Assembly (NCBI GenBank): GCA_020160935.1
Contig: JAIUPL010000009.1
Span: 124,001-188,000 of the forward strand
From: Bacteroidota bacterium
GTDB lineage: Bacteria; Bacteroidota; Bacteroidia; Chitinophagales; Saprospiraceae
Direction: 5' to 3'
Length of the DNA: 64,000 nucleotides
The notes below the pieces were generated by a model that did not search any database, was not told the DNA's origin, and was given only the letters and a program-made list of their open reading frames with translations. Made by a program: the position numbers and the translations under genes. Every line of letters begins with the position of its first letter. Within the stretch, counting starts at the first letter, position 1. Positions 1 through 64,000 of this stretch are shown here, piece after piece.

Positions 1-1
1 C

Positions 2-1120
2 ATGGTGCCACACTGGGTGCGTGGCCAGGCCGAACAGGTACGGGTACTGGGCTCGCGCCGATATGGTACATTTCCCCTGGCGGCGCTGGCACTGGGCGGT
101 TCTGTCGGTGGCAATGTAAAAGCGGAGGTCGTGGAAGTGACAGGTATCGAGCAACTGGAAGCCCTTGGAACCAAAGGATTGCGCGGCAAAATTGTATTCT
201 TCAACCGCCCGATGGATCCTACCCAAATCCGCACCTTCGATGCCTACCGACTCGCCGTCGACCAGCGCGTGGCCGGTGCAGCACAGGCAGCCAAATACGG
301 CGCGGTCGCAGTACTGGTGCGCAGCATGAGCCTTCGCCTCGACAATTTTCCGCACACAGGCAGCCTGCACTACGATACGGCTTATGCCAAAATTCCGGCG
401 GCCGCCATCAGTACCATGGCTGCTGAAAAACTAAGCGAGGTATTGAAAACCGACGGCCGCGCTACTGTATCCCTTCGCATGAACTGTCGTACCCTGCCCG
501 ATGTGCTTTCTTACAATGTGATCGGGGAAATACGCGGCTCGGAGCGCCCGCAAGAGCTTATCCTGGTGGGTGGGCACCTCGACAGTTGGGACGTGGGCCA
601 TGGCGCACACGACGATGGCGCAGGTACCATGCAGAGTATGGAAGTGCTGCGCCTGCTGCGGAAATGTGGCTACCAGCCGCGGCGTACCATCCGCTGTGTG
701 TTGTTTATGAATGAGGAAAACGGCTTGCGCGGGGGCAAAAAATACGCAGAAGAAGCCGCCCGGAAAGGAGAATTTCACCTGGCTGCCATTGAAAGCGATG
801 CCGGTGGTTTTACGCCACGCGGATTTAGTTTTGAAGGAGATTCATCCGTTTTTGCCGCATTTTTTGAAAAAGTACAGGCCCTTGAAACATTTTTCAAGCC
901 CTATGGCCTGCAGTTTGTAAAAGGCGGCTCCGGAGCCGACATTGGCCCGCTGCGCGACTTGAAAGGTTTGCTTAGCGGTTATATGCCCGATTCACAGCGC
1001 TATTTCGATTATCACCATACGGCAGACGATACTTTTGACAAGGTAAACAAACGCGAACTGGAACTCGGCGCAGCCAGCATGACAGCCCTGGTGTACCTGC
1101 TGGATAAATACGGCTTGTAA
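2..1120 (+). CDS. M28 family zinc peptidase with PA domain (5' truncated)
   Basis: The C-terminal 372 residues of a probable secreted co-catalytic zinc aminopeptidase or carboxypeptidase of the M28 family (carboxypeptidase Q-like). Numbered from the first visible Met, residues about 40-150 look like a protease-associated insert domain. The metal and catalytic residues are all present: His192 in GGHLDSWD, the Asp pair in HDDGAG (204-205), Glu238-Glu239 in NEENG, Asp266 in ESDAGG and His338-His339 in YHHTADD. Family members usually carry a signal peptide and roughly 90 more N-terminal residues, so the true start lies before the window. A strong hairpin follows the stop. The family call is confident; the substrate cannot be told from sequence. 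Confidence 0.9.
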   Translation: MVPHWVRGQAEQVRVLGSRRYGTFPLAALALGGSVGGNVKAEVVEVTGIEQLEALGTKGLRGKIVFFNRPMDPTQIRTFDAYRLAVDQRVAGAAQAAKYGAVAVLVRSMSLRLDNFPHTGSLHYDTAYAKIPAAAISTMAAEKLSEVLKTDGRATVSLRMNCRTLPDVLSYNVIGEIRGSERPQELILVGGHLDSWDVGHGAHDDGAGTMQSMEVLRLLRKCGYQPRRTIRCVLFMNEENGLRGGKKYAEEAARKGEFHLAAIESDAGGFTPRGFSFEGDSSVFAAFFEKVQALETFFKPYGLQFVKGGSGADIGPLRDLKGLLSGYMPDSQRYFDYHHTADDTFDKVNKRELELGAASMTALVYLLDKYGL

Positions 1121-1121
1121 T

Positions 1122-1179
1122 AACTGTTTTAAAACCCCTGGCGAGGCCTTTCCGCCTCGTCAGGGGTTTTAAAACAGTT
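1122..1179. terminator. Hairpin, likely bidirectional terminator
   Basis: A nearly perfect inverted repeat directly after the M28 peptidase stop. The stem pairs AACTGTTTTAAAACCCCTG with its complement on the right, continues through GCGAGG/CCTCGT with one wobble pair, and has A-rich and T-rich outer flanks on both strands. It could end transcription from either direction. Confidence 0.75.
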
Positions 1180-1194
1180 TCTAAAAACTGCGCA

Positions 1195-1221
1195 TTGCTG
1201 TGGTTGCATACGCTACTTTTG
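1195..1221 (+). promoter_or_regulatory. Bacteroidota-type promoter for the OmpA/PD40 gene
   Basis: TTG at 1195-1197, a 16-bp spacer and a perfect TAnnTTTG box (TACTTTTG, 1214-1221). Transcription would begin near 1227, about 60 bases before the ATG at 1288. This supports that ATG over the upstream in-frame start at 1195, which would lie inside the promoter. Confidence 0.6.
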
Positions 1222-1287
1222 CAGCGATGGATGCTGAGGCGAAGCCGAACGATCCTTCCAAAAAATAATATCGCTTTTTTACTACGT

Positions 1288-3423
1288 ATGCCCAAATTTC
1301 GAATACTCTGCCTGGCCGGCATACTGCTGGTTCTGCCTTTTGTGGTGCACGCACAAAAGCCGGCTGATATTAAACGCAATGCCGAACGTGCCTACAACAA
1401 CGCTCACTGGCAGGAAGCCCAGCAACTGTTCAGTCAGTACCAATCGCTCAAGCCCGGCGAAACAGATGTGCTCACCAAACTCGGCATTTCCTATTACCAC
1501 CTGCACACCGCCGACAAGGCGCGGCAGTTGCTGGAATATGTAGCCACCCGTTATCCCGACAGCAAAGACCCCGATCTGTTTTTCTACCTGGCCCGTACCC
1601 TGCATGCACAAGCCGAATATGAAAAAGCCATAGGAGCCTACAAGGCATTTATGCGGGTAGCGCCTGCCAATCATCCTTTGCGCGCCGGAACCCCCGACAA
1701 CATCCGACGTTGCCTGAGCGGACTTACCATGGGCAGTAATGATGCGGTAGCGCTGGTAGAAAACCTCGGCAATCGGGTCAATTCCGCGGGCGACGAATTT
1801 GCGCCGCTGGTTTCCATCAACCACGCCGACCGTATGTATTACTCGGCCGCCAGAGAAGGCTGTGTAGGCGGCCGCCGCAACGATCAGGGTTACGAAGACG
1901 CTGAAAAAGGGCATTGGTGCAGTGATATTTTTGCTGCCCAATACCAAACCTCCGGCTGGGAAACCACCGGCAATATGGGAGGACTGCTCAATACTTCGCG
2001 TTTTGAAATCGGGCTTGGTTTTAATCAAACAGGCCAGGTGCTATACTTTTTTCGCGGTTTTACACCCTATGGCGGTGAAATTTATGCAGATACGGCTGCT
2101 GTAAAGGACGAATATGCCATTGAGCCACCCTTGTTCAAAAGTCCGATGAAACCCGAAGAAGGCGACGGCACACCTTATTTTATTGACAACAAGCACCTGC
2201 TTTTTTCGAGCCGACGCAGTGGCGGGCTGGGTGGCCTGGATCTGTGGCTGACAACCTGGATGGATAGCACCTGGAGTGCTCCAGTCAACCTGGGCCCCGC
2301 AGTAAATTCCGGGTACGATGAGGTAACGCCCTTCCTGGCACGCGACGGCCGTACCTTGTATTTCAGCAGCAACCGATCAGAAAGCATCGGCGGGCTGGAC
2401 GTGTATAAATCTGTATTCGACGAGGTGAAAAAAACGATGGGGCCTGCCGTCAATATGGGTACACCCGTCAATTCGCCCGGCAACGACGAGTCGTTCCGCC
2501 TGACAGCCGACGGCCGCTCCGCTTTTTTTGCCTCCGATCGTATCGACAGTTATGGCGAGCGCGATATTTATGTTGCTTACCTGAAAGAGGAAGCGCCCGA
2601 GCAATTGTCGGCTGCCGCGCCGATGCTGGTGGCGCCTCAAGATGCAGCGGCTTCCGAGCCTGTCGTAGAGCAAGCGCGTTTCAGTGTTTCGCCGCTTTTG
2701 TATGACAATGACAAAGACCTGCTTTCGACCGACAACCAGAAAATACTCGACACTATTGCCCAGATTGGAAGACAATTTCCACAAACTGTGCTGCTGGTAA
2801 CAGTGCATACCAATGAAACCGGCGCTTCCAAATTCGATCTTTATTACGGCATCAAACGCGCCGAAATCATCGGGAAGGCGCTTTCAGACAGGGGCATTCT
2901 ACCCGGTCGAATTGTGCTGCGTAGCGCCGGTGCAGCCTTCCCCATCGCCAAAAATGTGCTCGATGCAAGTCCTAACCCACTGGGTGCGCATTTCAACCGG
3001 CGGGTGGAATTCGGATTTGCCTTGCCTGCCGACCCGCTGCCATTCCAGTTCAGGCAGGAGCGGCCAGCCGTGTCCGAACTCATGTCGGTACCCGGCATAC
3101 AATACCTGGACAATTTCAACAGCGGATTGTCGTACCGGGTGGAGGTGGCTACCACGCGCCAGATTCTTGCCAATGACGCCCTGAGTATGTTCAACGACCT
3201 GATGATAGAGAGCCAGCCCGGGTCTGGCGCCTACAAATATTCTTCCGGGATGTTTGCACAGTACGACAAGGCGCAGCAATTGAAAAAAGACCTGATTCAA
3301 CAGGGATTTACCGAAGCAGTGGTGGCGCCGTTCCTCAATGGCATCCGGATTTCCAAGGCAGAAGCAGTAGGGTGGTTGAAAAAATTTCCTGACCTTACGG
3401 GCTATATTAGAGGTGAGAGGTGA
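1288..3423 (+). CDS. TPR / PD40 propeller / OmpA-like envelope protein
   Basis: A 711-residue exported protein. A signal peptide (MPKFRILCLAGILLVLPF, cleaved after HAQ) is followed by TPR-like helices (about 25-130), WD40-like PD40 propeller blades (about 175-435; SSRRSGG, SSNRSESIGG and ASDRIDSYGERD repeats), an OmpA-type peptidoglycan-binding domain (about 478-575, ending NRRVEFGF) and a C-terminal region (about 610-711) resembling a SPOR fold. The architecture recalls PorE and other T9SS or gliding accessory proteins that link the outer membrane to peptidoglycan. A role in T9SS is inferred from architecture only. The last residues, RGER, and the TGA stop are encoded by a GTGAGAG-type tandem repeat that begins inside the gene. 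Confidence 0.88.
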   Translation: MPKFRILCLAGILLVLPFVVHAQKPADIKRNAERAYNNAHWQEAQQLFSQYQSLKPGETDVLTKLGISYYHLHTADKARQLLEYVATRYPDSKDPDLFFYLARTLHAQAEYEKAIGAYKAFMRVAPANHPLRAGTPDNIRRCLSGLTMGSNDAVALVENLGNRVNSAGDEFAPLVSINHADRMYYSAAREGCVGGRRNDQGYEDAEKGHWCSDIFAAQYQTSGWETTGNMGGLLNTSRFEIGLGFNQTGQVLYFFRGFTPYGGEIYADTAAVKDEYAIEPPLFKSPMKPEEGDGTPYFIDNKHLLFSSRRSGGLGGLDLWLTTWMDSTWSAPVNLGPAVNSGYDEVTPFLARDGRTLYFSSNRSESIGGLDVYKSVFDEVKKTMGPAVNMGTPVNSPGNDESFRLTADGRSAFFASDRIDSYGERDIYVAYLKEEAPEQLSAAAPMLVAPQDAAASEPVVEQARFSVSPLLYDNDKDLLSTDNQKILDTIAQIGRQFPQTVLLVTVHTNETGASKFDLYYGIKRAEIIGKALSDRGILPGRIVLRSAGAAFPIAKNVLDASPNPLGAHFNRRVEFGFALPADPLPFQFRQERPAVSELMSVPGIQYLDNFNSGLSYRVEVATTRQILANDALSMFNDLMIESQPGSGAYKYSSGMFAQYDKAQQLKKDLIQQGFTEAVVAPFLNGIRISKAEAVGWLKKFPDLTGYIRGER

Positions 3424-3459
3424 GAGAGTGAGAAGTGAGAGAGTGAGAAGTGAGAGATG
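3410..3459. repeat. Tandem AGAGGTG / AGAGAGTG repeat array
   Basis: Six to seven imperfect 7- and 8-bp units (AGAGGTG, AGAGAGTG, AGAAGTG). They overlap the last codons and stop of the preceding gene and fill the spacer before the methyltransferase. The same family recurs at 39507-39560, 51551-51590 and 52895-52929, and in inverted sense at 19574-19608. Confidence 0.85.
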
Positions 3460-3496
3460 GTGGGGGATACCAAGTTAATCCTATAACAGCAGCAAA

Positions 3497-4066
3497 TTGG
3501 CACTACAAAGGCTTGAATTTCTCCGGGAGAGTATTCGGAACCTGCGCTCTACCGGAAGTGTGGCGCCCAGTTCCCGTTTTTTATGCCGCGCCATTGCGCG
3601 CAAAATAGATCCTGTACGGGCCAGGGTGGTAGTCGAATTGGGCCCTGGCGACGGGGTGATAACGCACTACATTCTGAACCGCCTGGAGGCAAATGCGCAA
3701 CTCCTGATTTTTGAAATCAATGAGGTGTTCGTCAAAAAACTGCACCAAGCCTTCCAGCACGACCCACGCGTCACAATCATTCATGATTCGGCAGAACACA
3801 TGGGGCGGTATTTTGAAGAGCGAGGGATTGAAGCCATCGACTATTTCATTTCCGGTATTCCATTTATTATGTTGCCCGAAGCGCTGGCGGAATGTATCAC
3901 TACCGAATGCCTGCGCTGGCTCGGCCCACGCGGCTGGTTTGTACAGTTTCATTACATTCCCTTGATGCTGCCTTTTTACAAACGTATTTTTGGAAATGTG
4001 GACGTGGAAGTTGTGCCACTCAATATTCCGCCTGCCCTGATCGTTTGTTGCGAAAAACGACCATAA
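3497..4066 (+). CDS. SAM-dependent methyltransferase, phospholipid/rRNA-dimethylase-like
   Basis: A 189-residue Rossmann-fold methyltransferase. Motif I is VVELGPGDG (about 45-53), with an acidic post-II residue in LLIFEINEVF. The N terminus (RNLRSTGSVAPSSRFL) matches the pattern of bacterial phospholipid N-methyltransferase-like proteins, and SGIPF occupies the motif IV position. No ATG lies near the expected start; the best start is TTG at 3497, because the family begins only a few residues before the FLRESIRN segment. It could methylate lipid or another target; the substrate is not determined. It is followed closely by gldH. Confidence 0.8.
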   Translation: MALQRLEFLRESIRNLRSTGSVAPSSRFLCRAIARKIDPVRARVVVELGPGDGVITHYILNRLEANAQLLIFEINEVFVKKLHQAFQHDPRVTIIHDSAEHMGRYFEERGIEAIDYFISGIPFIMLPEALAECITTECLRWLGPRGWFVQFHYIPLMLPFYKRIFGNVDVEVVPLNIPPALIVCCEKRP

Positions 4067-4097
4067 TTGCCACCGGCTTTTTATAAAAAATTACAAA

Positions 4098-4574
4098 ATG
4101 CTATCCAGATTTTTCCTGTTTGCCTGCATTGCCGCCAGCCTCACGTCCTGTGGCCCCGATTATCTGTATTCAGAAGAGAAAAAAATTGAAAACGGCCAGT
4201 GGGCATACCGCGATACCATGGATTTCAGTTTCACTGTGACAGACACTTCGCAGTTTTACAACCTGTTTGCCGATTTTGAATACGTGGATACTTTCCCGAT
4301 GCAGAATGTTTATTTGCGCTTGTACACGCGTTTTCCGGATGGGAAGCGAAGCGCCCGCGTGCGCTCTTTCGACCTGTTCGATGCACAGGGAAAGACTACG
4401 GGAAAATGTTCGGGGCATACCTGCACTACGCGTTTTACGCTTCAGGATAAAGCCTATTTCAACCTGCCGGGCACCTACACCATTACGCTCGAACAATTTA
4501 CCCGCCGCGACCCGCTGCCCGGTATCAGCAAGGCGGCACTGGCCGTAGAAAAAACAGGCGAGAAGCGGAAGTAG
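4098..4574 (+). CDS. gldH: Gliding motility lipoprotein GldH
   Basis: A 158-residue lipoprotein with a short signal peptide and lipobox LTSC (Cys18). The body matches the GldH pattern: an NGQWAYRDTMDFSF segment, a VYLRLYTRFPDGK segment, LFDAQGKTTGKCSGHTC and the C-terminal EQFTRRDPLPGI stretch. In Flavobacterium johnsoniae GldH is one of the lipoproteins needed for gliding and normal T9SS function; it sits in the periplasmic leaflet or envelope. It lies 31 bp after the methyltransferase and may share a transcript with it. The assignment rests on recalled family motifs and is strong. Confidence 0.9.
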   Translation: MLSRFFLFACIAASLTSCGPDYLYSEEKKIENGQWAYRDTMDFSFTVTDTSQFYNLFADFEYVDTFPMQNVYLRLYTRFPDGKRSARVRSFDLFDAQGKTTGKCSGHTCTTRFTLQDKAYFNLPGTYTITLEQFTRRDPLPGISKAALAVEKTGEKRK

Positions 4575-4942
4575 CGCAGCGTTTCAAACCGTGAATCTCT
4601 TCGCGGAGCCCGCGAAAAACGGGCTGTGAATCCGACGCTAACAAAGTGGAAACTTTTTTTAACACGGATTTAAAAATTTTTTAATTTGTTGAAAATCAAA
4701 ATGTTACCACCCGAAATAAACGTGCAGAAGTACAAATTTCAATTGCTTTGAATATGTGTGGCACAATATTCGGATGGGGAAATTGTTCTTGCATCCATAA
4801 TCCGCCTTCGACACCCCGGCAAACCGCCTGAAATGATGCAGGAACCTCGTTCGAGTTTAATCACCTATTAAAAACGTACTGCTTGCACCCTTCTTTTTAC
4901 CCGCACTTTTTTCATCGTAAAAAAACAAAATCTGTCACTGAC
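4575..4942. other. Gene-free spacer upstream of the MORN-caspase gene
   Basis: About 370 bp without a credible gene. It holds a small hairpin at 4607-4625 (AGCCCG / CGGGCT, no U-tract) and then an AT-rich stretch (about 4640-4760). It probably contains the promoter of the following gene, but no full TTG/TAnnTTTG pair is visible. Confidence 0.5.
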
Positions 4943-6640
4943 ATGAAGGGTTCTAATCTTGTTTCCCGTCTTCTTGTCCCGGCGCTTTTGCTGGTGACTG
5001 TATCATTCCAACTACCAGCCCAGTGTATCAGCGGCAATTGCCAGAATGGCACCGGCACGTATCGCTACTCGGCTACTTCCAAGTACACCGGCCAGTTTCG
5101 CAACGGCCTCCGCGAAGGGAGAGGTAAAATGACTCTTCCGAATGCAGCCTTTTATGAAGGCCAGTTTTCGCATGGCAAATTTCAGGGCGAAGGCACCATG
5201 ACCTATGCCAACGGCGACAAATACGTAGGCGCCTGGACCAATGATTTGCCCAACGGTCAGGGTAAATATTTTTTCAAATCCCGCGAACGTTACGAAGGCC
5301 ATTTTTACAACGGCGAATTTGACGGTCAGGGCACCATGTACTACCCCGACGGCGCGTACTACGTGGGCAGTTGGCAAAAAAACCGCAAACATGGCACAGG
5401 AAAAATTGTGACGCCCAACGGCAAAATCACGCAGGGCACCTGGGCCAATGGCAAACCCACCGAAACCAGCACCTCCAATAGCAACGACTACGCCAATAAA
5501 CCCAACCAGCAGAAGCCCACGCAGCAGAAACCTTCGCAGTCGGGCACGGCGTCTACCAAGCCCGTGCAAACCAGCACATCGCCCACCAAACCCGATGTAA
5601 ATGGTCTGCGCAACTGTGGCACCACGTTCTGCCGCACCGGCCGTGGCTACTACGATTACCCAGATGGCTCCCGCTGGATCGGCGAATTCAAAGATGGCTA
5701 CCCCAACGGCAAAGGCGTGTGCTACTACTCCAACGGCGACCGCTACGAAGGTGAATGGGTGAACAATGCGCCCCATGGTGAAGGCATCATGTACTTCAGC
5801 ACTGGCCGCGTATATGGCGCTGTGTGGATGAATGGCTCGCCCATCAAGGAACTCGATTCCAACGAAGTAGTGCCTGCGGATCCGATCATGGTGCAAGCCA
5901 ATAAAAGTGTGAAAATATGGGCGGTGATCGTAGGCGTAGGCCGATACAATGCCATGCCCTCGCTCAAATTTACCGACGACGACGCTTTCCGCATGTACTC
6001 TTTCCTGAAGAGCCCGGAAGGCGGCGCCCTGCCCGACGATCAGATTGCGATTCTGGTGGATGAGTCTGCTACCCGCCAGAATATCATCAACACCATGCGC
6101 CAGTACTTCCTGAAAGCCGATGCCAACGATGTGGTAATGCTCTACTTCAGCGGCCACGGTCTGGAAGGTTGTTTCCTGCCGGTCGACTACGACGGCTACA
6201 ACAACAAACTTCGCCACGAAGAAGTGAAAAAGATTTTTAACGAAAGCAAGGCGAAACACAAACTTTGCATCGCCGACGCCTGCCACAGCGGCTCGCTCAA
6301 CTACGGCGAAGGCCTGGCTGCCAAAGGCCCGGCGCCTGTGACGCTCCAGCGCTACTACCAGGCGTTTGAAGACGCCGACGGCGGCATTGCGCTCCTCATG
6401 TCGTCGAAAGCGGAAGAACTTTCGCTCGAAGACCACGGCCTGCGCCAGGGTGTGTTCACCTACTACGTGCTGCGTGGCCTGAAAGGCGCTGCCGATGGCA
6501 ATGGCGACTACCTGATCACGATCAAGGAATTATACAACTACGTGTACAGCAAAGTGCGGGAATACACCGCTAATGTGCAAACGCCCGTGCTGACCGGGAA
6601 TTATGACGATGCGATGCCGGTGGCGTTCAGGAAGAATTGA
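4943..6640 (+). CDS. Secreted MORN-repeat protein with C-terminal caspase-like peptidase
   Basis: A 565-residue protein that starts at an ATG giving a clear signal peptide (MKGSNLVSRLLVPALLLV, cut after LPAQ). Two blocks of MORN repeats (about 30-175 and 230-320; GxFxNGxxxGxGxM-type units) are separated by a Q/P/T/K-rich linker (about 180-225). The C-terminal third (about 330-560) is a peptidase C14 (caspase/metacaspase-like) domain with catalytic His405 in YFSGHG and Cys447 in ADACHSGS. C14 enzymes cleave after basic or acidic residues; the specificity of this one is unknown. Export is predicted, no T9SS sorting domain is visible, and Gln at -1 argues against a lipobox. The gene is monocistronic. 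Confidence 0.9.
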   Translation: MKGSNLVSRLLVPALLLVTVSFQLPAQCISGNCQNGTGTYRYSATSKYTGQFRNGLREGRGKMTLPNAAFYEGQFSHGKFQGEGTMTYANGDKYVGAWTNDLPNGQGKYFFKSRERYEGHFYNGEFDGQGTMYYPDGAYYVGSWQKNRKHGTGKIVTPNGKITQGTWANGKPTETSTSNSNDYANKPNQQKPTQQKPSQSGTASTKPVQTSTSPTKPDVNGLRNCGTTFCRTGRGYYDYPDGSRWIGEFKDGYPNGKGVCYYSNGDRYEGEWVNNAPHGEGIMYFSTGRVYGAVWMNGSPIKELDSNEVVPADPIMVQANKSVKIWAVIVGVGRYNAMPSLKFTDDDAFRMYSFLKSPEGGALPDDQIAILVDESATRQNIINTMRQYFLKADANDVVMLYFSGHGLEGCFLPVDYDGYNNKLRHEEVKKIFNESKAKHKLCIADACHSGSLNYGEGLAAKGPAPVTLQRYYQAFEDADGGIALLMSSKAEELSLEDHGLRQGVFTYYVLRGLKGAADGNGDYLITIKELYNYVYSKVREYTANVQTPVLTGNYDDAMPVAFRKN

Positions 6641-6648
6641 GGGGAAGG

Positions 6649-6806
6649 GAGGCTGTTTCATAAGGATCCAATATGCAAGACTGACCAAATTTCATTTTCA
6701 TAGAATGTTAAACCTATGAGGTTTTTAAAACCTCATAGGTTTTCTGCATGAAAAACAAAATAAAAACTTACCGTGATTCCATGTGCGGTACTTATGAGAC
6801 AGCCTC
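6649..6806. mobile_element. Possible MITE: 158-bp element with 16-bp inverted ends
   Basis: The ends GAGGCTGTTTCATAAG (6649-6664) and CTTATGAGACAGCCTC (6791-6806) are inverted copies with one mismatch. They have the look of insertion-sequence termini. The interior has no ORF but holds a perfect AT/GC palindrome (6711-6741). No clear target duplication is seen. A non-autonomous element or an IS remnant is the best reading. Confidence 0.5.
6711..6741. terminator. Palindromic terminator-like hairpin
   Basis: A perfect 15-bp-arm palindrome built on ATGAGGTTTT/AAAACCTCAT with an outer AACCT/AGGTT, followed by TTTTCT. Nearly the same palindrome sits at 36505-36537, suggesting a dispersed terminator element. 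It lies between convergent genes. Confidence 0.6.
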
Positions 6807-6831
6807 TATTAATAGGAAAACCTGCCAATGG

Positions 6832-7494
6832 CTAATATATAATGGGATAATTCAGGGTGTCGTTTAGCATGAGCAACACCGAATCTTTATGAGTGGGTTC
6901 AGTTTGATTGGAAATAAAGTTTGTATCTCCCCAATAAATTTTTGTGTATTCATTTGCTACTAAGGGAAGTATATAAGATTTTTCCTCTCCCAATTCCAAT
7001 GGATATTGGGTAATAAATATTCGACCCCATGAAGTACGCGCCTCAGATATGAGAGTGGGATTGTTGACTGCAATATGTACAGAGCCGTTGTGTCCACTCT
7101 CATTTTTAATATGTAAATGTAAGTATGTATTATAGCGAATCAAAGGAATAGTAAACTCATTAGTTGTTTCCATTATTATATTAAAGTCTTCAAAATCAAG
7201 GCGTTTTCTAATATGGTTATTGGAAAATGCACTATAAATCGATGCATACTTTGCGTCTGATCTGACTGTATATTGAAACACGCCCTGACCATCCGAAATA
7301 GCATACTCTGGAATAGATTCATTATAAGTGCCATTAAGGCTTGGCACATAATTGTAAAACTCAATAGTAGCCCCTTCAACAGGATTCCCTGTTTGGGCAT
7401 TAATAACTTTTCCTTTTACAATAGTGGATGTTTTATTACAGGAAAGGCTTGCCCAGAGTAATATGGTCAGAAAAAGTATGCAGGGGTGTTTCAT
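6832..7494 (-). CDS. Lipoprotein with carboxypeptidase-regulatory-like domain
   Basis: A 220-residue protein with a signal peptide and lipobox SLSC (Cys19). Residues about 24-100 (VKGKVINAQTGNPVEGATI, then GQGVFQYTV) form a carboxypeptidase regulatory-like or CNA-B beta-sandwich; the rest is beta-rich with no recognised motif. The gene is clearly AT-richer than hemC, the MORN gene and most of the window, which suggests a different origin. It sits next to the inverted-repeat element at 6649-6806 and a broken small gene. Function unknown; probably a surface or periplasmic lipoprotein. Confidence 0.75.
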   Translation of the reverse strand: MKHPCILFLTILLWASLSCNKTSTIVKGKVINAQTGNPVEGATIEFYNYVPSLNGTYNESIPEYAISDGQGVFQYTVRSDAKYASIYSAFSNNHIRKRLDFEDFNIIMETTNEFTIPLIRYNTYLHLHIKNESGHNGSVHIAVNNPTLISEARTSWGRIFITQYPLELGEEKSYILPLVANEYTKIYWGDTNFISNQTEPTHKDSVLLMLNDTLNYPIIY

Positions 7495-7566
7495 ATAAGT
7501 TTGTTTGGTGTTTATTTAGTAGGCAGCGATTTACCAAAAACAATCTATCAAAACGAAAGATATAAA

Positions 7567-7811
7567 TTACTGACCACTTTTCCCTTCATTCATCCAGTTT
7601 CTTGTTTGCAAAAATTTCTCATACTGCTCATTCGACATCACAGGCCCTTGTAACAAAAGGTCTTTTAATTTAGATTTATCCACCTTCCCGGGCTTTTGCC
7701 AAAAATATTGTGCCAGTTCTGTTTTCAATTGTAGAATTGACTGGCAGGAAGTTGCTTGATCAACTCAAACAACTCGCTGTAACTGATTCTTACTTTTAGT
7801 TCCATTCCCAT
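7567..7811 (-). pseudogene. Frameshifted small antitoxin-like protein
   Basis: Translating the minus strand from ATG at 7811 gives MGMELKVRISYSELFELI and KQLPASQ, then a stop after Asn28. Shifting frame by one base near 7735 restores a continuous reading: ILQLKTELAQYFW, then KLKDLLLQGPVMSNEQYEKF, ending at TAA 7567-7569. The joined product, about 81 residues, has the pattern of short Bacteroidota proteins usually encoded before a PIN- or RelE-type toxin (an LxQLP helix, then LLLxGPVMSxEQ). No toxin gene is adjacent. A single-base deletion or a sequencing error explains it. The antitoxin identity is an inference from layout and motif. Confidence 0.55.
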
Positions 7812-7856
7812 TTTTTCAACAAAAGTAAGCAATTTGAAACAAAAAAGGAAATACCC

Positions 7857-8738
7857 TCACCCCTTCAACTGCCCAATCAACTGCTCCGCCACGCCTGCAT
7901 TGGTGCTCGACGACACCCGCGCCCGGCGCAACGTGCCCTCTATTTCGCAGGCCGCAAAAGCGTGGTAATTCCCCGTTGTATCGCGTTCGCAGTGCACACC
8001 GAGCGGCAACTGGCATCCGCCGCTCATCAATTGCAGCACTTTGCGCTCCACATTGGTGCAGGCCGAAATGTCGGGACGGTGCAACTGGCGCAGGATCATG
8101 CGGGTAGCCGTATCGCCCCGGTTGGTTTGCCAGGCCAGCACGCCCTGGGCGGGCGCGGGCACAAATTCGCGCGGATTGAGTTCTACCAGCACCAGGTCGG
8201 AAATGTCCAGTTCGAGTCGGCTCACGCCGGCCGCGGCCAGAAAAATGGCGTCGAAATCGCCGCTGCGGAGTTTATCCAGGCGCGTTGGCACATTGCCGCG
8301 GATGTCTTTCAGTTGTACATCGGGCCGAAAATCGAGCAATTGTGCTTTGCGGCGGTTGGCAGAGGTGCCGACAACTGCGCCTTGTTTGAGTTTAAAAACC
8401 TGACTTGTATCGACGGATTCGGGACGCAGCAGCAGCCAGTCGGCCGGATTGTCGCGGTACGACACGGCCGTGATCACCAGTCCATCCGGCGGACTGGTAG
8501 GCAGGTCTTTCATGGAATGCACGGCCAGGTCGATGTCGCCGCGCAGCAGCGCATCCTCGATTTCCTTGGTAAAAAATCCTTTTCCTTCGAGTTTGTCGAA
8601 ACTCAGGTGTTGCACCACGTCGCCCTGGGTTTTGATGATGACCAGTTCGCTCTCCACCCCGATGCGGGCGAGTTCCGCCTGGGTGTAATGGGCTTGCCAG
8701 AGGGCAAGTTTGCTTCCGCGTGTACCAATTCTTAGCAT
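7857..8738 (-). CDS. hemC: Porphobilinogen deaminase (hydroxymethylbilane synthase)
   Basis: A 293-residue enzyme that joins four porphobilinogen units into hydroxymethylbilane in haem synthesis; cytosolic. The N terminus MLRIGTRGSKLALWQA is typical. HSMKDLPT, the Arg-rich substrate-site segment GTSANRRKAQL and SGGCQLPLG are all present. The Cys of the last motif is residue 242, the same number as the dipyrromethane-attaching Cys of E. coli HemC. An in-frame ATG 36 bp upstream exists but adds a non-homologous tail and would place the start upstream of the promoter box, so 8738 is chosen. The gene stands alone on this strand. Confidence 0.97.
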   Translation of the reverse strand: MLRIGTRGSKLALWQAHYTQAELARIGVESELVIIKTQGDVVQHLSFDKLEGKGFFTKEIEDALLRGDIDLAVHSMKDLPTSPPDGLVITAVSYRDNPADWLLLRPESVDTSQVFKLKQGAVVGTSANRRKAQLLDFRPDVQLKDIRGNVPTRLDKLRSGDFDAIFLAAAGVSRLELDISDLVLVELNPREFVPAPAQGVLAWQTNRGDTATRMILRQLHRPDISACTNVERKVLQLMSGGCQLPLGVHCERDTTGNYHAFAACEIEGTLRRARVSSSTNAGVAEQLIGQLKG

Positions 8739-8742
8739 GGCA

Positions 8743-8774
8743 CAAACGTAGGGCAAAAACGGCATTTGAGGCAA
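8743..8774 (-). promoter_or_regulatory. hemC promoter abutting the start codon
   Basis: On the minus strand: TTG (8772-8774), a 21-bp spacer and TACGTTTG (8743-8750), which fits TTG/TAnnTTTG. Only four bases (TGCC) separate the box from the hemC ATG, so the transcript would start at or inside the ATG. This suggests a leaderless mRNA. Confidence 0.6.
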
Positions 8775-8956
8775 TAATTTGGCCGCATCCTTTTGTTTTT
8801 GGAGTGTTTATGACAAAAAAGGGAGATTGTTTTTTATGCCGGCAAATAGCCCGGTCAGCGTAATTTACCATTTATTTGCAGCAGGTATGGCCGAAAAGAC
8901 ACACTTCTGCCGGGCCTGATGCTCACATTTGCATACACTACCTCCAACCCGTCCTT

Positions 8957-10072
8957 ATGACATCCCTGAATCGAACATTGCTGTGGATACTGGGCGCCGC
9001 ATTTTTGCTGGCGGTTTTTTATTATTTCGCCGACATTCTGTCGTACATCCTGCTGGCCTGGGTGTTTTCTATGTTGGGGCGGCCCATGATGCTTTTTTTC
9101 CAGCGGCGAATACGGGTCGGGCGGTTTCGTATGGGCTCCAGCATGGCTGCGCTGCTGACGATTGTGGTTTTTTATGCCGTTTTGGTGGGTTTGTTGCTGA
9201 TGTTTGTGCCAACGATTGTGACGCAGGCGCGCAACCTGTCCACGGTCGATTATCAGGCTTTGGGAGAAAAACTGCGCATTCCTTTTTCCAATCTGGACGC
9301 GCAGATGCACCAACTGGGCATGTTGTCGGCGGGGCAGTCGCTGGCCACCGCGACCCAGGAAATGCTCAGCACCTGGTTTAAGCCGGCACTTTTGGGCAGT
9401 TTTGTAGGCAGTTTTGTAGGCGTGGCGGGCAATATTATGGTGACTTTCATTTCCGTCACGTTCATCATGTTCTTTTTCCTGCAGGAAAATCATTTGTTCG
9501 TACACATCCTGAACGCTTTTGTGCCCAATGAGCAGGAGCCCAAAGTGCGCCATGCGGTGCAGGAAAGCAGCAACGTGCTCACCAGTTATTTCAGGGGACT
9601 GCTGATTCAGTTGGTCGTTTTTTCGATGATGATAGCCATATTGCTGTGGATTATGGGCATCGACAATGCCCTGCTGATTGGCGCTTTCGGCGGTTTGTTC
9701 AATATCGTGCCCTATGTGGGTCCTGTGCTCGGTATGGTATTCGGAATATTTATCACGTTGTCGTCCAACCTGAACGCCGAATTTGCGATGTTGATGCCCA
9801 TGCTGCTGAAAGTGCTGGTGGCATTCGGCATCACGCAGGCCATCGACAACAACCTTACCGGGCCTATGATCCTGTCCAAAAGCGTGCAGGCGCACCCGCT
9901 CGAAATTTTTATCGTTACGCTGATCGCCGCCAAAATGGGCGGAGTGGTGGGCATGGTGATCGGTATTCCGGTGTATACGGTGCTGCGGGTGGTGGCCCGC
10001 ATTTTTTTCGGACAATTCAAAGTAGTGCAGCGTCTCACGGGTGGAGCGATAGAAGAAGAAGCAAGTTCCTGA
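8957..10072 (+). CDS. AI-2E family transporter (PF01594-type permease)
   Basis: A 371-residue inner-membrane protein with about eight hydrophobic helices: a pair at the N terminus (LLWILGAAFLLAVFYYF and following), an amphipathic middle region (about 90-140), then the conserved C-terminal core with GAFGGLFNIVPYVGPVLG and IVTLIAAKMGGVVGMVIGIP. Members export small molecules or act as Na+/H+ antiporters; few have known substrates. The ATG at 8957 is chosen because the signal-anchor helix follows at once; an upstream TTG at 8876 would add a non-homologous tail. It is divergent from hemC across a short spacer. Confidence 0.9.
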   Translation: MTSLNRTLLWILGAAFLLAVFYYFADILSYILLAWVFSMLGRPMMLFFQRRIRVGRFRMGSSMAALLTIVVFYAVLVGLLLMFVPTIVTQARNLSTVDYQALGEKLRIPFSNLDAQMHQLGMLSAGQSLATATQEMLSTWFKPALLGSFVGSFVGVAGNIMVTFISVTFIMFFFLQENHLFVHILNAFVPNEQEPKVRHAVQESSNVLTSYFRGLLIQLVVFSMMIAILLWIMGIDNALLIGAFGGLFNIVPYVGPVLGMVFGIFITLSSNLNAEFAMLMPMLLKVLVAFGITQAIDNNLTGPMILSKSVQAHPLEIFIVTLIAAKMGGVVGMVIGIPVYTVLRVVARIFFGQFKVVQRLTGGAIEEEASS

Positions 10073-10089
10073 AAAACTTTCCCCGGCTA

Positions 10090-10120
10090 TTGGATAGTTT
10101 GAAGAATCGCCTTACTTTTG
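10090..10120 (+). promoter_or_regulatory. Promoter of yceD-rpmF
   Basis: TTG (10090-10092), a 20-bp spacer and TACTTTTG (10113-10120) match the Bacteroidota consensus. The ATG of yceD follows at 10149, giving a leader of about 20 bases. Confidence 0.65.
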
Positions 10121-10148
10121 CCGCCCGATTTGAAAAACTGAATTGCTC

Positions 10149-10673
10149 ATGAACACGCTTGCTCCGTACTCTATCCCGATTCAGGGGCTGAAAGTGGGTG
10201 TTCATCATTTTCAGTTTTTGATCGACCGCGATTTTTTCGCCTTGTTTGAAGGTTCGCCCATTGAGGAAGGTACGGTAAAATTCGAGGTTGATTTTGACAA
10301 AAGGCCTGATATGCTGCTCATCGATTTTACGTTCGAAGGCAGTGTAGGGGCTGAATGTGATCGTTGTACGGCCATGATTGATCTACCTTTGAAAGATCAG
10401 CGGCAACTGATTGTGAAATACGGAAAAGCGGAAGGCGAAGAAGAAGACGAAGTTGTTTTCATCAGCCGGGAAGCATCCGATTTCAACCTGGCGCAATACC
10501 TGTATGAATTTACAGTGTTGTCGCTGCCAATCAGAAACACGTACGATTGCCAGTCGGCTCCGAATCCGCCCTGCAATTTCGAGGTGCTGGATTTTTTGAG
10601 CAAAGAAGAATCGGAATCGCGCAAAACCGGCGGAATCTGGGATGCGCTCAAAGATTTGAACAAAGACAACTAG
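10149..10673 (+). CDS. yceD: YceD/DUF177 family protein
   Basis: A 174-residue cytosolic protein of the DUF177 (YceD) family, linked to 23S rRNA accumulation in bacteria and plants. It carries the CDRC metal-binding-like pair at about 75-78 in VGAECDRCTAMIDLPL and an acidic middle (GEEEDEVVF). The rpmF gene follows about 100 bp downstream, as in very many bacteria, and this context supports the call. The ATG at 10149 is preferred over TTG two codons upstream. Confidence 0.87.
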   Translation: MNTLAPYSIPIQGLKVGVHHFQFLIDRDFFALFEGSPIEEGTVKFEVDFDKRPDMLLIDFTFEGSVGAECDRCTAMIDLPLKDQRQLIVKYGKAEGEEEDEVVFISREASDFNLAQYLYEFTVLSLPIRNTYDCQSAPNPPCNFEVLDFLSKEESESRKTGGIWDALKDLNKDN

Positions 10674-10776
10674 CGTGCTCGGGTGTTTTTTCGAAATCAT
10701 CCGAACACATTGAAATTCAATACACTAAAAGTTGTGGTGTTCCACAAGGGCCATCTCGACAAAATCTGGATAAGTC

Positions 10777-10980
10777 ATGCCAAATCCTAAATGGCGGCAC
10801 TCCAAGCGCCGGAAGCGCGCTCGCCGCACGCACTACAAAACGGAAGCCCCGCAAGTAGCCACCTGCAAAAACACAGGCGAAAAGCACCTGCTGCACCACG
10901 CCTACACGTTTGAAGGTGACCTGTACTACCGCGGTCAGGTATTAATTCCGGGTAAAGGCAGCGCGACCGCAGAAGCATAG
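10777..10980 (+). CDS. rpmF: 50S ribosomal protein L32
   Basis: A 67-residue basic ribosomal protein. The MPNPKWRHSKRRKRARRTHY start is the L32 signature in this phylum, and HLLHHAY follows. Only one Cys is present, so this is the zinc-independent form. It lies after yceD, probably in one transcript; a small hairpin (TTGTGG / CCACAA at 10732-10747) lies in the leader between the two genes, and a terminator hairpin follows the gene. Confidence 0.95.
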   Translation: MPNPKWRHSKRRKRARRTHYKTEAPQVATCKNTGEKHLLHHAYTFEGDLYYRGQVLIPGKGSATAEA

Positions 10981-11010
10981 TCGCTCTTTGTGCCGGTTTT
11001 TATTGAGGAG

Positions 11011-11049
11011 GCTCCAATCCTGCATGCCAGGATGCTATGGGGCTTTTTC
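11011..11049 (+). terminator. Rho-independent-like terminator after rpmF
   Basis: An imperfect stem (GCTCCA..ATCCTG paired with CAGGAT..TGGGGC) followed by TTTTT, 30 bp after the rpmF stop. Confidence 0.65.
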
Positions 11050-11078
11050 TATTTGTGCTCCGTACATAACTACTCGCG

Positions 11079-11459
11079 ATGAAACAACTCGTCAACACTC
11101 CCCATGCACCCCTGCCCATCGGCCCTTACAACCAGGCGGTGGCTTTTAACGGTTTGCTGTACGTGTCGGGACAAATTGCCCTCGACCCGGCCACCGGCGA
11201 ACTCGTGCTCGACAACATCGAAGCCGAAACGCATCGCGTGCTGCAAAACCTGAAAGCCATCCTCGAAGCAGGCGGCAGCAGCCTCGAAAAAGTACTGAAA
11301 TCTACAGTGTTTATTAAAAACATGGAACTTTTCGGCCGTATCAATGCTGTTTACGGAGAATATTTCAAACCGGAATTTGCGCCGGCGAGAGAAACCGTTC
11401 AGGTATCGGCCCTGCCCAAGTATGTGAATGTTGAAATTTCCGTGATCGCAAGTATATAA
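11079..11459 (+). CDS. ridA: RidA family enamine/imine deaminase
   Basis: A 126-residue RidA (YjgF/YER057c/UK114) protein. It hydrolyses reactive 2-aminoacrylate and related enamines released by PLP enzymes; it is a cytosolic trimer. The signature GPYNQAVAFNGLLYVSGQI and the active-site Arg104 in APARETVQVSALP are present, and the length is normal. Its stop is six bases before the trpS ATG, so the two are co-transcribed. Confidence 0.95.
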   Translation: MKQLVNTPHAPLPIGPYNQAVAFNGLLYVSGQIALDPATGELVLDNIEAETHRVLQNLKAILEAGGSSLEKVLKSTVFIKNMELFGRINAVYGEYFKPEFAPARETVQVSALPKYVNVEISVIASI

Positions 11460-11465
11460 AAACGT

Positions 11466-12458
11466 ATGAAAAACGTCCTTTCCGCTATCCAGCCCACCGG
11501 CGACCTGCACCTCGGCAACTATTTTGGCGCCGTTCAGAACTGGGTTCGTCTGCAAGATTCGTATAAATGCACGTATGGTGTCGTCGATTACCATTCGATG
11601 ACCATGCCATACGACGCAGCGCAACTGCGGGAAAACACCTGGAAAATGGTGTTTTATCTGTTGGCATGCGGTATCAAGCCGGAGAACCTGTTTATTCAGA
11701 GCCTTGTGCCCGAGCATGTGGAACTGAACTGGATTCTGGGATGTGTTACTTCGTACGGCGAACTGACGCGCATGACGCAGTTCAAGGACAAGAGCGATCA
11801 GTTGCGGGAAAAAGACAAGGACGCTTTCGTCAGCCTCGGCCTGTTTGCCTATCCGGTGCTGCAGGCTGCTGATATCCTGATTTACCGGGCCGATTATGTG
11901 CCCGTGGGTAAAGACCAGGAACAGCACCTCGAACTGTCGCGAAATATCGCACAGCGCTTCAACAACCAGTTTGGCCAGGAATATTTTGTGCACCCGGAGC
12001 CTTTGTTTACCGAAACGCCGAAGATTCTTTCTCCGGCCGACCCCAACCGGAAAATGAGCAAAAGCCTGGGCGAAAAGCACTATATCAATCTTTTTGCCGA
12101 CGAAGACCGCGTGCGCAAACAAATCAAATCGGCTGTGACCGACACCGGCGATACACCTGCCGGAGAAATGAGCGCCGGGGTGAAAAACCTGTTTGAACTC
12201 CTGCGCGCCTGTGGAAATATGGATGCCCACAACAGCCTGATGGCCGACTACCAGGCCGGCGCACTGCGCTACAGCGCCCTGAAAGAAGCCGCCGCCGATA
12301 CGCTGGTAGCACTGATCAATCCGCTCCGCGAACGCCTGGCCGATTTGCAGGCCAATGAAAAGGCCATTCAGGAGCAAGTGCGCGCCAGCAGCGCCGCTAT
12401 TCGCCAGCGCGCCCAGCAAACGTTGGGGGAAGTGCGGGAAATTGTGGGACTGGTCTGA
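11466..12458 (+). CDS. trpS: Tryptophanyl-tRNA synthetase
   Basis: A 330-residue class I aminoacyl-tRNA synthetase that charges tRNA-Trp. The HIGH-type motif is HLGN (15-18) in IQPTGDLHLGNYFGA; KMSKS is at 196-200; QAADIL and VPVGKDQEQHLE are typical of TrpRS. Length is normal for bacteria. It is the second gene of the ridA-trpS pair. The 62-bp inverted repeat starts at its stop codon. Confidence 0.97.
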   Translation: MKNVLSAIQPTGDLHLGNYFGAVQNWVRLQDSYKCTYGVVDYHSMTMPYDAAQLRENTWKMVFYLLACGIKPENLFIQSLVPEHVELNWILGCVTSYGELTRMTQFKDKSDQLREKDKDAFVSLGLFAYPVLQAADILIYRADYVPVGKDQEQHLELSRNIAQRFNNQFGQEYFVHPEPLFTETPKILSPADPNRKMSKSLGEKHYINLFADEDRVRKQIKSAVTDTGDTPAGEMSAGVKNLFELLRACGNMDAHNSLMADYQAGALRYSALKEAAADTLVALINPLRERLADLQANEKAIQEQVRASSAAIRQRAQQTLGEVREIVGLV

Positions 12459-12459
12459 C

Positions 12460-12600
12460 AGTTATCAGTTATTGGTTATTAGTTATCAGGGTGATAGGGG
12501 GCCATCTGTACAAATATTTGGTATCGCTTATTGTGTAGCCAAATATTTGTACAGATGGCCCCCTATCACCCTGATAACTAATAACCAATAACTGATAACT
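12460..12600. repeat. Perfect 62-bp inverted repeat with GTTATCA heptamers
   Basis: Left arm 12460-12521 and right arm 12539-12600 are exact reverse complements around a 17-base loop. The outer half of each arm is four tandem heptamers (GTTATCA, GTTATTG, GTTATTA, GTTATCA); the inner half is unique sequence (GGGCCATCTGTACAAATATT-like). It begins two bases after the trpS stop and would form a very stable hairpin. A single-armed relative is at 19510-19537. Confidence 0.95.
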
Positions 12601-12644
12601 ATTTGCCAAAACCCGACAAACCCGCCGCTCGGCATAGGGGAATC

Positions 12645-12693
12645 GGTTACTTTCGCACTCCCTTTGGGAAACTTATTCTTTGTCAAAGTAACC
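12645..12693. promoter_or_regulatory. Inverted repeat upstream of the metzincin gene
   Basis: GGTTACTTT (12645-12653) and AAAGTAACC (12685-12693) are perfect inverted copies 31 bp apart, ending 23 bp before the ATG. The left copy contains a TACTTTCG box close to TAnnTTTG. It could be a leader stem or an operator. Confidence 0.35.
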
Positions 12694-12715
12694 AATTCAA
12701 CTTTTTCCATCCTTC

Positions 12716-15700
12716 ATGTCAACAAGACTGACCTTATTACTGTGTTTGTGGGGCTGCTTCGGTGTGCTCCATGCGCAATCGCTATGGACTGATCTTACCG
12801 GTCACGCCCCTGCCATTTCCGGAAAACGCTATATTATTCCTCAACAATACCGCACCCTGCATCTGGAAGCAGATGGCATGCAGGCCCTGTTATCTACTGT
12901 TTCAGAGCAAGCGCCTGGCGTAATGCCGGTAACGCTGGCGCTGCCCATGCCCGATGGCAGCAGCAAACGCTTCCTGATTTACGAAACGCCGCTGATGGCG
13001 CCGGAACTGCAGGCGCGTTACCCCGAATCCCGATCTTATACAGGCATTGGAATGGACGACCCGACAGCAAGCCTGAAGTGCGACCTGACGCCCTGGGGAT
13101 TTCATGCCATGGTGCGCTCGAAACAATTCAGTACCGTGTTTATCGACCCTTATGCACAAGGCAACCGGGATTACTACATTTCCTATTACAAAAAGGACCT
13201 GCTGACGAAAGGCAAAAATGCGCCGGAGTTTAGTTGTGGAATCCAGTCGCATAACACAGCGCAACCGGAGAATGAAAATACGCCTGAATTTCAGGGCGAC
13301 TGCCAATTGCGCCGCTACCGACTGGCACTGGCATGTACACGCGAATATTCGGCTTTTCATGGCGACACGAAGCCGCTTGTAATGGCAGCCATGGTTACGT
13401 CGATGAACAGGGTAAACGGTGTATACGAAGACGAACTGGCTGTTACCATGCAAATGGTGGCCAACAACGACACCCTGATTTACCTGAGCACCATGACCGA
13501 TCCCTATTCCAACAACAATGGGGGTGCCATGCTCAACCAAAATAGAACGACCTGCAACAATCGTATCGGCTTAAACAACTACGACATTGGGCACGTATTC
13601 AGCACGGGTGGCGGCGGCATTGCCGGCCTCGGCGTCGTGTGTACTTCGGATAAAGCCCAGGGGGTTACCGGCAGTGGAACCCCCATCGGCGACGCTTTCG
13701 ATATCGACTATGTTGCCCATGAAATGGGACACCAGTTTGGCGCCAACCACACCCAGAACAACGACTGCAACAGCGAGGCTGTAGCATCCATGGAGCCCGG
13801 TAGCGCTTCCACCATTATGGGCTATGCAGGTATTTGCGCCCCGGATGTGCAATTGCACAGCGACGACTATTTCCATGCGATCAGCCTGCAGGAAATCGGA
13901 TTGTTTATTACAACAGGCGCTGGAAATACTTGCCCGGTGAAAACCATTACTGGTAATAGTACGCCAACCGTGAATGGCGGCCCGAACTTCACCATCCCCA
14001 AATCTACCCCATTTGCACTCACCGCTACTGGCAGCGACGCCAATGGCGATCCGCTTACCTACTGCTGGGAACAAATGGATCCACAGTTTGCTACCATGCC
14101 GCCGGTGTCGACCAGCGCTACTGGCCCACTGTTCAGATCATACACGCCGGTGGCTTCTCCTACGCGGTATTTCCCCAATCTGCCCGATTTGATTAACAAT
14201 GTCAACTCAGATTGGGAAGAACTGCCGGGCGTAGCGCGTACCATGAATTTCCGGGTGACGGCCCGCGACAACAATCCCGCGGGTGGCTGTACGGAAGAAG
14301 ACGACGTGCTGGTGACAGTTGCCGGAAACGCAGGCCCATTTGTGGTGACAGCCCCCAACACCAATGTGCTGTGGTATGTAGGGGAAAGCAAAGCCGTTAC
14401 CTGGAGCGTAGCCAATACCAATATCGCTCCGGTGAATGCCACCCAGGTGCGTATTTCGCTCTCCACCGATGGCGGCTATACGTATCCTTACATCCTGGCC
14501 AACAGTGTACCCAACAATGGCAGCGCGAATGTGACGGTGCCCAATCAGTTGTCGAACAAATGCCGCATCAAAGTAGAAGGCGTAGGCAATATCTTCTTCG
14601 ACATTTCCAACCAGAATTTCAGGATCGAACTGCCGCCGTTCCCTTCGTTTACGCTTGTGAACAGTGTGAGTGATCTGACGATTTGTGCTGGTGATACGGC
14701 TTCTTTTACCCTGCAAACACAATCTATTGCAGGATTTACTGGCAATATTAACCTGACGACTAACGGAAACCCTCTGGGAAGTACAGTTGCCGTTTCAGCG
14801 GCTACTATCGCTGCCGGACAAGGCGCCAATGTTCAAATATACGGCATAACGCCCTTGATGTCGGGCAATTACAACCTCGTCATTTCCGGCACTGCAGATA
14901 CCCTGCTGGTACGCGACACCGTAGCCCTGACCATTTTGCCTGGCAGTCCGGCGCTGAGCACCCCTTTGTCGCCTGCCGACGGCGCCACTGGCCTCGGTAC
15001 GGGCGTTACCCTGCAATGGACGGAAGTCAACTTTGCCAGTACCTACACCGTTCAGGTTTCTCTGAATGCCGATTTCAGTACAACGGTATATAGCCAGACA
15101 TTAAGCGGCACCAGCGCCGATATTTCCGGGCTACAACCTGGGAAAGTGTACTACTGGCGTGTGCGTGCTGCCAACTTCTGCGGCGTCGCGGCCTATTCCG
15201 AAACATTCGCGTTTCAAGTACAAAATCTCCAGTGCAACCAGACATTTACCAGCACAGATGTGCCGCAAGTCATCGACGATGCCAGTGTGAACACCGCTCT
15301 TTCGATACTGGATGTGCCCGTTACAGCCGTTATCGGCAGTGCACAGGTGAATATTCAAATTTCCCATACCTGGGTCGGCGACCTGGAAGCAAGACTGGCA
15401 ACTCCCTGGGGTGCTGATATTGTGCTGTTCGATCAGCCAGGCGTTCCCGGCTCACAATATGGATGTGGAAATGACAATATCAACGTAACCTTTAGTGATG
15501 CGGCTACCAATAATGCGGCTGCACTCGAAGGTCAGTGTAATACCAACCCTGCCTTGTCGGGTACCTTCCAGCCTATCATGCCACTTTCGGCGCTGAACGG
15601 ACAGGATGCAGGCGGAGAATGGCAACTCTATGTGGATGACAATGTAGGAGAAGACGGCGGCTCCATCGATCAATGGAGCCTGACGTTTTGCTTCCAGTCG

Positions 15701-17662
15701 GATATTCCAGCAGGTGCTATGGTTCACAACAATACGCTGAGCGTGTCGCAGGGCAGCACCGAAGTTATTACGACGGCTTATTTGCAGGTATACGCCAGCG
15801 GGCAGGCATCTCAACTGACTTACACCCTGTTGGAATTGCCGCTCCATGGCACATTGCTGTTGAATGGCAATCTGCTGGGTGCAGGCGCTACTTTCACGCA
15901 GGCCGACATCGACGCAGGCGCCTTGTCGTACACCCACAACGGCGATCAGAGCCTGACGGATAATTTCCATTTCGACGTGTATGATGCGCAGAATTTTTCG
16001 TGGCTGCACAATCAGGTTTTCAGCATTGTTATTTTGCAAAATGACCTGACAGCCTCCGCCACTGTAACACATGTCGTTTCCTGCTATGATGGAAATGACG
16101 GCGCCATTACAGTAGAAGCAAGCGGACTCGATGGCAATTATGAGTATGTTCTGAATAATGGCGATCCGCAAACTTCCAATGTTTTCAGTAACCTGGCGGC
16201 CGGATCTTACACCGTAGTAGTGACGGGGCAGTTTGGATTTAGCACAACAGTGGGCCCCTTGGTACTCTCTAACCCTGCACAACTTATTGCAGGCGCTACG
16301 GTAGATGCTGATCAGATTACTGCTTCCAGTACTGGCGGTACCGGACCATACACCTACCGACTCGACGAACAGAATTATCAGGCCTCGCCTGTTTTTGAAT
16401 CTGTACCCAATGGAATTCACGTAGTATCCGTACAGGATGCGAACGGCTGTGTGGCTTCCACGCAGGTAATTGTTGCTGTCAACTCCTTGCTAGCATTTAC
16501 GGAAGCGGCGCAAAATATCTCCTGTTTTGGAGGGGCCAATGGCGTTCTCGTTGTCACGGCAGCAGGCAGCACACCTCCATTCGAGTACAGTCTTAACGGG
16601 GCAGATTTTCAAACCTCCAATGTATTTACAGGCCTGGGTGCAGGTTTTTATACAGCGATTGTTCGCGATGCTAGCAGCATGGTCGTGTTTACCAATGAAG
16701 TAGAACTGACACAGCCCACTCAACTGACGCTCGAAGCGAACAACAACATCAATGACGTAGTGCTTACCCCTTCAGGCGGCACGCCTCCTTACACGCTGAC
16801 CATCAACGATGAGCCATCCGACGTTTTTGAATTTATCGATTTGGAAGAAGGTGAATACACCTTTGTTGTAACTGACGCCAATGGTTGTTCAGCCGGCGCA
16901 CAGGCCACCGCACTTGGTAACACCCTGGTCAATTTCTTCCAGGCAGTATCGGCAGTATCCTGTGCTGGCGACCAGGATGGGGTCATCGGACTTTGTATCG
17001 ACGGCGGCTACGGCCCGCTGACGGCTACGATTACTCCGGAAGCCGGCACTTTTGCCGGTAGCAGCAATGGTTCCTGTGCATTCCTGGCTTCTTTTTTCAA
17101 CCTGCCACCCGACACGTATACCATTACCATCACCGACTCGCTGGGTTTTAGCATAATAACGGGCGCCACCGTGACGGCCCCGGAACCACTGACGCTGGAA
17201 GTAACCCATCAGGCCGATACCCTCATTGCCCTCGCCAGTGGTGGTACATTCAGTTATGAATACAGCCTCGATGGCGAAAACTGGCAGTCGGAACAATACT
17301 TCCCGGGGCTGACAGAAGGATATTATACGGTGTTTGCGCGCGACATCAAACTTTGCAGCGACTCACTCACTTACTTCCTCAACCTGACCGGAACGGTCGA
17401 TCCTGCTACTGCCTGGGGTGTAAGCGTATCGCCCAATCCCGGCGCCGGCCTGTTCAACCTGCGCATGACCAACGCACCCGGCGATTTGTCGGGCGAGATA
17501 ACTGATATGACCGGCCGCAGTTTGCGCAACCTTGACTTCCATCCCGGACAAGGCGCCTTCCAAACCCAAATCGATCTGCAAAACTTGCCTCAAGGGATGT
17601 ATGTGCTGCGATTGACGGATGGGAAACAGACGGGAGTGCTGCGGCTGAGTGTGGTGAGATAG
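12716..17662 (+). CDS. Giant secreted metzincin (reprolysin-like) with P-domain, SprB repeats and T9SS type A sorting domain
   Basis: 1648 residues. A signal peptide (MSTRLTLLLCLWGCFGVLHAQ) is followed by a propeptide-like region and a catalytic metzincin domain with the complete zinc motif H335EMGH339QFGANH345 and the Met-turn STIMGYAG. Then come a fibronectin-III-like module (about 748-835), a proprotein-convertase P domain (about 840-992), a CSPG/cadherin-like repeat (about 1000-1100), several SprB-type repeats (VSCYDGNDGAI, ISCFGGANGV, VSCAGDQDGV; about 1115-1490) and a T9SS type A C-terminal domain (about 1568-1648, VSPNPGAGLFNL to the end). It is exported by Sec, then moved to the surface or medium by T9SS. 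A role in degrading external protein is likely. Its stop overlaps an AGTCCTG repeat. Confidence 0.93.
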   Translation: MSTRLTLLLCLWGCFGVLHAQSLWTDLTGHAPAISGKRYIIPQQYRTLHLEADGMQALLSTVSEQAPGVMPVTLALPMPDGSSKRFLIYETPLMAPELQARYPESRSYTGIGMDDPTASLKCDLTPWGFHAMVRSKQFSTVFIDPYAQGNRDYYISYYKKDLLTKGKNAPEFSCGIQSHNTAQPENENTPEFQGDCQLRRYRLALACTREYSAFHGDTKPLVMAAMVTSMNRVNGVYEDELAVTMQMVANNDTLIYLSTMTDPYSNNNGGAMLNQNRTTCNNRIGLNNYDIGHVFSTGGGGIAGLGVVCTSDKAQGVTGSGTPIGDAFDIDYVAHEMGHQFGANHTQNNDCNSEAVASMEPGSASTIMGYAGICAPDVQLHSDDYFHAISLQEIGLFITTGAGNTCPVKTITGNSTPTVNGGPNFTIPKSTPFALTATGSDANGDPLTYCWEQMDPQFATMPPVSTSATGPLFRSYTPVASPTRYFPNLPDLINNVNSDWEELPGVARTMNFRVTARDNNPAGGCTEEDDVLVTVAGNAGPFVVTAPNTNVLWYVGESKAVTWSVANTNIAPVNATQVRISLSTDGGYTYPYILANSVPNNGSANVTVPNQLSNKCRIKVEGVGNIFFDISNQNFRIELPPFPSFTLVNSVSDLTICAGDTASFTLQTQSIAGFTGNINLTTNGNPLGSTVAVSAATIAAGQGANVQIYGITPLMSGNYNLVISGTADTLLVRDTVALTILPGSPALSTPLSPADGATGLGTGVTLQWTEVNFASTYTVQVSLNADFSTTVYSQTLSGTSADISGLQPGKVYYWRVRAANFCGVAAYSETFAFQVQNLQCNQTFTSTDVPQVIDDASVNTALSILDVPVTAVIGSAQVNIQISHTWVGDLEARLATPWGADIVLFDQPGVPGSQYGCGNDNINVTFSDAATNNAAALEGQCNTNPALSGTFQPIMPLSALNGQDAGGEWQLYVDDNVGEDGGSIDQWSLTFCFQSDIPAGAMVHNNTLSVSQGSTEVITTAYLQVYASGQASQLTYTLLELPLHGTLLLNGNLLGAGATFTQADIDAGALSYTHNGDQSLTDNFHFDVYDAQNFSWLHNQVFSIVILQNDLTASATVTHVVSCYDGNDGAITVEASGLDGNYEYVLNNGDPQTSNVFSNLAAGSYTVVVTGQFGFSTTVGPLVLSNPAQLIAGATVDADQITASSTGGTGPYTYRLDEQNYQASPVFESVPNGIHVVSVQDANGCVASTQVIVAVNSLLAFTEAAQNISCFGGANGVLVVTAAGSTPPFEYSLNGADFQTSNVFTGLGAGFYTAIVRDASSMVVFTNEVELTQPTQLTLEANNNINDVVLTPSGGTPPYTLTINDEPSDVFEFIDLEEGEYTFVVTDANGCSAGAQATALGNTLVNFFQAVSAVSCAGDQDGVIGLCIDGGYGPLTATITPEAGTFAGSSNGSCAFLASFFNLPPDTYTITITDSLGFSIITGATVTAPEPLTLEVTHQADTLIALASGGTFSYEYSLDGENWQSEQYFPGLTEGYYTVFARDIKLCSDSLTYFLNLTGTVDPATAWGVSVSPNPGAGLFNLRMTNAPGDLSGEITDMTGRSLRNLDFHPGQGAFQTQIDLQNLPQGMYVLRLTDGKQTGVLRLSVVR

Positions 17663-17751
17663 TCCTGAGTCGTAAGTCCTGAGTCGTAAGTCCTGAGTCG
17701 CTTATCAATTTTGGTAAAAGACTTAGGACTCAGGACTCAGGACTTACGACT
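17661..17751. repeat. AGTCCTG/AGTCGTA heptamer hairpin
   Basis: The left side (17661-17700) is nearly six heptamers alternating AGTCCTG and AGTCGTA; the right side (17720-17751) is the inverted form. The first unit starts on the last two bases of the metzincin stop codon. It fills the spacer up to the dnaX promoter. Close relatives are at 61296-61456. Confidence 0.92.
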
Positions 17752-17759
17752 TTATTACT

Positions 17760-17767
17760 TACTTTTG
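17760..17767 (+). promoter_or_regulatory. dnaX -7 promoter box seven bases before the ATG
   Basis: TACTTTTG matches TAnnTTTG exactly. Only TGGGTAC separates it from the ATG at 17775, so transcription should start within a base or two of the start codon. No TTG is visible at the usual distance upstream. Confidence 0.5.
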
Positions 17768-17774
17768 TGGGTAC

Positions 17775-19502
17775 ATGAGCAACTTCATTGTTTCAGCCCG
17801 AAAGTATCGCCCGCAGCGTTTTGAAGACGTGGTTGGGCAGCAACATGTAGCCGGCACCCTTAAAAATGCGCTGGCTACCGACCACGTTGCACATGCCTTC
17901 CTCTTCACCGGTCCGCGGGGGGTGGGCAAAACTACCTGTGCACGTATTTTGGCCAAAGTGCTGAACTGCGAAAACCGTACGGCCGAGTACGAAGCCTGCA
18001 ATGAATGCTCTTCCTGCAAGTCGTTCAATGAAAATGCCTCGTTCAACATCATCGAACTCGACGCGGCTTCCAACAATTCCGTCGAGCACATCCGGGCGCT
18101 CACCGAGCAGGTGCGGTTCCAGCCGCAGCAGGGCCGCTACAAGGTGTTTATCATCGACGAGGTGCACATGCTCTCCAACCAGGCGTTCAATGCGTTCCTG
18201 AAAACACTGGAAGAACCGCCGCCATATGCCATTTTTATCCTGGCGACGACGGAAAAGCACAAGATCATCCCGACCATTCTGTCACGCTGCCAGATATTCG
18301 ATTTTCGCCGCATTACCGTGGCCGACATGGTGCTGCACCTGAAAGAAATCTGCCACAAGGAAGGCATCGATGCCGAAGAAGACGCCTTGCACATCATTGC
18401 CCAAAAAGCCGATGGGGCGCTGCGCGATGCCCTGTCTATTTTTGACCGAATCATCAGTTTTTCGGGAAAAAAAGTGCGCTACGACGACGTCATCGAAAAC
18501 CTGAACGTACTCGATTACGACTATTATTTCCAGATTACCGATGCACTGCTGGCCGAAGATGCGCCGGCTATTCTGAATCTCTTCGACCAGATTCTGCGCA
18601 AGGGTTTTGAAGCCGATATTTTTATCAGCGGCCTGGCCGAGCACCTGCGCAACATCCTCGTTTGCAAGGACGCTACCACGCTCGACCTGCTGGAAGTGGG
18701 CGAATCGCTGCGCGAACGCTATCGGAAACAGGCCTCGCTGGCGCCTTCTTCCTTCCTGCTCACAGCGCTGAACCTCTGCAACGACTGCGATATCAATTTC
18801 AAAATGGCGCGCAACAAACGCCTCCATGTGGAAATGGCGCTGCTGAAAATGTGCTACATCCACCGCGCTGCGCCTGCAGGTGTGCAGGAAAAAAAAACGA
18901 CTGACCTGAGCCCGGCCCCCAAGCCAACCACACCTGCTCCGCCAACACCTGAGCCTGCTCAGCCTGCAAAAACCGGGAATGCTCAAGCACTCGATCGCAC
19001 GGAAATGATTGCCCTGGCTTCCGGTCTTCGGCAGGGCGTTAAAAAAGCGGAAAGCATCCCGCTTCGCCTCGATGCCTACGACCAGGCCGTGGAAGTGGAG
19101 GAGGCGCGCAAGGCAAGTTTGCAAAGCCGCCTGTCGCTCGAAAATATAAAAACGGAGTGGGCCGCTTATGCCGCTTCCGTGGAGTCGAATCTGGTGCGCA
19201 TCGCTTTTAACAGCGCTGAATTGCGCCTGGATGAACATATCCTCACCGCAACCGTTTCAAGCGTCATCGATCGCAACCACATTCAGGGCGAACTCATGCG
19301 CCTGCTGGATACCCTGCGCCAGCGCCTGCACGATATGCGTCTGAAAATCGAGGTGGCCATCGACGACACCAAAGTGCGCGAACAACAACCCGTTCGGCCG
19401 GTACGCCCCCTTACCGCCAAGGAAAAACTCGAGCGCCTGAAAGAGTCCAATCCAATGGTGGATGAATTGCTGCGGCGTTTTGAGTTGAAAATGGACGAAT
19501 AG
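17775..19502 (+). CDS. dnaX: DNA polymerase III subunits gamma/tau
   Basis: 575 residues. The AAA+ clamp-loader domain occupies about 1-360: YRPQRFEDVVGQQHV, Walker A GPRGVGKTT (46-54), a zinc module with Cys65, Cys75, Cys78 and Cys81, Walker B-type DEVHML, and sensor-1 ATTE. A P/T-rich linker (about 375-400) leads to a C-terminal tau-like region with charged helices. It loads the sliding clamp and organises the replisome. The neighbouring spacers on both sides are composed of tandem repeats. Confidence 0.95.
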   Translation: MSNFIVSARKYRPQRFEDVVGQQHVAGTLKNALATDHVAHAFLFTGPRGVGKTTCARILAKVLNCENRTAEYEACNECSSCKSFNENASFNIIELDAASNNSVEHIRALTEQVRFQPQQGRYKVFIIDEVHMLSNQAFNAFLKTLEEPPPYAIFILATTEKHKIIPTILSRCQIFDFRRITVADMVLHLKEICHKEGIDAEEDALHIIAQKADGALRDALSIFDRIISFSGKKVRYDDVIENLNVLDYDYYFQITDALLAEDAPAILNLFDQILRKGFEADIFISGLAEHLRNILVCKDATTLDLLEVGESLRERYRKQASLAPSSFLLTALNLCNDCDINFKMARNKRLHVEMALLKMCYIHRAAPAGVQEKKTTDLSPAPKPTTPAPPTPEPAQPAKTGNAQALDRTEMIALASGLRQGVKKAESIPLRLDAYDQAVEVEEARKASLQSRLSLENIKTEWAAYAASVESNLVRIAFNSAELRLDEHILTATVSSVIDRNHIQGELMRLLDTLRQRLHDMRLKIEVAIDDTKVREQQPVRPVRPLTAKEKLERLKESNPMVDELLRRFELKMDE

Positions 19503-19509
19503 CAGGTTG

Positions 19510-19537
19510 GTTATCAGTTATCTGTTATTGGTTATCA
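19510..19537. repeat. GTTATCA heptamer array
   Basis: Four tandem heptamers (GTTATCA, GTTATCT, GTTATTG, GTTATCA) followed by GGGTGG, as in the hairpin at 12460-12600. It begins just after the dnaX stop. Confidence 0.88.
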
Positions 19538-19573
19538 GGGTGGTAATGATACATCTCTGATTACGCTGACTTC

Positions 19574-19608
19574 TCACTCTCTCACCCTCTCACTCTCTCA
19601 CCCTCTAT
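19574..19608. repeat. CTCACTCT/CTCACCCT octamer array
   Basis: Four 8-bp units alternating CTCACTCT and CTCACCCT, the reverse complement of the GTGAGAG family. It ends within six bases of the Crp/Fnr ATG, so the whole dnaX-crp spacer is largely two unrelated tandem repeats. Confidence 0.88.
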
Positions 19609-19610
19609 TC

Positions 19611-20297
19611 ATGCTTTGGCATCTCGAAAACATCGACGTTACGCATCTGCTTTGCCCGCTCAAACTCGGCGACGATGAACGCATGTCGAGACATACCCGC
19701 CAGGTATTCAAAAAAGGAGATCCGGTGTATGTGCCCAGCGAACTGGCCGACCGCATTTTTTTTATCGATCAGGGGCGGATCAAAATTTCGGTGATGAATG
19801 AGGAAGGCAAGGAAATTACCAAAGCCATTCTCGGCCGCGGTGAGGTGTTCGGCGAACTGGCCCTGCTGGGCGAGGAGCAACGCCACGACTTCGCCACCGC
19901 CCTCGAAGACACGACTGCCTGCGTGGTGACGCTCGACGAACTGCGCAGCCTCATGCGCGAACGCAGCGAACTCAACCTGTTTTTTATGCGCATGTTCGGC
20001 GCCCGCCAATTGGAAATGGAGCGCCGCCTGGAATCGCTGGTATTTCGCGACAGCCGCAGCCGAATTGTAGAATTTCTGGTGTCGCTGGTCAAAAACAAAG
20101 GCCAGCGCGTGGGCTACGAATGGGTGGTGCGCCAGTTTCTGACCCACCAGGAAATTGCCAACCTGACGGCCACCAGCCGACAAACAGTGACGACGACACT
20201 GAATGATTTACGGTTTAAAAAACTGCTGACGTTCAATCGATCGAGGCTTCTGGTGCGGGATTTGGAGAAACTGGAGATGGAGGTGCGGAACGGATGA
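19611..20297 (+). CDS. Crp/Fnr family transcriptional regulator
   Basis: 228 residues. The N-terminal cyclic-nucleotide-binding-like beta-roll (about 25-140, with GEVFGELALLGEEQRHDF) is joined by a long dimer helix (about 120-145) to a winged helix-turn-helix (about 185-215, LTHQEIANLTATSRQTVTTTL). No Cys cluster for an Fe-S centre is present, so it is not a classical Fnr. The effector and targets are unknown; an adenylate cyclase lies at the far end of this window but no link is shown. ATG at 19611 immediately follows a repeat array. Confidence 0.9.
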   Translation: MLWHLENIDVTHLLCPLKLGDDERMSRHTRQVFKKGDPVYVPSELADRIFFIDQGRIKISVMNEEGKEITKAILGRGEVFGELALLGEEQRHDFATALEDTTACVVTLDELRSLMRERSELNLFFMRMFGARQLEMERRLESLVFRDSRSRIVEFLVSLVKNKGQRVGYEWVVRQFLTHQEIANLTATSRQTVTTTLNDLRFKKLLTFNRSRLLVRDLEKLEMEVRNG

Positions 20298-20333
20298 CTC
20301 GTCGAAAACAGTGTTAAAGTTGTTCGGCTGGTA

Positions 20334-20364
20334 TTGGATTTATCAATTGAAAAATGTAGGTTTG
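20334..20364 (+). promoter_or_regulatory. Promoter of the zincin-like lipoprotein
   Basis: TTG (20334-20336), a 20-bp spacer and TAGGTTTG (20357-20364) fit the Bacteroidota consensus, with the ATG at 20433. Confidence 0.6.
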
Positions 20365-20432
20365 TTTCACTTCGGCGATGATCCGGACTTCACCGAAACA
20401 TTCTTCATTGTTCACTATGTTAAATTCCCAAA

Positions 20433-22394
20433 ATGATGCAAAACACCTTTCGTTTGCTCAGTTTATGTATTGTATTCCACTTGGCCTCCTGCCAGAAAAA
20501 CTTTGAACCAGTCTCCCCCCCCGACAGTGACCCCTCCGCTCCTTCACTCCTGACAGAACGCGATCCATCATCCATCACCTGGGCATCTGCCGCCACTGTG
20601 GTGGGCTCGCCGAAAAACATTCCTTACGCCGTCAATACCATTCGCCAGGCTTACAACGAAGTGTACGGAACGAACCTGACTACCCTGCAACCCAATTATC
20701 TGTATGTACGTTTTCTGCCCCAGGATGCAGAAGATGTTGGTTTGCTGAGCAAGACCGAACTGGAATTCTGGGATTTTCCACTCCATCGGGAACTGATTTC
20801 CTTAGGTGAAAAATACCATGACCCTTCCGTGAGTTCGCCTGATTTCACCTGGCAGTATGCGGTAGTGCCTGCCGATTTTGAATTTCCGGCAGTGCAATAT
20901 GAAATTATCGAACCCCTTGCGCTGGTACCCGAAGATTGCAAGGTGGCGCAGGCTGCCTTTGCACTTTCCCAGAACGAATACGACGCACCCGACAAGTTTG
21001 AAGCCGACCCGGCTATCAAAGACGGCAAAGTAGACTACGAACTGCCCAAGGATGATAAAATACCCGGCGGCGACACGCCGGAAGTACCCGGCCCTGACAA
21101 TACCCTGCTTAACCCGGCCGCCTGCGGATGTGCATTGCCCGACGATGTGCGGAAACCTTCGGGCTGTGTGACGGTGGAGGATAACAACTTGGGTATTTAT
21201 GACCCGGTGAGGCAGGTACAGGTAATGACTTCATCCTCGCGCCTCTTTGGGTTTCTTTTTCACCGAACCACCTACACCAATGAGAAAGGCTGCTGGGAAA
21301 TCAACCATAGGTACAAAGGGAAAATTCACGTATGGGTGCGATTTATAAGCGGCGTGTGTGAAATAAGAACCATGAGCAGCCTGCTCGACTTGTGGGATTA
21401 TTCCTTGCCCCGAAAAGCATACATCGGAAAATTCGGTGGCCCGAATTTCAATAACATTGCCATTCAGTTTGACTGGACAAGTACCATCGATACCAAACAG
21501 TTCAGAAACTGGGTAGCCTCTACCATTAATAACTCTGTGTATGAAACCCAGCGTTATTTTGAATTCAACGGATTGCCGCATCCGCCGTCTAATTTAAAGA
21601 TACTGGTTACATTGTGGGGAGATCAAAGTAATACAGGATCGGCCCCTATGTTGAACTGGCTGTCAGTAATGGGAATAAGTACATCCATTATTTCAGGGGT
21701 ATCGCTGAATGAACTGTTAACCGGTGTATTCGGCGTTAATTCTACAACTCTTATTCCTCTTGCATTACCTGGATTTACAGTTGGTGCATTGGTAGAAGAT
21801 GCACCATTGCCTGATATCGTTTTTAACCTGAATAATGGACTCGATGTAAATGCTGATGACATTAGAGAAACAAGTTACCATGAACTGGCTCACAGTATTC
21901 ATTTTGACAGGGCGGGGCCTGTTTATTGGTTAAACGAAATAGCATTTACTGTCGCCCATTCAGGCTACGGCGATGGTACTGATCCCGGCTCAGGGAGAGT
22001 AGAAGTTGTGGAATCATGGGGATTTATGATGGGTAGAAATATGGCACATATTAGATATGGAATATTTCACAGTAATCTTCAAGAACAAGGTTCATGGTTG
22101 AGAAGGGTTGAATCAGAAAGATTTGCTGAAGGATTTATTCCTTGTGGATGGCAATATGACTTATTGGACGACAATGGTCAAAACCCGCCCGATGTAGTAG
22201 AAACACTTCTACTCCCTCCTTTCCCACCATTTATTGATAACATTAGTGGATTTAGCCTTCTGGAAATTTACAACACTATGGGCGACGACATGCTTTCAAT
22301 TGAGCAGCAAAAGTCTTCTCTTCAACCATTGCTTCTTCAAAAAGGGCTGAGCGTATCCGACTATAATGCTCTTTCAAATGGGTATGGGTTCTAA
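20433..22394 (+). CDS. Lipoprotein with zincin-like HELAH motif
   Basis: 653 residues. A signal peptide and lipobox LASC (Cys20) are followed by a Pro-rich stretch, a region with several acidic segments (about 200-230) and a Cys pair in ACGCALP. Near the C terminus, H483ELAH487 in ETSYHELAHSIHFDRAG is a zinc-metallopeptidase-type HExxH in a helical context. No family was recognised, so peptidase activity is inferred from the motif alone. Base composition changes inside the gene: the first 800 bp resemble the neighbours, while from about 21500 on the gene becomes AT-rich, like the two lipoprotein genes that follow. Confidence 0.78.
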   Translation: MMQNTFRLLSLCIVFHLASCQKNFEPVSPPDSDPSAPSLLTERDPSSITWASAATVVGSPKNIPYAVNTIRQAYNEVYGTNLTTLQPNYLYVRFLPQDAEDVGLLSKTELEFWDFPLHRELISLGEKYHDPSVSSPDFTWQYAVVPADFEFPAVQYEIIEPLALVPEDCKVAQAAFALSQNEYDAPDKFEADPAIKDGKVDYELPKDDKIPGGDTPEVPGPDNTLLNPAACGCALPDDVRKPSGCVTVEDNNLGIYDPVRQVQVMTSSSRLFGFLFHRTTYTNEKGCWEINHRYKGKIHVWVRFISGVCEIRTMSSLLDLWDYSLPRKAYIGKFGGPNFNNIAIQFDWTSTIDTKQFRNWVASTINNSVYETQRYFEFNGLPHPPSNLKILVTLWGDQSNTGSAPMLNWLSVMGISTSIISGVSLNELLTGVFGVNSTTLIPLALPGFTVGALVEDAPLPDIVFNLNNGLDVNADDIRETSYHELAHSIHFDRAGPVYWLNEIAFTVAHSGYGDGTDPGSGRVEVVESWGFMMGRNMAHIRYGIFHSNLQEQGSWLRRVESERFAEGFIPCGWQYDLLDDNGQNPPDVVETLLLPPFPPFIDNISGFSLLEIYNTMGDDMLSIEQQKSSLQPLLLQKGLSVSDYNALSNGYGF

Positions 22395-22416
22395 ATTGCT
22401 TGGTAGTGCTTGAATA

Positions 22417-22517
22417 GTGTGCTCAGGATTGAAACTCGGAGTAAGGAGACTATTCTTCAGATAGATGAGGAAATAATTAGTACATATTCTGATCCGTTTT
22501 GATACCCCTGAGCACAC
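22417..22517. repeat. Small inverted-repeat-bounded spacer element
   Basis: GTGTGCTCAGG (22417-22427) and CCTGAGCACAC (22507-22517) are perfect inverted copies enclosing 79 bp of non-coding sequence between two lipoprotein genes. It may be a terminator-like stem or a small mobile-element remnant. Confidence 0.4.
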
Positions 22518-22552
22518 ATATTTCAATTTCCGTTGTCAACTATGATTAAAAA

Positions 22553-23197
22553 ATGATTATGCAAATTAATTTTTCATTACTAATATGCGTTTCAAGTGTA
22601 ATAGTTTTTACGGGAGGTTGTTCATCTTGTAAAGACTGCCCTAGTGCATTAGAATACCACCTCCCAATTTCACTTACGCCTCAACAGGACACCTTTAGTA
22701 TTGGTGACACACTCCATCTTTCTATTCGCATCCCAAAAGACCTTACTGATAAACAGGGCGGGATTAAGAACACCTTTGAAAATTTTGATTTTAAATTGAA
22801 GATTGTTGGTTATAGATATGACGAGCCACATGAGTTTAGTACTCGAATTTTTAATATCACAACTCAAATAGGATATGATTCTGTTTCTTATTACAGTTTT
22901 TTCGATGAGTATGGTTTACGCCCTGTCTACAATGGTTCTGAATACATCTACGAGGGTACCCTAACCTTGAAAGAATCAGGCGTTTTTGCAGTCTACCCAG
23001 GTACAGGGTACAATGATGACACCAATCGGGCCGAAATACACGGAGAATGTGATATGTTAACTATCTACTTTTATTCTGACACCAACAACGGCCAAAACAA
23101 CAATGTCGAACTCGTTTCTCCCTACAATGGCAACTCCACTTTCTGGGAAAATCAGTTCAAACTTAGTGGCGGGTATGCCTTTGTAGTAAGAGAATAA
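22553..23197 (+). CDS. Small lipoprotein, copy 1 of a tandem pair
   Basis: 214 residues with a signal peptide and lipobox TGGC (Cys23). It is followed by a beta-rich body containing IGDTLHLSIRIP, NTFENFDFKL and an LKESGVFAVYPG segment, and ends in the motif NNNVELVSPYNGNSTFWENQF. No known domain was recognised. The body is AT-rich, but the final 80 bp is richer in GC and almost identical to the end of the next gene. ATG at 22553 was chosen; a second ATG two codons in is possible. Confidence 0.72.
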   Translation: MIMQINFSLLICVSSVIVFTGGCSSCKDCPSALEYHLPISLTPQQDTFSIGDTLHLSIRIPKDLTDKQGGIKNTFENFDFKLKIVGYRYDEPHEFSTRIFNITTQIGYDSVSYYSFFDEYGLRPVYNGSEYIYEGTLTLKESGVFAVYPGTGYNDDTNRAEIHGECDMLTIYFYSDTNNGQNNNVELVSPYNGNSTFWENQFKLSGGYAFVVRE

Positions 23198-23298
23198 AAA
23201 CCTCTATGCCTCTACCACAAGTTTCAATGCCTGGTGTCAGTATGATCGGCATCTGGTCGTGTGGTGGTACTACAGACAGAATACCCATTTTTTTTGCT

Positions 23299-23940
23299 AT
23301 GCGCAACTTAACAGCCTTTATTTTCGCATTTCAAGGGATTGTATTTCTATTTGCCTCAGGCCTATCCTGTAAGGATAAAAATTGTCCCAACAGTTTGGTC
23401 TACCATCTGCCTGTAACAGTTACCCCATTATCCGATACCTTTAATATTGGTGATTCTTTGTATGTAGACATCGATTTTCCAGAAGAGTTAATGGATATAA
23501 ACGGTGAAATAGGTAACACCTTTGAAAATTTTGATTTCAAATTGTTTATATCTACTGCAAGGTATGATGTACCACACCAATATAGTTCACAAGCATTTGA
23601 TCTTTACACTGTTGAAGGCAGTGATACTCTTGTTGAATTTTCATCTTCTAATGAGTATGCACTAACCCTAAAATATAAAGAATCAAAATATAAATATACT
23701 GGCTATATTATTTTGAAAGAACCAGGGGTTTTTGCTGTTTATTTTGCCTCATACTACGAGAGTTTCACAGATCCATTGACAATAAGAGGAAATTGCGATC
23801 ACCTTAGTGTTCATTTGTATTGTGAGACCAACGATGGCCAAAACAACAACGTCGAACTCGTTTCCCCCTATAACGGCAACTCCACGTTCTGGGAAAATCA
23901 GTTCAAAAAGGGGGGCGGGTATGCCTTTGTAGTAAGGTAG
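23299..23940 (+). CDS. Small lipoprotein, copy 2 of a tandem pair
   Basis: 213 residues, a paralogue of the preceding gene along its length: signal peptide with lipobox GLSC (Cys24), CxxxxCPNSLVYHLPV, IGDSLYVDIDFP, NTFENFDFKL, KEPGVFAVYF and the shared ending NNNVELVSPYNGNSTFWENQF. The ATG at 23299 is chosen because it aligns the signal peptide with copy 1; an in-frame ATG at 23206 would add 31 residues without a signal. Function unknown; probably an envelope lipoprotein arisen by local duplication. Confidence 0.72.
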   Translation: MRNLTAFIFAFQGIVFLFASGLSCKDKNCPNSLVYHLPVTVTPLSDTFNIGDSLYVDIDFPEELMDINGEIGNTFENFDFKLFISTARYDVPHQYSSQAFDLYTVEGSDTLVEFSSSNEYALTLKYKESKYKYTGYIILKEPGVFAVYFASYYESFTDPLTIRGNCDHLSVHLYCETNDGQNNNVELVSPYNGNSTFWENQFKKGGGYAFVVR

Positions 23941-23953
23941 TATTTTCGCCCGC

Positions 23954-24688
23954 ATGAAAGACAACTTCTCCACCCAGTCAGCCGCCTACGCCCGCTTCCG
24001 CCCGGGTTACCCTGCCGCCTTACTGGAACATATTTGCAGCCTTTGCCCGGCATTCGATGCCGCCTGGGACTGCGCTACTGGCAACGGGCAAATCGCTGCC
24101 ATACTGGCCGCGCATTTTCGGCAGGTGGAAGCCACCGACATCAGCGAAAATCAGTTGAAAAATGCCATTCAGCAGCCCAATATCCACTATCAGGTAGGCG
24201 CAGCCGAAACTACCTCGTTTCCCGATTGGAGTTTCGACCTCATCACCGTAGGGCAGGCTGCGCACTGGTTCGATCTGGATCGGTTTTATGCCGAAGCCCG
24301 ACGCCTGCTCAAACCCGGCGGCGTACTGGCCCTGATCGGCTACAATTTACTGACCGTCGACCCGGCCGTCGATGCGCTGGTATGGCACCTGTACCGGGAT
24401 GTGCTCGGGCCGTATTGGGATGCCGAGCGCCGACTGGTAGAACAGGCCTATGCTACACTCGATTTTCCTTTTGAAGAAACGCCCTTTCCCGAAACGTACA
24501 TGGAATATTCCTGGACGCTGGAAAACCTCATCGGCTATTTGAATACCTGGTCGGCATGGCAGCATTATGTCCGGGAAAAAAACGAATCGCCGATGTCGGA
24601 GGCGTTTGTGGAATCGTTGCGGGCAGCGTGGCCGGAAGGTGAGGTGAGGACGGTGCGTTTTCCGATTTTTGGGAGGATAGGAGTGTGA
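23954..24688 (+). CDS. Class I SAM-dependent methyltransferase
   Basis: 244 residues. The N terminus FSTQSAAYARFRPGYP and the motifs WDCATGNGQIA (SAM motif I), EATDIS (acidic loop), TVGQAAHWFD and LLKPGGVLALIGY place it in the methyltransferase-type-11 group related to yeast Crg1 and trans-aconitate methyltransferase. The substrate is probably a small carboxylic or lipid-like compound, but this is only family knowledge. It starts 13 bp after the second small lipoprotein and may be co-transcribed; a TATTTTCG box five bases before the ATG could also give a near-leaderless transcript. GC returns to the window norm here. Confidence 0.87.
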   Translation: MKDNFSTQSAAYARFRPGYPAALLEHICSLCPAFDAAWDCATGNGQIAAILAAHFRQVEATDISENQLKNAIQQPNIHYQVGAAETTSFPDWSFDLITVGQAAHWFDLDRFYAEARRLLKPGGVLALIGYNLLTVDPAVDALVWHLYRDVLGPYWDAERRLVEQAYATLDFPFEETPFPETYMEYSWTLENLIGYLNTWSAWQHYVREKNESPMSEAFVESLRAAWPEGEVRTVRFPIFGRIGV

Positions 24689-24690
24689 TG

Positions 24691-24921
24691 TTCGGCTTCG
24701 CCTCACGGGGGACTTGGGATTTTGCGGATCAGGCGGATAAAGCGGATTTTTTGTGGCCTGTCGGCCACTTATGATATATTTTTTTCCGATTTCAGATATC
24801 TCTTTATTTATCACCGTCGAAGGCGGAAAAAATCAAAAAAGTGGCCGACAGGCCACAAAAAATCCGCCTGATCCGCCTGATCCGCAAAATCCCAAGTCCC
24901 CCTATTCGGGAGGCGAAGCCG
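24691..24921. repeat. Long inverted repeat with GCGGATnnn 9-mers
   Basis: Arms 24691-24770 and 24839-24921 are nearly perfect reverse complements around a 68-bp centre. Each arm holds 9-bp tandem units (GCGGATCAG, GCGGATAAA, GCGGATTTT) and an inner GTGGCCTGTCGGCCAC palindrome. It fills the space between two convergent genes and may serve as a bidirectional terminator. Confidence 0.9.
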
Positions 24922-24938
24922 ACCAGAATATCCCAACA

Positions 24939-26459
24939 CTATCTCACACTGAACTGCCGCAGCACACGCCCTTCCTCCATCTGCAAATACATCCAGTACG
25001 TTCCGGCGTTCCAGTTGGCGAGCGATAGCACCGCATATTGCCGGCCGCTGCCCGTTTTTTCAGCCTGAAAATGAAATACCGCCTGTCCCAGGGCATTGTA
25101 CACTGTGCCAAGGGCAGTTCCGCCGGGCATATTCCATTCTAAAAACAATTGATCGGAAGCCGGATTGGGATATATTTCGAGATCGAAGGACTCCGAATTT
25201 TCCTGCACACCGACAGAAGCCGACAAGGCGCCGAAACCGCGATCATCGTAAGCGCCAAATTCATCGCCTGTCATGATCGGGATGACCGGATTGTCTATAT
25301 TGTACAGTTTGTAATAACCGTTTCCAAAACCGCAGCACATACCATCGCCGTAGGCATCCACAAAATGCAGCGAATAACACCCGCCGGCAGGCAGGTGGAG
25401 CGTGTCTTTGATCAGCGCATTATTGGGGTAGGTGCCTACGCCGGGCGTCAGGTCGAAAATGACATTGCCGCCATTGGGGCCTACGTTTTCATTGCCGCCG
25501 TGGTCGAGCACATTGCCTGCGTCATCGCGCAATTCCCAGTAGGTTTCCATGGCATAATTATCGGTGCGGATTTTCAGCACCACCTGCTGGCTGTTGAACT
25601 CCGGCGCAACAGAGAAGTTGTTGATTTTTACATTGTTGGAAAAGTCGTCGTCGCCGCCGTTGTTGACGGATGTTATCTGTGTTTTCAGCGTTCCCGCGCC
25701 GCTCACCGGCCAGTTGTCGAGCGTAACAGGTGCTTCCGAGTATCGGGGCAGGTCGCCATACCATTGCAGCGTTTGCACCGGAGCATTTTCCCACAGCAAT
25801 TCGATGGTGGCCGATTGCAGGTTGGCCGAGCCGAGGTTGACGAGATTGAACGCAGGCGCCAGGGCCGTAGTGCCGCACATTTCATGCAAAGGGGTGCCGG
25901 GGTTGTACTGGAAAATACCGGCGTTGTTGGTACCGAAAGCAATCGGGCATTCCTGCGCCTTTTCCCACAAGGTTTCGGGGCCAACCGGATTTACCTCATA
26001 TACTTTTTTGTTGGGGCAAATAATCAAAACGGTAGGGAAATAGACAATCTGAAAAGAGTCGGCAATGGCTGCGTTGTCGAAAATCGGATAATCGACCCCA
26101 TCGACATAACTTCCCGGAGAGGAATAATTACAACCTGGCAGTCCGTACAGGCAATCGAGGTTGGTTTGAGGGTCGCCTTCCACAAACATCACCTGAAGCC
26201 GGTTGTCGCCCTCGGGGCCGTGTTCGGCATACAAATCCTGCATGGCGCCGCTGTTGTGGTAAGCCCAGCAAGGTGGGCACCAGGTAGCGCTCACTTCCAG
26301 CACCACGATTTTGTCCTGCGCCAGTACGTCATACAGGTGCCAGGTCTGTCCGTTGATGTCGGTGGCCGTAAAATCCGGCGCTTGCGATCCGGAAGGTAAT
26401 TGAGCCGACAAAGGCAGCACAAAAACCAATGCCCAAACAAGCAGCCTGTATTTTTTCAT
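24939..26459 (-). CDS. Secreted thioredoxin-fold protein with T9SS type A sorting domain
   Basis: 506 residues with a signal peptide (MKKYRLLVWALVFVLPLSAQ). A TlpA/AhpC-like thioredoxin domain (about 25-170) carries the redox pair Cys61-Cys64 in WCPPC. A beta-rich middle follows (about 190-420), and the C terminus is a T9SS type A domain (about 428-506, LEIYPNPASDQLFLEW onward). It should be exported and surface-anchored or released. A disulfide exchange role outside the cell is inferred. It is divergent from the next T9SS cargo gene across 118 bp. Confidence 0.88.
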   Translation of the reverse strand: MKKYRLLVWALVFVLPLSAQLPSGSQAPDFTATDINGQTWHLYDVLAQDKIVVLEVSATWCPPCWAYHNSGAMQDLYAEHGPEGDNRLQVMFVEGDPQTNLDCLYGLPGCNYSSPGSYVDGVDYPIFDNAAIADSFQIVYFPTVLIICPNKKVYEVNPVGPETLWEKAQECPIAFGTNNAGIFQYNPGTPLHEMCGTTALAPAFNLVNLGSANLQSATIELLWENAPVQTLQWYGDLPRYSEAPVTLDNWPVSGAGTLKTQITSVNNGGDDDFSNNVKINNFSVAPEFNSQQVVLKIRTDNYAMETYWELRDDAGNVLDHGGNENVGPNGGNVIFDLTPGVGTYPNNALIKDTLHLPAGGCYSLHFVDAYGDGMCCGFGNGYYKLYNIDNPVIPIMTGDEFGAYDDRGFGALSASVGVQENSESFDLEIYPNPASDQLFLEWNMPGGTALGTVYNALGQAVFHFQAEKTGSGRQYAVLSLANWNAGTYWMYLQMEEGRVLRQFSVR

Positions 26460-26531
26460 GGTTATATTTGCTAAAATTATCCAATGAGGTTTACCTCTAC
26501 AAAAATAAATAGGGGATTTCGGCTTCTCACC

Positions 26532-26539
26532 TATCTTTG
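26532..26539 (+). promoter_or_regulatory. Putative -7 box for the small T9SS cargo gene
   Basis: TATCTTTG fits TAnnTTTG and lies 39 bp before the ATG at 26578; no good TTG is seen upstream. Confidence 0.4.
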
Positions 26540-26577
26540 TTTAAAATTACTCAAACCTGCTAATCAGAGACAAATTC

Positions 26578-27255
26578 ATGATGAAAAATTTGTTTACACT
26601 TGTTGCCCTGCTTGGTTTTACCCAACTTTTCGGTCAGGCTACGTTCAATATTGCTCCACTCAACCCTTCGGAGGTGTACGGACCGGATTCCGACGACCTG
26701 AAAGCGGAGAACCACATCACCAACCTCACGGATCAGGTAAAAACCATCCGCTGGGAACGTACGGAAATCAACCTGACACCGGACTGCCTCACGCAGGTGT
26801 GCGACCTGATTTACTGCTACTCGCCGTCGGTATCTACCAAGACATTTGAACTGGGCCCCAACGAAAACGGCCCGCTCAGCGTACACCTGTTGCTGCCCGA
26901 TGTGATCGAAGCCAACGCCGTTGTTCGTGTAAAATACTACGATGTAAACAACCCTGCCGACTCCATTGTGTCGGTTTACACCATTTCTACGCTGGTGACC
27001 GGCACGGAAGAAGAGGCCGCTGCGGCCAATATTCGCCTGTTTCCTAACCCGACTGTAGAATCGTTCACCCTGGAAAATGCCGATCAGGTGGCTGCCGTGC
27101 GCATCTTCACCCTGGATGGCCGTCAGGTAACCCGTATGAACACCGTACCCAGCCAGGTGTATTCGCTGGCAGGCCAACCCGCCGGATCGTATATTGTGGC
27201 TTTGGAAAATGCCAAAGGCCGCGTAGTGCGGGCAATGGAGGTGGTGAAACGGTAA
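26578..27255 (+). CDS. Small secreted protein with T9SS type A sorting domain
   Basis: 225 residues: signal peptide (MMKNLFTLVALLGFTQLFGQ), a single beta-sandwich-like domain (about 22-140) with NHITNLTDQVKTIRWERT and two Cys near LTPDCLTQVCDL, then a T9SS sorting domain (about 148-225, IRLFPNPTVESFTL to the end). The N-terminal domain resembles the extracellular immunoglobulin-like fold found in many Bacteroidota cargo proteins; no catalytic motif is visible. It is read divergently from the thioredoxin-like cargo protein. Confidence 0.85.
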   Translation: MMKNLFTLVALLGFTQLFGQATFNIAPLNPSEVYGPDSDDLKAENHITNLTDQVKTIRWERTEINLTPDCLTQVCDLIYCYSPSVSTKTFELGPNENGPLSVHLLLPDVIEANAVVRVKYYDVNNPADSIVSVYTISTLVTGTEEEAAAANIRLFPNPTVESFTLENADQVAAVRIFTLDGRQVTRMNTVPSQVYSLAGQPAGSYIVALENAKGRVVRAMEVVKR

Positions 27256-27266
27256 GGGAAAAGAAA

Positions 27267-27315
27267 GGGGCAAGGGGCAAGATGCAAAAGGCAAGGAGCA
27301 AGGAGCAAGAGGCAA
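27267..27315. repeat. RRRGCAA heptamer array
   Basis: Seven tandem heptamers of the form GGGGCAA, GATGCAA, AAGGCAA, GGAGCAA or GAGGCAA. It starts 11 bp after the stop of the T9SS cargo gene. Confidence 0.9.
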
Positions 27316-27423
27316 GGATGCCCTTCGACGCAAAATGTCCTGCTTGTTAAAAATCTAACTGTTACTGATACATCCCGAATTTTGGTGAAAGCCAGGATTC
27401 GGGATTGTTTTTTTGGGTGGTTT

Positions 27424-27690
27424 CCGTAGAGTGGTTTCCCGCAGATTTCCCCGCGGATCTCGCAGAACGTAGAGTAGTTTCCCGCAGATTGCGCAGATTT
27501 ACCCGCAGAACTCGCAGAATGTAGAGTACACATTTTGATCGCTTTGAAGAAAATAGGTGTACTCTACATTCTGCGAGTTCTGCGGGTAAATCTGCGCAAT
27601 CTGCGGGAAACTACTCTACGTTCTGCGAGATCCGCGGGGAAATCTGCGCAATCTGCGGGAAACTACTCTACGAAAACCACTCTACGGAAA
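27424..27690. repeat. Very long inverted repeat of GCAGAT/CGGAT units upstream of uvrA
   Basis: The innermost arms, 27441-27531 and 27557-27647, are perfect reverse complements; pairing continues outward with small offsets. The arms repeat 9-12-bp units around GCGGATCTC, GCAGATTGC and GCAGAACTC, with GTAGAGTA spacers. The tip TGTAGAGTACACATTT (27520-27535) is shared with the hairpin at 61349-61364. The 27256-27805 spacer contains this element, the heptamer array at 27267 and the uvrA promoter, and no gene. Confidence 0.9.
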
Positions 27691-27730
27691 ATACTCTACG
27701 GGAAATATGCCACATCTTACACCACACTTT

Positions 27731-27758
27731 TTGTTTTAAAAATTCTTCCCTACTTTTG
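27731..27758 (+). promoter_or_regulatory. uvrA promoter
   Basis: TTG (27731-27733), a 17-bp AT-rich spacer and TACTTTTG (27751-27758): a full consensus match. Transcription would start near 27765, 40 bases before the ATG. Confidence 0.7.
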
Positions 27759-27805
27759 CCGTTTCCCGCAACCCAACCACCTCCCGTTTGTTTCAGGGCA
27801 GAGAC

Positions 27806-30688
<2,883 letters not shown>

Positions 30689-30774
30689 TTTCATTGTTAA
30701 AAAACGGGAAAGTTGTTCCTTTGAGGTGATTTTTTAATCATTGCTCATAATACATCCTATTGCCCGTTTTCACC

Positions 30775-31020
30775 ATGAAAGTACGTCTCACGCTCATGCT
30801 GTTGGGTTTAACTGCCATTTTATCAGCCCAACGCCCCAACAATTCACTTCGCCTTCCCTATGCTGCTGAAATGCCCGCCTGGGCAGAACAACTCTACCGC
30901 GACGATATAGAAGTCAATGTATTCGAACTCGATGTGGCATATCGCCCCTGGAAAATTACCTATGATTCGCTCAAACTGGAAATGGCCCGCGCTGGCGCGA
31001 CAATGCCAGTGAAGAACTGA
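30775..31020 (+). pseudogene. N-terminal fragment of the frameshifted BNR-repeat T9SS protein
   Basis: 81 residues: signal peptide MKVRLTLMLLGLTAILSAQ, then AEMPAWAEQLYRDDIEVNVF. The frame breaks at about 30991-30993. In this frame it reads ARAGATMPVKN and stops; shifting by one base continues as AWRDNASEELKWQFS and joins the long frame below. A single missing base restores one gene from 30775 to 36437, so this is either a recent frameshift or a sequence error. Confidence 0.8.
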
Positions 31021-31079
31021 AATGGCAATTCAGCGTCCATAAACTGTATTACAAATACTACACGCGCTGGCGCAACAGC

Positions 31080-34000
31080 GTGCGTCCTTACATTACTTCG
31101 GATGGTTCGCTGGATTTTTCCTTAAAAACGGGTAAGGAAGTTGTCGAACAGCATATTCAGGCAGACCAGCCGGAAAGTTCCAACTGGACGTATCTGGGCC
31201 CGGTTATCACCCGATACAGAAAAAATGACAATGCAGCACAACCCGTTGTGCCCTGGCAAACCAATATTTACAGTTTTGATATTGCAGCCAGTGATCCCAA
31301 TATTCTTTTTTACGGTACCGAAACGGGCGTAGTGGGCAAGTCGACCGACAAAGGACTGAACTGGTCGACCGTTGGTACCGATTATTTTGTTGATGACATC
31401 AACGCCGTTGCTATTTGCCCGACGGATCCCAACCTGGTGTATGCAGGGGAATCCACCAACAGGGTATCTGTTTCTACAAATGGTGGCGCTACCTGGAGTG
31501 CAGCACTCAGCATTTCCAATTTTGGCTGCAACGACATCAAGTTCAAGCCCGACGACCAGGAAGTAGTACTGGCTGCCGGCTCCAGCCTTCAACGCCGCAC
31601 AGCGGGCAATGTGTGGACGAATGTACTGAACGCTCAAACCTATGATATTGCGTTCAAGCCCGGTGACCCGTCCATCGTGTATGTATTGGTAAAAAATGCA
31701 GGGCAAAACCTGTGCGAATTCTGGAAATCTACCGATGGTGGACAAACCTTTTCCATTCGCAGTTCCGGCTGGATCAGCGGCCTCACCGACGGCGGTGGTC
31801 GGCTTACAGTTACGCCAGCCGACAACAATCGCATTTATGCCGTGCTGCTCACTGGTAGCGGGCCGCGTGTGATGCGCAGCAATGATTCCGGTGAAACATG
31901 GGCGGTCGTGGGTAGCAGTACCGATACCGGCCTTACAGGTTCCAATACCAGCGGCCCGCTGGGCATGAGTACCGGGCAGGGGTATTATGACCTCTCGATT
32001 GTGGCGTCCCAAACCAATGCCGATTACCTGATCGTTGCCACTACTTCCGCATATAAATCCCTGGATGGAGGCGCTACTTATTCGCCCCTGGGCGGCTACC
32101 ATGGCCCATTTGCCATACACCCCGACATACAGGAAATGGCAGCCAATGGCAGCGATACCTGGATTGTAACAGATGGAGGTATCAACCTTTCCACCGATTT
32201 TTATACTGCTCCGTCGGCCAACTATTTCCCGCGAATCAACAACATGCGCGGGACGGAATTTTGGGGTTTTGGCTCTGGCTGGAATGAAGACGTGCTGGTG
32301 GGCGGCCGCTACCACAATGGCAATAGCGCATGGCGGGAAGGATACCCGGCAGGCGATTTTCTGCGCCTGGGCGGAGGAGAAGCGCCTACTGGCTATGTCA
32401 ATCCGGGCAATCCTTCTATGACCTATTTTTCCGATCTCTCCTCTGGCGGAGTCATTCTGCCCACTACCAACAACCAAAACGTGCAGACATTCACGGTCAC
32501 CAAGTTTCCAAATGAACGTTTTTACCCCATGGAAGGTGCGGATATGGAGTGGGATCCGCGCTACATGTACACCTACTACCTCGGTAACGGCAACCAATTC
32601 TGGAAAACAACCGACAACGGGCTCAACTTCACCGCTCTTTTCACCCACGCCGTTTCGACGGCCAAAGTGCGTTATGTAGAAGTGTCGAGGAGCAACCCGG
32701 ACGTTATTTATATCACGGTGTATGTAGACAGCCCGGAAGACGGCCAGTTGTGGAAAACCACCAATGGCGGCACGACTTGGACCCAATGCGCCAACCCGGG
32801 TAGCCTCAGTGCTTCGCAGCGGCGCTTTTCGCAAATTGCCGTGAGCGGCACCGATGCCAATACCATCTGGTGGTGCTTCCGAACAGGCCCCAATGGCCAA
32901 AAAGTATTCAAATCAATCGATGGCGGCGCCACCTGGGCCAACTGGACTACTTCGGCGCTTGATAACGTGTCGGCTACCGATTTTATACACCAACTGGGCA
33001 CCGACGGCGGCGTATATTTCCTCACCGGCAATGGCGCGAAAGTGTACTATAGAGATAACTCCACCAGCGTGTGGACGGCTTACAACACCAGCCTGCCGCT
33101 GAACATGTATGGCGATTTCGGCGGGGTGTTTGCCAAACCATACTACAAAGGCAACAAACTGCGCCTGGCCAGCGGGCATGGCATCTGGGAAGCCGATCTG
33201 TACACGCCATCCACAACTACGCTGGTGCAACCCATAGTAGACAACCCGATGCCATCGTGCAGCCGCGATACGATACAACTGGAAAGTTATTCAGTGATTA
33301 ATGGCGCCGCATCTTACCAGTGGACCATAACCCCGACTCCTCAATGGGTGAGTAACCTCAACACCCGCAATCCCAAGGTGGTACTGGGCCCCACTGTCGG
33401 CGACTACTCCGTAACGCTCACCGTGACCGATAACAACGGCGTTAGCAGCAAATCCATCCCCAATTACATCCGCAATCTGGTCAATGGCAATTTGTGTGGC
33501 GCGGATACCATTCCGGGAAAATCGCTCGTGCTCGACGGAGCCGGAGATTTTGCGGCTCCTAGCACCAGCCTCAACCTGAATTCCAACACCGTAAGTATAA
33601 CCGCCTGGGTAAAACGCAATGGCGCCCAGGTCGACTTCTCCGGGCTGGTGTATGCACGAGGCGGTACCACGAGTTCCGGACTCAGCATCACGTCCAGCAA
33701 CCAGTTGCGGTACACCTGGGACGATGCTGCTGGCAGTTATAATTTCAATACAGGCTTTGTCATTCCGGATAATACCTGGACGCATGTCGCCCTTGTCATC
33801 ACACCCACCAGCGCAACCGTTTATATGAATGGAGTGCCGGCTACCAGAACGGCTGCGCACGCGGCAGAAGCATTCGATACACAACTCAAAATCGGCTTGG
33901 ACAACGGGACACGTTATTTCAAAGGCCAGGTAGACGAAGTGACGGTATGGAACAAAAGCCTTACACAGAATGAAGTGCGCCAATTGATGCACCTGACCCA

Positions 34001-36437
34001 GGTGCCCGCTTCACAGCCTAATCTGGTGGCCTATTACCAGTTTAATGAATCGACGACAAGTGCTTATGATAAAATAAGTACCCGGCACGCTGTATTTTCA
34101 GGAAATGCTACCACAACGACTTCAACGGGGCCATTTGGCGGCGGCCGATCAGCGCTGGTAAATGTTACGACGCCGGGCTTGAAGGATTTTGTTGGTACGG
34201 GCGTGAAACTCGCCTTTTCAAGCCCATGCTTTATTCCCAATGGCGACGTTGTGGTGAGCAGGATCAACCTGGCGCCTTATGCAGCGCCTTGCAGCGCCAC
34301 CTATTCGTCGGACAAACATTACTGGATTGTTGACAACTATGGTAACACCCAGATTTTTGAGGCGCTGGACTCTGCCCGTTTCGAAAATTTCCTGGTGCCT
34401 GCTACCAATGTTATCCCTCCCCAGAATTATGTAATCAACATGCGCGGGGTTAATTCCGATCTGCCGGTTTGGACTACCGGGCAGCAAGGCACCTCCATTG
34501 GCGCGACCGGAGGCAGCAACGGACGCATCACGTTTGGTAAATCCTCGCGCCTCACCGAGTTCGGACCGAGCACTACCAATGTGAATACCGTTAATACTTT
34601 TGGCCAGTTTTTGATCACGGATCCTGTGACGACTATCATGGGGCCCGATACTGTGTGTTACGGCGATCCGCTTATGCTCGATGCCGGCCCCGGCTTTTCA
34701 CAGTATTCATGGTCAAATGCAGGAGGCAGCAGCCAAACAGCCACCTATCCCTCTGTGACAACCACCAATACCTATTATTCTACCATTACCGGGGTAAATG
34801 GCTGCCAGGTGGCGCCGGCCAAAGTGGTGACGGTAAAACCCAAACCTGCCAATTTGCTGGTTACGCCCGCCAGCGGTACTATTTGTGTCGGGCAGAGCGT
34901 GAATCTGACTGCTGCAGCCGACCTGGCAGGTATTCAGAAAACGATTGGAACCGATGCGGCTGTTACCGTAGGCAATTCTTCCTCCTCCACGCTGGGCCCC
35001 AACCCGCTTCAAAATTTCTATGGCGGGGTCAAACAACAAATGTTGATTACCGCAGCAGAACTAACGGCGCTGGGCATGAAAAACGGTTCCAAAATTTCCG
35101 GTATTTCTCTCAGCCTCGTCACGGCTAATACCAGTTATGCCCTCCAAAACCTGCGAGTAAAAATGCAGCATACCGCCCTGACAGCACTTTCTGCGTTCAC
35201 GACTTCGGGCTGGACAACCATGCGCACAGCAGCCAGTTATACGCCTGTTGGTACCGGCTGGAATCTGATCCCATTCGATGCGAATACTACCTTCACCTGG
35301 AACGGCATTAGCAACTTGTTGGTGGAAATCAACTATTCCAATGCCAATACAGGGTCAAGCGCGCCTTACAACACTGCTTGCTATGGCGCGGCTACAGCGT
35401 CGGTAACAACGCTGCTGTATCGGGTTGACAATCAAACGGCTGCATCAATAGACGCTTTTTCCGGCATACCCACGTACACCTACACTTCCAGAAATATACT
35501 GCAACTCACAGTTGCCAACAAACCGACGTACACCTGGTCGCCAGCAACAGGCCTGAATGCTACCTTGAGCCCCGATGTGACCGCTTCGCCCACGGTGACA
35601 ACAACCTATATCGTAACGGCTGCCAACGGCGCCTGTGCTGTTTCACAATCTGCAACGGTTACAGTCAACCCTGTCATTCCGGTGATCTCCGGCCCGACAG
35701 AAGTGTGCAGCGGTTGCAACTTTATGCTCGATGCTGGTGCCGGATATACCGTTTATAACTGGTCGGATGGCGGCGGCGCCAGTCAGTCGGCCACTTTTTC
35801 CACTACCACAAGCACTACGTATATCATTACGGTGACGGATGCTACCGGCTGCACGGCTACGGCTACACACTCGGTTACGGTAACTGCGCTTCCAGTGGAA
35901 CTGCTTTCCTTCAACGTGCGCAAGGAAGGCCGAAACAATGCGTTTTTAACCTGGAAAACCGCATCGGAAATAAGCCTGAGCGGATATGATGTGGAAATGT
36001 CGCGCAATGGAGCCGCATTTCAAAAAATGGGTTTTGTAGCGGCAAAAGGAACGGCCGCCGGAAATGCAGATTATTCCTATTTGATAGAAGCGCTACCGGC
36101 AGGCAAGTATTTCTTCCGGCTCAAAATGATCGATCTGGACGGTAGCAGCAAGTACTCGGATATCAGGACCTTGTTGCTGGATAGCGAAGGTGCTCAAGTC
36201 TCCATTTACCCCAATCCAAGTATGGACGGCGTGTTCCAGATGGAATGGTCGGACACACAAATCGAACAAGCGGAAATCGAGATCATCAATGCCATGGGGC
36301 AGTTGCTCGACCGGAAAAAAGTGGAAAAAGGGACTTCAAATTTCCAGTTCAACATCCCTGCTTCCGGCGTTTATCATGTGAAAGTACGGGCAGCAGGAGG
36401 TGAATGGATTGAAAAACGGGTGGTGGTTCTGAATTAA
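31080..36437 (+). CDS. Giant BNR/sortilin-like, PKD, LamG and Ig protein with T9SS type A sorting domain
   Basis: A 1785-codon open frame, continuous with the fragment at 30775-31020 after a -1 shift; coding sense resumes at about 30993, and the GTG at 31080 is probably not a true start. In order: a large BNR/Vps10-like beta-propeller (about 40-700; repeated SxDGGxTW motifs such as STNGGATWS and STDGGQTFS), a PKD-like domain (about 745-795), a LamG/concanavalin-like domain (about 813-990, with VTVWNKSLTQNEV), two Ig-like modules with the GPDxVCxGDxLMLDAG pattern (about 1187 and 1535), and a type A sorting domain (about 1700-1785, VSIYPNPSMDGVFQ onward). Probably a surface adhesin or glycan-active protein. 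The intact downstream frame argues that decay, if real, is recent. Confidence 0.88.
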   Translation: MRPYITSDGSLDFSLKTGKEVVEQHIQADQPESSNWTYLGPVITRYRKNDNAAQPVVPWQTNIYSFDIAASDPNILFYGTETGVVGKSTDKGLNWSTVGTDYFVDDINAVAICPTDPNLVYAGESTNRVSVSTNGGATWSAALSISNFGCNDIKFKPDDQEVVLAAGSSLQRRTAGNVWTNVLNAQTYDIAFKPGDPSIVYVLVKNAGQNLCEFWKSTDGGQTFSIRSSGWISGLTDGGGRLTVTPADNNRIYAVLLTGSGPRVMRSNDSGETWAVVGSSTDTGLTGSNTSGPLGMSTGQGYYDLSIVASQTNADYLIVATTSAYKSLDGGATYSPLGGYHGPFAIHPDIQEMAANGSDTWIVTDGGINLSTDFYTAPSANYFPRINNMRGTEFWGFGSGWNEDVLVGGRYHNGNSAWREGYPAGDFLRLGGGEAPTGYVNPGNPSMTYFSDLSSGGVILPTTNNQNVQTFTVTKFPNERFYPMEGADMEWDPRYMYTYYLGNGNQFWKTTDNGLNFTALFTHAVSTAKVRYVEVSRSNPDVIYITVYVDSPEDGQLWKTTNGGTTWTQCANPGSLSASQRRFSQIAVSGTDANTIWWCFRTGPNGQKVFKSIDGGATWANWTTSALDNVSATDFIHQLGTDGGVYFLTGNGAKVYYRDNSTSVWTAYNTSLPLNMYGDFGGVFAKPYYKGNKLRLASGHGIWEADLYTPSTTTLVQPIVDNPMPSCSRDTIQLESYSVINGAASYQWTITPTPQWVSNLNTRNPKVVLGPTVGDYSVTLTVTDNNGVSSKSIPNYIRNLVNGNLCGADTIPGKSLVLDGAGDFAAPSTSLNLNSNTVSITAWVKRNGAQVDFSGLVYARGGTTSSGLSITSSNQLRYTWDDAAGSYNFNTGFVIPDNTWTHVALVITPTSATVYMNGVPATRTAAHAAEAFDTQLKIGLDNGTRYFKGQVDEVTVWNKSLTQNEVRQLMHLTQVPASQPNLVAYYQFNESTTSAYDKISTRHAVFSGNATTTTSTGPFGGGRSALVNVTTPGLKDFVGTGVKLAFSSPCFIPNGDVVVSRINLAPYAAPCSATYSSDKHYWIVDNYGNTQIFEALDSARFENFLVPATNVIPPQNYVINMRGVNSDLPVWTTGQQGTSIGATGGSNGRITFGKSSRLTEFGPSTTNVNTVNTFGQFLITDPVTTIMGPDTVCYGDPLMLDAGPGFSQYSWSNAGGSSQTATYPSVTTTNTYYSTITGVNGCQVAPAKVVTVKPKPANLLVTPASGTICVGQSVNLTAAADLAGIQKTIGTDAAVTVGNSSSSTLGPNPLQNFYGGVKQQMLITAAELTALGMKNGSKISGISLSLVTANTSYALQNLRVKMQHTALTALSAFTTSGWTTMRTAASYTPVGTGWNLIPFDANTTFTWNGISNLLVEINYSNANTGSSAPYNTACYGAATASVTTLLYRVDNQTAASIDAFSGIPTYTYTSRNILQLTVANKPTYTWSPATGLNATLSPDVTASPTVTTTYIVTAANGACAVSQSATVTVNPVIPVISGPTEVCSGCNFMLDAGAGYTVYNWSDGGGASQSATFSTTTSTTYIITVTDATGCTATATHSVTVTALPVELLSFNVRKEGRNNAFLTWKTASEISLSGYDVEMSRNGAAFQKMGFVAAKGTAAGNADYSYLIEALPAGKYFFRLKMIDLDGSSKYSDIRTLLLDSEGAQVSIYPNPSMDGVFQMEWSDTQIEQAEIEIINAMGQLLDRKKVEKGTSNFQFNIPASGVYHVKVRAAGGEWIEKRVVVLN

Positions 36438-36504
36438 AGGAGTGGGAGTCCATAATTACTGCACATGGACTCTCCTCGGATGTTTATTTTGTTTTTCATT
36501 CTGG

Positions 36505-36537
36505 AAACCCATGAGGTTTTTAAAACCTCATGGGTTT
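36505..36537. terminator. Palindromic terminator-like hairpin
   Basis: A perfect palindrome with AAACCCATGAGGTTTT arms between two convergent genes; the core ATGAGGTTTTTAAAACCTCA is shared with the palindrome at 6711-6741. Confidence 0.65.
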
Positions 36538-36640
36538 AACGCTCGATAAAAATAAAAAATGGTCGTTTATTTAAATTACAAACTTGTGTTTTCAGGTAGA
36601 CCCTACTGATAATGCAAAGAACATCACCGTGTACGCTACA

Positions 36641-36675
36641 GACTGTTGACTGACGACCGTTGACTGACGACTGTC
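36641..36675. repeat. GACTGAC-type heptamer array
   Basis: Five tandem heptamers (GACTGTT, GACTGAC, GACCGTT, GACTGAC, GACTGTC), ending just before the stop codon of the minus-strand VWA-like gene at 36678. Confidence 0.88.
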
Positions 36676-36677
36676 CA

Positions 36678-38777
36678 TTAGTATGCCCCAAAATACCGCC
36701 GCAACAACCACTCCCCGGCCAGCAGCAGCGCCAGCAGGGCAAAAATCCATTTCAGGTTGATGAGCGGATTGGTTTTGGTGGTTTGATAAATGACCGGTTT
36801 TACGGTTTGGTTGTTTTTGATTTTATCAACAATGCTCGCCAGTTGTGTCGGCAAAACGGTTTCCCCTCCAAATTTGGCGCTCAACTGCCGCAGTACGGCA
36901 TGGTTGGCCGTTGTTTCAAACAGTTCCTGCTGGATGGGCTGCACGTTGAAGCGCCCTTCCACGCTCAGGGCCTGGCCGTTGAAATTTGTAGTGGCTTTGT
37001 AGGAATAGGAGCCCACTGGTAAAATTCCCGCATTCAGGGTATAGGCTTTTCCACTTTTATTAAACGTGTAGGTAAATTCCTTTCCGTCGCGGTCGCGGAT
37101 GCTCATGGCCACGTCGGGGTCGTTGGTCAGTTCGTAGTTGTCGTTGTACAGTTCGGCGCCGAAGGACACTACTTCATTTTCGTTAAAAATGTTTTTGTCC
37201 TGGGTAACACGGAATTTGCGTTTGTCCTCTTTCAGCGAGAGGTATTGCACCGTTTTACCCATCAATTCGTCAAAAATTTCCTGGTTCTGGTGCTGCAGGA
37301 AGTCGAACAGTCGCCAGCGCCAAAGGCCTTCCGCCAGAAAAATGCCAGTTTTGATGCCATTTTCCTCGCCTACGGCCAGCAAGGGCTGGTCGGTATCCAC
37401 CTTGCCGATGCGTTTGTACAGGATGACCTGCGCTTGTTGGGTGGCACTGAAATTACCGAAAGCGGCAATAGCGGGGTTGAATTTGGGCAGTTCCTCTGCA
37501 ATGATCGGGCTCAGGCTAAAAGCCGCAAAACGAGTAGAAACCTTGCCTTGCACATCGTCGCTCTGGCGACCATCGCTTTGCACGTTGACGAGGTGCTGCG
37601 CTTTACCCAGAGCGGCGTATCCGGCTTGCATGCCGGCGATAAACAGACGTGGTATGCGTTTTTCATTCAGGGTATTCAGCACACCTGAAATATCATTGGT
37701 AACGGAAGGCAGGTTGTGCAGGATGACAAAATCGGATTTTCCTACGTCCAGCCCGGGATCGTTGATATAGGCGATGTTGACCTGGTAATTTTTATTCTGT
37801 TCCAGGGTGGTTTTCAGGGTGGTCAGGTCGGGGTGCGGGCTGTTGGCCAGCAGCAGTATCTTCTGGCGGGCATCCAGCACATCTACAAAAATTTCCTTGC
37901 GGTTGTTGACTGTAGAGGCTTCGCCTGGCAAGCCTGCCACGGTAACGAGGTATTGCGCTACGCCGGGTTTGTCGGCATCGATCTGAATTTCCTTCGTCGT
38001 GAAAAAGTCATTGCCTGCTATGCTGATCGGAATGCTTTGCAAGTTGCGCACCTGCCCATCGTCCACTTTCCCGATGTTCAACACCGTTTGTTGTCCGGCG
38101 CAATTGGTGGCCGCTACGTCGATTTGCAGGGTAAACTTGTCGCCCAGATAAGCGATTTTGTTGTGGAAAACGCGTTTTACCAGCAGGTCTTTTTTAGGCG
38201 TCGTATCGCCCAGCGCCACGGTGTACACAGGCGCTGCGAGGGCAGCATCGGCATAGGCGGGGTTGCTTCCTTCGTTGTAAATGCCATCGGAGGCGACCAC
38301 TACAGCGCCCAGATTTTGGCCTCCGTACAAGTCGTATATGCCTTTCAGCATTTCCGACAGGTTGGTGATTTTGTCGGTAAAATTAAAATCCACCCCTTCG
38401 CGCACCTGATCGCCAAACGAGAGTTCGTGCACTTCATAATTTTCCGAAAGCCCGTCTTTCAGCGCCTGCCAATTTTGCTTGTAGGTATTCAACGCTTCAC
38501 CCTGCATATCGGCGCCTACGCTTTCCGATTGGTCTTGCGCCAGCACCACCACCGGCTTTTTGGTCTCGGTGAGCAGGCTTTTCAGCAGGGGCGACAACAG
38601 CAAGGCGCTCAACAATGTAACGGTTAAAAAACGCAGCACGCCCAGCCAGCGGTGCAATTGGGGCGACTGGTCGCGAAAAGTAGTATCCCGGTAATACAAC
38701 AAACCTGCAAAGGCGAGTCCCAACAAAACACAAAACAACAGGAACCACGCCGGGTATTGAAACGATAAATCGAGCAT
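36678..38777 (-). CDS. Membrane protein with VWA-like and amidotransferase-like regions
   Basis: 699 residues. Two N-terminal transmembrane helices (about 8-30 and 48-70) are followed by a VWA-like segment (about 80-210; VVVLAQDQSESVG at the MIDAS-like position and VVVASDGIYNEGSNP), a beta-rich region, a glutamine-amidotransferase-like fold (about 300-440, ILLLANSPHPDL) and a final transmembrane helix (about 678-695). This organisation is common in Bacteroidota next to MoxR/BatA systems, but here it stands alone. The ATG at 38777 is chosen since the first helix follows; a longer frame exists. No catalytic triad is visible. Function unknown. Confidence 0.8.
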   Translation of the reverse strand: MLDLSFQYPAWFLLFCVLLGLAFAGLLYYRDTTFRDQSPQLHRWLGVLRFLTVTLLSALLLSPLLKSLLTETKKPVVVLAQDQSESVGADMQGEALNTYKQNWQALKDGLSENYEVHELSFGDQVREGVDFNFTDKITNLSEMLKGIYDLYGGQNLGAVVVASDGIYNEGSNPAYADAALAAPVYTVALGDTTPKKDLLVKRVFHNKIAYLGDKFTLQIDVAATNCAGQQTVLNIGKVDDGQVRNLQSIPISIAGNDFFTTKEIQIDADKPGVAQYLVTVAGLPGEASTVNNRKEIFVDVLDARQKILLLANSPHPDLTTLKTTLEQNKNYQVNIAYINDPGLDVGKSDFVILHNLPSVTNDISGVLNTLNEKRIPRLFIAGMQAGYAALGKAQHLVNVQSDGRQSDDVQGKVSTRFAAFSLSPIIAEELPKFNPAIAAFGNFSATQQAQVILYKRIGKVDTDQPLLAVGEENGIKTGIFLAEGLWRWRLFDFLQHQNQEIFDELMGKTVQYLSLKEDKRKFRVTQDKNIFNENEVVSFGAELYNDNYELTNDPDVAMSIRDRDGKEFTYTFNKSGKAYTLNAGILPVGSYSYKATTNFNGQALSVEGRFNVQPIQQELFETTANHAVLRQLSAKFGGETVLPTQLASIVDKIKNNQTVKPVIYQTTKTNPLINLKWIFALLALLLAGEWLLRRYFGAY

Positions 38778-38931
38778 ATCTGGACGATAACGGAAAATAA
38801 AGGCTGCAAAAATGCAGAAAATCTTGCGATACAGTGTACGGAATCTGCCAAACAGGCACTTCTGCACCGGAACGGCTGTTTTCTTTCGGACGAAGAGACA
38901 AAAAACAGCATGGAAAGTAACGCTGTCACTC

Positions 38932-38939
38932 TACTTTTG
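38932..38939 (+). promoter_or_regulatory. Promoter -7 box of hpt
   Basis: TACTTTTG matches TAnnTTTG. Transcription from about 38945 would exclude the ATG at 38910 and leave a short leader to the ATG at 38961. Confidence 0.55.
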
Positions 38940-38960
38940 TTGGCACAAAACTACAATCTT

Positions 38961-39530
38961 ATGCCTATGCTTTCCGAACCTGTCATTCATATTCGCGACC
39001 TCTCTTTCCAGCCTTTGTTCTCGGAACAGGAAGTACAACAACGGGTACAGGAACTCGGCGCTGCACTTACACAAAGCCATGCTCGCAAAAACCCGTTGTT
39101 TATCAGCATCCTCAGTGGCGCTTTTGTGTTTGCCTCCGATCTGATTCGGGCTTTTGACGCCGACTGTGAAATTGGATTTGTAAAACTGTCGTCCTACCAG
39201 GGTACCCGCTCTTCGGGCGATGTGCAAACCGTGATGGGGCTGGAAAAAGACCTCATGGGCCGCCACCTCATCGTGGTGGAAGACATCGTCGATACGGGCC
39301 GGACGTTGCATTTTTTCCTCCATCACCTGGCACAGCAGCAACCCGCCTCCGTCACTACCGTAGCATTTCTGCGCAAACCCGAAGCCGTCGAATTTCAGGT
39401 GCCGGTGGAACATGTTGGTTTCGATATCGAAAATAAATTTGTGGTGGGCTACGGACTGGATTATGACGGGCTGGGCAGGAACATTCCGGGGGTGTACCAG
39501 TTGATAGAGAGTGAGAGAGTGAGAGGGTGA
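38961..39530 (+). CDS. hpt: Hypoxanthine phosphoribosyltransferase
   Basis: 189 residues; a purine-salvage enzyme transferring phosphoribose from PRPP to hypoxanthine or guanine; cytosolic. The PRPP loop VVEDIVDTGRTL, the SILSGAFVFASDL segment and FVVGYGLDYDGLGRNIPGV are diagnostic. The ATG at 38961 (or 38967) is preferred to 38910 because a promoter box lies between them. The natural end of the family is close to GVYQL; the last residues, ESERVRG, and the stop are encoded by GAGAGTGA repeats. Confidence 0.94.
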   Translation: MPMLSEPVIHIRDLSFQPLFSEQEVQQRVQELGAALTQSHARKNPLFISILSGAFVFASDLIRAFDADCEIGFVKLSSYQGTRSSGDVQTVMGLEKDLMGRHLIVVEDIVDTGRTLHFFLHHLAQQQPASVTTVAFLRKPEAVEFQVPVEHVGFDIENKFVVGYGLDYDGLGRNIPGVYQLIESERVRG

Positions 39531-39560
39531 GAGAGTGAGAGGTGAGAGGTGAGAGAGGGG
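39507..39560. repeat. GAGAGTGA / GAGGTGA tandem array
   Basis: Four 8-bp units (GAGAGTGA, GAGGGTGA) followed by 7-bp units (GAGGTGA). It covers the last eight codons of hpt and runs into the spacer before the macrodomain gene. Confidence 0.9.
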
Positions 39561-39649
39561 TGTCATGGGGTGGGGTGATGGGCGTCATTTCGGAAGGTGG
39601 GTGTTGGGGGGCAAATTTGGGCTATCGAAAACAAACTAAAATCAGCCCT

Positions 39650-40129
39650 ATGATAAAAGAAGTTACCGGAGACATCACCCTTTCGAAAGCGCGTGCTATA
39701 GCGCATGGAGTAGCCCCGAACGACCATTTCGACAGCGGATTGGCCTTGAGCCTTCGGGAGGCTTTCCCTTCGATGTATAAAGATTTTAGACACTATTGCC
39801 ACCAGTTTAGCCCCAAGCCCGGCAGTGCATGGATTTGGAGCGGGGCCGAACGCCGGATCATCAATTTGTTCACCCAGGAAGCACCCCAAACCGATCGTTC
39901 GCACCCCGGAAAAGCCACTTTGTCGCATGTAAGCCATGCGCTCAAGGAACTAGCCCACCTCATTTCGCATGAAGGTCTGGACAGTGTGGCCGTTCCGCGT
40001 TTGGCTACCGGCGTGGGCGGGCTCGATTGGGAAGAGGTTAAACCGTTGATTTACAAATACCTGGACCCTTTGCCGATAAAAGTGTACGTGTATGCACATT
40101 TTAGCAAAGGTGTGCAGGCAGCAGAATAA
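39650..40129 (+). CDS. Macrodomain (ADP-ribose-binding) protein
   Basis: 159 residues, a single macrodomain: MIKEVTGDITLSKARAIAHG, then NDHFDSGLALSLREAFP, PGSAWIWSG and the phosphate-loop-like SVAVPRLATGVGGLDW. Relatives bind ADP-ribose or remove it from proteins or DNA (DarG/ALC1-like macrodomains); activity here is untested. ATG at 39650 is chosen because longer frames start inside the tandem repeat. No DarT-like toxin is adjacent. The DUF4342 gene follows 11 bp later, suggesting one transcript. Confidence 0.88.
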   Translation: MIKEVTGDITLSKARAIAHGVAPNDHFDSGLALSLREAFPSMYKDFRHYCHQFSPKPGSAWIWSGAERRIINLFTQEAPQTDRSHPGKATLSHVSHALKELAHLISHEGLDSVAVPRLATGVGGLDWEEVKPLIYKYLDPLPIKVYVYAHFSKGVQAAE

Positions 40130-40140
40130 ACCGTCAGCAT

Positions 40141-40395
40141 ATGGAAAACTCATTCAAAGAAACCTTTGAAGCGCATGGTGAAAACCTGATGCAAAAGGTA
40201 AAAGAACTGATTGCCGAAGGCAACGTTCGTAAAATCATCATCCACAATGAAGAAGGCAAGGAAATCATGTCGATTCCTCTGACCATCGGCGTGGTAGGTG
40301 CTGTTTTTGCGCCGGTGCTGGCCGCAGTGGGCGCACTCGCTGCGCTGCTGGGCGATTGTACGATAACGGTGGAGAGAGAAGCGCCGGCTGAATAA
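40141..40395 (+). CDS. DUF4342 small protein
   Basis: 84 residues of the DUF4342 pattern: an amphipathic N terminus (FKETFEAHGENLMQKVKEL), a basic strand VRKIIIHNEEGKEIMSIPLT and a hydrophobic segment rich in Ala, Val and Gly (about 48-70) that could be a membrane helix. Function unknown. Likely co-transcribed with the macrodomain gene. Confidence 0.8.
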   Translation: MENSFKETFEAHGENLMQKVKELIAEGNVRKIIIHNEEGKEIMSIPLTIGVVGAVFAPVLAAVGALAALLGDCTITVEREAPAE

Positions 40396-40407
40396 AGGGG
40401 GATACTT

Positions 40408-40471
40408 AACGTCGGCAGCGCTTAAAGCGCTGCCGACGTTGTTAGAGCGCTGCCGACGTTCAAGCGCTGCC
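40408..40471. repeat. AGCGCTGCCGACGTT palindrome and direct repeats
   Basis: A perfect palindrome (40408-40440, arms AACGTCGGCAGCGCTT) followed by two further direct copies of AGCGCTGCCGACGTT or its start, ending near 40471. The second half lies inside the coding end of the minus-strand aminotransferase. Confidence 0.85.
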
Positions 40472-41657
40472 CATATTCTTTCAAGGCATGTTCCAGGCAG
40501 TCCATGGCTGCATTCAAGTCGCTTGTATTGAGAACATAAGCGAAACGCACTTGGCGTTTGCCCATACCCGGTGTGGCATAGAAGCCTGCGCCGGGCGCCA
40601 GCATGACCGTTTGATTTTGATAGGAAAAATCTTCGAGCAGCCAACGACAGAAGCGATCAGCATCGTCGATGGGCAATTCCGCAAAAACATAAAATGCGCC
40701 TTCTGGGCGATAACACGTCACCCCCGGCATGGCTTGTAGCCGCTGAAACAACAGGTCGCGGCGATTTCTGTATTCCGCCGTTACGGTTTCGAAATAACTG
40801 TCTTCCGTTTGCAAGGTGGCTTCCGCAAATATTTGCCCGAATGTAGGCGGACTCAAACGCGTTTCCGCATATTTCTGGATCGTGCTGCGCAGGGCTACAT
40901 TGCGTGTGATGATAGCGCCGATACGGGCGCCACAAGCGCTGTAACGTTTTGATACTGAATCCAGTACCACGACATGTTCTTCCAGGCCCGGTAAGTTGAG
41001 GGCAGAAAAAAAGCGCGCATCTTCGCTGTAGCAAAATTCGCGGTACACCTCGTCTACAATCAGAAACAGGTCGTATTCGAGCACCAGTTCGCCCAATGCC
41101 CGCAAGGTAGCCTCCGAGTAAAGTGCGCCCGTCGGGTTATTCGGATTGCACAGCATGATCGCCTTGACATCCGGAGTGATGGCCGCATGAAATGCAGAAA
41201 TATCCGGCAAGGCAAATCCCGTTTCAATACGTGTGGTAACAGGTTTCACCTGTACATCGGCCATGCCCGCAAAACCCAGGTAATTGGCGTACAGCGGCTC
41301 GGGTGAAAGCACCGACTCGCCCGGATTGAGGCATGCCAGCAAGGTAAACAGCACGCCCTCGGAAGCGCCGGAGGTGACCATTATTTCATCGGGGTGAATA
41401 TCGATGTCGAATTTACGGTAATACGCCGGCAATTTTTCCCGATAGGAAACATTGCCATTCGAGGGGCTGTATGCCAGAATATCCACCTGTGCCTGGCGTA
41501 CTGCTTCCAGCGCCGCTTTCGGCGTGAGGATATCGGGCTGTCCGATATTGAGGTGATATACTTTTTTGCCCGATTTTTTGGCCTGATCGGCAGCAGCAGC
41601 CAGTTTGCGAATCGGAGAACTGTGAGCGGTCAGACCGCGCTCGGATATATGTGGCAT
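40422..41657 (-). CDS. PLP-dependent class I/II aminotransferase (aspartate aminotransferase family)
   Basis: 411 residues, fold type I. Substrate and cofactor motifs are present: LNIGQPDILTP, NPNNPTG, DEVYREFCY, the Schiff-base Lys237 in DSVSKRYSACGARIG, and the C-terminal Arg in KRQVRFAYVL. Close relatives use aspartate or aromatic amino acids. ATG at 41657 is chosen since the 31-residue extension to 41750 is translated from a tandem repeat. The C-terminal RLNVGSALTTSAAL tail comes from AGCGCTGCCGACGTT repeats and is unlikely to be ancestral. Confidence 0.92.
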   Translation of the reverse strand: MPHISERGLTAHSSPIRKLAAAADQAKKSGKKVYHLNIGQPDILTPKAALEAVRQAQVDILAYSPSNGNVSYREKLPAYYRKFDIDIHPDEIMVTSGASEGVLFTLLACLNPGESVLSPEPLYANYLGFAGMADVQVKPVTTRIETGFALPDISAFHAAITPDVKAIMLCNPNNPTGALYSEATLRALGELVLEYDLFLIVDEVYREFCYSEDARFFSALNLPGLEEHVVVLDSVSKRYSACGARIGAIITRNVALRSTIQKYAETRLSPPTFGQIFAEATLQTEDSYFETVTAEYRNRRDLLFQRLQAMPGVTCYRPEGAFYVFAELPIDDADRFCRWLLEDFSYQNQTVMLAPGAGFYATPGMGKRQVRFAYVLNTSDLNAAMDCLEHALKEYGQRLNVGSALTTSAAL

Positions 41658-41690
41658 AGTGATGAGTTGATGAGGTTGGGGGGATAAAGT

Positions 41691-41836
41691 TGATAAGTGT
41701 TGATGAGTGTTGATGAGTGTTGATGAGTGTTGATGAGGGTTGATATTCATCGGCTCGGGTAAGAGAATTTTTTACTTCATCGAGCCGATTAATATCAACC
41801 CTCATCAACCTTATCAACCCTCATCAACACTTAATA
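41691..41836. repeat. TGATGAGTGT decamer array and inverted repeat
   Basis: Five tandem 10-bp units (TGATAAGTGT, three TGATGAGTGT, TGATGAGGGT; 41691-41740). An inverted repeat joins 41729-41757 with 41781-41809 (GTTGATGAGGGTTGATATT and CGGCTCG, one gap). It occupies the gap between the aminotransferase start and the exopolysaccharide operon's end. Confidence 0.88.
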
Positions 41837-41883
41837 ACAAATTTCCGCACAAAAATAACGCCTATTTTCCAAACCATGTAATA

Positions 41884-42750
41884 CTACGGTAATACCGCGT
41901 CTTTTCGCATCAAATCGATGTACGCCTGACTCCCTTTTTTGTTGGGGTGCATGAAATCGCCAAAGTCGGCTGGGTCGGACAGTGCTCTGCTGTAATCGCT
42001 GACAGGAAGCCCGGTGGCTGCCTCAACGGCTTTTTTCAGGTCGTCCAGGTGCGATACCCGCTCGGCAAAACCGGGGAAATAGGGACTTATGACCAGTCGC
42101 ACATCGACGCCTTTTGCGCCGGCAGCGGCGCAAACATCGCGCAATTGCTCAATGAGATATGGGTGTACTTCCAGCGGATAGTTGTGTTGCGCTACTGAAG
42201 CGGCGAGTTGAGGTGGAATGCTGCGGTCGAGCAACCAGTCGGCATCACTGCGACGGCGGTGTGAAAGGGCGCGTTGAAATATTTCGTTGTTGAAACGGAA
42301 CAAGGCCGACACCTGGCCACCTCGCCACACCCTGGGCAATCTGCCCCGAATCAGGGTATCGAGGCGGAAAGATTGATCCGAGTAGGTCAGAAATCCGGCC
42401 AGCAATTCGTCGTTCGTGCGGTCGCAGGTGGTAATATCGATGAGCAGGCGTTTGGGCGCTGGGTAATGATCCAGATAGTCGAGCGTAAGGGCCTTGGCCA
42501 CATCCATCGGCAGCCCGTTGTAACTCAGGTTGAACGTCTTCAACCCCGTTTTTTCTTCAATATACGGCTGGTAAAAGGTGAGTCCCCGAGAATTTCCCAG
42601 CAACAAGATATCTGCCTCGGCCACACCGCCATAAAGCCGTGAATAGCGAAAAGCACTGGCCGATACCTGGCTTTTCAAAGCACATCCAGCCAGCCGGTCG
42701 CCGGCCACCACTACTGCCAGAAGAAGAACATACCACCAGATGTGTTTCAT
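41884..42750 (-). CDS. SGNH/DltD-like acyl-transfer partner of MBOAT
   Basis: 288 residues with an N-terminal signal anchor (WWYVLLLAVVVAGDRLAG). The nucleophile motif LLLGNSRG (block I type) and the C-terminal DFMHPNKKG (Asp/His) indicate an SGNH-fold enzyme similar to the periplasmic partners (AlgJ/AlgX, DltD) of membrane O-acyltransferases. It follows the MBOAT gene by three bases, so the pair should act together to acetylate or acylate the exported polysaccharide. Last gene of the minus-strand operon. Confidence 0.8.
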   Translation of the reverse strand: MKHIWWYVLLLAVVVAGDRLAGCALKSQVSASAFRYSRLYGGVAEADILLLGNSRGLTFYQPYIEEKTGLKTFNLSYNGLPMDVAKALTLDYLDHYPAPKRLLIDITTCDRTNDELLAGFLTYSDQSFRLDTLIRGRLPRVWRGGQVSALFRFNNEIFQRALSHRRRSDADWLLDRSIPPQLAASVAQHNYPLEVHPYLIEQLRDVCAAAGAKGVDVRLVISPYFPGFAERVSHLDDLKKAVEAATGLPVSDYSRALSDPADFGDFMHPNKKGSQAYIDLMRKDAVLP

Positions 42751-42753
42751 GGA

Positions 42754-44289
42754 TCAGAATTGGAAGTAAATGAATGCATTGGCGCCAAAACTGCCAAAAA
42801 AAGCCAGCACCCAAAGCAGCACGGAAAAGAGTATCAGCCGCAGGGCGGGTTGTTCTACCTGTCGGACATTCCAGCGCATTCGTGTGTTTGAAATTTCAAC
42901 AAACAACAAAGCGCCTATCAGCAAAAAGCCCTTGATTACCTGGAATTTATTGATCACAGCACTGAAGGAAAATCCTTCCAGGCTAGCAATACCGCTCAGC
43001 ACTTTCCCGGCGGTAGCGAAACTGTCGCCACCCGCGAGCCCGATGCTGCCGCTCCGGAAAAATACCCAGGCCACCAGCGTAAGTACATATACCGTAAAAA
43101 TGGAAACAGCGTCGTCGGCCAGGCGTGGCAGCCGGATGCTGCGGGCCAGGCTGCGCCAGCGCGGACCCACGATGCGCTGCAACACCAGGTACATACCATG
43201 CAAAAATCCCCAGAAAACGAACGCCCAGTTGGCGCCGTGCCACAAGCCGCCCAGCAACATGGTAAGCATGTTGTTTTTGTAGGTCGACAGTTTGCCGTTT
43301 CTATTGCCGCCGAGCGGAATGTACAGGTAATCGCGCAGCCAACTCGACAGGGAAATGTGCCAGCGCGTCCAGAATTCAGAAAAACTTTTGGAAAAATAGG
43401 GCGTGCGAAAATTTTCCGGAAAGGTATAGCCCATCATCCGCGCCAATCCGATAGCGATGTCCGAATATCCGGAAAAATCGCAGTAAATCTGAAAGGAATA
43501 AAACACGACGCCGATGAGCAGGTGCATGGAGCCGAATGTTTCCGGCGCTGCAAAACACTGATCCACAAAAGGTGCAATGCTGTCGGCAATGGCTATTTTT
43601 TTGAAAAAACCCCACAATACCCTGCCCATGCCGCTGTTCCAGCGATTCCAGTCGAAACGTTTATCTTCGCTCATCTGGTAGAGGAAATCGGCTGCCCGCA
43701 CGATTGGGCCGGCCACCAATTGGGGAAACAGCGCAATAAAAGTGGCAAATTTCAGCAGCGACGGCTCCCAGGGCAATTCCCGCCGATACACGTCGATGGT
43801 GTACGACATGGACTGGAAAGTGTAAAAAGAAATGCCCACCGGCAGGATGATGTGCAGGGTGGTCCAGGAAGGCGTTATGCCCATTTCCCGAATCATTGCT
43901 GCCAGGTTGTCGGCAAAAAAACCGAAGTATTTAAAAAATCCCAGAAACCCGAGGTTCATCGCCATACTGAATACCAGAATGGTGCGACGTTGTAGTTGCA
44001 GGCCATGCACCCACCTTGTCAGGCGACCAAAAAATTGCAATACCAGGCTGCCATTTTCACAGCGTTCGCGGGTTTCTTCCGGCGCATCGTTGTACGAAAT
44101 CCAGAGTCCGAACCACCAATCCATCACGGTTGAAAAAACAATCAGCGACAAAAAACGCCAGTCCCACCATCCGTAAAAAATATAACTCGCCACCAGACAA
44201 ACCCAGGTGCGCATGCGGCCTTTCGTTCCAAAATACAGCGGAAAGAACAGCAGGATAAAAATCAGGAATGTGAGACTGTTAAAAACCAA
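42754..44289 (-). CDS. MBOAT family O-acyltransferase (AlgI/DltB-like)
   Basis: 511 residues, about 10-12 membrane helices. It carries FFPQLVAGPIVRA, YCDFSGYSDIAIGLA, NFRTPYFSKSFSEFWTRWHISLS and the invariant active-site His351 in GLWHGANW, with a second His364 in FLHGMYL. The start is TTG at 44289, as MVFNSLTFLIF is the usual N terminus of the family; no ATG is available. It overlaps the end of the upstream SGNH gene by 11 bp, implying translational coupling. It probably moves acyl groups across the inner membrane for polysaccharide modification. Confidence 0.92.
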   Translation of the reverse strand: MVFNSLTFLIFILLFFPLYFGTKGRMRTWVCLVASYIFYGWWDWRFLSLIVFSTVMDWWFGLWISYNDAPEETRERCENGSLVLQFFGRLTRWVHGLQLQRRTILVFSMAMNLGFLGFFKYFGFFADNLAAMIREMGITPSWTTLHIILPVGISFYTFQSMSYTIDVYRRELPWEPSLLKFATFIALFPQLVAGPIVRAADFLYQMSEDKRFDWNRWNSGMGRVLWGFFKKIAIADSIAPFVDQCFAAPETFGSMHLLIGVVFYSFQIYCDFSGYSDIAIGLARMMGYTFPENFRTPYFSKSFSEFWTRWHISLSSWLRDYLYIPLGGNRNGKLSTYKNNMLTMLLGGLWHGANWAFVFWGFLHGMYLVLQRIVGPRWRSLARSIRLPRLADDAVSIFTVYVLTLVAWVFFRSGSIGLAGGDSFATAGKVLSGIASLEGFSFSAVINKFQVIKGFLLIGALLFVEISNTRMRWNVRQVEQPALRLILFSVLLWVLAFFGSFGANAFIYFQF

Positions 44290-45010
44290 GGGAATGATGA
44301 ATGATGAAGGATGAATGATGAATCATTTCCATTTTCCATACCGAATACCCCACTCCGTTCAAATGAATACCGTCTTCGGTAAAACGGGGATCGAGGTTTC
44401 CATTGGCATCCAAAAGGCTGGAAAAAATATCGATGTAAGGCAATGCATAGTCACGGGCCAGGGTGGCAATCCCGGCGTTGAGCGCGCGGATGTTGTCGTT
44501 GGTGGTTCCGATTTTTTTGATCTGGTTGTTTACAGGTAGTACGCTCTGCAAAAAGAGTTCCGAATTGGGGGATTTACTCCGAATTTGTGCTACGATTTCC
44601 CGGTAAACCGAAAGAATCGCTTCCGGCTTTTTCTGAAAAATGAGGTCGTTGATGCCAATCATCAGGTAAATCCGGCGGGGTTTGTGGCGCAGTACTTCCT
44701 CCAGCCGATCCAGTACACCCTGCACATGATCGCCCACAATACCCCGGTTAAGAATGCTGAAAGAATCGGGGCGCAGCAACTCCTGCCACTCGCATTGTTC
44801 CGTGTGGCTGTCGCCCAGAAAAATAACGGCACCGGGACTTGGCTGCATCATTTCAAACAATTGTGTGCGGTGGTGATAAAGCCCCGCTTCGTCGTGTTGC
44901 AGCCGGAACATGGCGTACGTCCACCCGCCGAGCCGGTCGACCACCAGCAACAAACCTGCGGCCAGCAGCAAATTGAGCAAAAGTGAAATGACCAGTATGG
45001 ATTTTCGCAT
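44279..45010 (-). CDS. GDSL/SGNH hydrolase with signal anchor
   Basis: 243 residues; N-terminal signal anchor (about 5-27). Block I is GDSHTE, block II Gly is in NRGIVGD, block III is GINDL and block V is DGIHLNGVGY: a complete Ser-Gly-Asn-His set. A periplasmic esterase or acyl-transfer role on the polysaccharide is inferred from context. After GYSVWKMEM the protein ends in IHHSSFIIHHSLGF, which is the translation of a GAATGAT heptamer array, so the native C terminus seems to have been replaced by repeat. Confidence 0.87.
   Translation of the reverse strand: MRKSILVISLLLNLLLAAGLLLVVDRLGGWTYAMFRLQHDEAGLYHHRTQLFEMMQPSPGAVIFLGDSHTEQCEWQELLRPDSFSILNRGIVGDHVQGVLDRLEEVLRHKPRRIYLMIGINDLIFQKKPEAILSVYREIVAQIRSKSPNSELFLQSVLPVNNQIKKIGTTNDNIRALNAGIATLARDYALPYIDIFSSLLDANGNLDPRFTEDGIHLNGVGYSVWKMEMIHHSSFIIHHSLGF
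44292..44326. repeat. GAATGAT heptamer array inside the SGNH gene's 3' end
   Basis: Five exact-length heptamers (GAATGAT twice, GAAGGAT, GAATGAT, GAATCAT). It lies wholly within coding sequence, just before the overlap with the MBOAT start. Confidence 0.9.
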
Positions 45011-45031
45011 CGTGCTAGGTTTATGTTGCTG

Positions 45032-46054
45032 TTATGGCATGCTGCGTTTCAAAAGTTGCCAACCTTGTTCAAATACCTGGGCTGCCGGAATCACCATCAT
45101 CAGATACAACACAATACTCGATGTATGCAACACCGCAGCGCCCAGCATCCACATACAAAGGTGGAGTACCAACACATGGATCAGGTACAAGGAATAGGAA
45201 AAGCCGTTGATCCAGAGGAAAAAACGGATCAGCCAGGGCAAAAGGTTTTTTCCCATTCTGTACACGAAAAGACTGAGTGCGGTGTATCCCAAAAACGCCG
45301 GAATGTCATTAAAAATGCGGCCTGTGTCGCCCAGTTTTGCCACCATTCCTATCATCAATCCTGTGAAAAACAACCCAACGCCCAGAAAGAACCATACATA
45401 ACGATTGGTTTCAAGGGCATTTTGCAGGTTTGTTTTTTGCGTTTTTACAGCCTTTGCCAATGCCATCCCCAGCGCAAATTCCCACAAAAACTGAAGGAAA
45501 AAACTGTTCCACACGCGAAATTCGCTTTTCCCCAAACCATACACCAGCAGCCACCAACCCAGCGAAAGAGAAAAGGCAAGGGCCAGAAACATTTTTCCCG
45601 ACATCTTTTTTTGCACCCAGTACAGCCCCGGGAAAACCAGGTAAAACTGCATGATGGCGCTGACAAACCAGAAATGCCCGCCAAAACTTTCTATGTAGCG
45701 CTCAAAAAACATCTGGTACAGGCCCACGCCGGCCAGCCATGCATCCCAGCCATCTGGGAAAATGCCCAGCCAGGCCGCTGCTGCCCAACTCAGGGTAAGC
45801 GCCAGCACATAGGGCGCCCACACCTTGCTCATGCGCCGCCGATAAAACGACCACAAGCCATCCTGCCCGGCCGACCACGCCAGCCCGAAACCCGACAATG
45901 CAAAAAACAGGTGTACACCCGTGCCGCCAAATACAATGGCTCTTTGCAAAGGCTCCGGCAGCGCCATCTGCTGCAAGGCATGGTAGCACACGATGGTTAC
46001 AATGGCATAGCCTTTGGCAAAATCGATGTATTCGATACGGGCTGACACAGGCAA
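45032..46054 (-). CDS. Acyltransferase 3 family membrane protein
   Basis: 340 residues with about ten membrane helices. RIEYIDFAKGYAIVTIVCYHAL at the N terminus carries the conserved His of the OafA/NodX-type acyltransferase family, and GGTGVHLFFALSGFGLAW and FYRRRMSKVWAPY follow. These enzymes O-acetylate exported glycans. It is the third acylation-related gene of the operon beside the MBOAT and SGNH genes, and starts four bases after the GT2 stop. Confidence 0.9.
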   Translation of the reverse strand: MPVSARIEYIDFAKGYAIVTIVCYHALQQMALPEPLQRAIVFGGTGVHLFFALSGFGLAWSAGQDGLWSFYRRRMSKVWAPYVLALTLSWAAAAWLGIFPDGWDAWLAGVGLYQMFFERYIESFGGHFWFVSAIMQFYLVFPGLYWVQKKMSGKMFLALAFSLSLGWWLLVYGLGKSEFRVWNSFFLQFLWEFALGMALAKAVKTQKTNLQNALETNRYVWFFLGVGLFFTGLMIGMVAKLGDTGRIFNDIPAFLGYTALSLFVYRMGKNLLPWLIRFFLWINGFSYSLYLIHVLVLHLCMWMLGAAVLHTSSIVLYLMMVIPAAQVFEQGWQLLKRSMP

Positions 46055-46058
46055 GGGA

Positions 46059-47306
46059 TCAGGGTTGTTCGGAAGAAGGCGGCTCGGCGCGCCCCACTAC
46101 CTCGTCTACGGAAACGTATTTTTTATGTTCGGTATGCTGGAAGTTTTTGTTGGGATTGCGCATTTTAAACAGGCCTGTAAATTGCCGCCACACAAATTTT
46201 GGCGCCTGCCACACCACGTCCCGCACAGGTTTCGGGGCAGCGTCCAGTTGCAATACCAGCGGAATATTGATGGAAAATATCGCCAGGCCCAGCAGGAGCG
46301 CCAGCGACCAGAGGGGCGAAATCAGCAGCCCCAACAAGGCCAGCAGCCCGGCGGCACCCACCTGAATAAACATCGGCAGGGCCATGGTCACCCACCCGAA
46401 ATAGAACTGTTTAAAACTCCATCGACTCAAGCCTTTCCACAGCAGACCGGTCGAGTTGGGCAGGTTTTGGAAATAGGAAAAAAGCCAGCGGCTGCGCTGT
46501 GTTTCCACGGCCGCGCCGGTATCCACTTTTTCGTCGTACACCAGTGCTTTTCGGGCGTAGGCAATGGTTTGATCGTTGCGCAACAGGAAGTTTTGCAGGA
46601 TTTTATCTTCCTGCAACATCTTTTTCCATTGGTGCTGTCCTTGCTCGATCTCCGGGGAAGCGAGGTATGCTTCGTACAGGGCTGTTTCAGTAGCCATACC
46701 CGAACCGCTGATGACAGACGAGCCGCCCAGCAGCCAGGGAATGTAACGTTCGATATAGTTTTTGTAATGTTCGCCCATACTATCGAGGGCGGCATAGGTG
46801 GAATCAAGGTTTTTGGCGGTGCGCTGGCCCTGAATGCATTGAAGGCCTGAAGCAGCATAGCGGCTAATTTCTTCCAGAAATTGCGGATGCGCCAGGTTGT
46901 CGGCGTCGAACACGGCAATGTAATCCGGTCTGCGCTGGAAATTAGCCATGGCGTATTTAATGCTTTTGGCTTTCAGGCGCAGCGGCGGGTCGGGGCGGAG
47001 TGCGATGAATCGTTCGTCGGAAATACCAAAATCGAATTCTGCACATTCGTCGGCTACCAGATAAACGATCAATCTGTCATGTGTTTGCCGGAGCAGCGAT
47101 TCCACCAGCGGTTTTGCAATTTCTACATTCCTGTAGGCAGTAATGATGCAGGCATAATCGAAAGGCGTCGGGCGTTGCGGAGGTGGGTTTTCGATGCGCT
47201 CCCTGCCCAGCCACTGTGCCAGCAGTACCGTAATGAAGGGGTACAGCAACTGCGCCAGCAGGAGACAGGCCGCTATGGAAAAAAGAATGCGAATAAAATC
47301 GGTCAT
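46059..47306 (-). CDS. Membrane glycosyltransferase, family 2
   Basis: 415 residues. An N-terminal membrane helix (about 7-32), a GT-A domain with the metal-binding FDADN, the acceptor-side EDKILQNF and the QRSRW motif typical of processive GT2 enzymes, then two to three C-terminal helices (about 290-350). This resembles polysaccharide synthases of the BcsA/NodC type but shorter. It probably extends or initiates the exopolysaccharide chain at the inner membrane. Sits mid-operon, 22 bp after the preceding GT2. Confidence 0.87.
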   Translation of the reverse strand: MTDFIRILFSIAACLLLAQLLYPFITVLLAQWLGRERIENPPPQRPTPFDYACIITAYRNVEIAKPLVESLLRQTHDRLIVYLVADECAEFDFGISDERFIALRPDPPLRLKAKSIKYAMANFQRRPDYIAVFDADNLAHPQFLEEISRYAASGLQCIQGQRTAKNLDSTYAALDSMGEHYKNYIERYIPWLLGGSSVISGSGMATETALYEAYLASPEIEQGQHQWKKMLQEDKILQNFLLRNDQTIAYARKALVYDEKVDTGAAVETQRSRWLFSYFQNLPNSTGLLWKGLSRWSFKQFYFGWVTMALPMFIQVGAAGLLALLGLLISPLWSLALLLGLAIFSINIPLVLQLDAAPKPVRDVVWQAPKFVWRQFTGLFKMRNPNKNFQHTEHKKYVSVDEVVGRAEPPSSEQP

Positions 47307-47328
47307 ATTAAAAATAAAATTCGGGATC

Positions 47329-48219
47329 TCAGCCCATGCTCTTGTTCATTGCGCCCCGTAAAAACGCCCGCAAATTATCCCATTCGCCCCGGATAACATA
47401 GGAAACAGTGTTTTTCGGTACCGTCACCAGCCACCAGAAAACCTGAAACACGGCCTTTTGAGCAGCACTGAAATGCCTCTGCATAAACCACATGCGGTTG
47501 CGGGTCATGTAATACGTTTTCAGGGCGCCCATTTTTTCCACCGTCATGCTTTCCTTGTGGTACACCCGGGCGAGCGGTTGCACCCGGATTTCATAACCGG
47601 CCCGGCGTATGCGTTCGCTCCAGTCGAGTTCTTCATAATACAGGAAAAAATCCTCCCGCATGGGCCCCATATGATCGATCACACGGCGTGGCGCCATCAT
47701 GGCAGCACCGTGTGCGTATGCTGTTATGACGGGTTCCGTATATTGGCCCTGGTCGGTTTCCTTGTTGCCTACAATGCTGTTTCGGCCCGTAAGCGGATGA
47801 ATCGGAGTCATACCCGCATATTGAATGGTGTCGGGGCCACCCGAGCCATCGGGCATATAGCATATAAGCGGGCTCACAATGCCTGCCTTCGGATATTGCT
47901 CAAACACATCCAGCAACTGACGAATAGCACCATTGGTCAATTCCGCGTCGTTGTTGATAAAGAACAGGAACGCACCCGTAGCATGCGGCAGCGCCAGGTT
48001 GTTGCCACCGGCAAAGCCCAGGTTGCGTTCGCTCCGCACGAAAACGACCTCGGGGAAGCATTCCCGAAACAAATGTTCGTCATTTATCTCGCTGGCATTG
48101 TCCACAACAATCACCTCCACATTCCGGTAGTCCTGCCGGCGAATGCTTTCCAGCAGCGCACAGGTAAGGTCTGGCTGGTTGAAATGTACCGTAATCAGCG
48201 TAACCTTCGGCTCAGACAT
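47329..48219 (-). CDS. Glycosyltransferase family 2 (rhamnosyltransferase-like)
   Basis: 296 residues. The GT-A motifs are VTLITVHFNQPDLT, VIVVDNASEINDE, NLGFAGGNNLAL, FFINNDAEL (metal site), and EELDWSERIRRAGYEI. Relatives add rhamnose or related sugars to polysaccharide repeats. ATG at 48219 overlaps the upstream sugar transferase stop by eight bases, indicating coupled translation; a longer frame from 48300 would overlap the previous gene heavily. Confidence 0.9.
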   Translation of the reverse strand: MSEPKVTLITVHFNQPDLTCALLESIRRQDYRNVEVIVVDNASEINDEHLFRECFPEVVFVRSERNLGFAGGNNLALPHATGAFLFFINNDAELTNGAIRQLLDVFEQYPKAGIVSPLICYMPDGSGGPDTIQYAGMTPIHPLTGRNSIVGNKETDQGQYTEPVITAYAHGAAMMAPRRVIDHMGPMREDFFLYYEELDWSERIRRAGYEIRVQPLARVYHKESMTVEKMGALKTYYMTRNRMWFMQRHFSAAQKAVFQVFWWLVTVPKNTVSYVIRGEWDNLRAFLRGAMNKSMG

Positions 48220-49309
48220 TCTCGTGCTGGATAAATGCTCCCAGTGTCTGTCGCATGATGCGCAGATCTGACCAGGTGTTGTTGTTTTGGGCGTACACAA
48301 TATCGAGGTTGATGCGGTCTTCGACGCTCATATGCGAGCGGCCGCGTTTGGTTACCTGCCACAGGCCGGTGATGCCTGCGGGGGCCATGAAACGCGTGCT
48401 CCACTCGTCGCAGGTGAGCATTTCGGCCTCGTATTGTGGCAAAGGGCGATTCCCTACCAGCGACATATCGCCGCGCAACACATTCAGCAATTGTGGCAAT
48501 TCATCGATGCTGTATTTGCGGATAAATCGCCCGACGCGGGTGATTCTCGGATCATCGGTAAATTTTACAAATACTGATTTTTTACCCTGATACTGATTCA
48601 GGTGGCGATATTCCTGCAGGCGTTGCTCGGCATCGCGATACATGGAACGAAATTTCCAGAAATCAAACAATTGGTACCCTCGTCCGACACGTTTGGAACG
48701 ATACAAAATGGGGCCCGGCGATTCGAGCCAGATGGCAATCGCCGTCGGAATCCATACCGGTGCAGTCAGGGCAATACCGGCAATTGCGCCAATAATATCC
48801 AGAATGCGTTTAAATGGTTTGATTTTAAATTCAAAATTATGCTCAATGGTTTGTGGCGCAGCAGCGAGGATTTTTTGCTTGAACTGCATCAGAAAATCGA
48901 GCCGGGCTACCAGTGCGCTCCAATCTACGGGGCTTTGGTAACAGTCGTCGATCCCATTGGCCATCAGTGTTTCCGTAGAAACTGCACAGTCGCCATCTGC
49001 CAGCACGATCAAGGGAATGCGACGAAGGCGCGGGTGTGCCATGATCTGGCGCGGAAGCCGGAAATCATCCTGAACAAGCCATTCTGTTTTGAAAAAAACA
49101 GCCGTTTGTTCGGCCGTTTCCGAATCGGTAATTTGGTTTAATAACCATTGGTACACTTTAAACGGGTTATTTTCCCGTAATAGTGCATAATGAGGGTCGT
49201 ACGCAGGGAAACCAAGAATATGGTTATGAAGGGTGTTTTCAAAACCCACAAAAAATATGTTTCGTACGAAAGGCGGAGTAGCGATTTCAAAAGTGTCTGT
49301 GGTGTTCAT
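48212..49309 (-). CDS. Undecaprenyl-phosphate sugar transferase with degenerate receiver domain
   Basis: 365 residues. The C-terminal half (about 165-365) is a bacterial sugar transferase (WcaJ/PglC-like): KRILDIIGAIAGIALTAPVW helix, RSKRVGRGYQLFDFWKFRSM, ITRVGRFIRKYSIDELPQL, GDMSLVGNRPLP and GITGLWQV. It starts glycan repeats on undecaprenyl phosphate. The N-terminal half (about 10-155) looks like a response-regulator receiver that has lost its catalytic residues: IPLIVLADGD and NGIDDCYQSPVDWSALVARL match the end of such a domain, with Ser where Lys is expected. Start uncertain (49309 preferred; 49339 possible). It follows a receiver-only response regulator. Confidence 0.87.
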   Translation of the reverse strand: MNTTDTFEIATPPFVRNIFFVGFENTLHNHILGFPAYDPHYALLRENNPFKVYQWLLNQITDSETAEQTAVFFKTEWLVQDDFRLPRQIMAHPRLRRIPLIVLADGDCAVSTETLMANGIDDCYQSPVDWSALVARLDFLMQFKQKILAAAPQTIEHNFEFKIKPFKRILDIIGAIAGIALTAPVWIPTAIAIWLESPGPILYRSKRVGRGYQLFDFWKFRSMYRDAEQRLQEYRHLNQYQGKKSVFVKFTDDPRITRVGRFIRKYSIDELPQLLNVLRGDMSLVGNRPLPQYEAEMLTCDEWSTRFMAPAGITGLWQVTKRGRSHMSVEDRINLDIVYAQNNNTWSDLRIMRQTLGAFIQHENV

Positions 49310-49464
49310 AATACAGCGGTGTTTGTCAGAATGCTGCATCAGAAGGAAGGAATGGCCGTCATAAATACCAGCATCATGAAATGGATTCGTAGTAGTATAC
49401 GATCCAATCAGAAGCCTGGATTTTTCCAAGCCGAAGCGCCCCTCTAATCAGCAGATGAGAAGGA

Positions 49465-49830
49465 TTACCCAACAATTCGAATCAGTTGATCCTGCAACTG
49501 AACGGGGTTGAAAGGTTTTCGGAAATAGCCGGAAATACCCAGTTGTTGAAACTGTTGTTCTTCCTCATGGCTATCGGCGCCACTGATAATTACGACAGGA
49601 ATTTTTGAAAACAGCCCGCTGCATCGCAGGTTCGAGAGAAAGGATGCGCCGTCGAGTTCGGGCATCCGGGCATCTGAAATGATGACGTCTGGCAAGACAC
49701 CTTTACTGAGCCAGCCCATGGCTTCGAGTCCGTTTCGCGCACCTACGACCTCAAATTTTTTGGATAGGAACGCGCCGATGATGTACCGAAGATTGTCATG
49801 ATCTTCGATGAGGAGTACCTTTTTGTTCAT
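49465..49830 (-). CDS. Single-domain response regulator
   Basis: 121 residues, one receiver domain with the acidic pair Glu9-Asp10, phospho-acceptor Asp53 in ISDARMPELDG, the Ser of VVIISGAD and the conserved Lys in YFRKPF. There is no output domain. As the first gene of the exopolysaccharide operon it may modulate the biosynthetic machinery by protein contact, possibly with the receiver-like part of the sugar transferase encoded next; this link is inferred. No histidine kinase is nearby. Confidence 0.92.
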   Translation of the reverse strand: MNKKVLLIEDHDNLRYIIGAFLSKKFEVVGARNGLEAMGWLSKGVLPDVIISDARMPELDGASFLSNLRCSGLFSKIPVVIISGADSHEEEQQFQQLGISGYFRKPFNPVQLQDQLIRIVG

Positions 49831-50356
49831 GGAATTGCACGGTTATCGTGAGATAATATGGTGGATTAAAAAGTGTTTGTCTTTTGATTCAGCAAAATGC
49901 GACATAGGTACTGTGTGGATTAAAATAAAATTGCGAAGTCCTTTCAAAAACAAGTACTTCAGACGGGTATATAAACCGCATGCGGGATATATGTCAAGTA
50001 TTGCGCCAAATTTTAAAATAAATAAACACTTATATGTTAAAATTTGTGCTGTTGCAAAGATAGCATTTCTATCTGCAAAAAAAATACCGCTTATGGTTAA
50101 ATCATTCTCACACATGCTCAAAATCTGGCCATTCCCTCATTCAAGCATCTTTAAGCGAGTCAATTTAAAGATAAATACGACTTCCTGACAGAGTCAGATG
50201 TCGGCTACCCGTCCATTAACACATTTTACCGCATGATTCCTGCTATGCATAAGCGCCTGACTTTCAAGATTGGCTATCCTTGAGCACAACAAAAACCAAT
50301 TACACGCTCTTATCTTTGCCGCGTTTTCACCATCTCGGCACCTTTTACCGCAACTA
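49831..50356. other. AT-rich divergent spacer between the response regulator and a GT2 gene
   Basis: About 525 bp. A plus-strand frame of 126 codons (49808-50188) has no credible start or family pattern. The region holds a palindrome (49969-49992), a minus-strand TATCTTTG box (50055-50062) that could drive the operon with a leader near 215 bases, and a plus-strand TATCTTTG (50311-50318) before the GT2 ATG. It is the most AT-rich stretch here and probably carries the regulation of both units. Confidence 0.5.
49969..49992. promoter_or_regulatory. Possible operator dyad
   Basis: CCGCATGCGG flanked by ATATA and TATAT at symmetric distance, in the divergent regulatory gap. A transcription-factor site is plausible; nothing identifies the factor. 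Confidence 0.3.
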
Positions 50357-51547
50357 ATGCGCACCGAACTACTCGAAGCCCTGTTTTGGATCGGCACGTT
50401 TGTCGTTTTTTATGCCTATCTCGGCTACGGGCTGCTACTATTTGCCTGCGTATGGGTAAAAAGGCATTTTTCCAAGCGCGCTCCTGAGACGAATATTTTG
50501 CCTCCGGTCACTTTTATCGTCTGTGCATACAACGAACAGGACTGGATGGCACAAAAAATTGCCAACTCGATTGCGCTGGATTACCCGCCCGATCTGATCC
50601 GCTTTTTATTTGTGACCGATGGCTCGAACGACGGTACCGATACGATTGTACAGACATACCCCTACCCGCCTGGAATTCAATGGCAATTATTACACCAATC
50701 TGAACGCAGGGGCAAAATTGCGGCATTCCAGCGCGCCATGTTGTCGGTACAAACGCCTATAGTCGTCAGCACCGACGCCAATACGGTGGTGAACCGGGAG
50801 GCTATTCGGCGAATTGTCGGGCATTTTGCCGATCCGCAGGTAGGCGCTGTGGCAGGGGAAAAACGAATTTCCATGGCAGAACGCGACGATGCCAGCAGCG
50901 CCGGGGAAGGTATTTACTGGAAATATGAGAGCACCCTGAAAAAATGGGATGCAGAACTGTGGTCGGTGATCGGCGCGGCAGGCGAACTGTTTGCATTCCG
51001 CACGGAAGTGTATGAGCACGTTCCGGCAGATACGATTGTCGAGGATTTTTACCTCACCATGCGCATTGCACAAAAGGGGTATCGGGTGCAGTACGAGCCC
51101 GGCGCCTGGGCGGCCGAAAGTTCGTCGGTATCTGTTTCAGAGGAATTGAAGCGCAAGGTGCGCATTGCTGCAGGTGGTTTGCAGGCGGTGGCCCGGCTGG
51201 CGCCGCTGCTCAATATTTTCCGGTACGGAGTGTTGTCATTTCAGTATATCTCGCATCGGGTGTTGCGCTGGACGCTGGCGCCGCTCCTGTTGCCGGTGTT
51301 GCTGCTGACGAATGTTGCATTGGCAGCCTCCGGAAGTGCCCTGTATCAGGTTTTGCTGCTTTGTCAGGTAATTTTTTACTTGGCGGCCCTGGCAGGCTAT
51401 GTGCTCGAACGGCGCAAAATGAAGGTCAAGGCGTTTTTTATTCCCTATTACTTCTGTGTGATGAATTATTCCATGTATGCCGGTTTTTTTCGGATTATTC
51501 GTGGCAACCAGACTGTATTATGGGAAAAAGCGCAACGAAGCGTCTAA
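50357..51547 (+). CDS. Membrane glycosyltransferase, family 2
   Basis: 396 residues. An N-terminal membrane helix (ALFWIGTFVVFYAYLGYGLLLF) precedes the GT-A core: VTFIVCAYNEQ, FVTDGSNDGT, STDANTVV (metal site), VAGEKRI and EDFYLTMRI with an RKVR segment, then three C-terminal helices. It resembles processive polysaccharide synthases. ATG at 50357 is chosen because the membrane helix follows; the 29-residue extension to 50270 covers the promoter box at 50311-50318. It is transcribed away from the exopolysaccharide operon and its end overlaps the minus-strand mvaA end by 30 bp. Confidence 0.88.
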   Translation: MRTELLEALFWIGTFVVFYAYLGYGLLLFACVWVKRHFSKRAPETNILPPVTFIVCAYNEQDWMAQKIANSIALDYPPDLIRFLFVTDGSNDGTDTIVQTYPYPPGIQWQLLHQSERRGKIAAFQRAMLSVQTPIVVSTDANTVVNREAIRRIVGHFADPQVGAVAGEKRISMAERDDASSAGEGIYWKYESTLKKWDAELWSVIGAAGELFAFRTEVYEHVPADTIVEDFYLTMRIAQKGYRVQYEPGAWAAESSSVSVSEELKRKVRIAAGGLQAVARLAPLLNIFRYGVLSFQYISHRVLRWTLAPLLLPVLLLTNVALAASGSALYQVLLLCQVIFYLAALAGYVLERRKMKVKAFFIPYYFCVMNYSMYAGFFRIIRGNQTVLWEKAQRSV

Positions 51548-52891
51548 CCTCCTCTCACCTCTCGCCTCTCGCCTCTCACCTCTCGCCTCTAAATACGCTC
51601 TTACTCCGCTAAAACTCACCGTTTGCGCCTGAAAATAATGTTGCGCTGCGGCCGCTTCTTCCGGCGTGGCGCCCAGGTGATTCAAAATATTGGTGAGGTG
51701 CATTTTCATATGTCCTTGCTGGATACCGGTTGTGATGAGGGAACGTACGGCTGCAAAATTTTGAGCCAGTCCCACGGCTGCCGTAATACACATCAGATCG
51801 CGGGCCGATGGCTGGCCCAGTATTTCCAGCGAACGTTTGGCCAGCGGGTGCAGGGCCGTCAGTCCACCAACAGTACCCATCGCGAGTGGCACCTCCAGTT
51901 CGAAGCGAAACATACCGTCTTGCACGGTGCAGCGACTCAGGCTGCGATATTGTCCGTCGCGTGCGGCATAAGTGTGTCCGCAGGCTTCGATAGCCCGGAA
52001 GTCGTTGCCCGTTGCCAGTACCACGGCATCTATACCATTGTAAATGCCTTTGTTGTGGGTGGTAGCCCGGTAAGGGTCTATTTGTGCAATGCGCACCGCC
52101 ATGGCAAAACGCCGGGCCAGGCTTTCAGCATCCATACCCTGTATGCGGGCCAGGTCGGCAAACGACGAAATGGGGCATTCCACCCAGGCGCGCACCAGGC
52201 AATCGGGGGTGTAGTTGGAAAGAATCGACATGACGACTTCCACATCGCGCTCCGTATCGCTGAGGCCTTGCGTATCTGTAAAAAATGCCTCCAGGGTCTC
52301 TGCAAAACGTTCCAGCACCGAATTGACAAAATTGGCGCCCATGCTGTCGCAGGTTTCGAATGACACGCGCAGTTGGTAGTAGTTCGGTTCTTCAGGAAAA
52401 TCAATCAATTCCACGCCCAGAATACCGCCTCCGCGTTTTTCCATGTTGGCCACCAGATCCGTACTGGAATCCAGCAAACGGGCGCGCAAAGCCGGGAAAA
52501 TTTCGCGCAGGCGTTCCGGTTCCCCAAACCATTGGAAATGCACCTGGCCGAGTTTCACCGTCCCGATCACTTCTGCGTGAAAACCGCCGCGTTCCTGCCA
52601 GAATTTGGCTGCACTGCTGGCGGCAGCCACCACACTGCTCTCTTCAATCACCATCGGCACGGCATACACTTTCCCGTTGATCAGGAAATTGGGTGCAATG
52701 CTGTAAGGCAGCACATAGTTGGCTATTGCATTTTCAGTAAACCCGTCTACCACGCGTTGTACGCCGTCGTCGGGATGCTGCCAGGTAGCCAGGTCGGCCG
52801 AGAATGCCTGCGGGTCGGTACTGAAATGTTCAGCCAGCCAGTTTATTTTTTCCTGTTTATCGAGTTTGGAAAAGCCGCTGATAAGACGCAT
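51518..52891 (-). CDS. mvaA: Hydroxymethylglutaryl-CoA reductase, class II
   Basis: 457 residues; reduces HMG-CoA to mevalonate, usually with NADH in this class. ETCDSMGANFVNSV, the catalytic Lys281 in THNKGIYNGIDAV, PLAMGTVGGLTALHP and the degradative-type (class II) order are clear. ATG at 52891 begins MRLISGFSKLDKQEK, the family N terminus; the longer frame reads through a repeat array and the neighbouring gene. The C-terminal tail EARGERREARGERR is translated from CCTCTCG heptamers. It lies directly after fni, so both work in isoprenoid precursor synthesis. Confidence 0.93.
   Translation of the reverse strand: MRLISGFSKLDKQEKINWLAEHFSTDPQAFSADLATWQHPDDGVQRVVDGFTENAIANYVLPYSIAPNFLINGKVYAVPMVIEESSVVAAASSAAKFWQERGGFHAEVIGTVKLGQVHFQWFGEPERLREIFPALRARLLDSSTDLVANMEKRGGGILGVELIDFPEEPNYYQLRVSFETCDSMGANFVNSVLERFAETLEAFFTDTQGLSDTERDVEVVMSILSNYTPDCLVRAWVECPISSFADLARIQGMDAESLARRFAMAVRIAQIDPYRATTHNKGIYNGIDAVVLATGNDFRAIEACGHTYAARDGQYRSLSRCTVQDGMFRFELEVPLAMGTVGGLTALHPLAKRSLEILGQPSARDLMCITAAVGLAQNFAAVRSLITTGIQQGHMKMHLTNILNHLGATPEEAAAAQHYFQAQTVSFSGVRAYLEARGERREARGERRLDASLRFFP
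51551..51590. repeat. CCTCTCA/CCTCTCG heptamer array
   Basis: Five exact heptamers plus a partial one (CCTCTCA, CCTCTCG twice, CCTCTCA, CCTCTCG). It begins four bases after the GT2 stop on the plus strand and encodes the tail of mvaA on the minus strand. Confidence 0.93.
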
Positions 52892-52894
52892 GAC

Positions 52895-52929
52895 AGAGGT
52901 GAGAGGTGAGAGGTGAGAAGTGAGAGGGG
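52895..52929. repeat. AGAGGTG heptamer array filling the fni-mvaA spacer
   Basis: Exactly five heptamers (AGAGGTG three times, AGAAGTG, AGAGGGG). The array occupies the spacer between the fni stop (52930) and the mvaA ATG (52891) almost to the base. Confidence 0.93.
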
Positions 52930-53982
52930 TTAGCGGGTGCGGAGGAAGGCGTAGGCCAGTTCGAGGCCTTGTACCTGCGCCTGCACATAGGCCTGCAGGT
53001 CTGTGTAATCGCCTTGTGCATGTTTCAGGAATCCGGACGCCTGTCCGTACACGGCCGGGAACGTTGATTTTTGAAGCAGGTAGTAGCCATCCAGGAAATC
53101 GCGTACGCCTCCTGAAAGAATGAGCAGAGGCAAATCGCTGCGCGACAGGGTTGGCTGGAGTGCATTGGCCCATTGCAGCATTTGGGCTGCTGTATGCCCC
53201 AAGGAGGCTATTTTTTCAAAAATGGCCTGTTTCTCCGGTGTACTGCGCAGCAGTTCGAGTTTGGCAAAATTGGTGCCGCCTGCTGCTGCAAATTCAATAC
53301 CGGCCAGTGGCAGTTGCAGCAAGGCGCGCAGGCTTTCGGGGCCAAAGCCCTGCCCCACCTCCTTTACCACAACCGGGCATTGCAAGGTTTCGAGCACTTC
53401 CTGCACCACTTCGAGCGGAGGGCGTTCGAAACGGTCGCCCTCGGGTTGCATAGCCTCCTGTAAGGGATTTACATGAATAAAAAGCCCGTCGGCGCGCAAG
53501 CGCTCCAGCAAGGCCGGAATGCGGTCGATTTCCTTCTGGCGCAGCAGTTTTTCCACCTGTGCTACCCCGAGGTTGGCCAGCAAAGGTAAATCGGGGCCCA
53601 TTTCCTCGCGCACATCGAAGTCGGCCAGAAACTCATCGCTGTACAACAACTGGCGGCAGGAGCCCAGCCCCATGCCCATTCCAAATTCGGCGCATGCACG
53701 GGCAAGGTTGCGATTGATATGTGCCGCCATGGCAGTGCCGCCGGTCATCGACGATACCCATACCGGCGTACGAAGTGTTTTTCCCAGAAATGACACTGCT
53801 GGCAACGACCCTGCCACCGGGTGGGCTGCCAGCATGGGCTCATAATAAAAACGCGCATCCAGATCACTGGCTTCCACCCGACTGCGGAAAGCCATTTCAA
53901 TATGGTCTTTTTTTCGCGTTTCGGCGGTAGGATCCTGTTCGGTCATTTCCTGATCTGATACACCTGGATGTTCGTTGGCCAT
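52930..53982 (-). CDS. fni: Type 2 isopentenyl-diphosphate isomerase
   Basis: 350 residues; an FMN-dependent enzyme interconverting isopentenyl and dimethylallyl diphosphate. ETRKKDHIEMAF, VSSMTGGT, LGSCRQLL, LLANLGVAQ, HVNPLQEAMQPEGD, VVVKEVGQGF and LILSGGVRDFLDG are the expected blocks. ATG at 53982 follows a clear promoter; ATG at 53946 is an alternative. The pairing with mvaA supports a mevalonate pathway. The C terminus LAYAFLRTR looks complete. Confidence 0.95.
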   Translation of the reverse strand: MANEHPGVSDQEMTEQDPTAETRKKDHIEMAFRSRVEASDLDARFYYEPMLAAHPVAGSLPAVSFLGKTLRTPVWVSSMTGGTAMAAHINRNLARACAEFGMGMGLGSCRQLLYSDEFLADFDVREEMGPDLPLLANLGVAQVEKLLRQKEIDRIPALLERLRADGLFIHVNPLQEAMQPEGDRFERPPLEVVQEVLETLQCPVVVKEVGQGFGPESLRALLQLPLAGIEFAAAGGTNFAKLELLRSTPEKQAIFEKIASLGHTAAQMLQWANALQPTLSRSDLPLLILSGGVRDFLDGYYLLQKSTFPAVYGQASGFLKHAQGDYTDLQAYVQAQVQGLELAYAFLRTR

Positions 53983-54006
53983 GTCGCTTTGTAGATAAAA
54001 AGTGTG

Positions 54007-54039
54007 CAAAAGTAGCAGAATTGCGCGGCCACATAACAA
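54007..54039 (-). promoter_or_regulatory. fni-mvaA promoter
   Basis: On the minus strand: TTG (54037-54039), a 22-bp spacer and TACTTTTG (54007-54014). The leader to the ATG at 53982 would be about 18-20 bases. Confidence 0.6.
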
Positions 54040-54097
54040 TCTGCTGTGCAGAAGGTTGATTTTGAGTTTTTCCACATAGTTTTGGAAAAAAAATGAC

Positions 54098-56566
54098 ATG
54101 CCTCTTCGGGGTTTATTTCTGCTGGCAGGCGCCTTCATGGCCCTGAATATCGTATCCGCACAGTCCTTTTTTCAGAAGGAATACCATGCGGAGGGTAGCA
54201 GCCTTGTTATACCTTACAGTGTGGCACAACGCCCCGATGGCAATTATGTGGTGGCATACCTGGCACAGGAAGATTCTATTCGAATGCAGGTTGCATGCAT
54301 GGATGCTGCCGGAAATGTGCTGTGGAATAACCGAATCCGTGCACACTTTAACGGCGATTTTGCCAGCGAAGGCATCAAAAAAACGCCCATCTTGGCCACA
54401 GCCGACAATGGCTGCGTCATGCTGGTGTCGAAAAGCCTGGTTACCACCGGGCAAGGCTGGGCCATTGTAAAACTATCGGCCGACGGAAACATCCAATGGA
54501 CGCGCTACATGGCAGGCATCGGCTCGGTAGACGACCTGCTGGCCTATAGCGGCGATCGCATTTACATCCAGGCGCGGTACTGGTCGTTCGACAGCCGGCC
54601 TTTTATGGCCTGCCTCGACAACAATGGCAATCCCATTTGGGAGTTCAATATCCAATCGCACCTCAACAACATCGTCAGCACAGGCATGCGGGTGCTCCCC
54701 GACGGGCGTATGCTGCTGCTGATGACAGAAAGCAATTCGCTGGCGCAAATCAGCCATATCGTGCGCCTGAATTCCAATGGTACGCTCGTACCGCTTTTAT
54801 CCTTGCCCAATCTTTCGTTGATGGGGGTAGATGAACATCCGGATGGTCGCTTGTTTTTTATGGCGCGTACGCTCGATTCGATCAATCTGAAAAACCAGAT
54901 TATCCTAGGGTCTTCTATTAACGGACAGGTGCAGTATATGAAGGTGCTCGATCTGCCGCTCGATTTTTACTACGGCGGCTTGCTGGTACTCAGTGCTGCA
55001 AAAGACAGCCTCACGCTCACATTTCGCGGCTCATTTCTGGAATCGCAACGCTATTGGTTTCGGTTTGATTTGAATGGCAACTTCGGATCGGCGCACTATA
55101 TTCCTTCGGAAGTGGTGCTAAACAATGAAATTACACCCGCCGCAGACGACGGTTTTGCCTGGTTGTCGGCCGATCCGCAAGCGGGCGGGCTCCATTCATT
55201 TATTCTTGCCAAAACCGATCCGCAAGGCAGGCTGGGCGACTGCCCCATAGGAGAAATTTGCCAATTGGGCGTGCGGGATACGTTTTTCCCCACCATTACG
55301 GTAGCGACCTGGAATACTACACCGGTTCAGCGCATCAATCCGGGAATGGCCTGGCAGGTGCCAAGAAATCTTACATCCACGGACTATTGCAAGCCGCTAC
55401 CAGTGCTGGATGCTTCTATTACAGCCACCGACTCGATTGCGTGCGGCAGCGAACCTTTCACGTTCGGGAGGGTAGAAGGCGCTACCGGTCTTTCATTGTG
55501 GACTTTCCCGGGTGCTTCGCCCGCCAGTTTTACAGGGCCGGAACCACCCAAGGTATTTTTTCCGGGCACGGGACAGTATATGGTACACCATGTGCTGAAC
55601 CAGGCCGGCTGTATCGACACTGCCAGCCTGAATGTACAGGTTTCTGAAATTCCGACGCTTGAATTGCCGGCCGATACGATGTTGTGCACTGGTCAATCGT
55701 TTTTCATCGACCTGCCATACGACCCCGCCCTGTCGTACAAATGGAATGATGGCTCGACAAGCCCCTCCAGACCTATCGAAGCAACCGGCGACTACACCGT
55801 GACAGTCACCACGGCCGTGGGATGCAGACGCAGCAGTACCATTTCGGTAGCAGCCGTGGCTTTGCCGGAAGAAACTGTGCCCCGGGATACGTTTTTTTGC
55901 AACCAGCACTCCATCACATTGACTTTACAGGTCGCACCCGGCTGGCAAGTGGACTGGGCAGATGGATTTCAAGAAGATACGCGGACGTTTTCCGAGTCGG
56001 GAACATATTTTGTGGAAGCCGTATCGCCCGACAATTGCCTGCTCACGGATAGTGTGACGGTGGTGGAAAAACCGGTTCCGGATGTATCTATTCAGGCCTT
56101 GGAACCATATGCGTGCGGTCCGCGCAGGCTGAAAACAGTGGGGGAAGACCTGCTTTTTTTTAACTGGAATACGGGAGATACCACAGCAGAAATAGCGGTT
56201 GGGCAAAGCGGCCTGTTTACCGTCGTAGCCTCGGATGGGTTCTGCGAGCATTCCGGGGCGGTGCCGGTCGAAATTTTACCCTGCCCGGAATGCTCCGTGT
56301 ATATTCCGGGTGTTTTTCAACCCGATTCCGGGCATGGTTTTCAGGTGTTCACTGCTTGTACCATCAAGGGGTTCGATTTGAAAGTGTACGACCGATGGGG
56401 CGCCAGGGTATATGAAAGCAAGAATCCGGATGAAGCCTGGAATGGAGATTTCAATGGGAAGTTGCTTCAGCCCGGTGTGTATGTTTACCAATTGCGGATG
56501 ACTTTGAACTCTGGCGACCAGGATGTTTTTTTTGTAAAATCAGGAGATATAAGCATTGTCCGTTGA
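54098..56566 (+). CDS. Secreted protein with T9SS type B (gliding-associated) C-terminal domain
   Basis: 822 residues. Signal peptide (MPLRGLFLLAGAFMALNIVSAQ); residues about 30-390 are delta-60-like beta repeats (WTRYMAG, LDNNGNPIWEFN, RLNSNGT units) suggesting a propeller; three PKD/Ig-like modules follow (about 440-730, each with a conserved Cys such as IACGSEPFTF, DTMLCTGQSFF and PYACGPRRL); the end (about 734-822, CSVYIPGVFQPDSGHGF, then YDRWGARVYES and LQPGVYVYQL) is the CHU_C type B sorting domain. Type B cargo is usually held at the cell surface through PorP-like partners. Function beyond surface display is not visible. Confidence 0.88.
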   Translation: MPLRGLFLLAGAFMALNIVSAQSFFQKEYHAEGSSLVIPYSVAQRPDGNYVVAYLAQEDSIRMQVACMDAAGNVLWNNRIRAHFNGDFASEGIKKTPILATADNGCVMLVSKSLVTTGQGWAIVKLSADGNIQWTRYMAGIGSVDDLLAYSGDRIYIQARYWSFDSRPFMACLDNNGNPIWEFNIQSHLNNIVSTGMRVLPDGRMLLLMTESNSLAQISHIVRLNSNGTLVPLLSLPNLSLMGVDEHPDGRLFFMARTLDSINLKNQIILGSSINGQVQYMKVLDLPLDFYYGGLLVLSAAKDSLTLTFRGSFLESQRYWFRFDLNGNFGSAHYIPSEVVLNNEITPAADDGFAWLSADPQAGGLHSFILAKTDPQGRLGDCPIGEICQLGVRDTFFPTITVATWNTTPVQRINPGMAWQVPRNLTSTDYCKPLPVLDASITATDSIACGSEPFTFGRVEGATGLSLWTFPGASPASFTGPEPPKVFFPGTGQYMVHHVLNQAGCIDTASLNVQVSEIPTLELPADTMLCTGQSFFIDLPYDPALSYKWNDGSTSPSRPIEATGDYTVTVTTAVGCRRSSTISVAAVALPEETVPRDTFFCNQHSITLTLQVAPGWQVDWADGFQEDTRTFSESGTYFVEAVSPDNCLLTDSVTVVEKPVPDVSIQALEPYACGPRRLKTVGEDLLFFNWNTGDTTAEIAVGQSGLFTVVASDGFCEHSGAVPVEILPCPECSVYIPGVFQPDSGHGFQVFTACTIKGFDLKVYDRWGARVYESKNPDEAWNGDFNGKLLQPGVYVYQLRMTLNSGDQDVFFVKSGDISIVR

Positions 56567-56671
56567 GATACATGCCAACCCAAACCAAGATTCTTTGTTT
56601 AGCACCTGAAACAGCAGGGAAAGCGGACGACGGTACATCCTGTTCGCGCACTAAAAACCTGAATTGCGTAT

Positions 56672-57814
56672 ATGAAAATAGGTATTGTTTGTTATCCCAC
56701 CTATGGGGGTTCGGGCGTGGTAGCCACGGAACTGGGGCTCGGCCTTGCCCGCCGTGGCCATGAAATTCACTTTATCACCTATCGCCGCCCGGTTCGATTG
56801 GCGCATTTTGACGCCAATGTGTTTTACCACGAAGTAGACAGCGAGGACTACCCCTTGTTTGAATATCCGCCCTATGATACGGCGCTTGCTTCCAAAATTG
56901 TGGATGTGGTGAAATATCAGAACCTCGACCTGCTCCATGTGCATTATGCCATTCCGCATGCAGCGGTAGCGTACATGGCCAAAAAAATTCTGCTGGCACA
57001 AGGCCGCTACGTGCCGGTAGTGACCACCTTGCATGGCACCGACATTACGCTGGTAGGAAATAACCGTGCTTTTGCTCCGGTAGTCGAATTCAGTATCAAC
57101 AAAAGTGATGGCGTAACTGCCGTATCGCGAAGCCTCAAAAACGACACGATGAAACTATTCGATATCCATCGTGATATCCGGGTGGTGTACAATTTCATCG
57201 ATTTTGATCGTTTCCGCAAAACCGACAAAGAGCATTTTAAAAAAATCATAGCGCCCAATGGCGAACGTATCCTGGCCCACACCTCCAATTTCCGGAAAGT
57301 AAAAAGGGTGGAAGACGTTATCCTGATTTTTAAAAAAGTGTTCGAAAAAGTGCCCTCCAAACTGCTGATGATCGGCGACGGCCCCGAACGGCAAAATACC
57401 GAGCGGCTCTGCCGTGAATTGGGTCTTTGCGACGAAATCCGCTTCCTCGGCAAGCAAGATGCCATCGAAGAACTGCTGGCCATTTGCGACCTGTTTATCA
57501 TTCCTTCAGAAAGCGAAAGTTTCGGCCTCGCTGCACTGGAAGCCATGGCTTGCGAAGTGCCGGTTATTTCCTCCAACAGTGGCGGTTTGCCCGAGGTAAA
57601 CATCCACGGCAAAACCGGTTTTATGAGCGATGCTGGCAATGTGGCAGAAATGGCGCGTTTTGCCATTGAGTTGCTTTCGAACGAAGAAATGCTGGCTCAA
57701 TTCCGCGTCAATGCACTCGCTCAGGCCCGCCGCTTCGACATCAACAATATCCTGCCCGATTACGAAGCATATTATGAAGAAGTGCTGGAAAGGAGCGTGG
57801 TGAAAGTAGAGTAA
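56672..57814 (+). CDS. bshA: N-acetyl-alpha-D-glucosaminyl L-malate synthase
   Basis: 380 residues; a GT4 enzyme that couples GlcNAc from UDP-GlcNAc to L-malate, the first step of bacillithiol synthesis. Motifs: MKIGIVCYPTYGGSGVVATELG, HVHYAIPHA, TTLHGTDITLVG, GVTAVSRSLK, VYNFIDFDRF, HTSNFRKVKR and the EX7E-type PSESESFGLAALEAMACEVPV. Length matches BshA. It stands between a secreted protein and a hairpin; other bsh genes are not in the window. Confidence 0.95.
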   Translation: MKIGIVCYPTYGGSGVVATELGLGLARRGHEIHFITYRRPVRLAHFDANVFYHEVDSEDYPLFEYPPYDTALASKIVDVVKYQNLDLLHVHYAIPHAAVAYMAKKILLAQGRYVPVVTTLHGTDITLVGNNRAFAPVVEFSINKSDGVTAVSRSLKNDTMKLFDIHRDIRVVYNFIDFDRFRKTDKEHFKKIIAPNGERILAHTSNFRKVKRVEDVILIFKKVFEKVPSKLLMIGDGPERQNTERLCRELGLCDEIRFLGKQDAIEELLAICDLFIIPSESESFGLAALEAMACEVPVISSNSGGLPEVNIHGKTGFMSDAGNVAEMARFAIELLSNEEMLAQFRVNALAQARRFDINNILPDYEAYYEEVLERSVVKVE

Positions 57815-57959
57815 GTAACACGGATTACGCGGATATTAAGGCGGATTTTCACGGATTGGATGGGTGGTTGGGGAACTTGAATTATTACCAAAGCCCCATT
57901 ACCACCCATCCAATCCGTGAAAATCCGCCTTAATATCCGCGCAATCCGTGTTTCGTTAC
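57815..57959. repeat. Hairpin filling the gap between two convergent stops
   Basis: Left arm 57815-57868 and right arm 57901-57959 are nearly perfect reverse complements (GTAACACGGATT outer end, ACCCATCC inner end; a few offsets). It starts immediately after the bshA TAA, and its right end carries the TAA of the TonB receptor gene (57956-57958). Units of CGGATT with 9-13-bp spacing resemble the element at 27424-27690. It probably ends transcription both ways. Confidence 0.92.
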
Positions 57960-60163
57960 CAGTTCATCCGCAGCGTCACCCACACATTTCTTCCCGGCGC
58001 ATTGATGCCTGAGGCAAAATTTCTGTATTGCCGATCCAGTATGTTTTCAAGTCCGGCCTGCAAGGCTAAAACCTGTGAAAAACGATACGTAGCACGCAGG
58101 TTGAGCGTAAACCAGCCCGGCATGCCACCCGGAGGCGCGTATTGGGCATTGTCTTCACCTTCGTTGTTGTACTGATCGATCGGTTTTTTTGCATTGAAAA
58201 TAGTCCAGGTTTCCACAGCCGCTTTTGGGGTGTGCCAGCGCAGCCCGGCCCGGCCATACAGCGGCGGGATATGGTCGAGGGGTTTGTTGTTTTCCGATTC
58301 TATGATTTCTCCTTTTGTGTAGGAGATAGATGCATATGCGGCCCATTGTGCGCTCAGGTCGGCATCGAGGCCACTCGAAAAACCGAACAGCCGCGCCTTG
58401 CGGGCATTCTGATTGGCCAGCACGCGGCTGTTCGTGCCGTCGTACAGGATGGAATCCTGCCCGTTGAAGGTGAACACATCGGTCACGATCGCATCTTGCA
58501 GAAGGGTGCCCCACAGCACATTTTCCCAGCGCAGGCGATCTGTGACATTCCGGCTAAGGTTGAAATCGAGGTTGAACGTTTTTTCCGGCTTCAGGTCCGG
58601 GTTGGGCACTACCACATTGCCTACAGCGGAGTCGAACACTTTGGCCAGATCGTCGACATTTGGTACCCGGAAGCCGGTAGAGGCATTGGCAGCAAAACGC
58701 CAGGCACCGGAACCGTTCCATACAACACCCACATGGCCCGAAACGACTGGTGAGCGCTGCTCTGCCTTGTCGAACGGGAACGGGTAAAAGTCCTTGCTTT
58801 CAAATGTGGCATCCAGGGAAGCAAACCCCGCGCGCAGGCCCTCGCTGAACGACCAGGTATTGTGTTGCCAGTGGTGTGTGGCAAATGCGGCAATGTGAAG
58901 CGTCTGGCTGCCGCCATCCGGGTAGCGGGTGCTTTGTGCGCTTTCCGTGCCAGTACTCACATCTACGCGGGTGGCCGTAGATTGTACGGTGTTGTATTGG
59001 ACATCCAGGCCCAGGCGCAGGACCTGATTGCTCCATGCCTTGTCTAATTCAGACACCAGTCCGAACACATTCAAGGCCTCCACGCGGTCGGTGCGGCGCG
59101 GGGCCCCGAAATTGCGGTTGTGGCGGCTTTCTTCGATCCCTTGCCAGTTGATGGTCGTTTGAAATTCGTCGAACCAGCCCACCTGCTGTTTTTCCAGTTT
59201 GTAGGCCACCATTCGGCGATCCTGAGGCCCGTAGTACCATTCGGCCGACGCCAGGCCGTTTCCGCCACTTCCTTTATCTGTCAGGCGGTCGTAACGCGGA
59301 ATATCCGAGGAGGTGCTGAATTGAAGATTCAGGGTATGCAGGGTGCGGGCATTTGGGCGAAACATGGTTTTGCTCATCACATCCATTTGCTGGTAGCCGC
59401 TGAATTTCTGTACATACGGATCGGAATTGGTAACAATGGAATCGCGGCCATTGATGCGTTCCGCATAGGTGGGGCGTTCGCCAAAGCGTCCTTCGGAGCC
59501 GGGATTTTTGCCCATACGCAGGTCGCCAAAATCGCTGTACGTCAGAGACAGAATGCTGGCAACTCTTTTCCCACCCAGGCTCACGTCGGCATGCGCTGTT
59601 TTTTCCTGATTTACAGTTCCATACCGGAGAAATGCGCTGCCGGTAGTTTTCAGTTTGCGGCTTTGTGAAAACACCGGATTTTTGGTAAAAAAGCAAAGCG
59701 CACCACCGAGCGCATCGGTGCCATAAACCGTGGTAGACGGCCCATACAGTACTTCTGCCCGCTCCAGCATGGCGTTGTCGATGGTGAGGATGTTTTGCAG
59801 GTGACCGGCCCTGTAAATGGCGTTGTTCATGCGAATGCCGTCTACTACCAGCAATACACGGCTGGCTTCAAAACCACGCAATACGGGGCTTCCGCCGCCT
59901 TGCTGGCTGCGCTGCACAAATGCGGCGCCCGATTGTTGAATGAGGTCGGCCGTTGTCTGGGCATTTATTTGTTCTATTTCCGGTTTTCGTACCACAAGCA
60001 CCTGTTGAGCCACGGCACTGCGCGCCTGTTTGCTGCGGTTGGCGGAAATGACCGTTTCCCTGATCTGTACCACTTTCAGAGTCGTATCGATGGGCTGGGT
60101 TTGGGCTATTGTGGCGCCTTCCGCAAGTAGATAGGTGCAAAGTAGGAGTAAGGTTTTCTTCAT
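57956..60163 (-). CDS. TonB-dependent outer-membrane receptor
   Basis: 735 residues: signal peptide, plug domain (about 45-160; VVQIRETVISANRSKQ, GGSPVLRGFEASRVLLVVDG, LERAEVLYGPSTTVYGTDALGG) and a 22-strand barrel ending in WVTLRMNW with a terminal Trp. The FRVPNVDDL plus NPDLKPE segment resembles haem or siderophore receptors (HmuR/HemR group), so haem, iron chelate or vitamin uptake is likely; the ligand is not determined. No carboxypeptidase-like N-terminal domain is present. No SusD partner is adjacent, so it is not a classical polysaccharide pair. Confidence 0.92.
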   Translation of the reverse strand: MKKTLLLLCTYLLAEGATIAQTQPIDTTLKVVQIRETVISANRSKQARSAVAQQVLVVRKPEIEQINAQTTADLIQQSGAAFVQRSQQGGGSPVLRGFEASRVLLVVDGIRMNNAIYRAGHLQNILTIDNAMLERAEVLYGPSTTVYGTDALGGALCFFTKNPVFSQSRKLKTTGSAFLRYGTVNQEKTAHADVSLGGKRVASILSLTYSDFGDLRMGKNPGSEGRFGERPTYAERINGRDSIVTNSDPYVQKFSGYQQMDVMSKTMFRPNARTLHTLNLQFSTSSDIPRYDRLTDKGSGGNGLASAEWYYGPQDRRMVAYKLEKQQVGWFDEFQTTINWQGIEESRHNRNFGAPRRTDRVEALNVFGLVSELDKAWSNQVLRLGLDVQYNTVQSTATRVDVSTGTESAQSTRYPDGGSQTLHIAAFATHHWQHNTWSFSEGLRAGFASLDATFESKDFYPFPFDKAEQRSPVVSGHVGVVWNGSGAWRFAANASTGFRVPNVDDLAKVFDSAVGNVVVPNPDLKPEKTFNLDFNLSRNVTDRLRWENVLWGTLLQDAIVTDVFTFNGQDSILYDGTNSRVLANQNARKARLFGFSSGLDADLSAQWAAYASISYTKGEIIESENNKPLDHIPPLYGRAGLRWHTPKAAVETWTIFNAKKPIDQYNNEGEDNAQYAPPGGMPGWFTLNLRATYRFSQVLALQAGLENILDRQYRNFASGINAPGRNVWVTLRMNW

Positions 60164-60243
60164 GTAATTACAGGAATTGAAAGGTCCTCAAAAGTTAGAA
60201 TAAGGGCGCAAACTAAGGCTTATTACTGAGCAAGGGTATTTTA

Positions 60244-60251
60244 CCTTTGCA
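60244..60251 (+). promoter_or_regulatory. Promoter -7 box of the TraB/GumN gene
   Basis: TACCTTTG fits TAnnTTTG; the long-frame start at 60257 falls at the expected transcription start, supporting the ATG at 60374. Confidence 0.4.
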
Positions 60252-60373
60252 AAACTTTGACAAAGCACACAGGCAACCCAGCCAACTTTTGGCCACTCAT
60301 TTGGTTTGTCTTTCTTTACTTACAAAACCGGGTATCGGAGCAGTTCGGGCATTCGGCTAACAAATTACTTGAT

Positions 60374-61303
60374 ATGAAACAAATATGGTTTTGGCTGCTG
60401 GCATTCGTCGTGGCACTGGGCAGCTGCAAATCGGGTGGCAAGGTGGCGTATGCTCCTGAAAAGATCGTTCCGACGGAAAAGTCTGTTTTCTGGAAAATAA
60501 GCGGCAACGGCCTGAAAAAACCTTCCTACCTCTACGGCACCATTCACCTTATCCCAAAAGAGGGTTTCCAATTGCCTGCCGCTGTCACCAACGCCATGAA
60601 CGACAGCAAGCGCGTGGCTTTCGAGATCGATATGAAGGAAATGACCAATATCCGCACGCAAATGAGCCTGATTACCAAGTCGTTTATGTCGGGCGGCAAA
60701 ACGCTCAAAGACCTGCTCTCGCCGGAAGATTATGCGCTCGTAAGAACAAAAATGGAAGAAAAAGGACTGCCGGCGGGCATGTTCGAACGCATGAAACCCA
60801 TGTTCCTGAGTACGCTCGTCACCAACGACGATGATGGCCCCAGCACCGCTACCGGCAACATGACTTCGGTGGAAATGGAACTGTATCGCCTGTCGCGCAA
60901 ACGCAAACTCGAATCGGCTGGACTCGAAACAGCCGCCTATCAAATGTCCATTTTCGATAGCATCCCTTATGAGGCCCAGGCCAAAATGCTGGTTGATGGG
61001 CTTCGTACCACCGGTACATCTGGCGATGGAAAAAGCGAACTGGACAATATGATTCAATTGTATCGCGATCAGGATATTACCGCCATGCAGGCCATGATAT
61101 CCGATACGCAGTACGGCATGAACAATTATGAAGAAATTCTGCTCAACAAACGCAATCGCAACTGGATTCCGGTCATGGGGCGTATGATGCGCGAAAAACC
61201 TACCATTTTCGCTGTTGGCGCCGGCCACCTCGGCGGCCCGGGCGGAGTAGTGGCGCTGTTGAGGAAGGAGGGGTATCGGGTGGAAGTGCTTTCTAAGTCC
61301 TGA
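60374..61303 (+). CDS. TraB/GumN family lipoprotein
   Basis: 309 residues. Lipobox LGSC (Cys18) in MKQIWFWLLAFVVALGSC. The TraB/GumN (Tiki-like) fold is indicated by LKKPSYLYGTIHLIPKE, a central SAGLETAAYQMSIFDS (ExxxxQ-type position) and the C-terminal RNRNWIPVM with FAVGAGHLGGPGGVVALLRKEGY; the paired GTIH and GAGHL residues are those proposed to bind metal in Tiki-type proteases. Activity is unproven. Its stop TGA and the last codons lie in the first AGTCCTG unit of a repeat array. Confidence 0.88.
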   Translation: MKQIWFWLLAFVVALGSCKSGGKVAYAPEKIVPTEKSVFWKISGNGLKKPSYLYGTIHLIPKEGFQLPAAVTNAMNDSKRVAFEIDMKEMTNIRTQMSLITKSFMSGGKTLKDLLSPEDYALVRTKMEEKGLPAGMFERMKPMFLSTLVTNDDDGPSTATGNMTSVEMELYRLSRKRKLESAGLETAAYQMSIFDSIPYEAQAKMLVDGLRTTGTSGDGKSELDNMIQLYRDQDITAMQAMISDTQYGMNNYEEILLNKRNRNWIPVMGRMMREKPTIFAVGAGHLGGPGGVVALLRKEGYRVEVLSKS

Positions 61304-61456
61304 GTCGTAAGTCCTGAGTCCTGAGTCGTAAGTCCTGAGTCCTGAGTCTGTAGAGTACACATTTATACCCTTGGCATTCACATTAACAAATACCAAGGGT
61401 ATAAATGTGTACTCTACAGACTCAGGACTCAGGACTTACGACTCAGGACTTACAAG
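61296..61456. repeat. AGTCCTG/AGTCGTA heptamer hairpin
   Basis: Eight tandem heptamers on the left (61296-61350). The arms 61317-61374 and 61393-61450 are perfect reverse complements (58 bp) around an 18-base loop. The inner arm contains TGTAGAGTACACATTT (61349-61364), also found at 27520-27535. It sits between convergent genes, and the first unit provides the TraB/GumN stop codon. Confidence 0.95.
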
Positions 61457-63181
61457 TCAATTCCCTCTCCTCCGCTCCAGCCCGCCCGCCGTAGCCGTTA
61501 CCGTCGCTTCCACTTCCCAGTTGGCGCGCAGGGCTTCCAGTTTTTTGATAAAAACGCGTTCAGGCTGCTTGTGGCGGTAATAGTCGCCCGAATCCCAGCG
61601 GCCATTGACGTTGCTGTCTTCAATCAGTACCACTGTGAGGGCCGTCGCAGGCAGGCCTGTAAATACAAGGCGCTGAGAAGTGGAATCGGCCACAAAACGC
61701 CTTTCCTGTTCCAGGGCACTGCCGTTTTGCAATTGTACAATGTAGTGCTGGCCGGCGGTAATACTTTCTATCCGCAGGTTGAGGCCGCCTAGTTGTTTCT
61801 CGGTAGGAATGCTGAAAAAACGCTGCAGGGTGTCGGTATTTGCCACGCCGAAGAAATCGACCATAGCACCGGGGAGCAATTGTAGTCCGTAGGTTTTACC
61901 GGGTTTCCAACGCACATCGACGAGCAGTTTGCGGGCCAGGGCAGTATCGGGCCGCACCTGATAATCGGTCAAACGCATGCTATCGACCGTCAGTATCCAT
62001 CGGCTGGTATCGTATATGCTTACGGGTGTTTTAAACAGCAATTCTGCGGGTTTTGCCTGGCTTTGTGTAATCGTTTTGGGCGGCGGAATTTTGCCCACGG
62101 GCGCTGTGGGCTCCGTCGGTTGTCCGCGCCTTGCCCGGGTGCCTTGCGCTGCGCCGGCGAGTATTTCGTCGGCGAAAAACTGTCGGTTTTTTTTGATAAA
62201 ATCGCTGCGATTCAGGGCGCGCACCTGCACCGTATCCTTGCCCGCAATGAGTTGCCAGGGAATGCTGTCGGAGGTGTCGTACCATACCAGCAGGGTGTCG
62301 AGCGATTTTTCCGTCAACAAGCGCATGTTGGGCTGATCGCTTTTCACCTGGACGGAATCGGGGGTGTCGGTGTAAGTGAGTTTTACCTGACCGTAGCGTT
62401 CGGCATTTTTATCGAACAGGCGGAAGGCTTTGTGCTCGCCGAAGAGGCGAAAAGCCAGCACCTGCCGCTGCGAATCCCTCACAGGTACCAGTGTGTCGAA
62501 AAATGCGATGCGCTCCGTTTCGCCTGCCCACTTGAGGTTTTGGTCGGCATCTTCAATAGCGACTGCCTTGTAGCGCCCCGCTTTCATGTTTTCTATGGTA
62601 AACTGCCCCGATTTGTCGGTTATGCCAAAATAATAAGGCCGTTCCTGCCGAAGGATGCTATCAGTAGTGATGTCGTAAAACATCACCGTCACTTTTTCCA
62701 CCGGTTCGCCTGTGTAGGCATCCGTCACGTTGCCGCCTACGGAAAGGCTGTCGATAAAATCTCCTGTGGAGAACACAAAGCGCAATTTATCATTGGCATT
62801 GCCTTCGTGCAGGTCCTTGATTGCCTGTCCGAACTGAATAGTGTAGGTAGTATTGGGGCGCAGCACTTCACTTTCGGGCAGGTCTATCTGCACGGTTTTG
62901 TTTTTCAGCGTTACCCGCAGGCGTTTGGAGAGCGGCGGAGAAATCACCACCTGATTGGCCACATCATTGAGCGTGACCCATTCATCGAAGAGGAGGTCTA
63001 TATGTTTTCGATCAAAGCGGGTGCTGTAGTTGGGAGTGCTGGCCAGGGTATCGAGTTTGGGGGGCGTTACGTCTTTGGGGCCGCCGGTGGGGGCGCTTTG
63101 GCGGGCACACGACAGAAGTATGGATGCCACAAGGAATGCGAGTGTGGTATTCCGGAAAAAGTCGGGATGGTAAAGATTCAT
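61457..63181 (-). CDS. Ig-like domain lipoprotein
   Basis: 574 residues with lipobox LLSC (Cys25) after MNLYHPDFFRNTTLAFLV. The conserved start SAPTGGPKDVTPPKLDTLAS and FDEWVTLNDVANQVVISPPL mark a Bacteroidota family with an N-terminal Big_5-like Ig domain (about 40-135), followed by a carboxypeptidase-regulatory-like region (about 140-220; VGGNVTDAYTGEPVEKV) and beta-rich C-terminal parts with LIEDSNVNGRWDSGDY. Function unknown; an envelope role is inferred. ATG at 63181 aligns the lipobox; a longer frame to 63298 exists. Its end abuts an AGTCCTG hairpin. Confidence 0.85.
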   Translation of the reverse strand: MNLYHPDFFRNTTLAFLVASILLSCARQSAPTGGPKDVTPPKLDTLASTPNYSTRFDRKHIDLLFDEWVTLNDVANQVVISPPLSKRLRVTLKNKTVQIDLPESEVLRPNTTYTIQFGQAIKDLHEGNANDKLRFVFSTGDFIDSLSVGGNVTDAYTGEPVEKVTVMFYDITTDSILRQERPYYFGITDKSGQFTIENMKAGRYKAVAIEDADQNLKWAGETERIAFFDTLVPVRDSQRQVLAFRLFGEHKAFRLFDKNAERYGQVKLTYTDTPDSVQVKSDQPNMRLLTEKSLDTLLVWYDTSDSIPWQLIAGKDTVQVRALNRSDFIKKNRQFFADEILAGAAQGTRARRGQPTEPTAPVGKIPPPKTITQSQAKPAELLFKTPVSIYDTSRWILTVDSMRLTDYQVRPDTALARKLLVDVRWKPGKTYGLQLLPGAMVDFFGVANTDTLQRFFSIPTEKQLGGLNLRIESITAGQHYIVQLQNGSALEQERRFVADSTSQRLVFTGLPATALTVVLIEDSNVNGRWDSGDYYRHKQPERVFIKKLEALRANWEVEATVTATAGGLERRRGN

Positions 63182-63263
63182 GTATTTTTTCAATGCAGAT
63201 TTGGCCAGTAGCATCGCATGATGAACGCTGATTGCCTGCCATGCGCGGTGTATTTTGAAAAAT

Positions 63264-64000
63264 TTAGGCGCCCTTTTTTTCGATGGAACGGCCCTCATCG
63301 GGTTCTACAAAGTACATTCCGACCAGGCCTTTGTTGTGTACTTCTTTTTTGCCCCGGTAGGTCACGACAAACTCCTGGTTGACGGCTGCGGCGGTTTCTT
63401 CCGAAATATTGATGCGATTGGGTTCTCCCAGTTCTTCAAGGCGAGCCGCCAGATTCACAGCATCGCCCCAAATATCGTAGGCAAATTTATTTTTCCCGAT
63501 TACCCCTGCCACGACCGGCCCGGTATGGATGCCAATGCGCATTTGGCGGAAAATAGCGTTGGGATTGTTACGGTTGCGGTTTTCCAGCCATTCACACATT
63601 TCGAGGGCGGCGCGCACGGCATCGGATGCGTGGGTGTCGTTGGGTATCGGCAAACCGCCGGCGCACATGTAGGCGTCGCCGATGGTTTTGATTTTTTCCA
63701 GCCCGTGGCGCTCTGAAATTTCGTCGAATGCCAGAAAGCAGGCATCCAGTTCATCGATCAGGTCTTTAGGCGACAATTGCGTCGACAGCCGGGTGAAGTT
63801 GACAAAGTCGGTAAACAGCACCGTTGCCGATTCATAGTTGTGCGGCGTGGCATATCCGCGGGTTCGCAGTTCTTGTGCCACTTCGTCGGGCAGGATATTG
63901 CGCAGCAACACATCGCTTTTCCGTCGTTCTTCCTCGATTTCTCGGTTTTGCGCCTGAATTTTTCTGTTCTGACTTTTCAGGCGGCGGCCGGCGCGGCGCG
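63264..64000 (-). CDS. Class III adenylate cyclase, C-terminal part (5' truncated)
   Basis: At least 245 residues visible; the reading frame runs off the window at 64000. A charged coiled coil (QNRKIQAQNREIEEERRKSD) precedes the catalytic domain: VLFTDFVNFTRLS (first metal Asp), KIKTIGDAYMCAGG (purine-selecting Lys and second metal Asp), IGIHTGPVVAGVIG, and YDIWGDAVNLAARLE (the Asp typical of ATP selection, plus Asn and Arg for the transition state). The residues point to cAMP rather than cGMP as product. The N-terminal sensor lies outside. The lipoprotein gene follows after 82 bp and may be co-transcribed. Confidence 0.92.
   Translation of the reverse strand, partial: RRAGRRLKSQNRKIQAQNREIEEERRKSDVLLRNILPDEVAQELRTRGYATPHNYESATVLFTDFVNFTRLSTQLSPKDLIDELDACFLAFDEISERHGLEKIKTIGDAYMCAGGLPIPNDTHASDAVRAALEMCEWLENRNRNNPNAIFRQMRIGIHTGPVVAGVIGKNKFAYDIWGDAVNLAARLEELGEPNRINISEETAAAVNQEFVVTYRGKKEVHNKGLVGMYFVEPDEGRSIEKKGA

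What the first reader, a model, noticed from the sequence alone, without database searches (positions are those of the whole stretch)
3410..61456. A set of unrelated 7-bp tandem repeats placed at gene boundaries
Arrays with different sequences share a 7-bp period and an intergenic or gene-end position: AGAGGTG (3410, 39507, 51551, 52895), GTTATCA (12461, 19510), AGTCCTG/AGTCGTA (17661, 61296), RRRGCAA (27267), GACTGAC (36641) and GAATGAT (44292). Arrays with 8- (19574), 9- (24720) and 10-bp (41691) units also occur. Unrelated sequences with one period imply a mechanism that makes or keeps heptamer repeats rather than spread of one element. STRR heptamers are known from cyanobacteria; I am not aware of an equivalent description for Saprospiria.
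Basis: partly seen in the sequence, partly recalled or inferred. Interest (0 to 1): 0.85.

Follow-up and report, generated by a model that had tools for sequence, protein, structure and literature searches.

The report
Heptamer-armed palindromes behind stop codons
This bacterium carries many short DNA repeats of seven letters at the ends of its genes; most are the two mirror-image arms of hairpin-shaped elements whose repeated word differs between related species at the same place, which suggests a DNA-copying process that keeps making and re-matching them.

Summary
The arrays are real and far above chance. In 464 kb of the genome, 30 of 78 strong arrays have period 7 (47 of 78 have 7, 14 or 21); two order-4 shuffles gave none. 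A word runs forward, then a hairpin core, then its reverse complement (52 forward-reverse pairs, 0 reverse-forward), often within a few bases of a stop codon. Palindromes form multi-copy families; one core motif carries three arm words. At orthologous gene ends congeners carry different words, at two sites four in four species. Arms co-vary without the G-U excess RNA selection should leave. Best reading: dispersed palindromic elements whose arms lengthen by slippage and are kept matched by fold-back template switching in DNA. No mobilising enzyme was found. Close precedents exist: heptamers in inverted pairs (Xanthomonas), the same polarity (Xanthomonas, Nostoc), and the GTTATCA word itself (Beggiatoaceae, Cyanobacteria, five Bacteroidetes). 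New here: many words at once, one core with several arms, and word change at fixed sites.

The parts
3409..3457 (+). AGAGGTG/AGAGAGTG array, single; the stop codon of gene 1288-3423 lies inside it
12459..12601 (.). GTTATCA palindrome: arms 12460-12521 and 12539-12600, 62 nt, 100% complementary, 17 nt between the arms; follows the stop of 11466-12458
   Evidence: ortholog with double-sided changes in G016
17661..17752 (.). AGTCCTG/AGTCGTA palindrome (arrays 17661-17700 and 17720-17752), overlapping the stop of 12764-17662
19510..19606 (.). Mixed pair: GTTATCA forward array (19510-19538) behind a stop, then TCTCACCC reverse-type array (19572-19606) 5 nt before a start codon; same mix in G028 and G016
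24707..24902 (.). Palindrome with 9-mer GCGGAT-type arms, 76-nt arms, 91% complementary; the orthologous gap in G016 is about 5 nt
27265..27318 (+). RRRGCAA array, single, 10 nt behind the stop of 26578-27255
27425..27707 (.). CGCAGA-family palindrome (27440-27536/27552-27648, 97 nt, 98% complementary) with the inner core GTAGAGTACAC
36641..36671 (.). GACCGTTGACTGAC 14-mer array 7 nt from the 3' end of the minus-strand gene 36678-38726
39506..39557 (+). AGAGAGTG/AGAGGTG array overlapping the end of 38967-39530
41689..41833 (.). GTTGATGAG-type (9/10-mer) palindrome, arrays 41689-41744 and 41793-41833
44292..44323 (+). GAATGAT array 3 nt before the start codon of the minus-strand gene 42754-44289, inside the last codons of 44279-44980; the same gene boundary holds a GCGGAT palindrome in G028 and a GAATGAT palindrome in G016
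51551..51590 (-). AGAGGTG/AGAGGCG array (forward on the minus strand), at the end of the minus-strand gene 51518-52891, convergent with 50357-51547
52895..52927 (+). AGAGGTG array filling the gap between two minus-strand genes, 4 nt from a start and 3 nt from a stop: an exception to the rule at 3' ends, but in register with the rule for starts
57817..57952 (.). ACGGATT-family palindrome between convergent genes, 52-nt arms, 98% complementary
61293..61453 (.). AGTCCTG/AGTCGTA palindrome with core TGTAGAGTACAC between convergent genes; about 135 bp of it recur at 35 places in G028

Best explanation
The arrays are arms of a set of dispersed palindromic elements, here called heptad-armed palindromes. 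Each has a hairpin core flanked by a short tandem array of a 7-10 nt word on the 5' side and its reverse complement on the 3' side; unpaired arrays look like elements that have lost or changed one arm. Shown by sequence: pairing, fixed polarity, multi-copy cores, position at stop codons, orthologous gaps of about 5-21 nt where relatives have no element, different words at one site in different species, and arms that co-vary without a G-U bias. Inferred: (1) elements enter or are copied into gene gaps as units, mostly right behind stop codons, where they do least harm and can supply a new stop; (2) arms lengthen by slippage, mostly in 7-nt steps; (3) when the strand folds back during replication, template switching copies one arm onto the other, so that changes and new words are mirrored; (4) the trans-acting enzyme, if any, is unknown.
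For: Same-word neighbours: forward-reverse 52, reverse-forward 0, reverse-reverse 1; forward word near 3' ends in 79 of 87, reverse near 5' ends in 38 of 38. 96 of 120 arrays outside genes here, and 61 of 81 in G028, have a partner or hairpin. 93 of 108 hairpins fall in 12 clusters by single linkage. The core CGTAGAGTACAC (as a regular expression) sits inside 13 palindromes with AGTC arms, 9 with CGCAGA arms and 4 with GTGAGA arms; the same expression hit shuffled sequence twice. Behind stops: 22 of 46 co-directional gaps with >=60 nt left have the element within 10 nt of the stop, against 5.6 expected if placed evenly with 40 nt before the start barred. Orthologous gaps without element: C14:116392, 131 nt here against 20 and 12 nt in G006 and G031; window 24688, 250 nt against about 5 nt in G016. 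Different words at one site. Arms within an element 94-98% identical while elements of a family differ by 17-51%. At eight same-word orthologous hairpins, 49 pairs changed on both sides with Watson-Crick pairing kept against 20 on one side. Sense-strand mismatches in co-directional hairpins: G-U 50, A-C 64.
Against: No transposition was seen, and no target-site duplication could be read at 75-81% flank identity. No enzyme was found. The eight hairpins were picked from 21 comparisons; same-word or near-same-word comparisons left out include C14:118398 (3 double, 22 single), C14:108670 against G006 (5, 19) and G031 (1, 18), and window 17662 against G016 (2, 13), where the register is unsure; one left out agrees (C14:108670 against G016: 10, 2). 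For the AGTC family the other arm of the same element was the closest sequence in only 10 of 22. Hairpin detection itself favours intact palindromes. Words at one site are <=2 of 7 letters apart in 8 of 20 pairs, against 8.5% of random heptamers, so some 'replacements' may be concerted drift of one array (low C content also brings words closer). In other Bacteroidota the polarity of GTTATCA was weak: near 3' ends 8 forward and 4 reverse, near 5' ends 5 reverse and 1 forward, own genome included.
Confidence: 0.53

Rival explanations
1. The hairpins are selected as RNA structures at 3' ends (terminators or protection of transcript ends); any word will do, so words drift while pairing is kept.
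For: Elements occupy 28 of 61 convergent gaps, lie at 3' ends, and pairing persists while sequence changes.
Against: No G-U excess on the transcribed strand (50 G-U, 64 A-C; 5 and 6 among the one-sided changes at the eight hairpins chosen). No Rfam family at gathering score in the window. Orthologous gaps without any element are common. Of 120 arrays outside genes, 24 have no partner arm.
Confidence: 0.2
2. Ordinary MITEs or REPINs moved by a known transposase such as a RAYT; the heptamers are incidental expansions of the inverted repeats.
For: Multi-copy palindromes with recurring ends; BrickBuilt in Porphyromonas is a MITE with a tandem repeat inside (abstract of PMC4596501).
Against: Only two Y1_Tnp matches in the genome, and the hairpins beside them are of other kinds. 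One core with three arm words, and different words at one site, are not what copying of fixed ends predicts. Other transposase families were not surveyed.
Confidence: 0.17
3. Purely local mutation: slippage and quasi-palindrome correction build each element in place and drift its word, no dispersal.
For: Words differ between species at one site and are closer than random in part; one arm can expand alone, as at the G028 ortholog of C14:177380.
Against: Shared cores at many sites with one polarity; elements present here against 12-21 nt gaps in relatives.
Confidence: 0.08
4. Annotation artefact: words containing TGA end any reading frame they enter, so arrays look as if placed at stop codons.
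For: Several words (AGAGGTG, AGTCCTG, GAATGAT) carry a stop in the sense direction; some stops lie inside arrays.
Against: Words without a stop in their main sense form (GTTATCA, RRRGCAA, GTGTTTTG, CGCAGA, ACGGATT; some variants such as GTTATTA do make TAG) show the same rule: 29 forward and 1 reverse near 3' ends, 13 reverse and 0 forward near 5' ends (sums). Palindrome polarity does not depend on gene calls.
Confidence: 0.02

Closest known systems
G-rich heptamer repeats of Xanthomonas (GGGAATC) and Nostoc (GGGGAYT), Rehm et al. 2015, PMC4692102 (sections 10, 14, 15, 16 read; other passages by search)
   Different: One G-quadruplex-forming word type studied per organism; here 11 words were scored in one lineage, most without G runs, with recurring cores, one core with several arms, and different words at one orthologous site
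TAACTGA direct repeats, MacGregor 2015, PMC4679880 (abstract and sections 9, 10, 24 read)
   Same: Same heptamer on the other strand as our GTTATCA; intergenic; patchy across Beggiatoaceae, Cyanobacteria and five Bacteroidetes; its orientation before start codons agrees with the rule here
   Different: Reported mainly before start codons and as one word; one indirect repeat in the main genome; no palindromic elements described in what I read
STRR heptamers of cyanobacteria (recalled; one search shows a passage on three tandem heptanucleotides in Calothrix)
   Same: Short tandem heptamers between genes
   Different: Their sequences were not compared here
BrickBuilt MITE of Porphyromonas gingivalis, PMC4596501 (abstract read)
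   Same: A Bacteroidota repeat element combining inverted ends and a tandem array, between genes
   Different: 23-nt unit, array inside the element, 49-591 nt from coding sequences, one family of 19 copies
REPINs, PMC3116915 (passages read)
   Same: Dispersed inverted pairs that fold into hairpins
   Different: Linked to RAYT genes; no tandem heptamer arms in the passages seen. The two Y1_Tnp matches here lie beside other hairpins
Template switching that maintains hairpins, PMC8794818 (abstract and start of introduction read)
   Same: Predicts mirrored, multi-base changes in both arms
   Different: Studied in RNA genes, not in dispersed repeats

Membership tests
Bacterial heptamer simple sequence repeats | Excess of 7-nt tandem units between genes | tested here: met
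   30 of 78 arrays, none in shuffles; 55 of 120 outside genes, 1 of 14 deep inside
Xanthomonas/Nostoc G-heptamer repeats | Inverted pairs close to stop codons with the word on the coding strand downstream | tested here: met
Xanthomonas/Nostoc G-heptamer repeats | Runs of three or more G giving quadruplexes | tested here: not met
   By inspection of the units: most words (AGAGGTG, GTTATCA, AGTCCTG, GAATGAT) lack such runs
TAACTGA repeats | The heptamer TAACTGA in tandem | tested here: met
   GTTATCA arrays at 12459 and 19510; 10 matches of three copies in the genome with one mismatch allowed, 0 for the reversed control
TAACTGA repeats | Located just before start codons | tested here: inconclusive
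   In own and G028, 9 reverse arrays near starts, 13 arrays near stops
MITE | Inverted terminal repeats and multiple copies | tested here: met
MITE | Target-site duplication | tested here: inconclusive
   Flanks of occupied and empty sites are 75-81% identical, too far apart to read short duplications
MITE | Mobilised by a transposase with matching ends | not tested
   No survey of transposase families except Y1_Tnp
REPIN | Same palindrome flanks a RAYT gene | tested here: not met
   Two Y1_Tnp matches carry other hairpins; whether they are RAYTs proper was not tested
STRR of cyanobacteria | The published STRR unit sequences | not tested
   Sequences not looked up

The most novel reading that the evidence does not exclude
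A cross-phylum class of self-propagating palindromes in which one hairpin core can be re-dressed with interchangeable heptamer arms made by fold-back DNA synthesis. The same word in the same orientation behind stop codons in Acidobacteria, Chloroflexi, Cyanobacteria and Bacteroidota would then be horizontally shared or set by a common copying constraint, with gene ends as the niche.
Probability: 0.27. Interest if true: 0.9.

Novelty: new variant of a known kind. Interest (0 to 1): 0.7.

Why it matters
Heptamer repeats have been noted in bacteria for decades without an accepted origin (the age is recalled). A genome with many words at once, sister species with other words at the same sites, and arms whose mutations are mirrored turns the question of how they arise into one that can be measured: insertion, slippage and template switching leave different footprints. 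It also warns that paired changes in such hairpins are not by themselves evidence of a functional RNA.

Tried and rejected
BLAST of two palindromes against plasmids gave no match. Rfam gave none at gathering score. Y1_Tnp was followed as a candidate enzyme and dropped. A general rule that the 5' arm is G-rich holds only loosely: 57 to 23 in own and G028 hairpins with arrays, and the CGCAGA family breaks it. Stop codons in all three frames as the purpose of the words was rejected because several words have none in their main sense form. The wide spread of the AGTC word (103 stretches, the scan having stopped at its limit; 80 were listed and examined) is not proof of horizontal transfer: any tandem heptamer will arise somewhere in 84,980 genomes, most foreign hits are pure AGTCCTG arrays, and the exact core GTAGAGTACAC was found only in loci of one Saprospiraceae MAG. 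GTTATCA outside the genus was weak for polarity. A co-occupancy table was made, but sites empty in every species were not counted by species, so no test is claimed. The expression for the CGCAGA family returned no rows. Words at one site were first called unrelated; a check found them partly closer than chance, and the wording and odds were mended.
Full report
OBSERVATION. The genome (5.84 Mb, 51 contigs; window = C26:124001-188000) was sampled at 464 kb: the window, 300 kb of C14 and 100 kb of C17. With score >=16 there are 78 arrays: 30 of period 7, 6 of 14, 11 of 21, and 5, 4, 5 of periods 8, 9, 10; two order-4 Markov shuffles gave none at any period. With score >=12 there are 134 arrays, 14 deep inside genes; of 120 outside, 55 have period 7, and since 56 in all do, one lies inside a gene. 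Genes were called with a script of mine trained on long ORFs, not with a standard caller.

PAIRING AND POLARITY. Inverted repeats of 16 nt or more abound (38 pairs in the window, many overlapping), and many arrays are their arms: of arrays outside genes, 96 of 120 here and 61 of 81 in G028 lie in a hairpin or have a mirror partner within about 200 nt; of those of period 7, 40 of 55 and 26 of 39. In about 700 kb of this genome and G028, arrays were assigned to 11 words, each given a 'forward' sense from the cases seen, that is, from part of the same data. Neighbouring arrays of one word are forward then reverse in 52 cases, reverse then forward in 0, reverse-reverse in 1; mixed-word pairs are 1 forward-reverse and 2 reverse-reverse. 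Within 40 nt of a 3' end the word is forward in 79 and reverse in 8; near a 5' end reverse in 38, forward in 0; 38 arrays were further away (23 forward, 15 reverse on the plus strand) and 64 could not be assigned. Because the sense was labelled from the data, consistency within words is the real test: AGTCCTG 25 of 25, GTTATCA 21 of 22, AGAGGTG 26 of 30, GTGTTTTG 9 of 9, GTTGATGAG 8 of 8, AGTTATG 8 of 8, GGGCAA 7 of 7, GTGAGTG 6 of 8, ACGGATT 3 of 3, GAATGAT 2 of 3, CGCAGA 2 of 2. The window array at 52895 breaks the rule at a 3' end (3 nt) but is 4 nt from a start, where it obeys it.

POSITION. Arrays or hairpins occupy 28 of 61 convergent, 53 of 223 co-directional and 11 of 60 divergent gaps of this genome. 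In convergent gaps what is left besides the element is 6 nt (median), close to the 8-nt median of empty convergent gaps, as expected if elements are added to tight gaps; in G028, with 22 convergent gaps (16 occupied), the figures are -2 and 112 nt, which does not fit so simply. In co-directional gaps of own and G028 with at least 60 nt left, 22 of 46 elements lie within 10 nt of the stop; even placement would give 3.3, or 5.6 if the 40 nt before the start are barred. Selection against harm to promoters could add to this.

FAMILIES AND CORES. 108 hairpins of own and G028 fall into 12 single-linkage clusters of 2-18 members (93 hairpins) and 15 singletons; the largest cluster joins two word families. 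About 135 bases of the window element at 61317-61451 recur at 35 places in G028 at 79-91% identity (counted, which scored only part of its candidates). The inner motif [CT]GTAG[AC]GT..AC was matched on both strands behind AGTC words 27 times with a partner and 4 without, CGCAGA words 19 and 1, GTGAGA words 7 and 4, and other sequence 7 times, against 2 in shuffled sequence; each intact element counts twice there, and counted once the elements are 13, 9 and 4. At C14:177380 the G028 ortholog has GTGAGTA arms around a core whose left half differs by 1 of 25 bases from that of the G028 AGTTATG element at the C14:113964 ortholog, so arms can change round a core.

TURNOVER. 51 gene boundaries had at least one ortholog among the stretches held of G028, G016, G006, G031 and G009; 16 had no array or hairpin in any species. 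Reading that table, I count 12 sites occupied in this genome and in at least one of G016, G006 and G031 (a thirteenth, C14:167378, lies inside a gene end here and was not counted). Five keep one word in all (C14:108670, 112908; window 12458, 19502, 52891); six show different words (C14:108066, 111993, 113964, 165829, 177380; window 44279, where G028 differs); one is unclear (window 17662, AGTCCTG against AGTCCGA types). C14:165829 has GTGAGTA, AGAGGTG, GTTTATGG and GTTATTCG types in four species; C14:177380 has AGTTATG, GTGAGTA, ACGGATT and GAATGAG types in four. These words were assigned by eye. They are not wholly unrelated: after best rotation 8 of 20 word pairs at the six sites are <=2 of 7 letters apart, against 8.5% of random heptamers, and 12 of 20 are 3-4 apart; low C content explains part of this, concerted drift of an array may explain some. 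Sites without element in a relative: C14:116392 (131 nt here; 20 and 12 nt in G006 and G031), window 24688 (250 nt; about 5 nt in G016), C14:163186 (154 nt; no gap in G028). Between this genome and its nearest relative G028, 28 of 30 sites in the table agree in being occupied or not (all-empty sites left out).

ARMS CO-VARY, BUT NOT LIKE RNA. Within elements arms are 94-98% identical on average while elements of one family are 49-83% identical; the other arm is the closest sequence in 10 of 22 (AGTC), 12 of 14 (GTTATC), 5 of 5 and 2 of 2. Between species, eight same-word hairpins chosen from 21 comparisons (seven with G028, one with G016) show 49 pairs changed on both sides with pairing kept, 20 changed on one side, 5 changed on both without pairing; the same-word comparisons left out, with alignment identity below 0.7, mostly go the other way and are listed under evidence against. 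If RNA pairing were selected, G-U should exceed A-C on the transcribed strand. In 71 co-directional hairpins of all stretches loaded (3,399 pairs) it does not: 50 G-U, 64 A-C, 66 other. That fits matching at the DNA level, as in template switching (PMC8794818, abstract read), or recent origin of the elements.

DISTRIBUTION. The AGAGGTG pattern is in this genome (241 matches, 2 for the reversed control) and in G028 (989), G031 (181), G006 (103), G016 (90) and G015 (2), and in none of the other 54 genomes of that call. In the stretches sampled, G009, G022 and G005 have period-7 arrays with other words, while G007, G008, G033 and G035 had none of period 7, 14 or 21 and G012 one of period 14. GTTATCA arrays are in 15 of 296 Bacteroidota genomes, this one included; the reversed control is in 3. 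The AGTC pattern is in at least 103 stretches of a genome collection; 80 were listed. Of these, 69 loci from 40 genomes (labels from my reading of titles) remain outside the one Saprospiraceae MAG. With ORFs called crudely, the word near 3' ends is forward in 18 genomes and reverse in 2; near 5' ends reverse in 6 and forward in 5; where the stop lies outside the array, 15 arrays are forward and 1 reverse; forward-reverse pairs occur in 6 genomes, reverse-forward in none. So the arrangement is not confined to Saprospiraceae, but the 5' rule is weak there and shared descent of the words is not shown.

COMPARISON. Rehm et al. [quoted passage not shown] MacGregor 2015 (PMC4679880, abstract and sections 9, 10, 24 read) describes TAACTGA. 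What I did not see in these is many words in one genome, a shared core with several arms, change of word at fixed sites, or the G-U test.

Noticed in passing
L075 (G000:C42) around 1224-1370: A Y1_Tnp gene lies by its own hairpin (GGGCGTTGCCC type) and a 12-mer array, neither related to the heptamer words.
   Followed up: partly
G000 C14:163208-163322, 203965-204076, 206414-206498: Palindromes of a CTTTGTGTCC-type word, the first present here and absent from the G028 ortholog; CGTAGAGTGTAC follows related CACAAAGGACAC arms on their outer side, the reverse of its place in the AGTC family.
   Followed up: no
window 19510-19606: A pair with different words on its two sides (GTTATCA behind the stop, TCTCACC before the start), kept in three species.
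   Followed up: partly
window 12764-17662: A 1632-aa protein with M12B-like metallopeptidase, SprB repeat, P-proprotein and Por secretion tail domains; its stop codon touches an AGTC palindrome.
   Followed up: no
window 51518-51590: Two convergent genes overlap by 30 nt, and the AGAGGTG/AGAGGCG array lies within the called end of the minus-strand one, so it may encode part of its C-terminus.
   Followed up: no
L175, L182, L204 (Acidobacteria and Chloroflexi MAGs): Mixed AGTCCTG/AGTGCTG palindromes with the same polarity outside Bacteroidota.
   Followed up: partly
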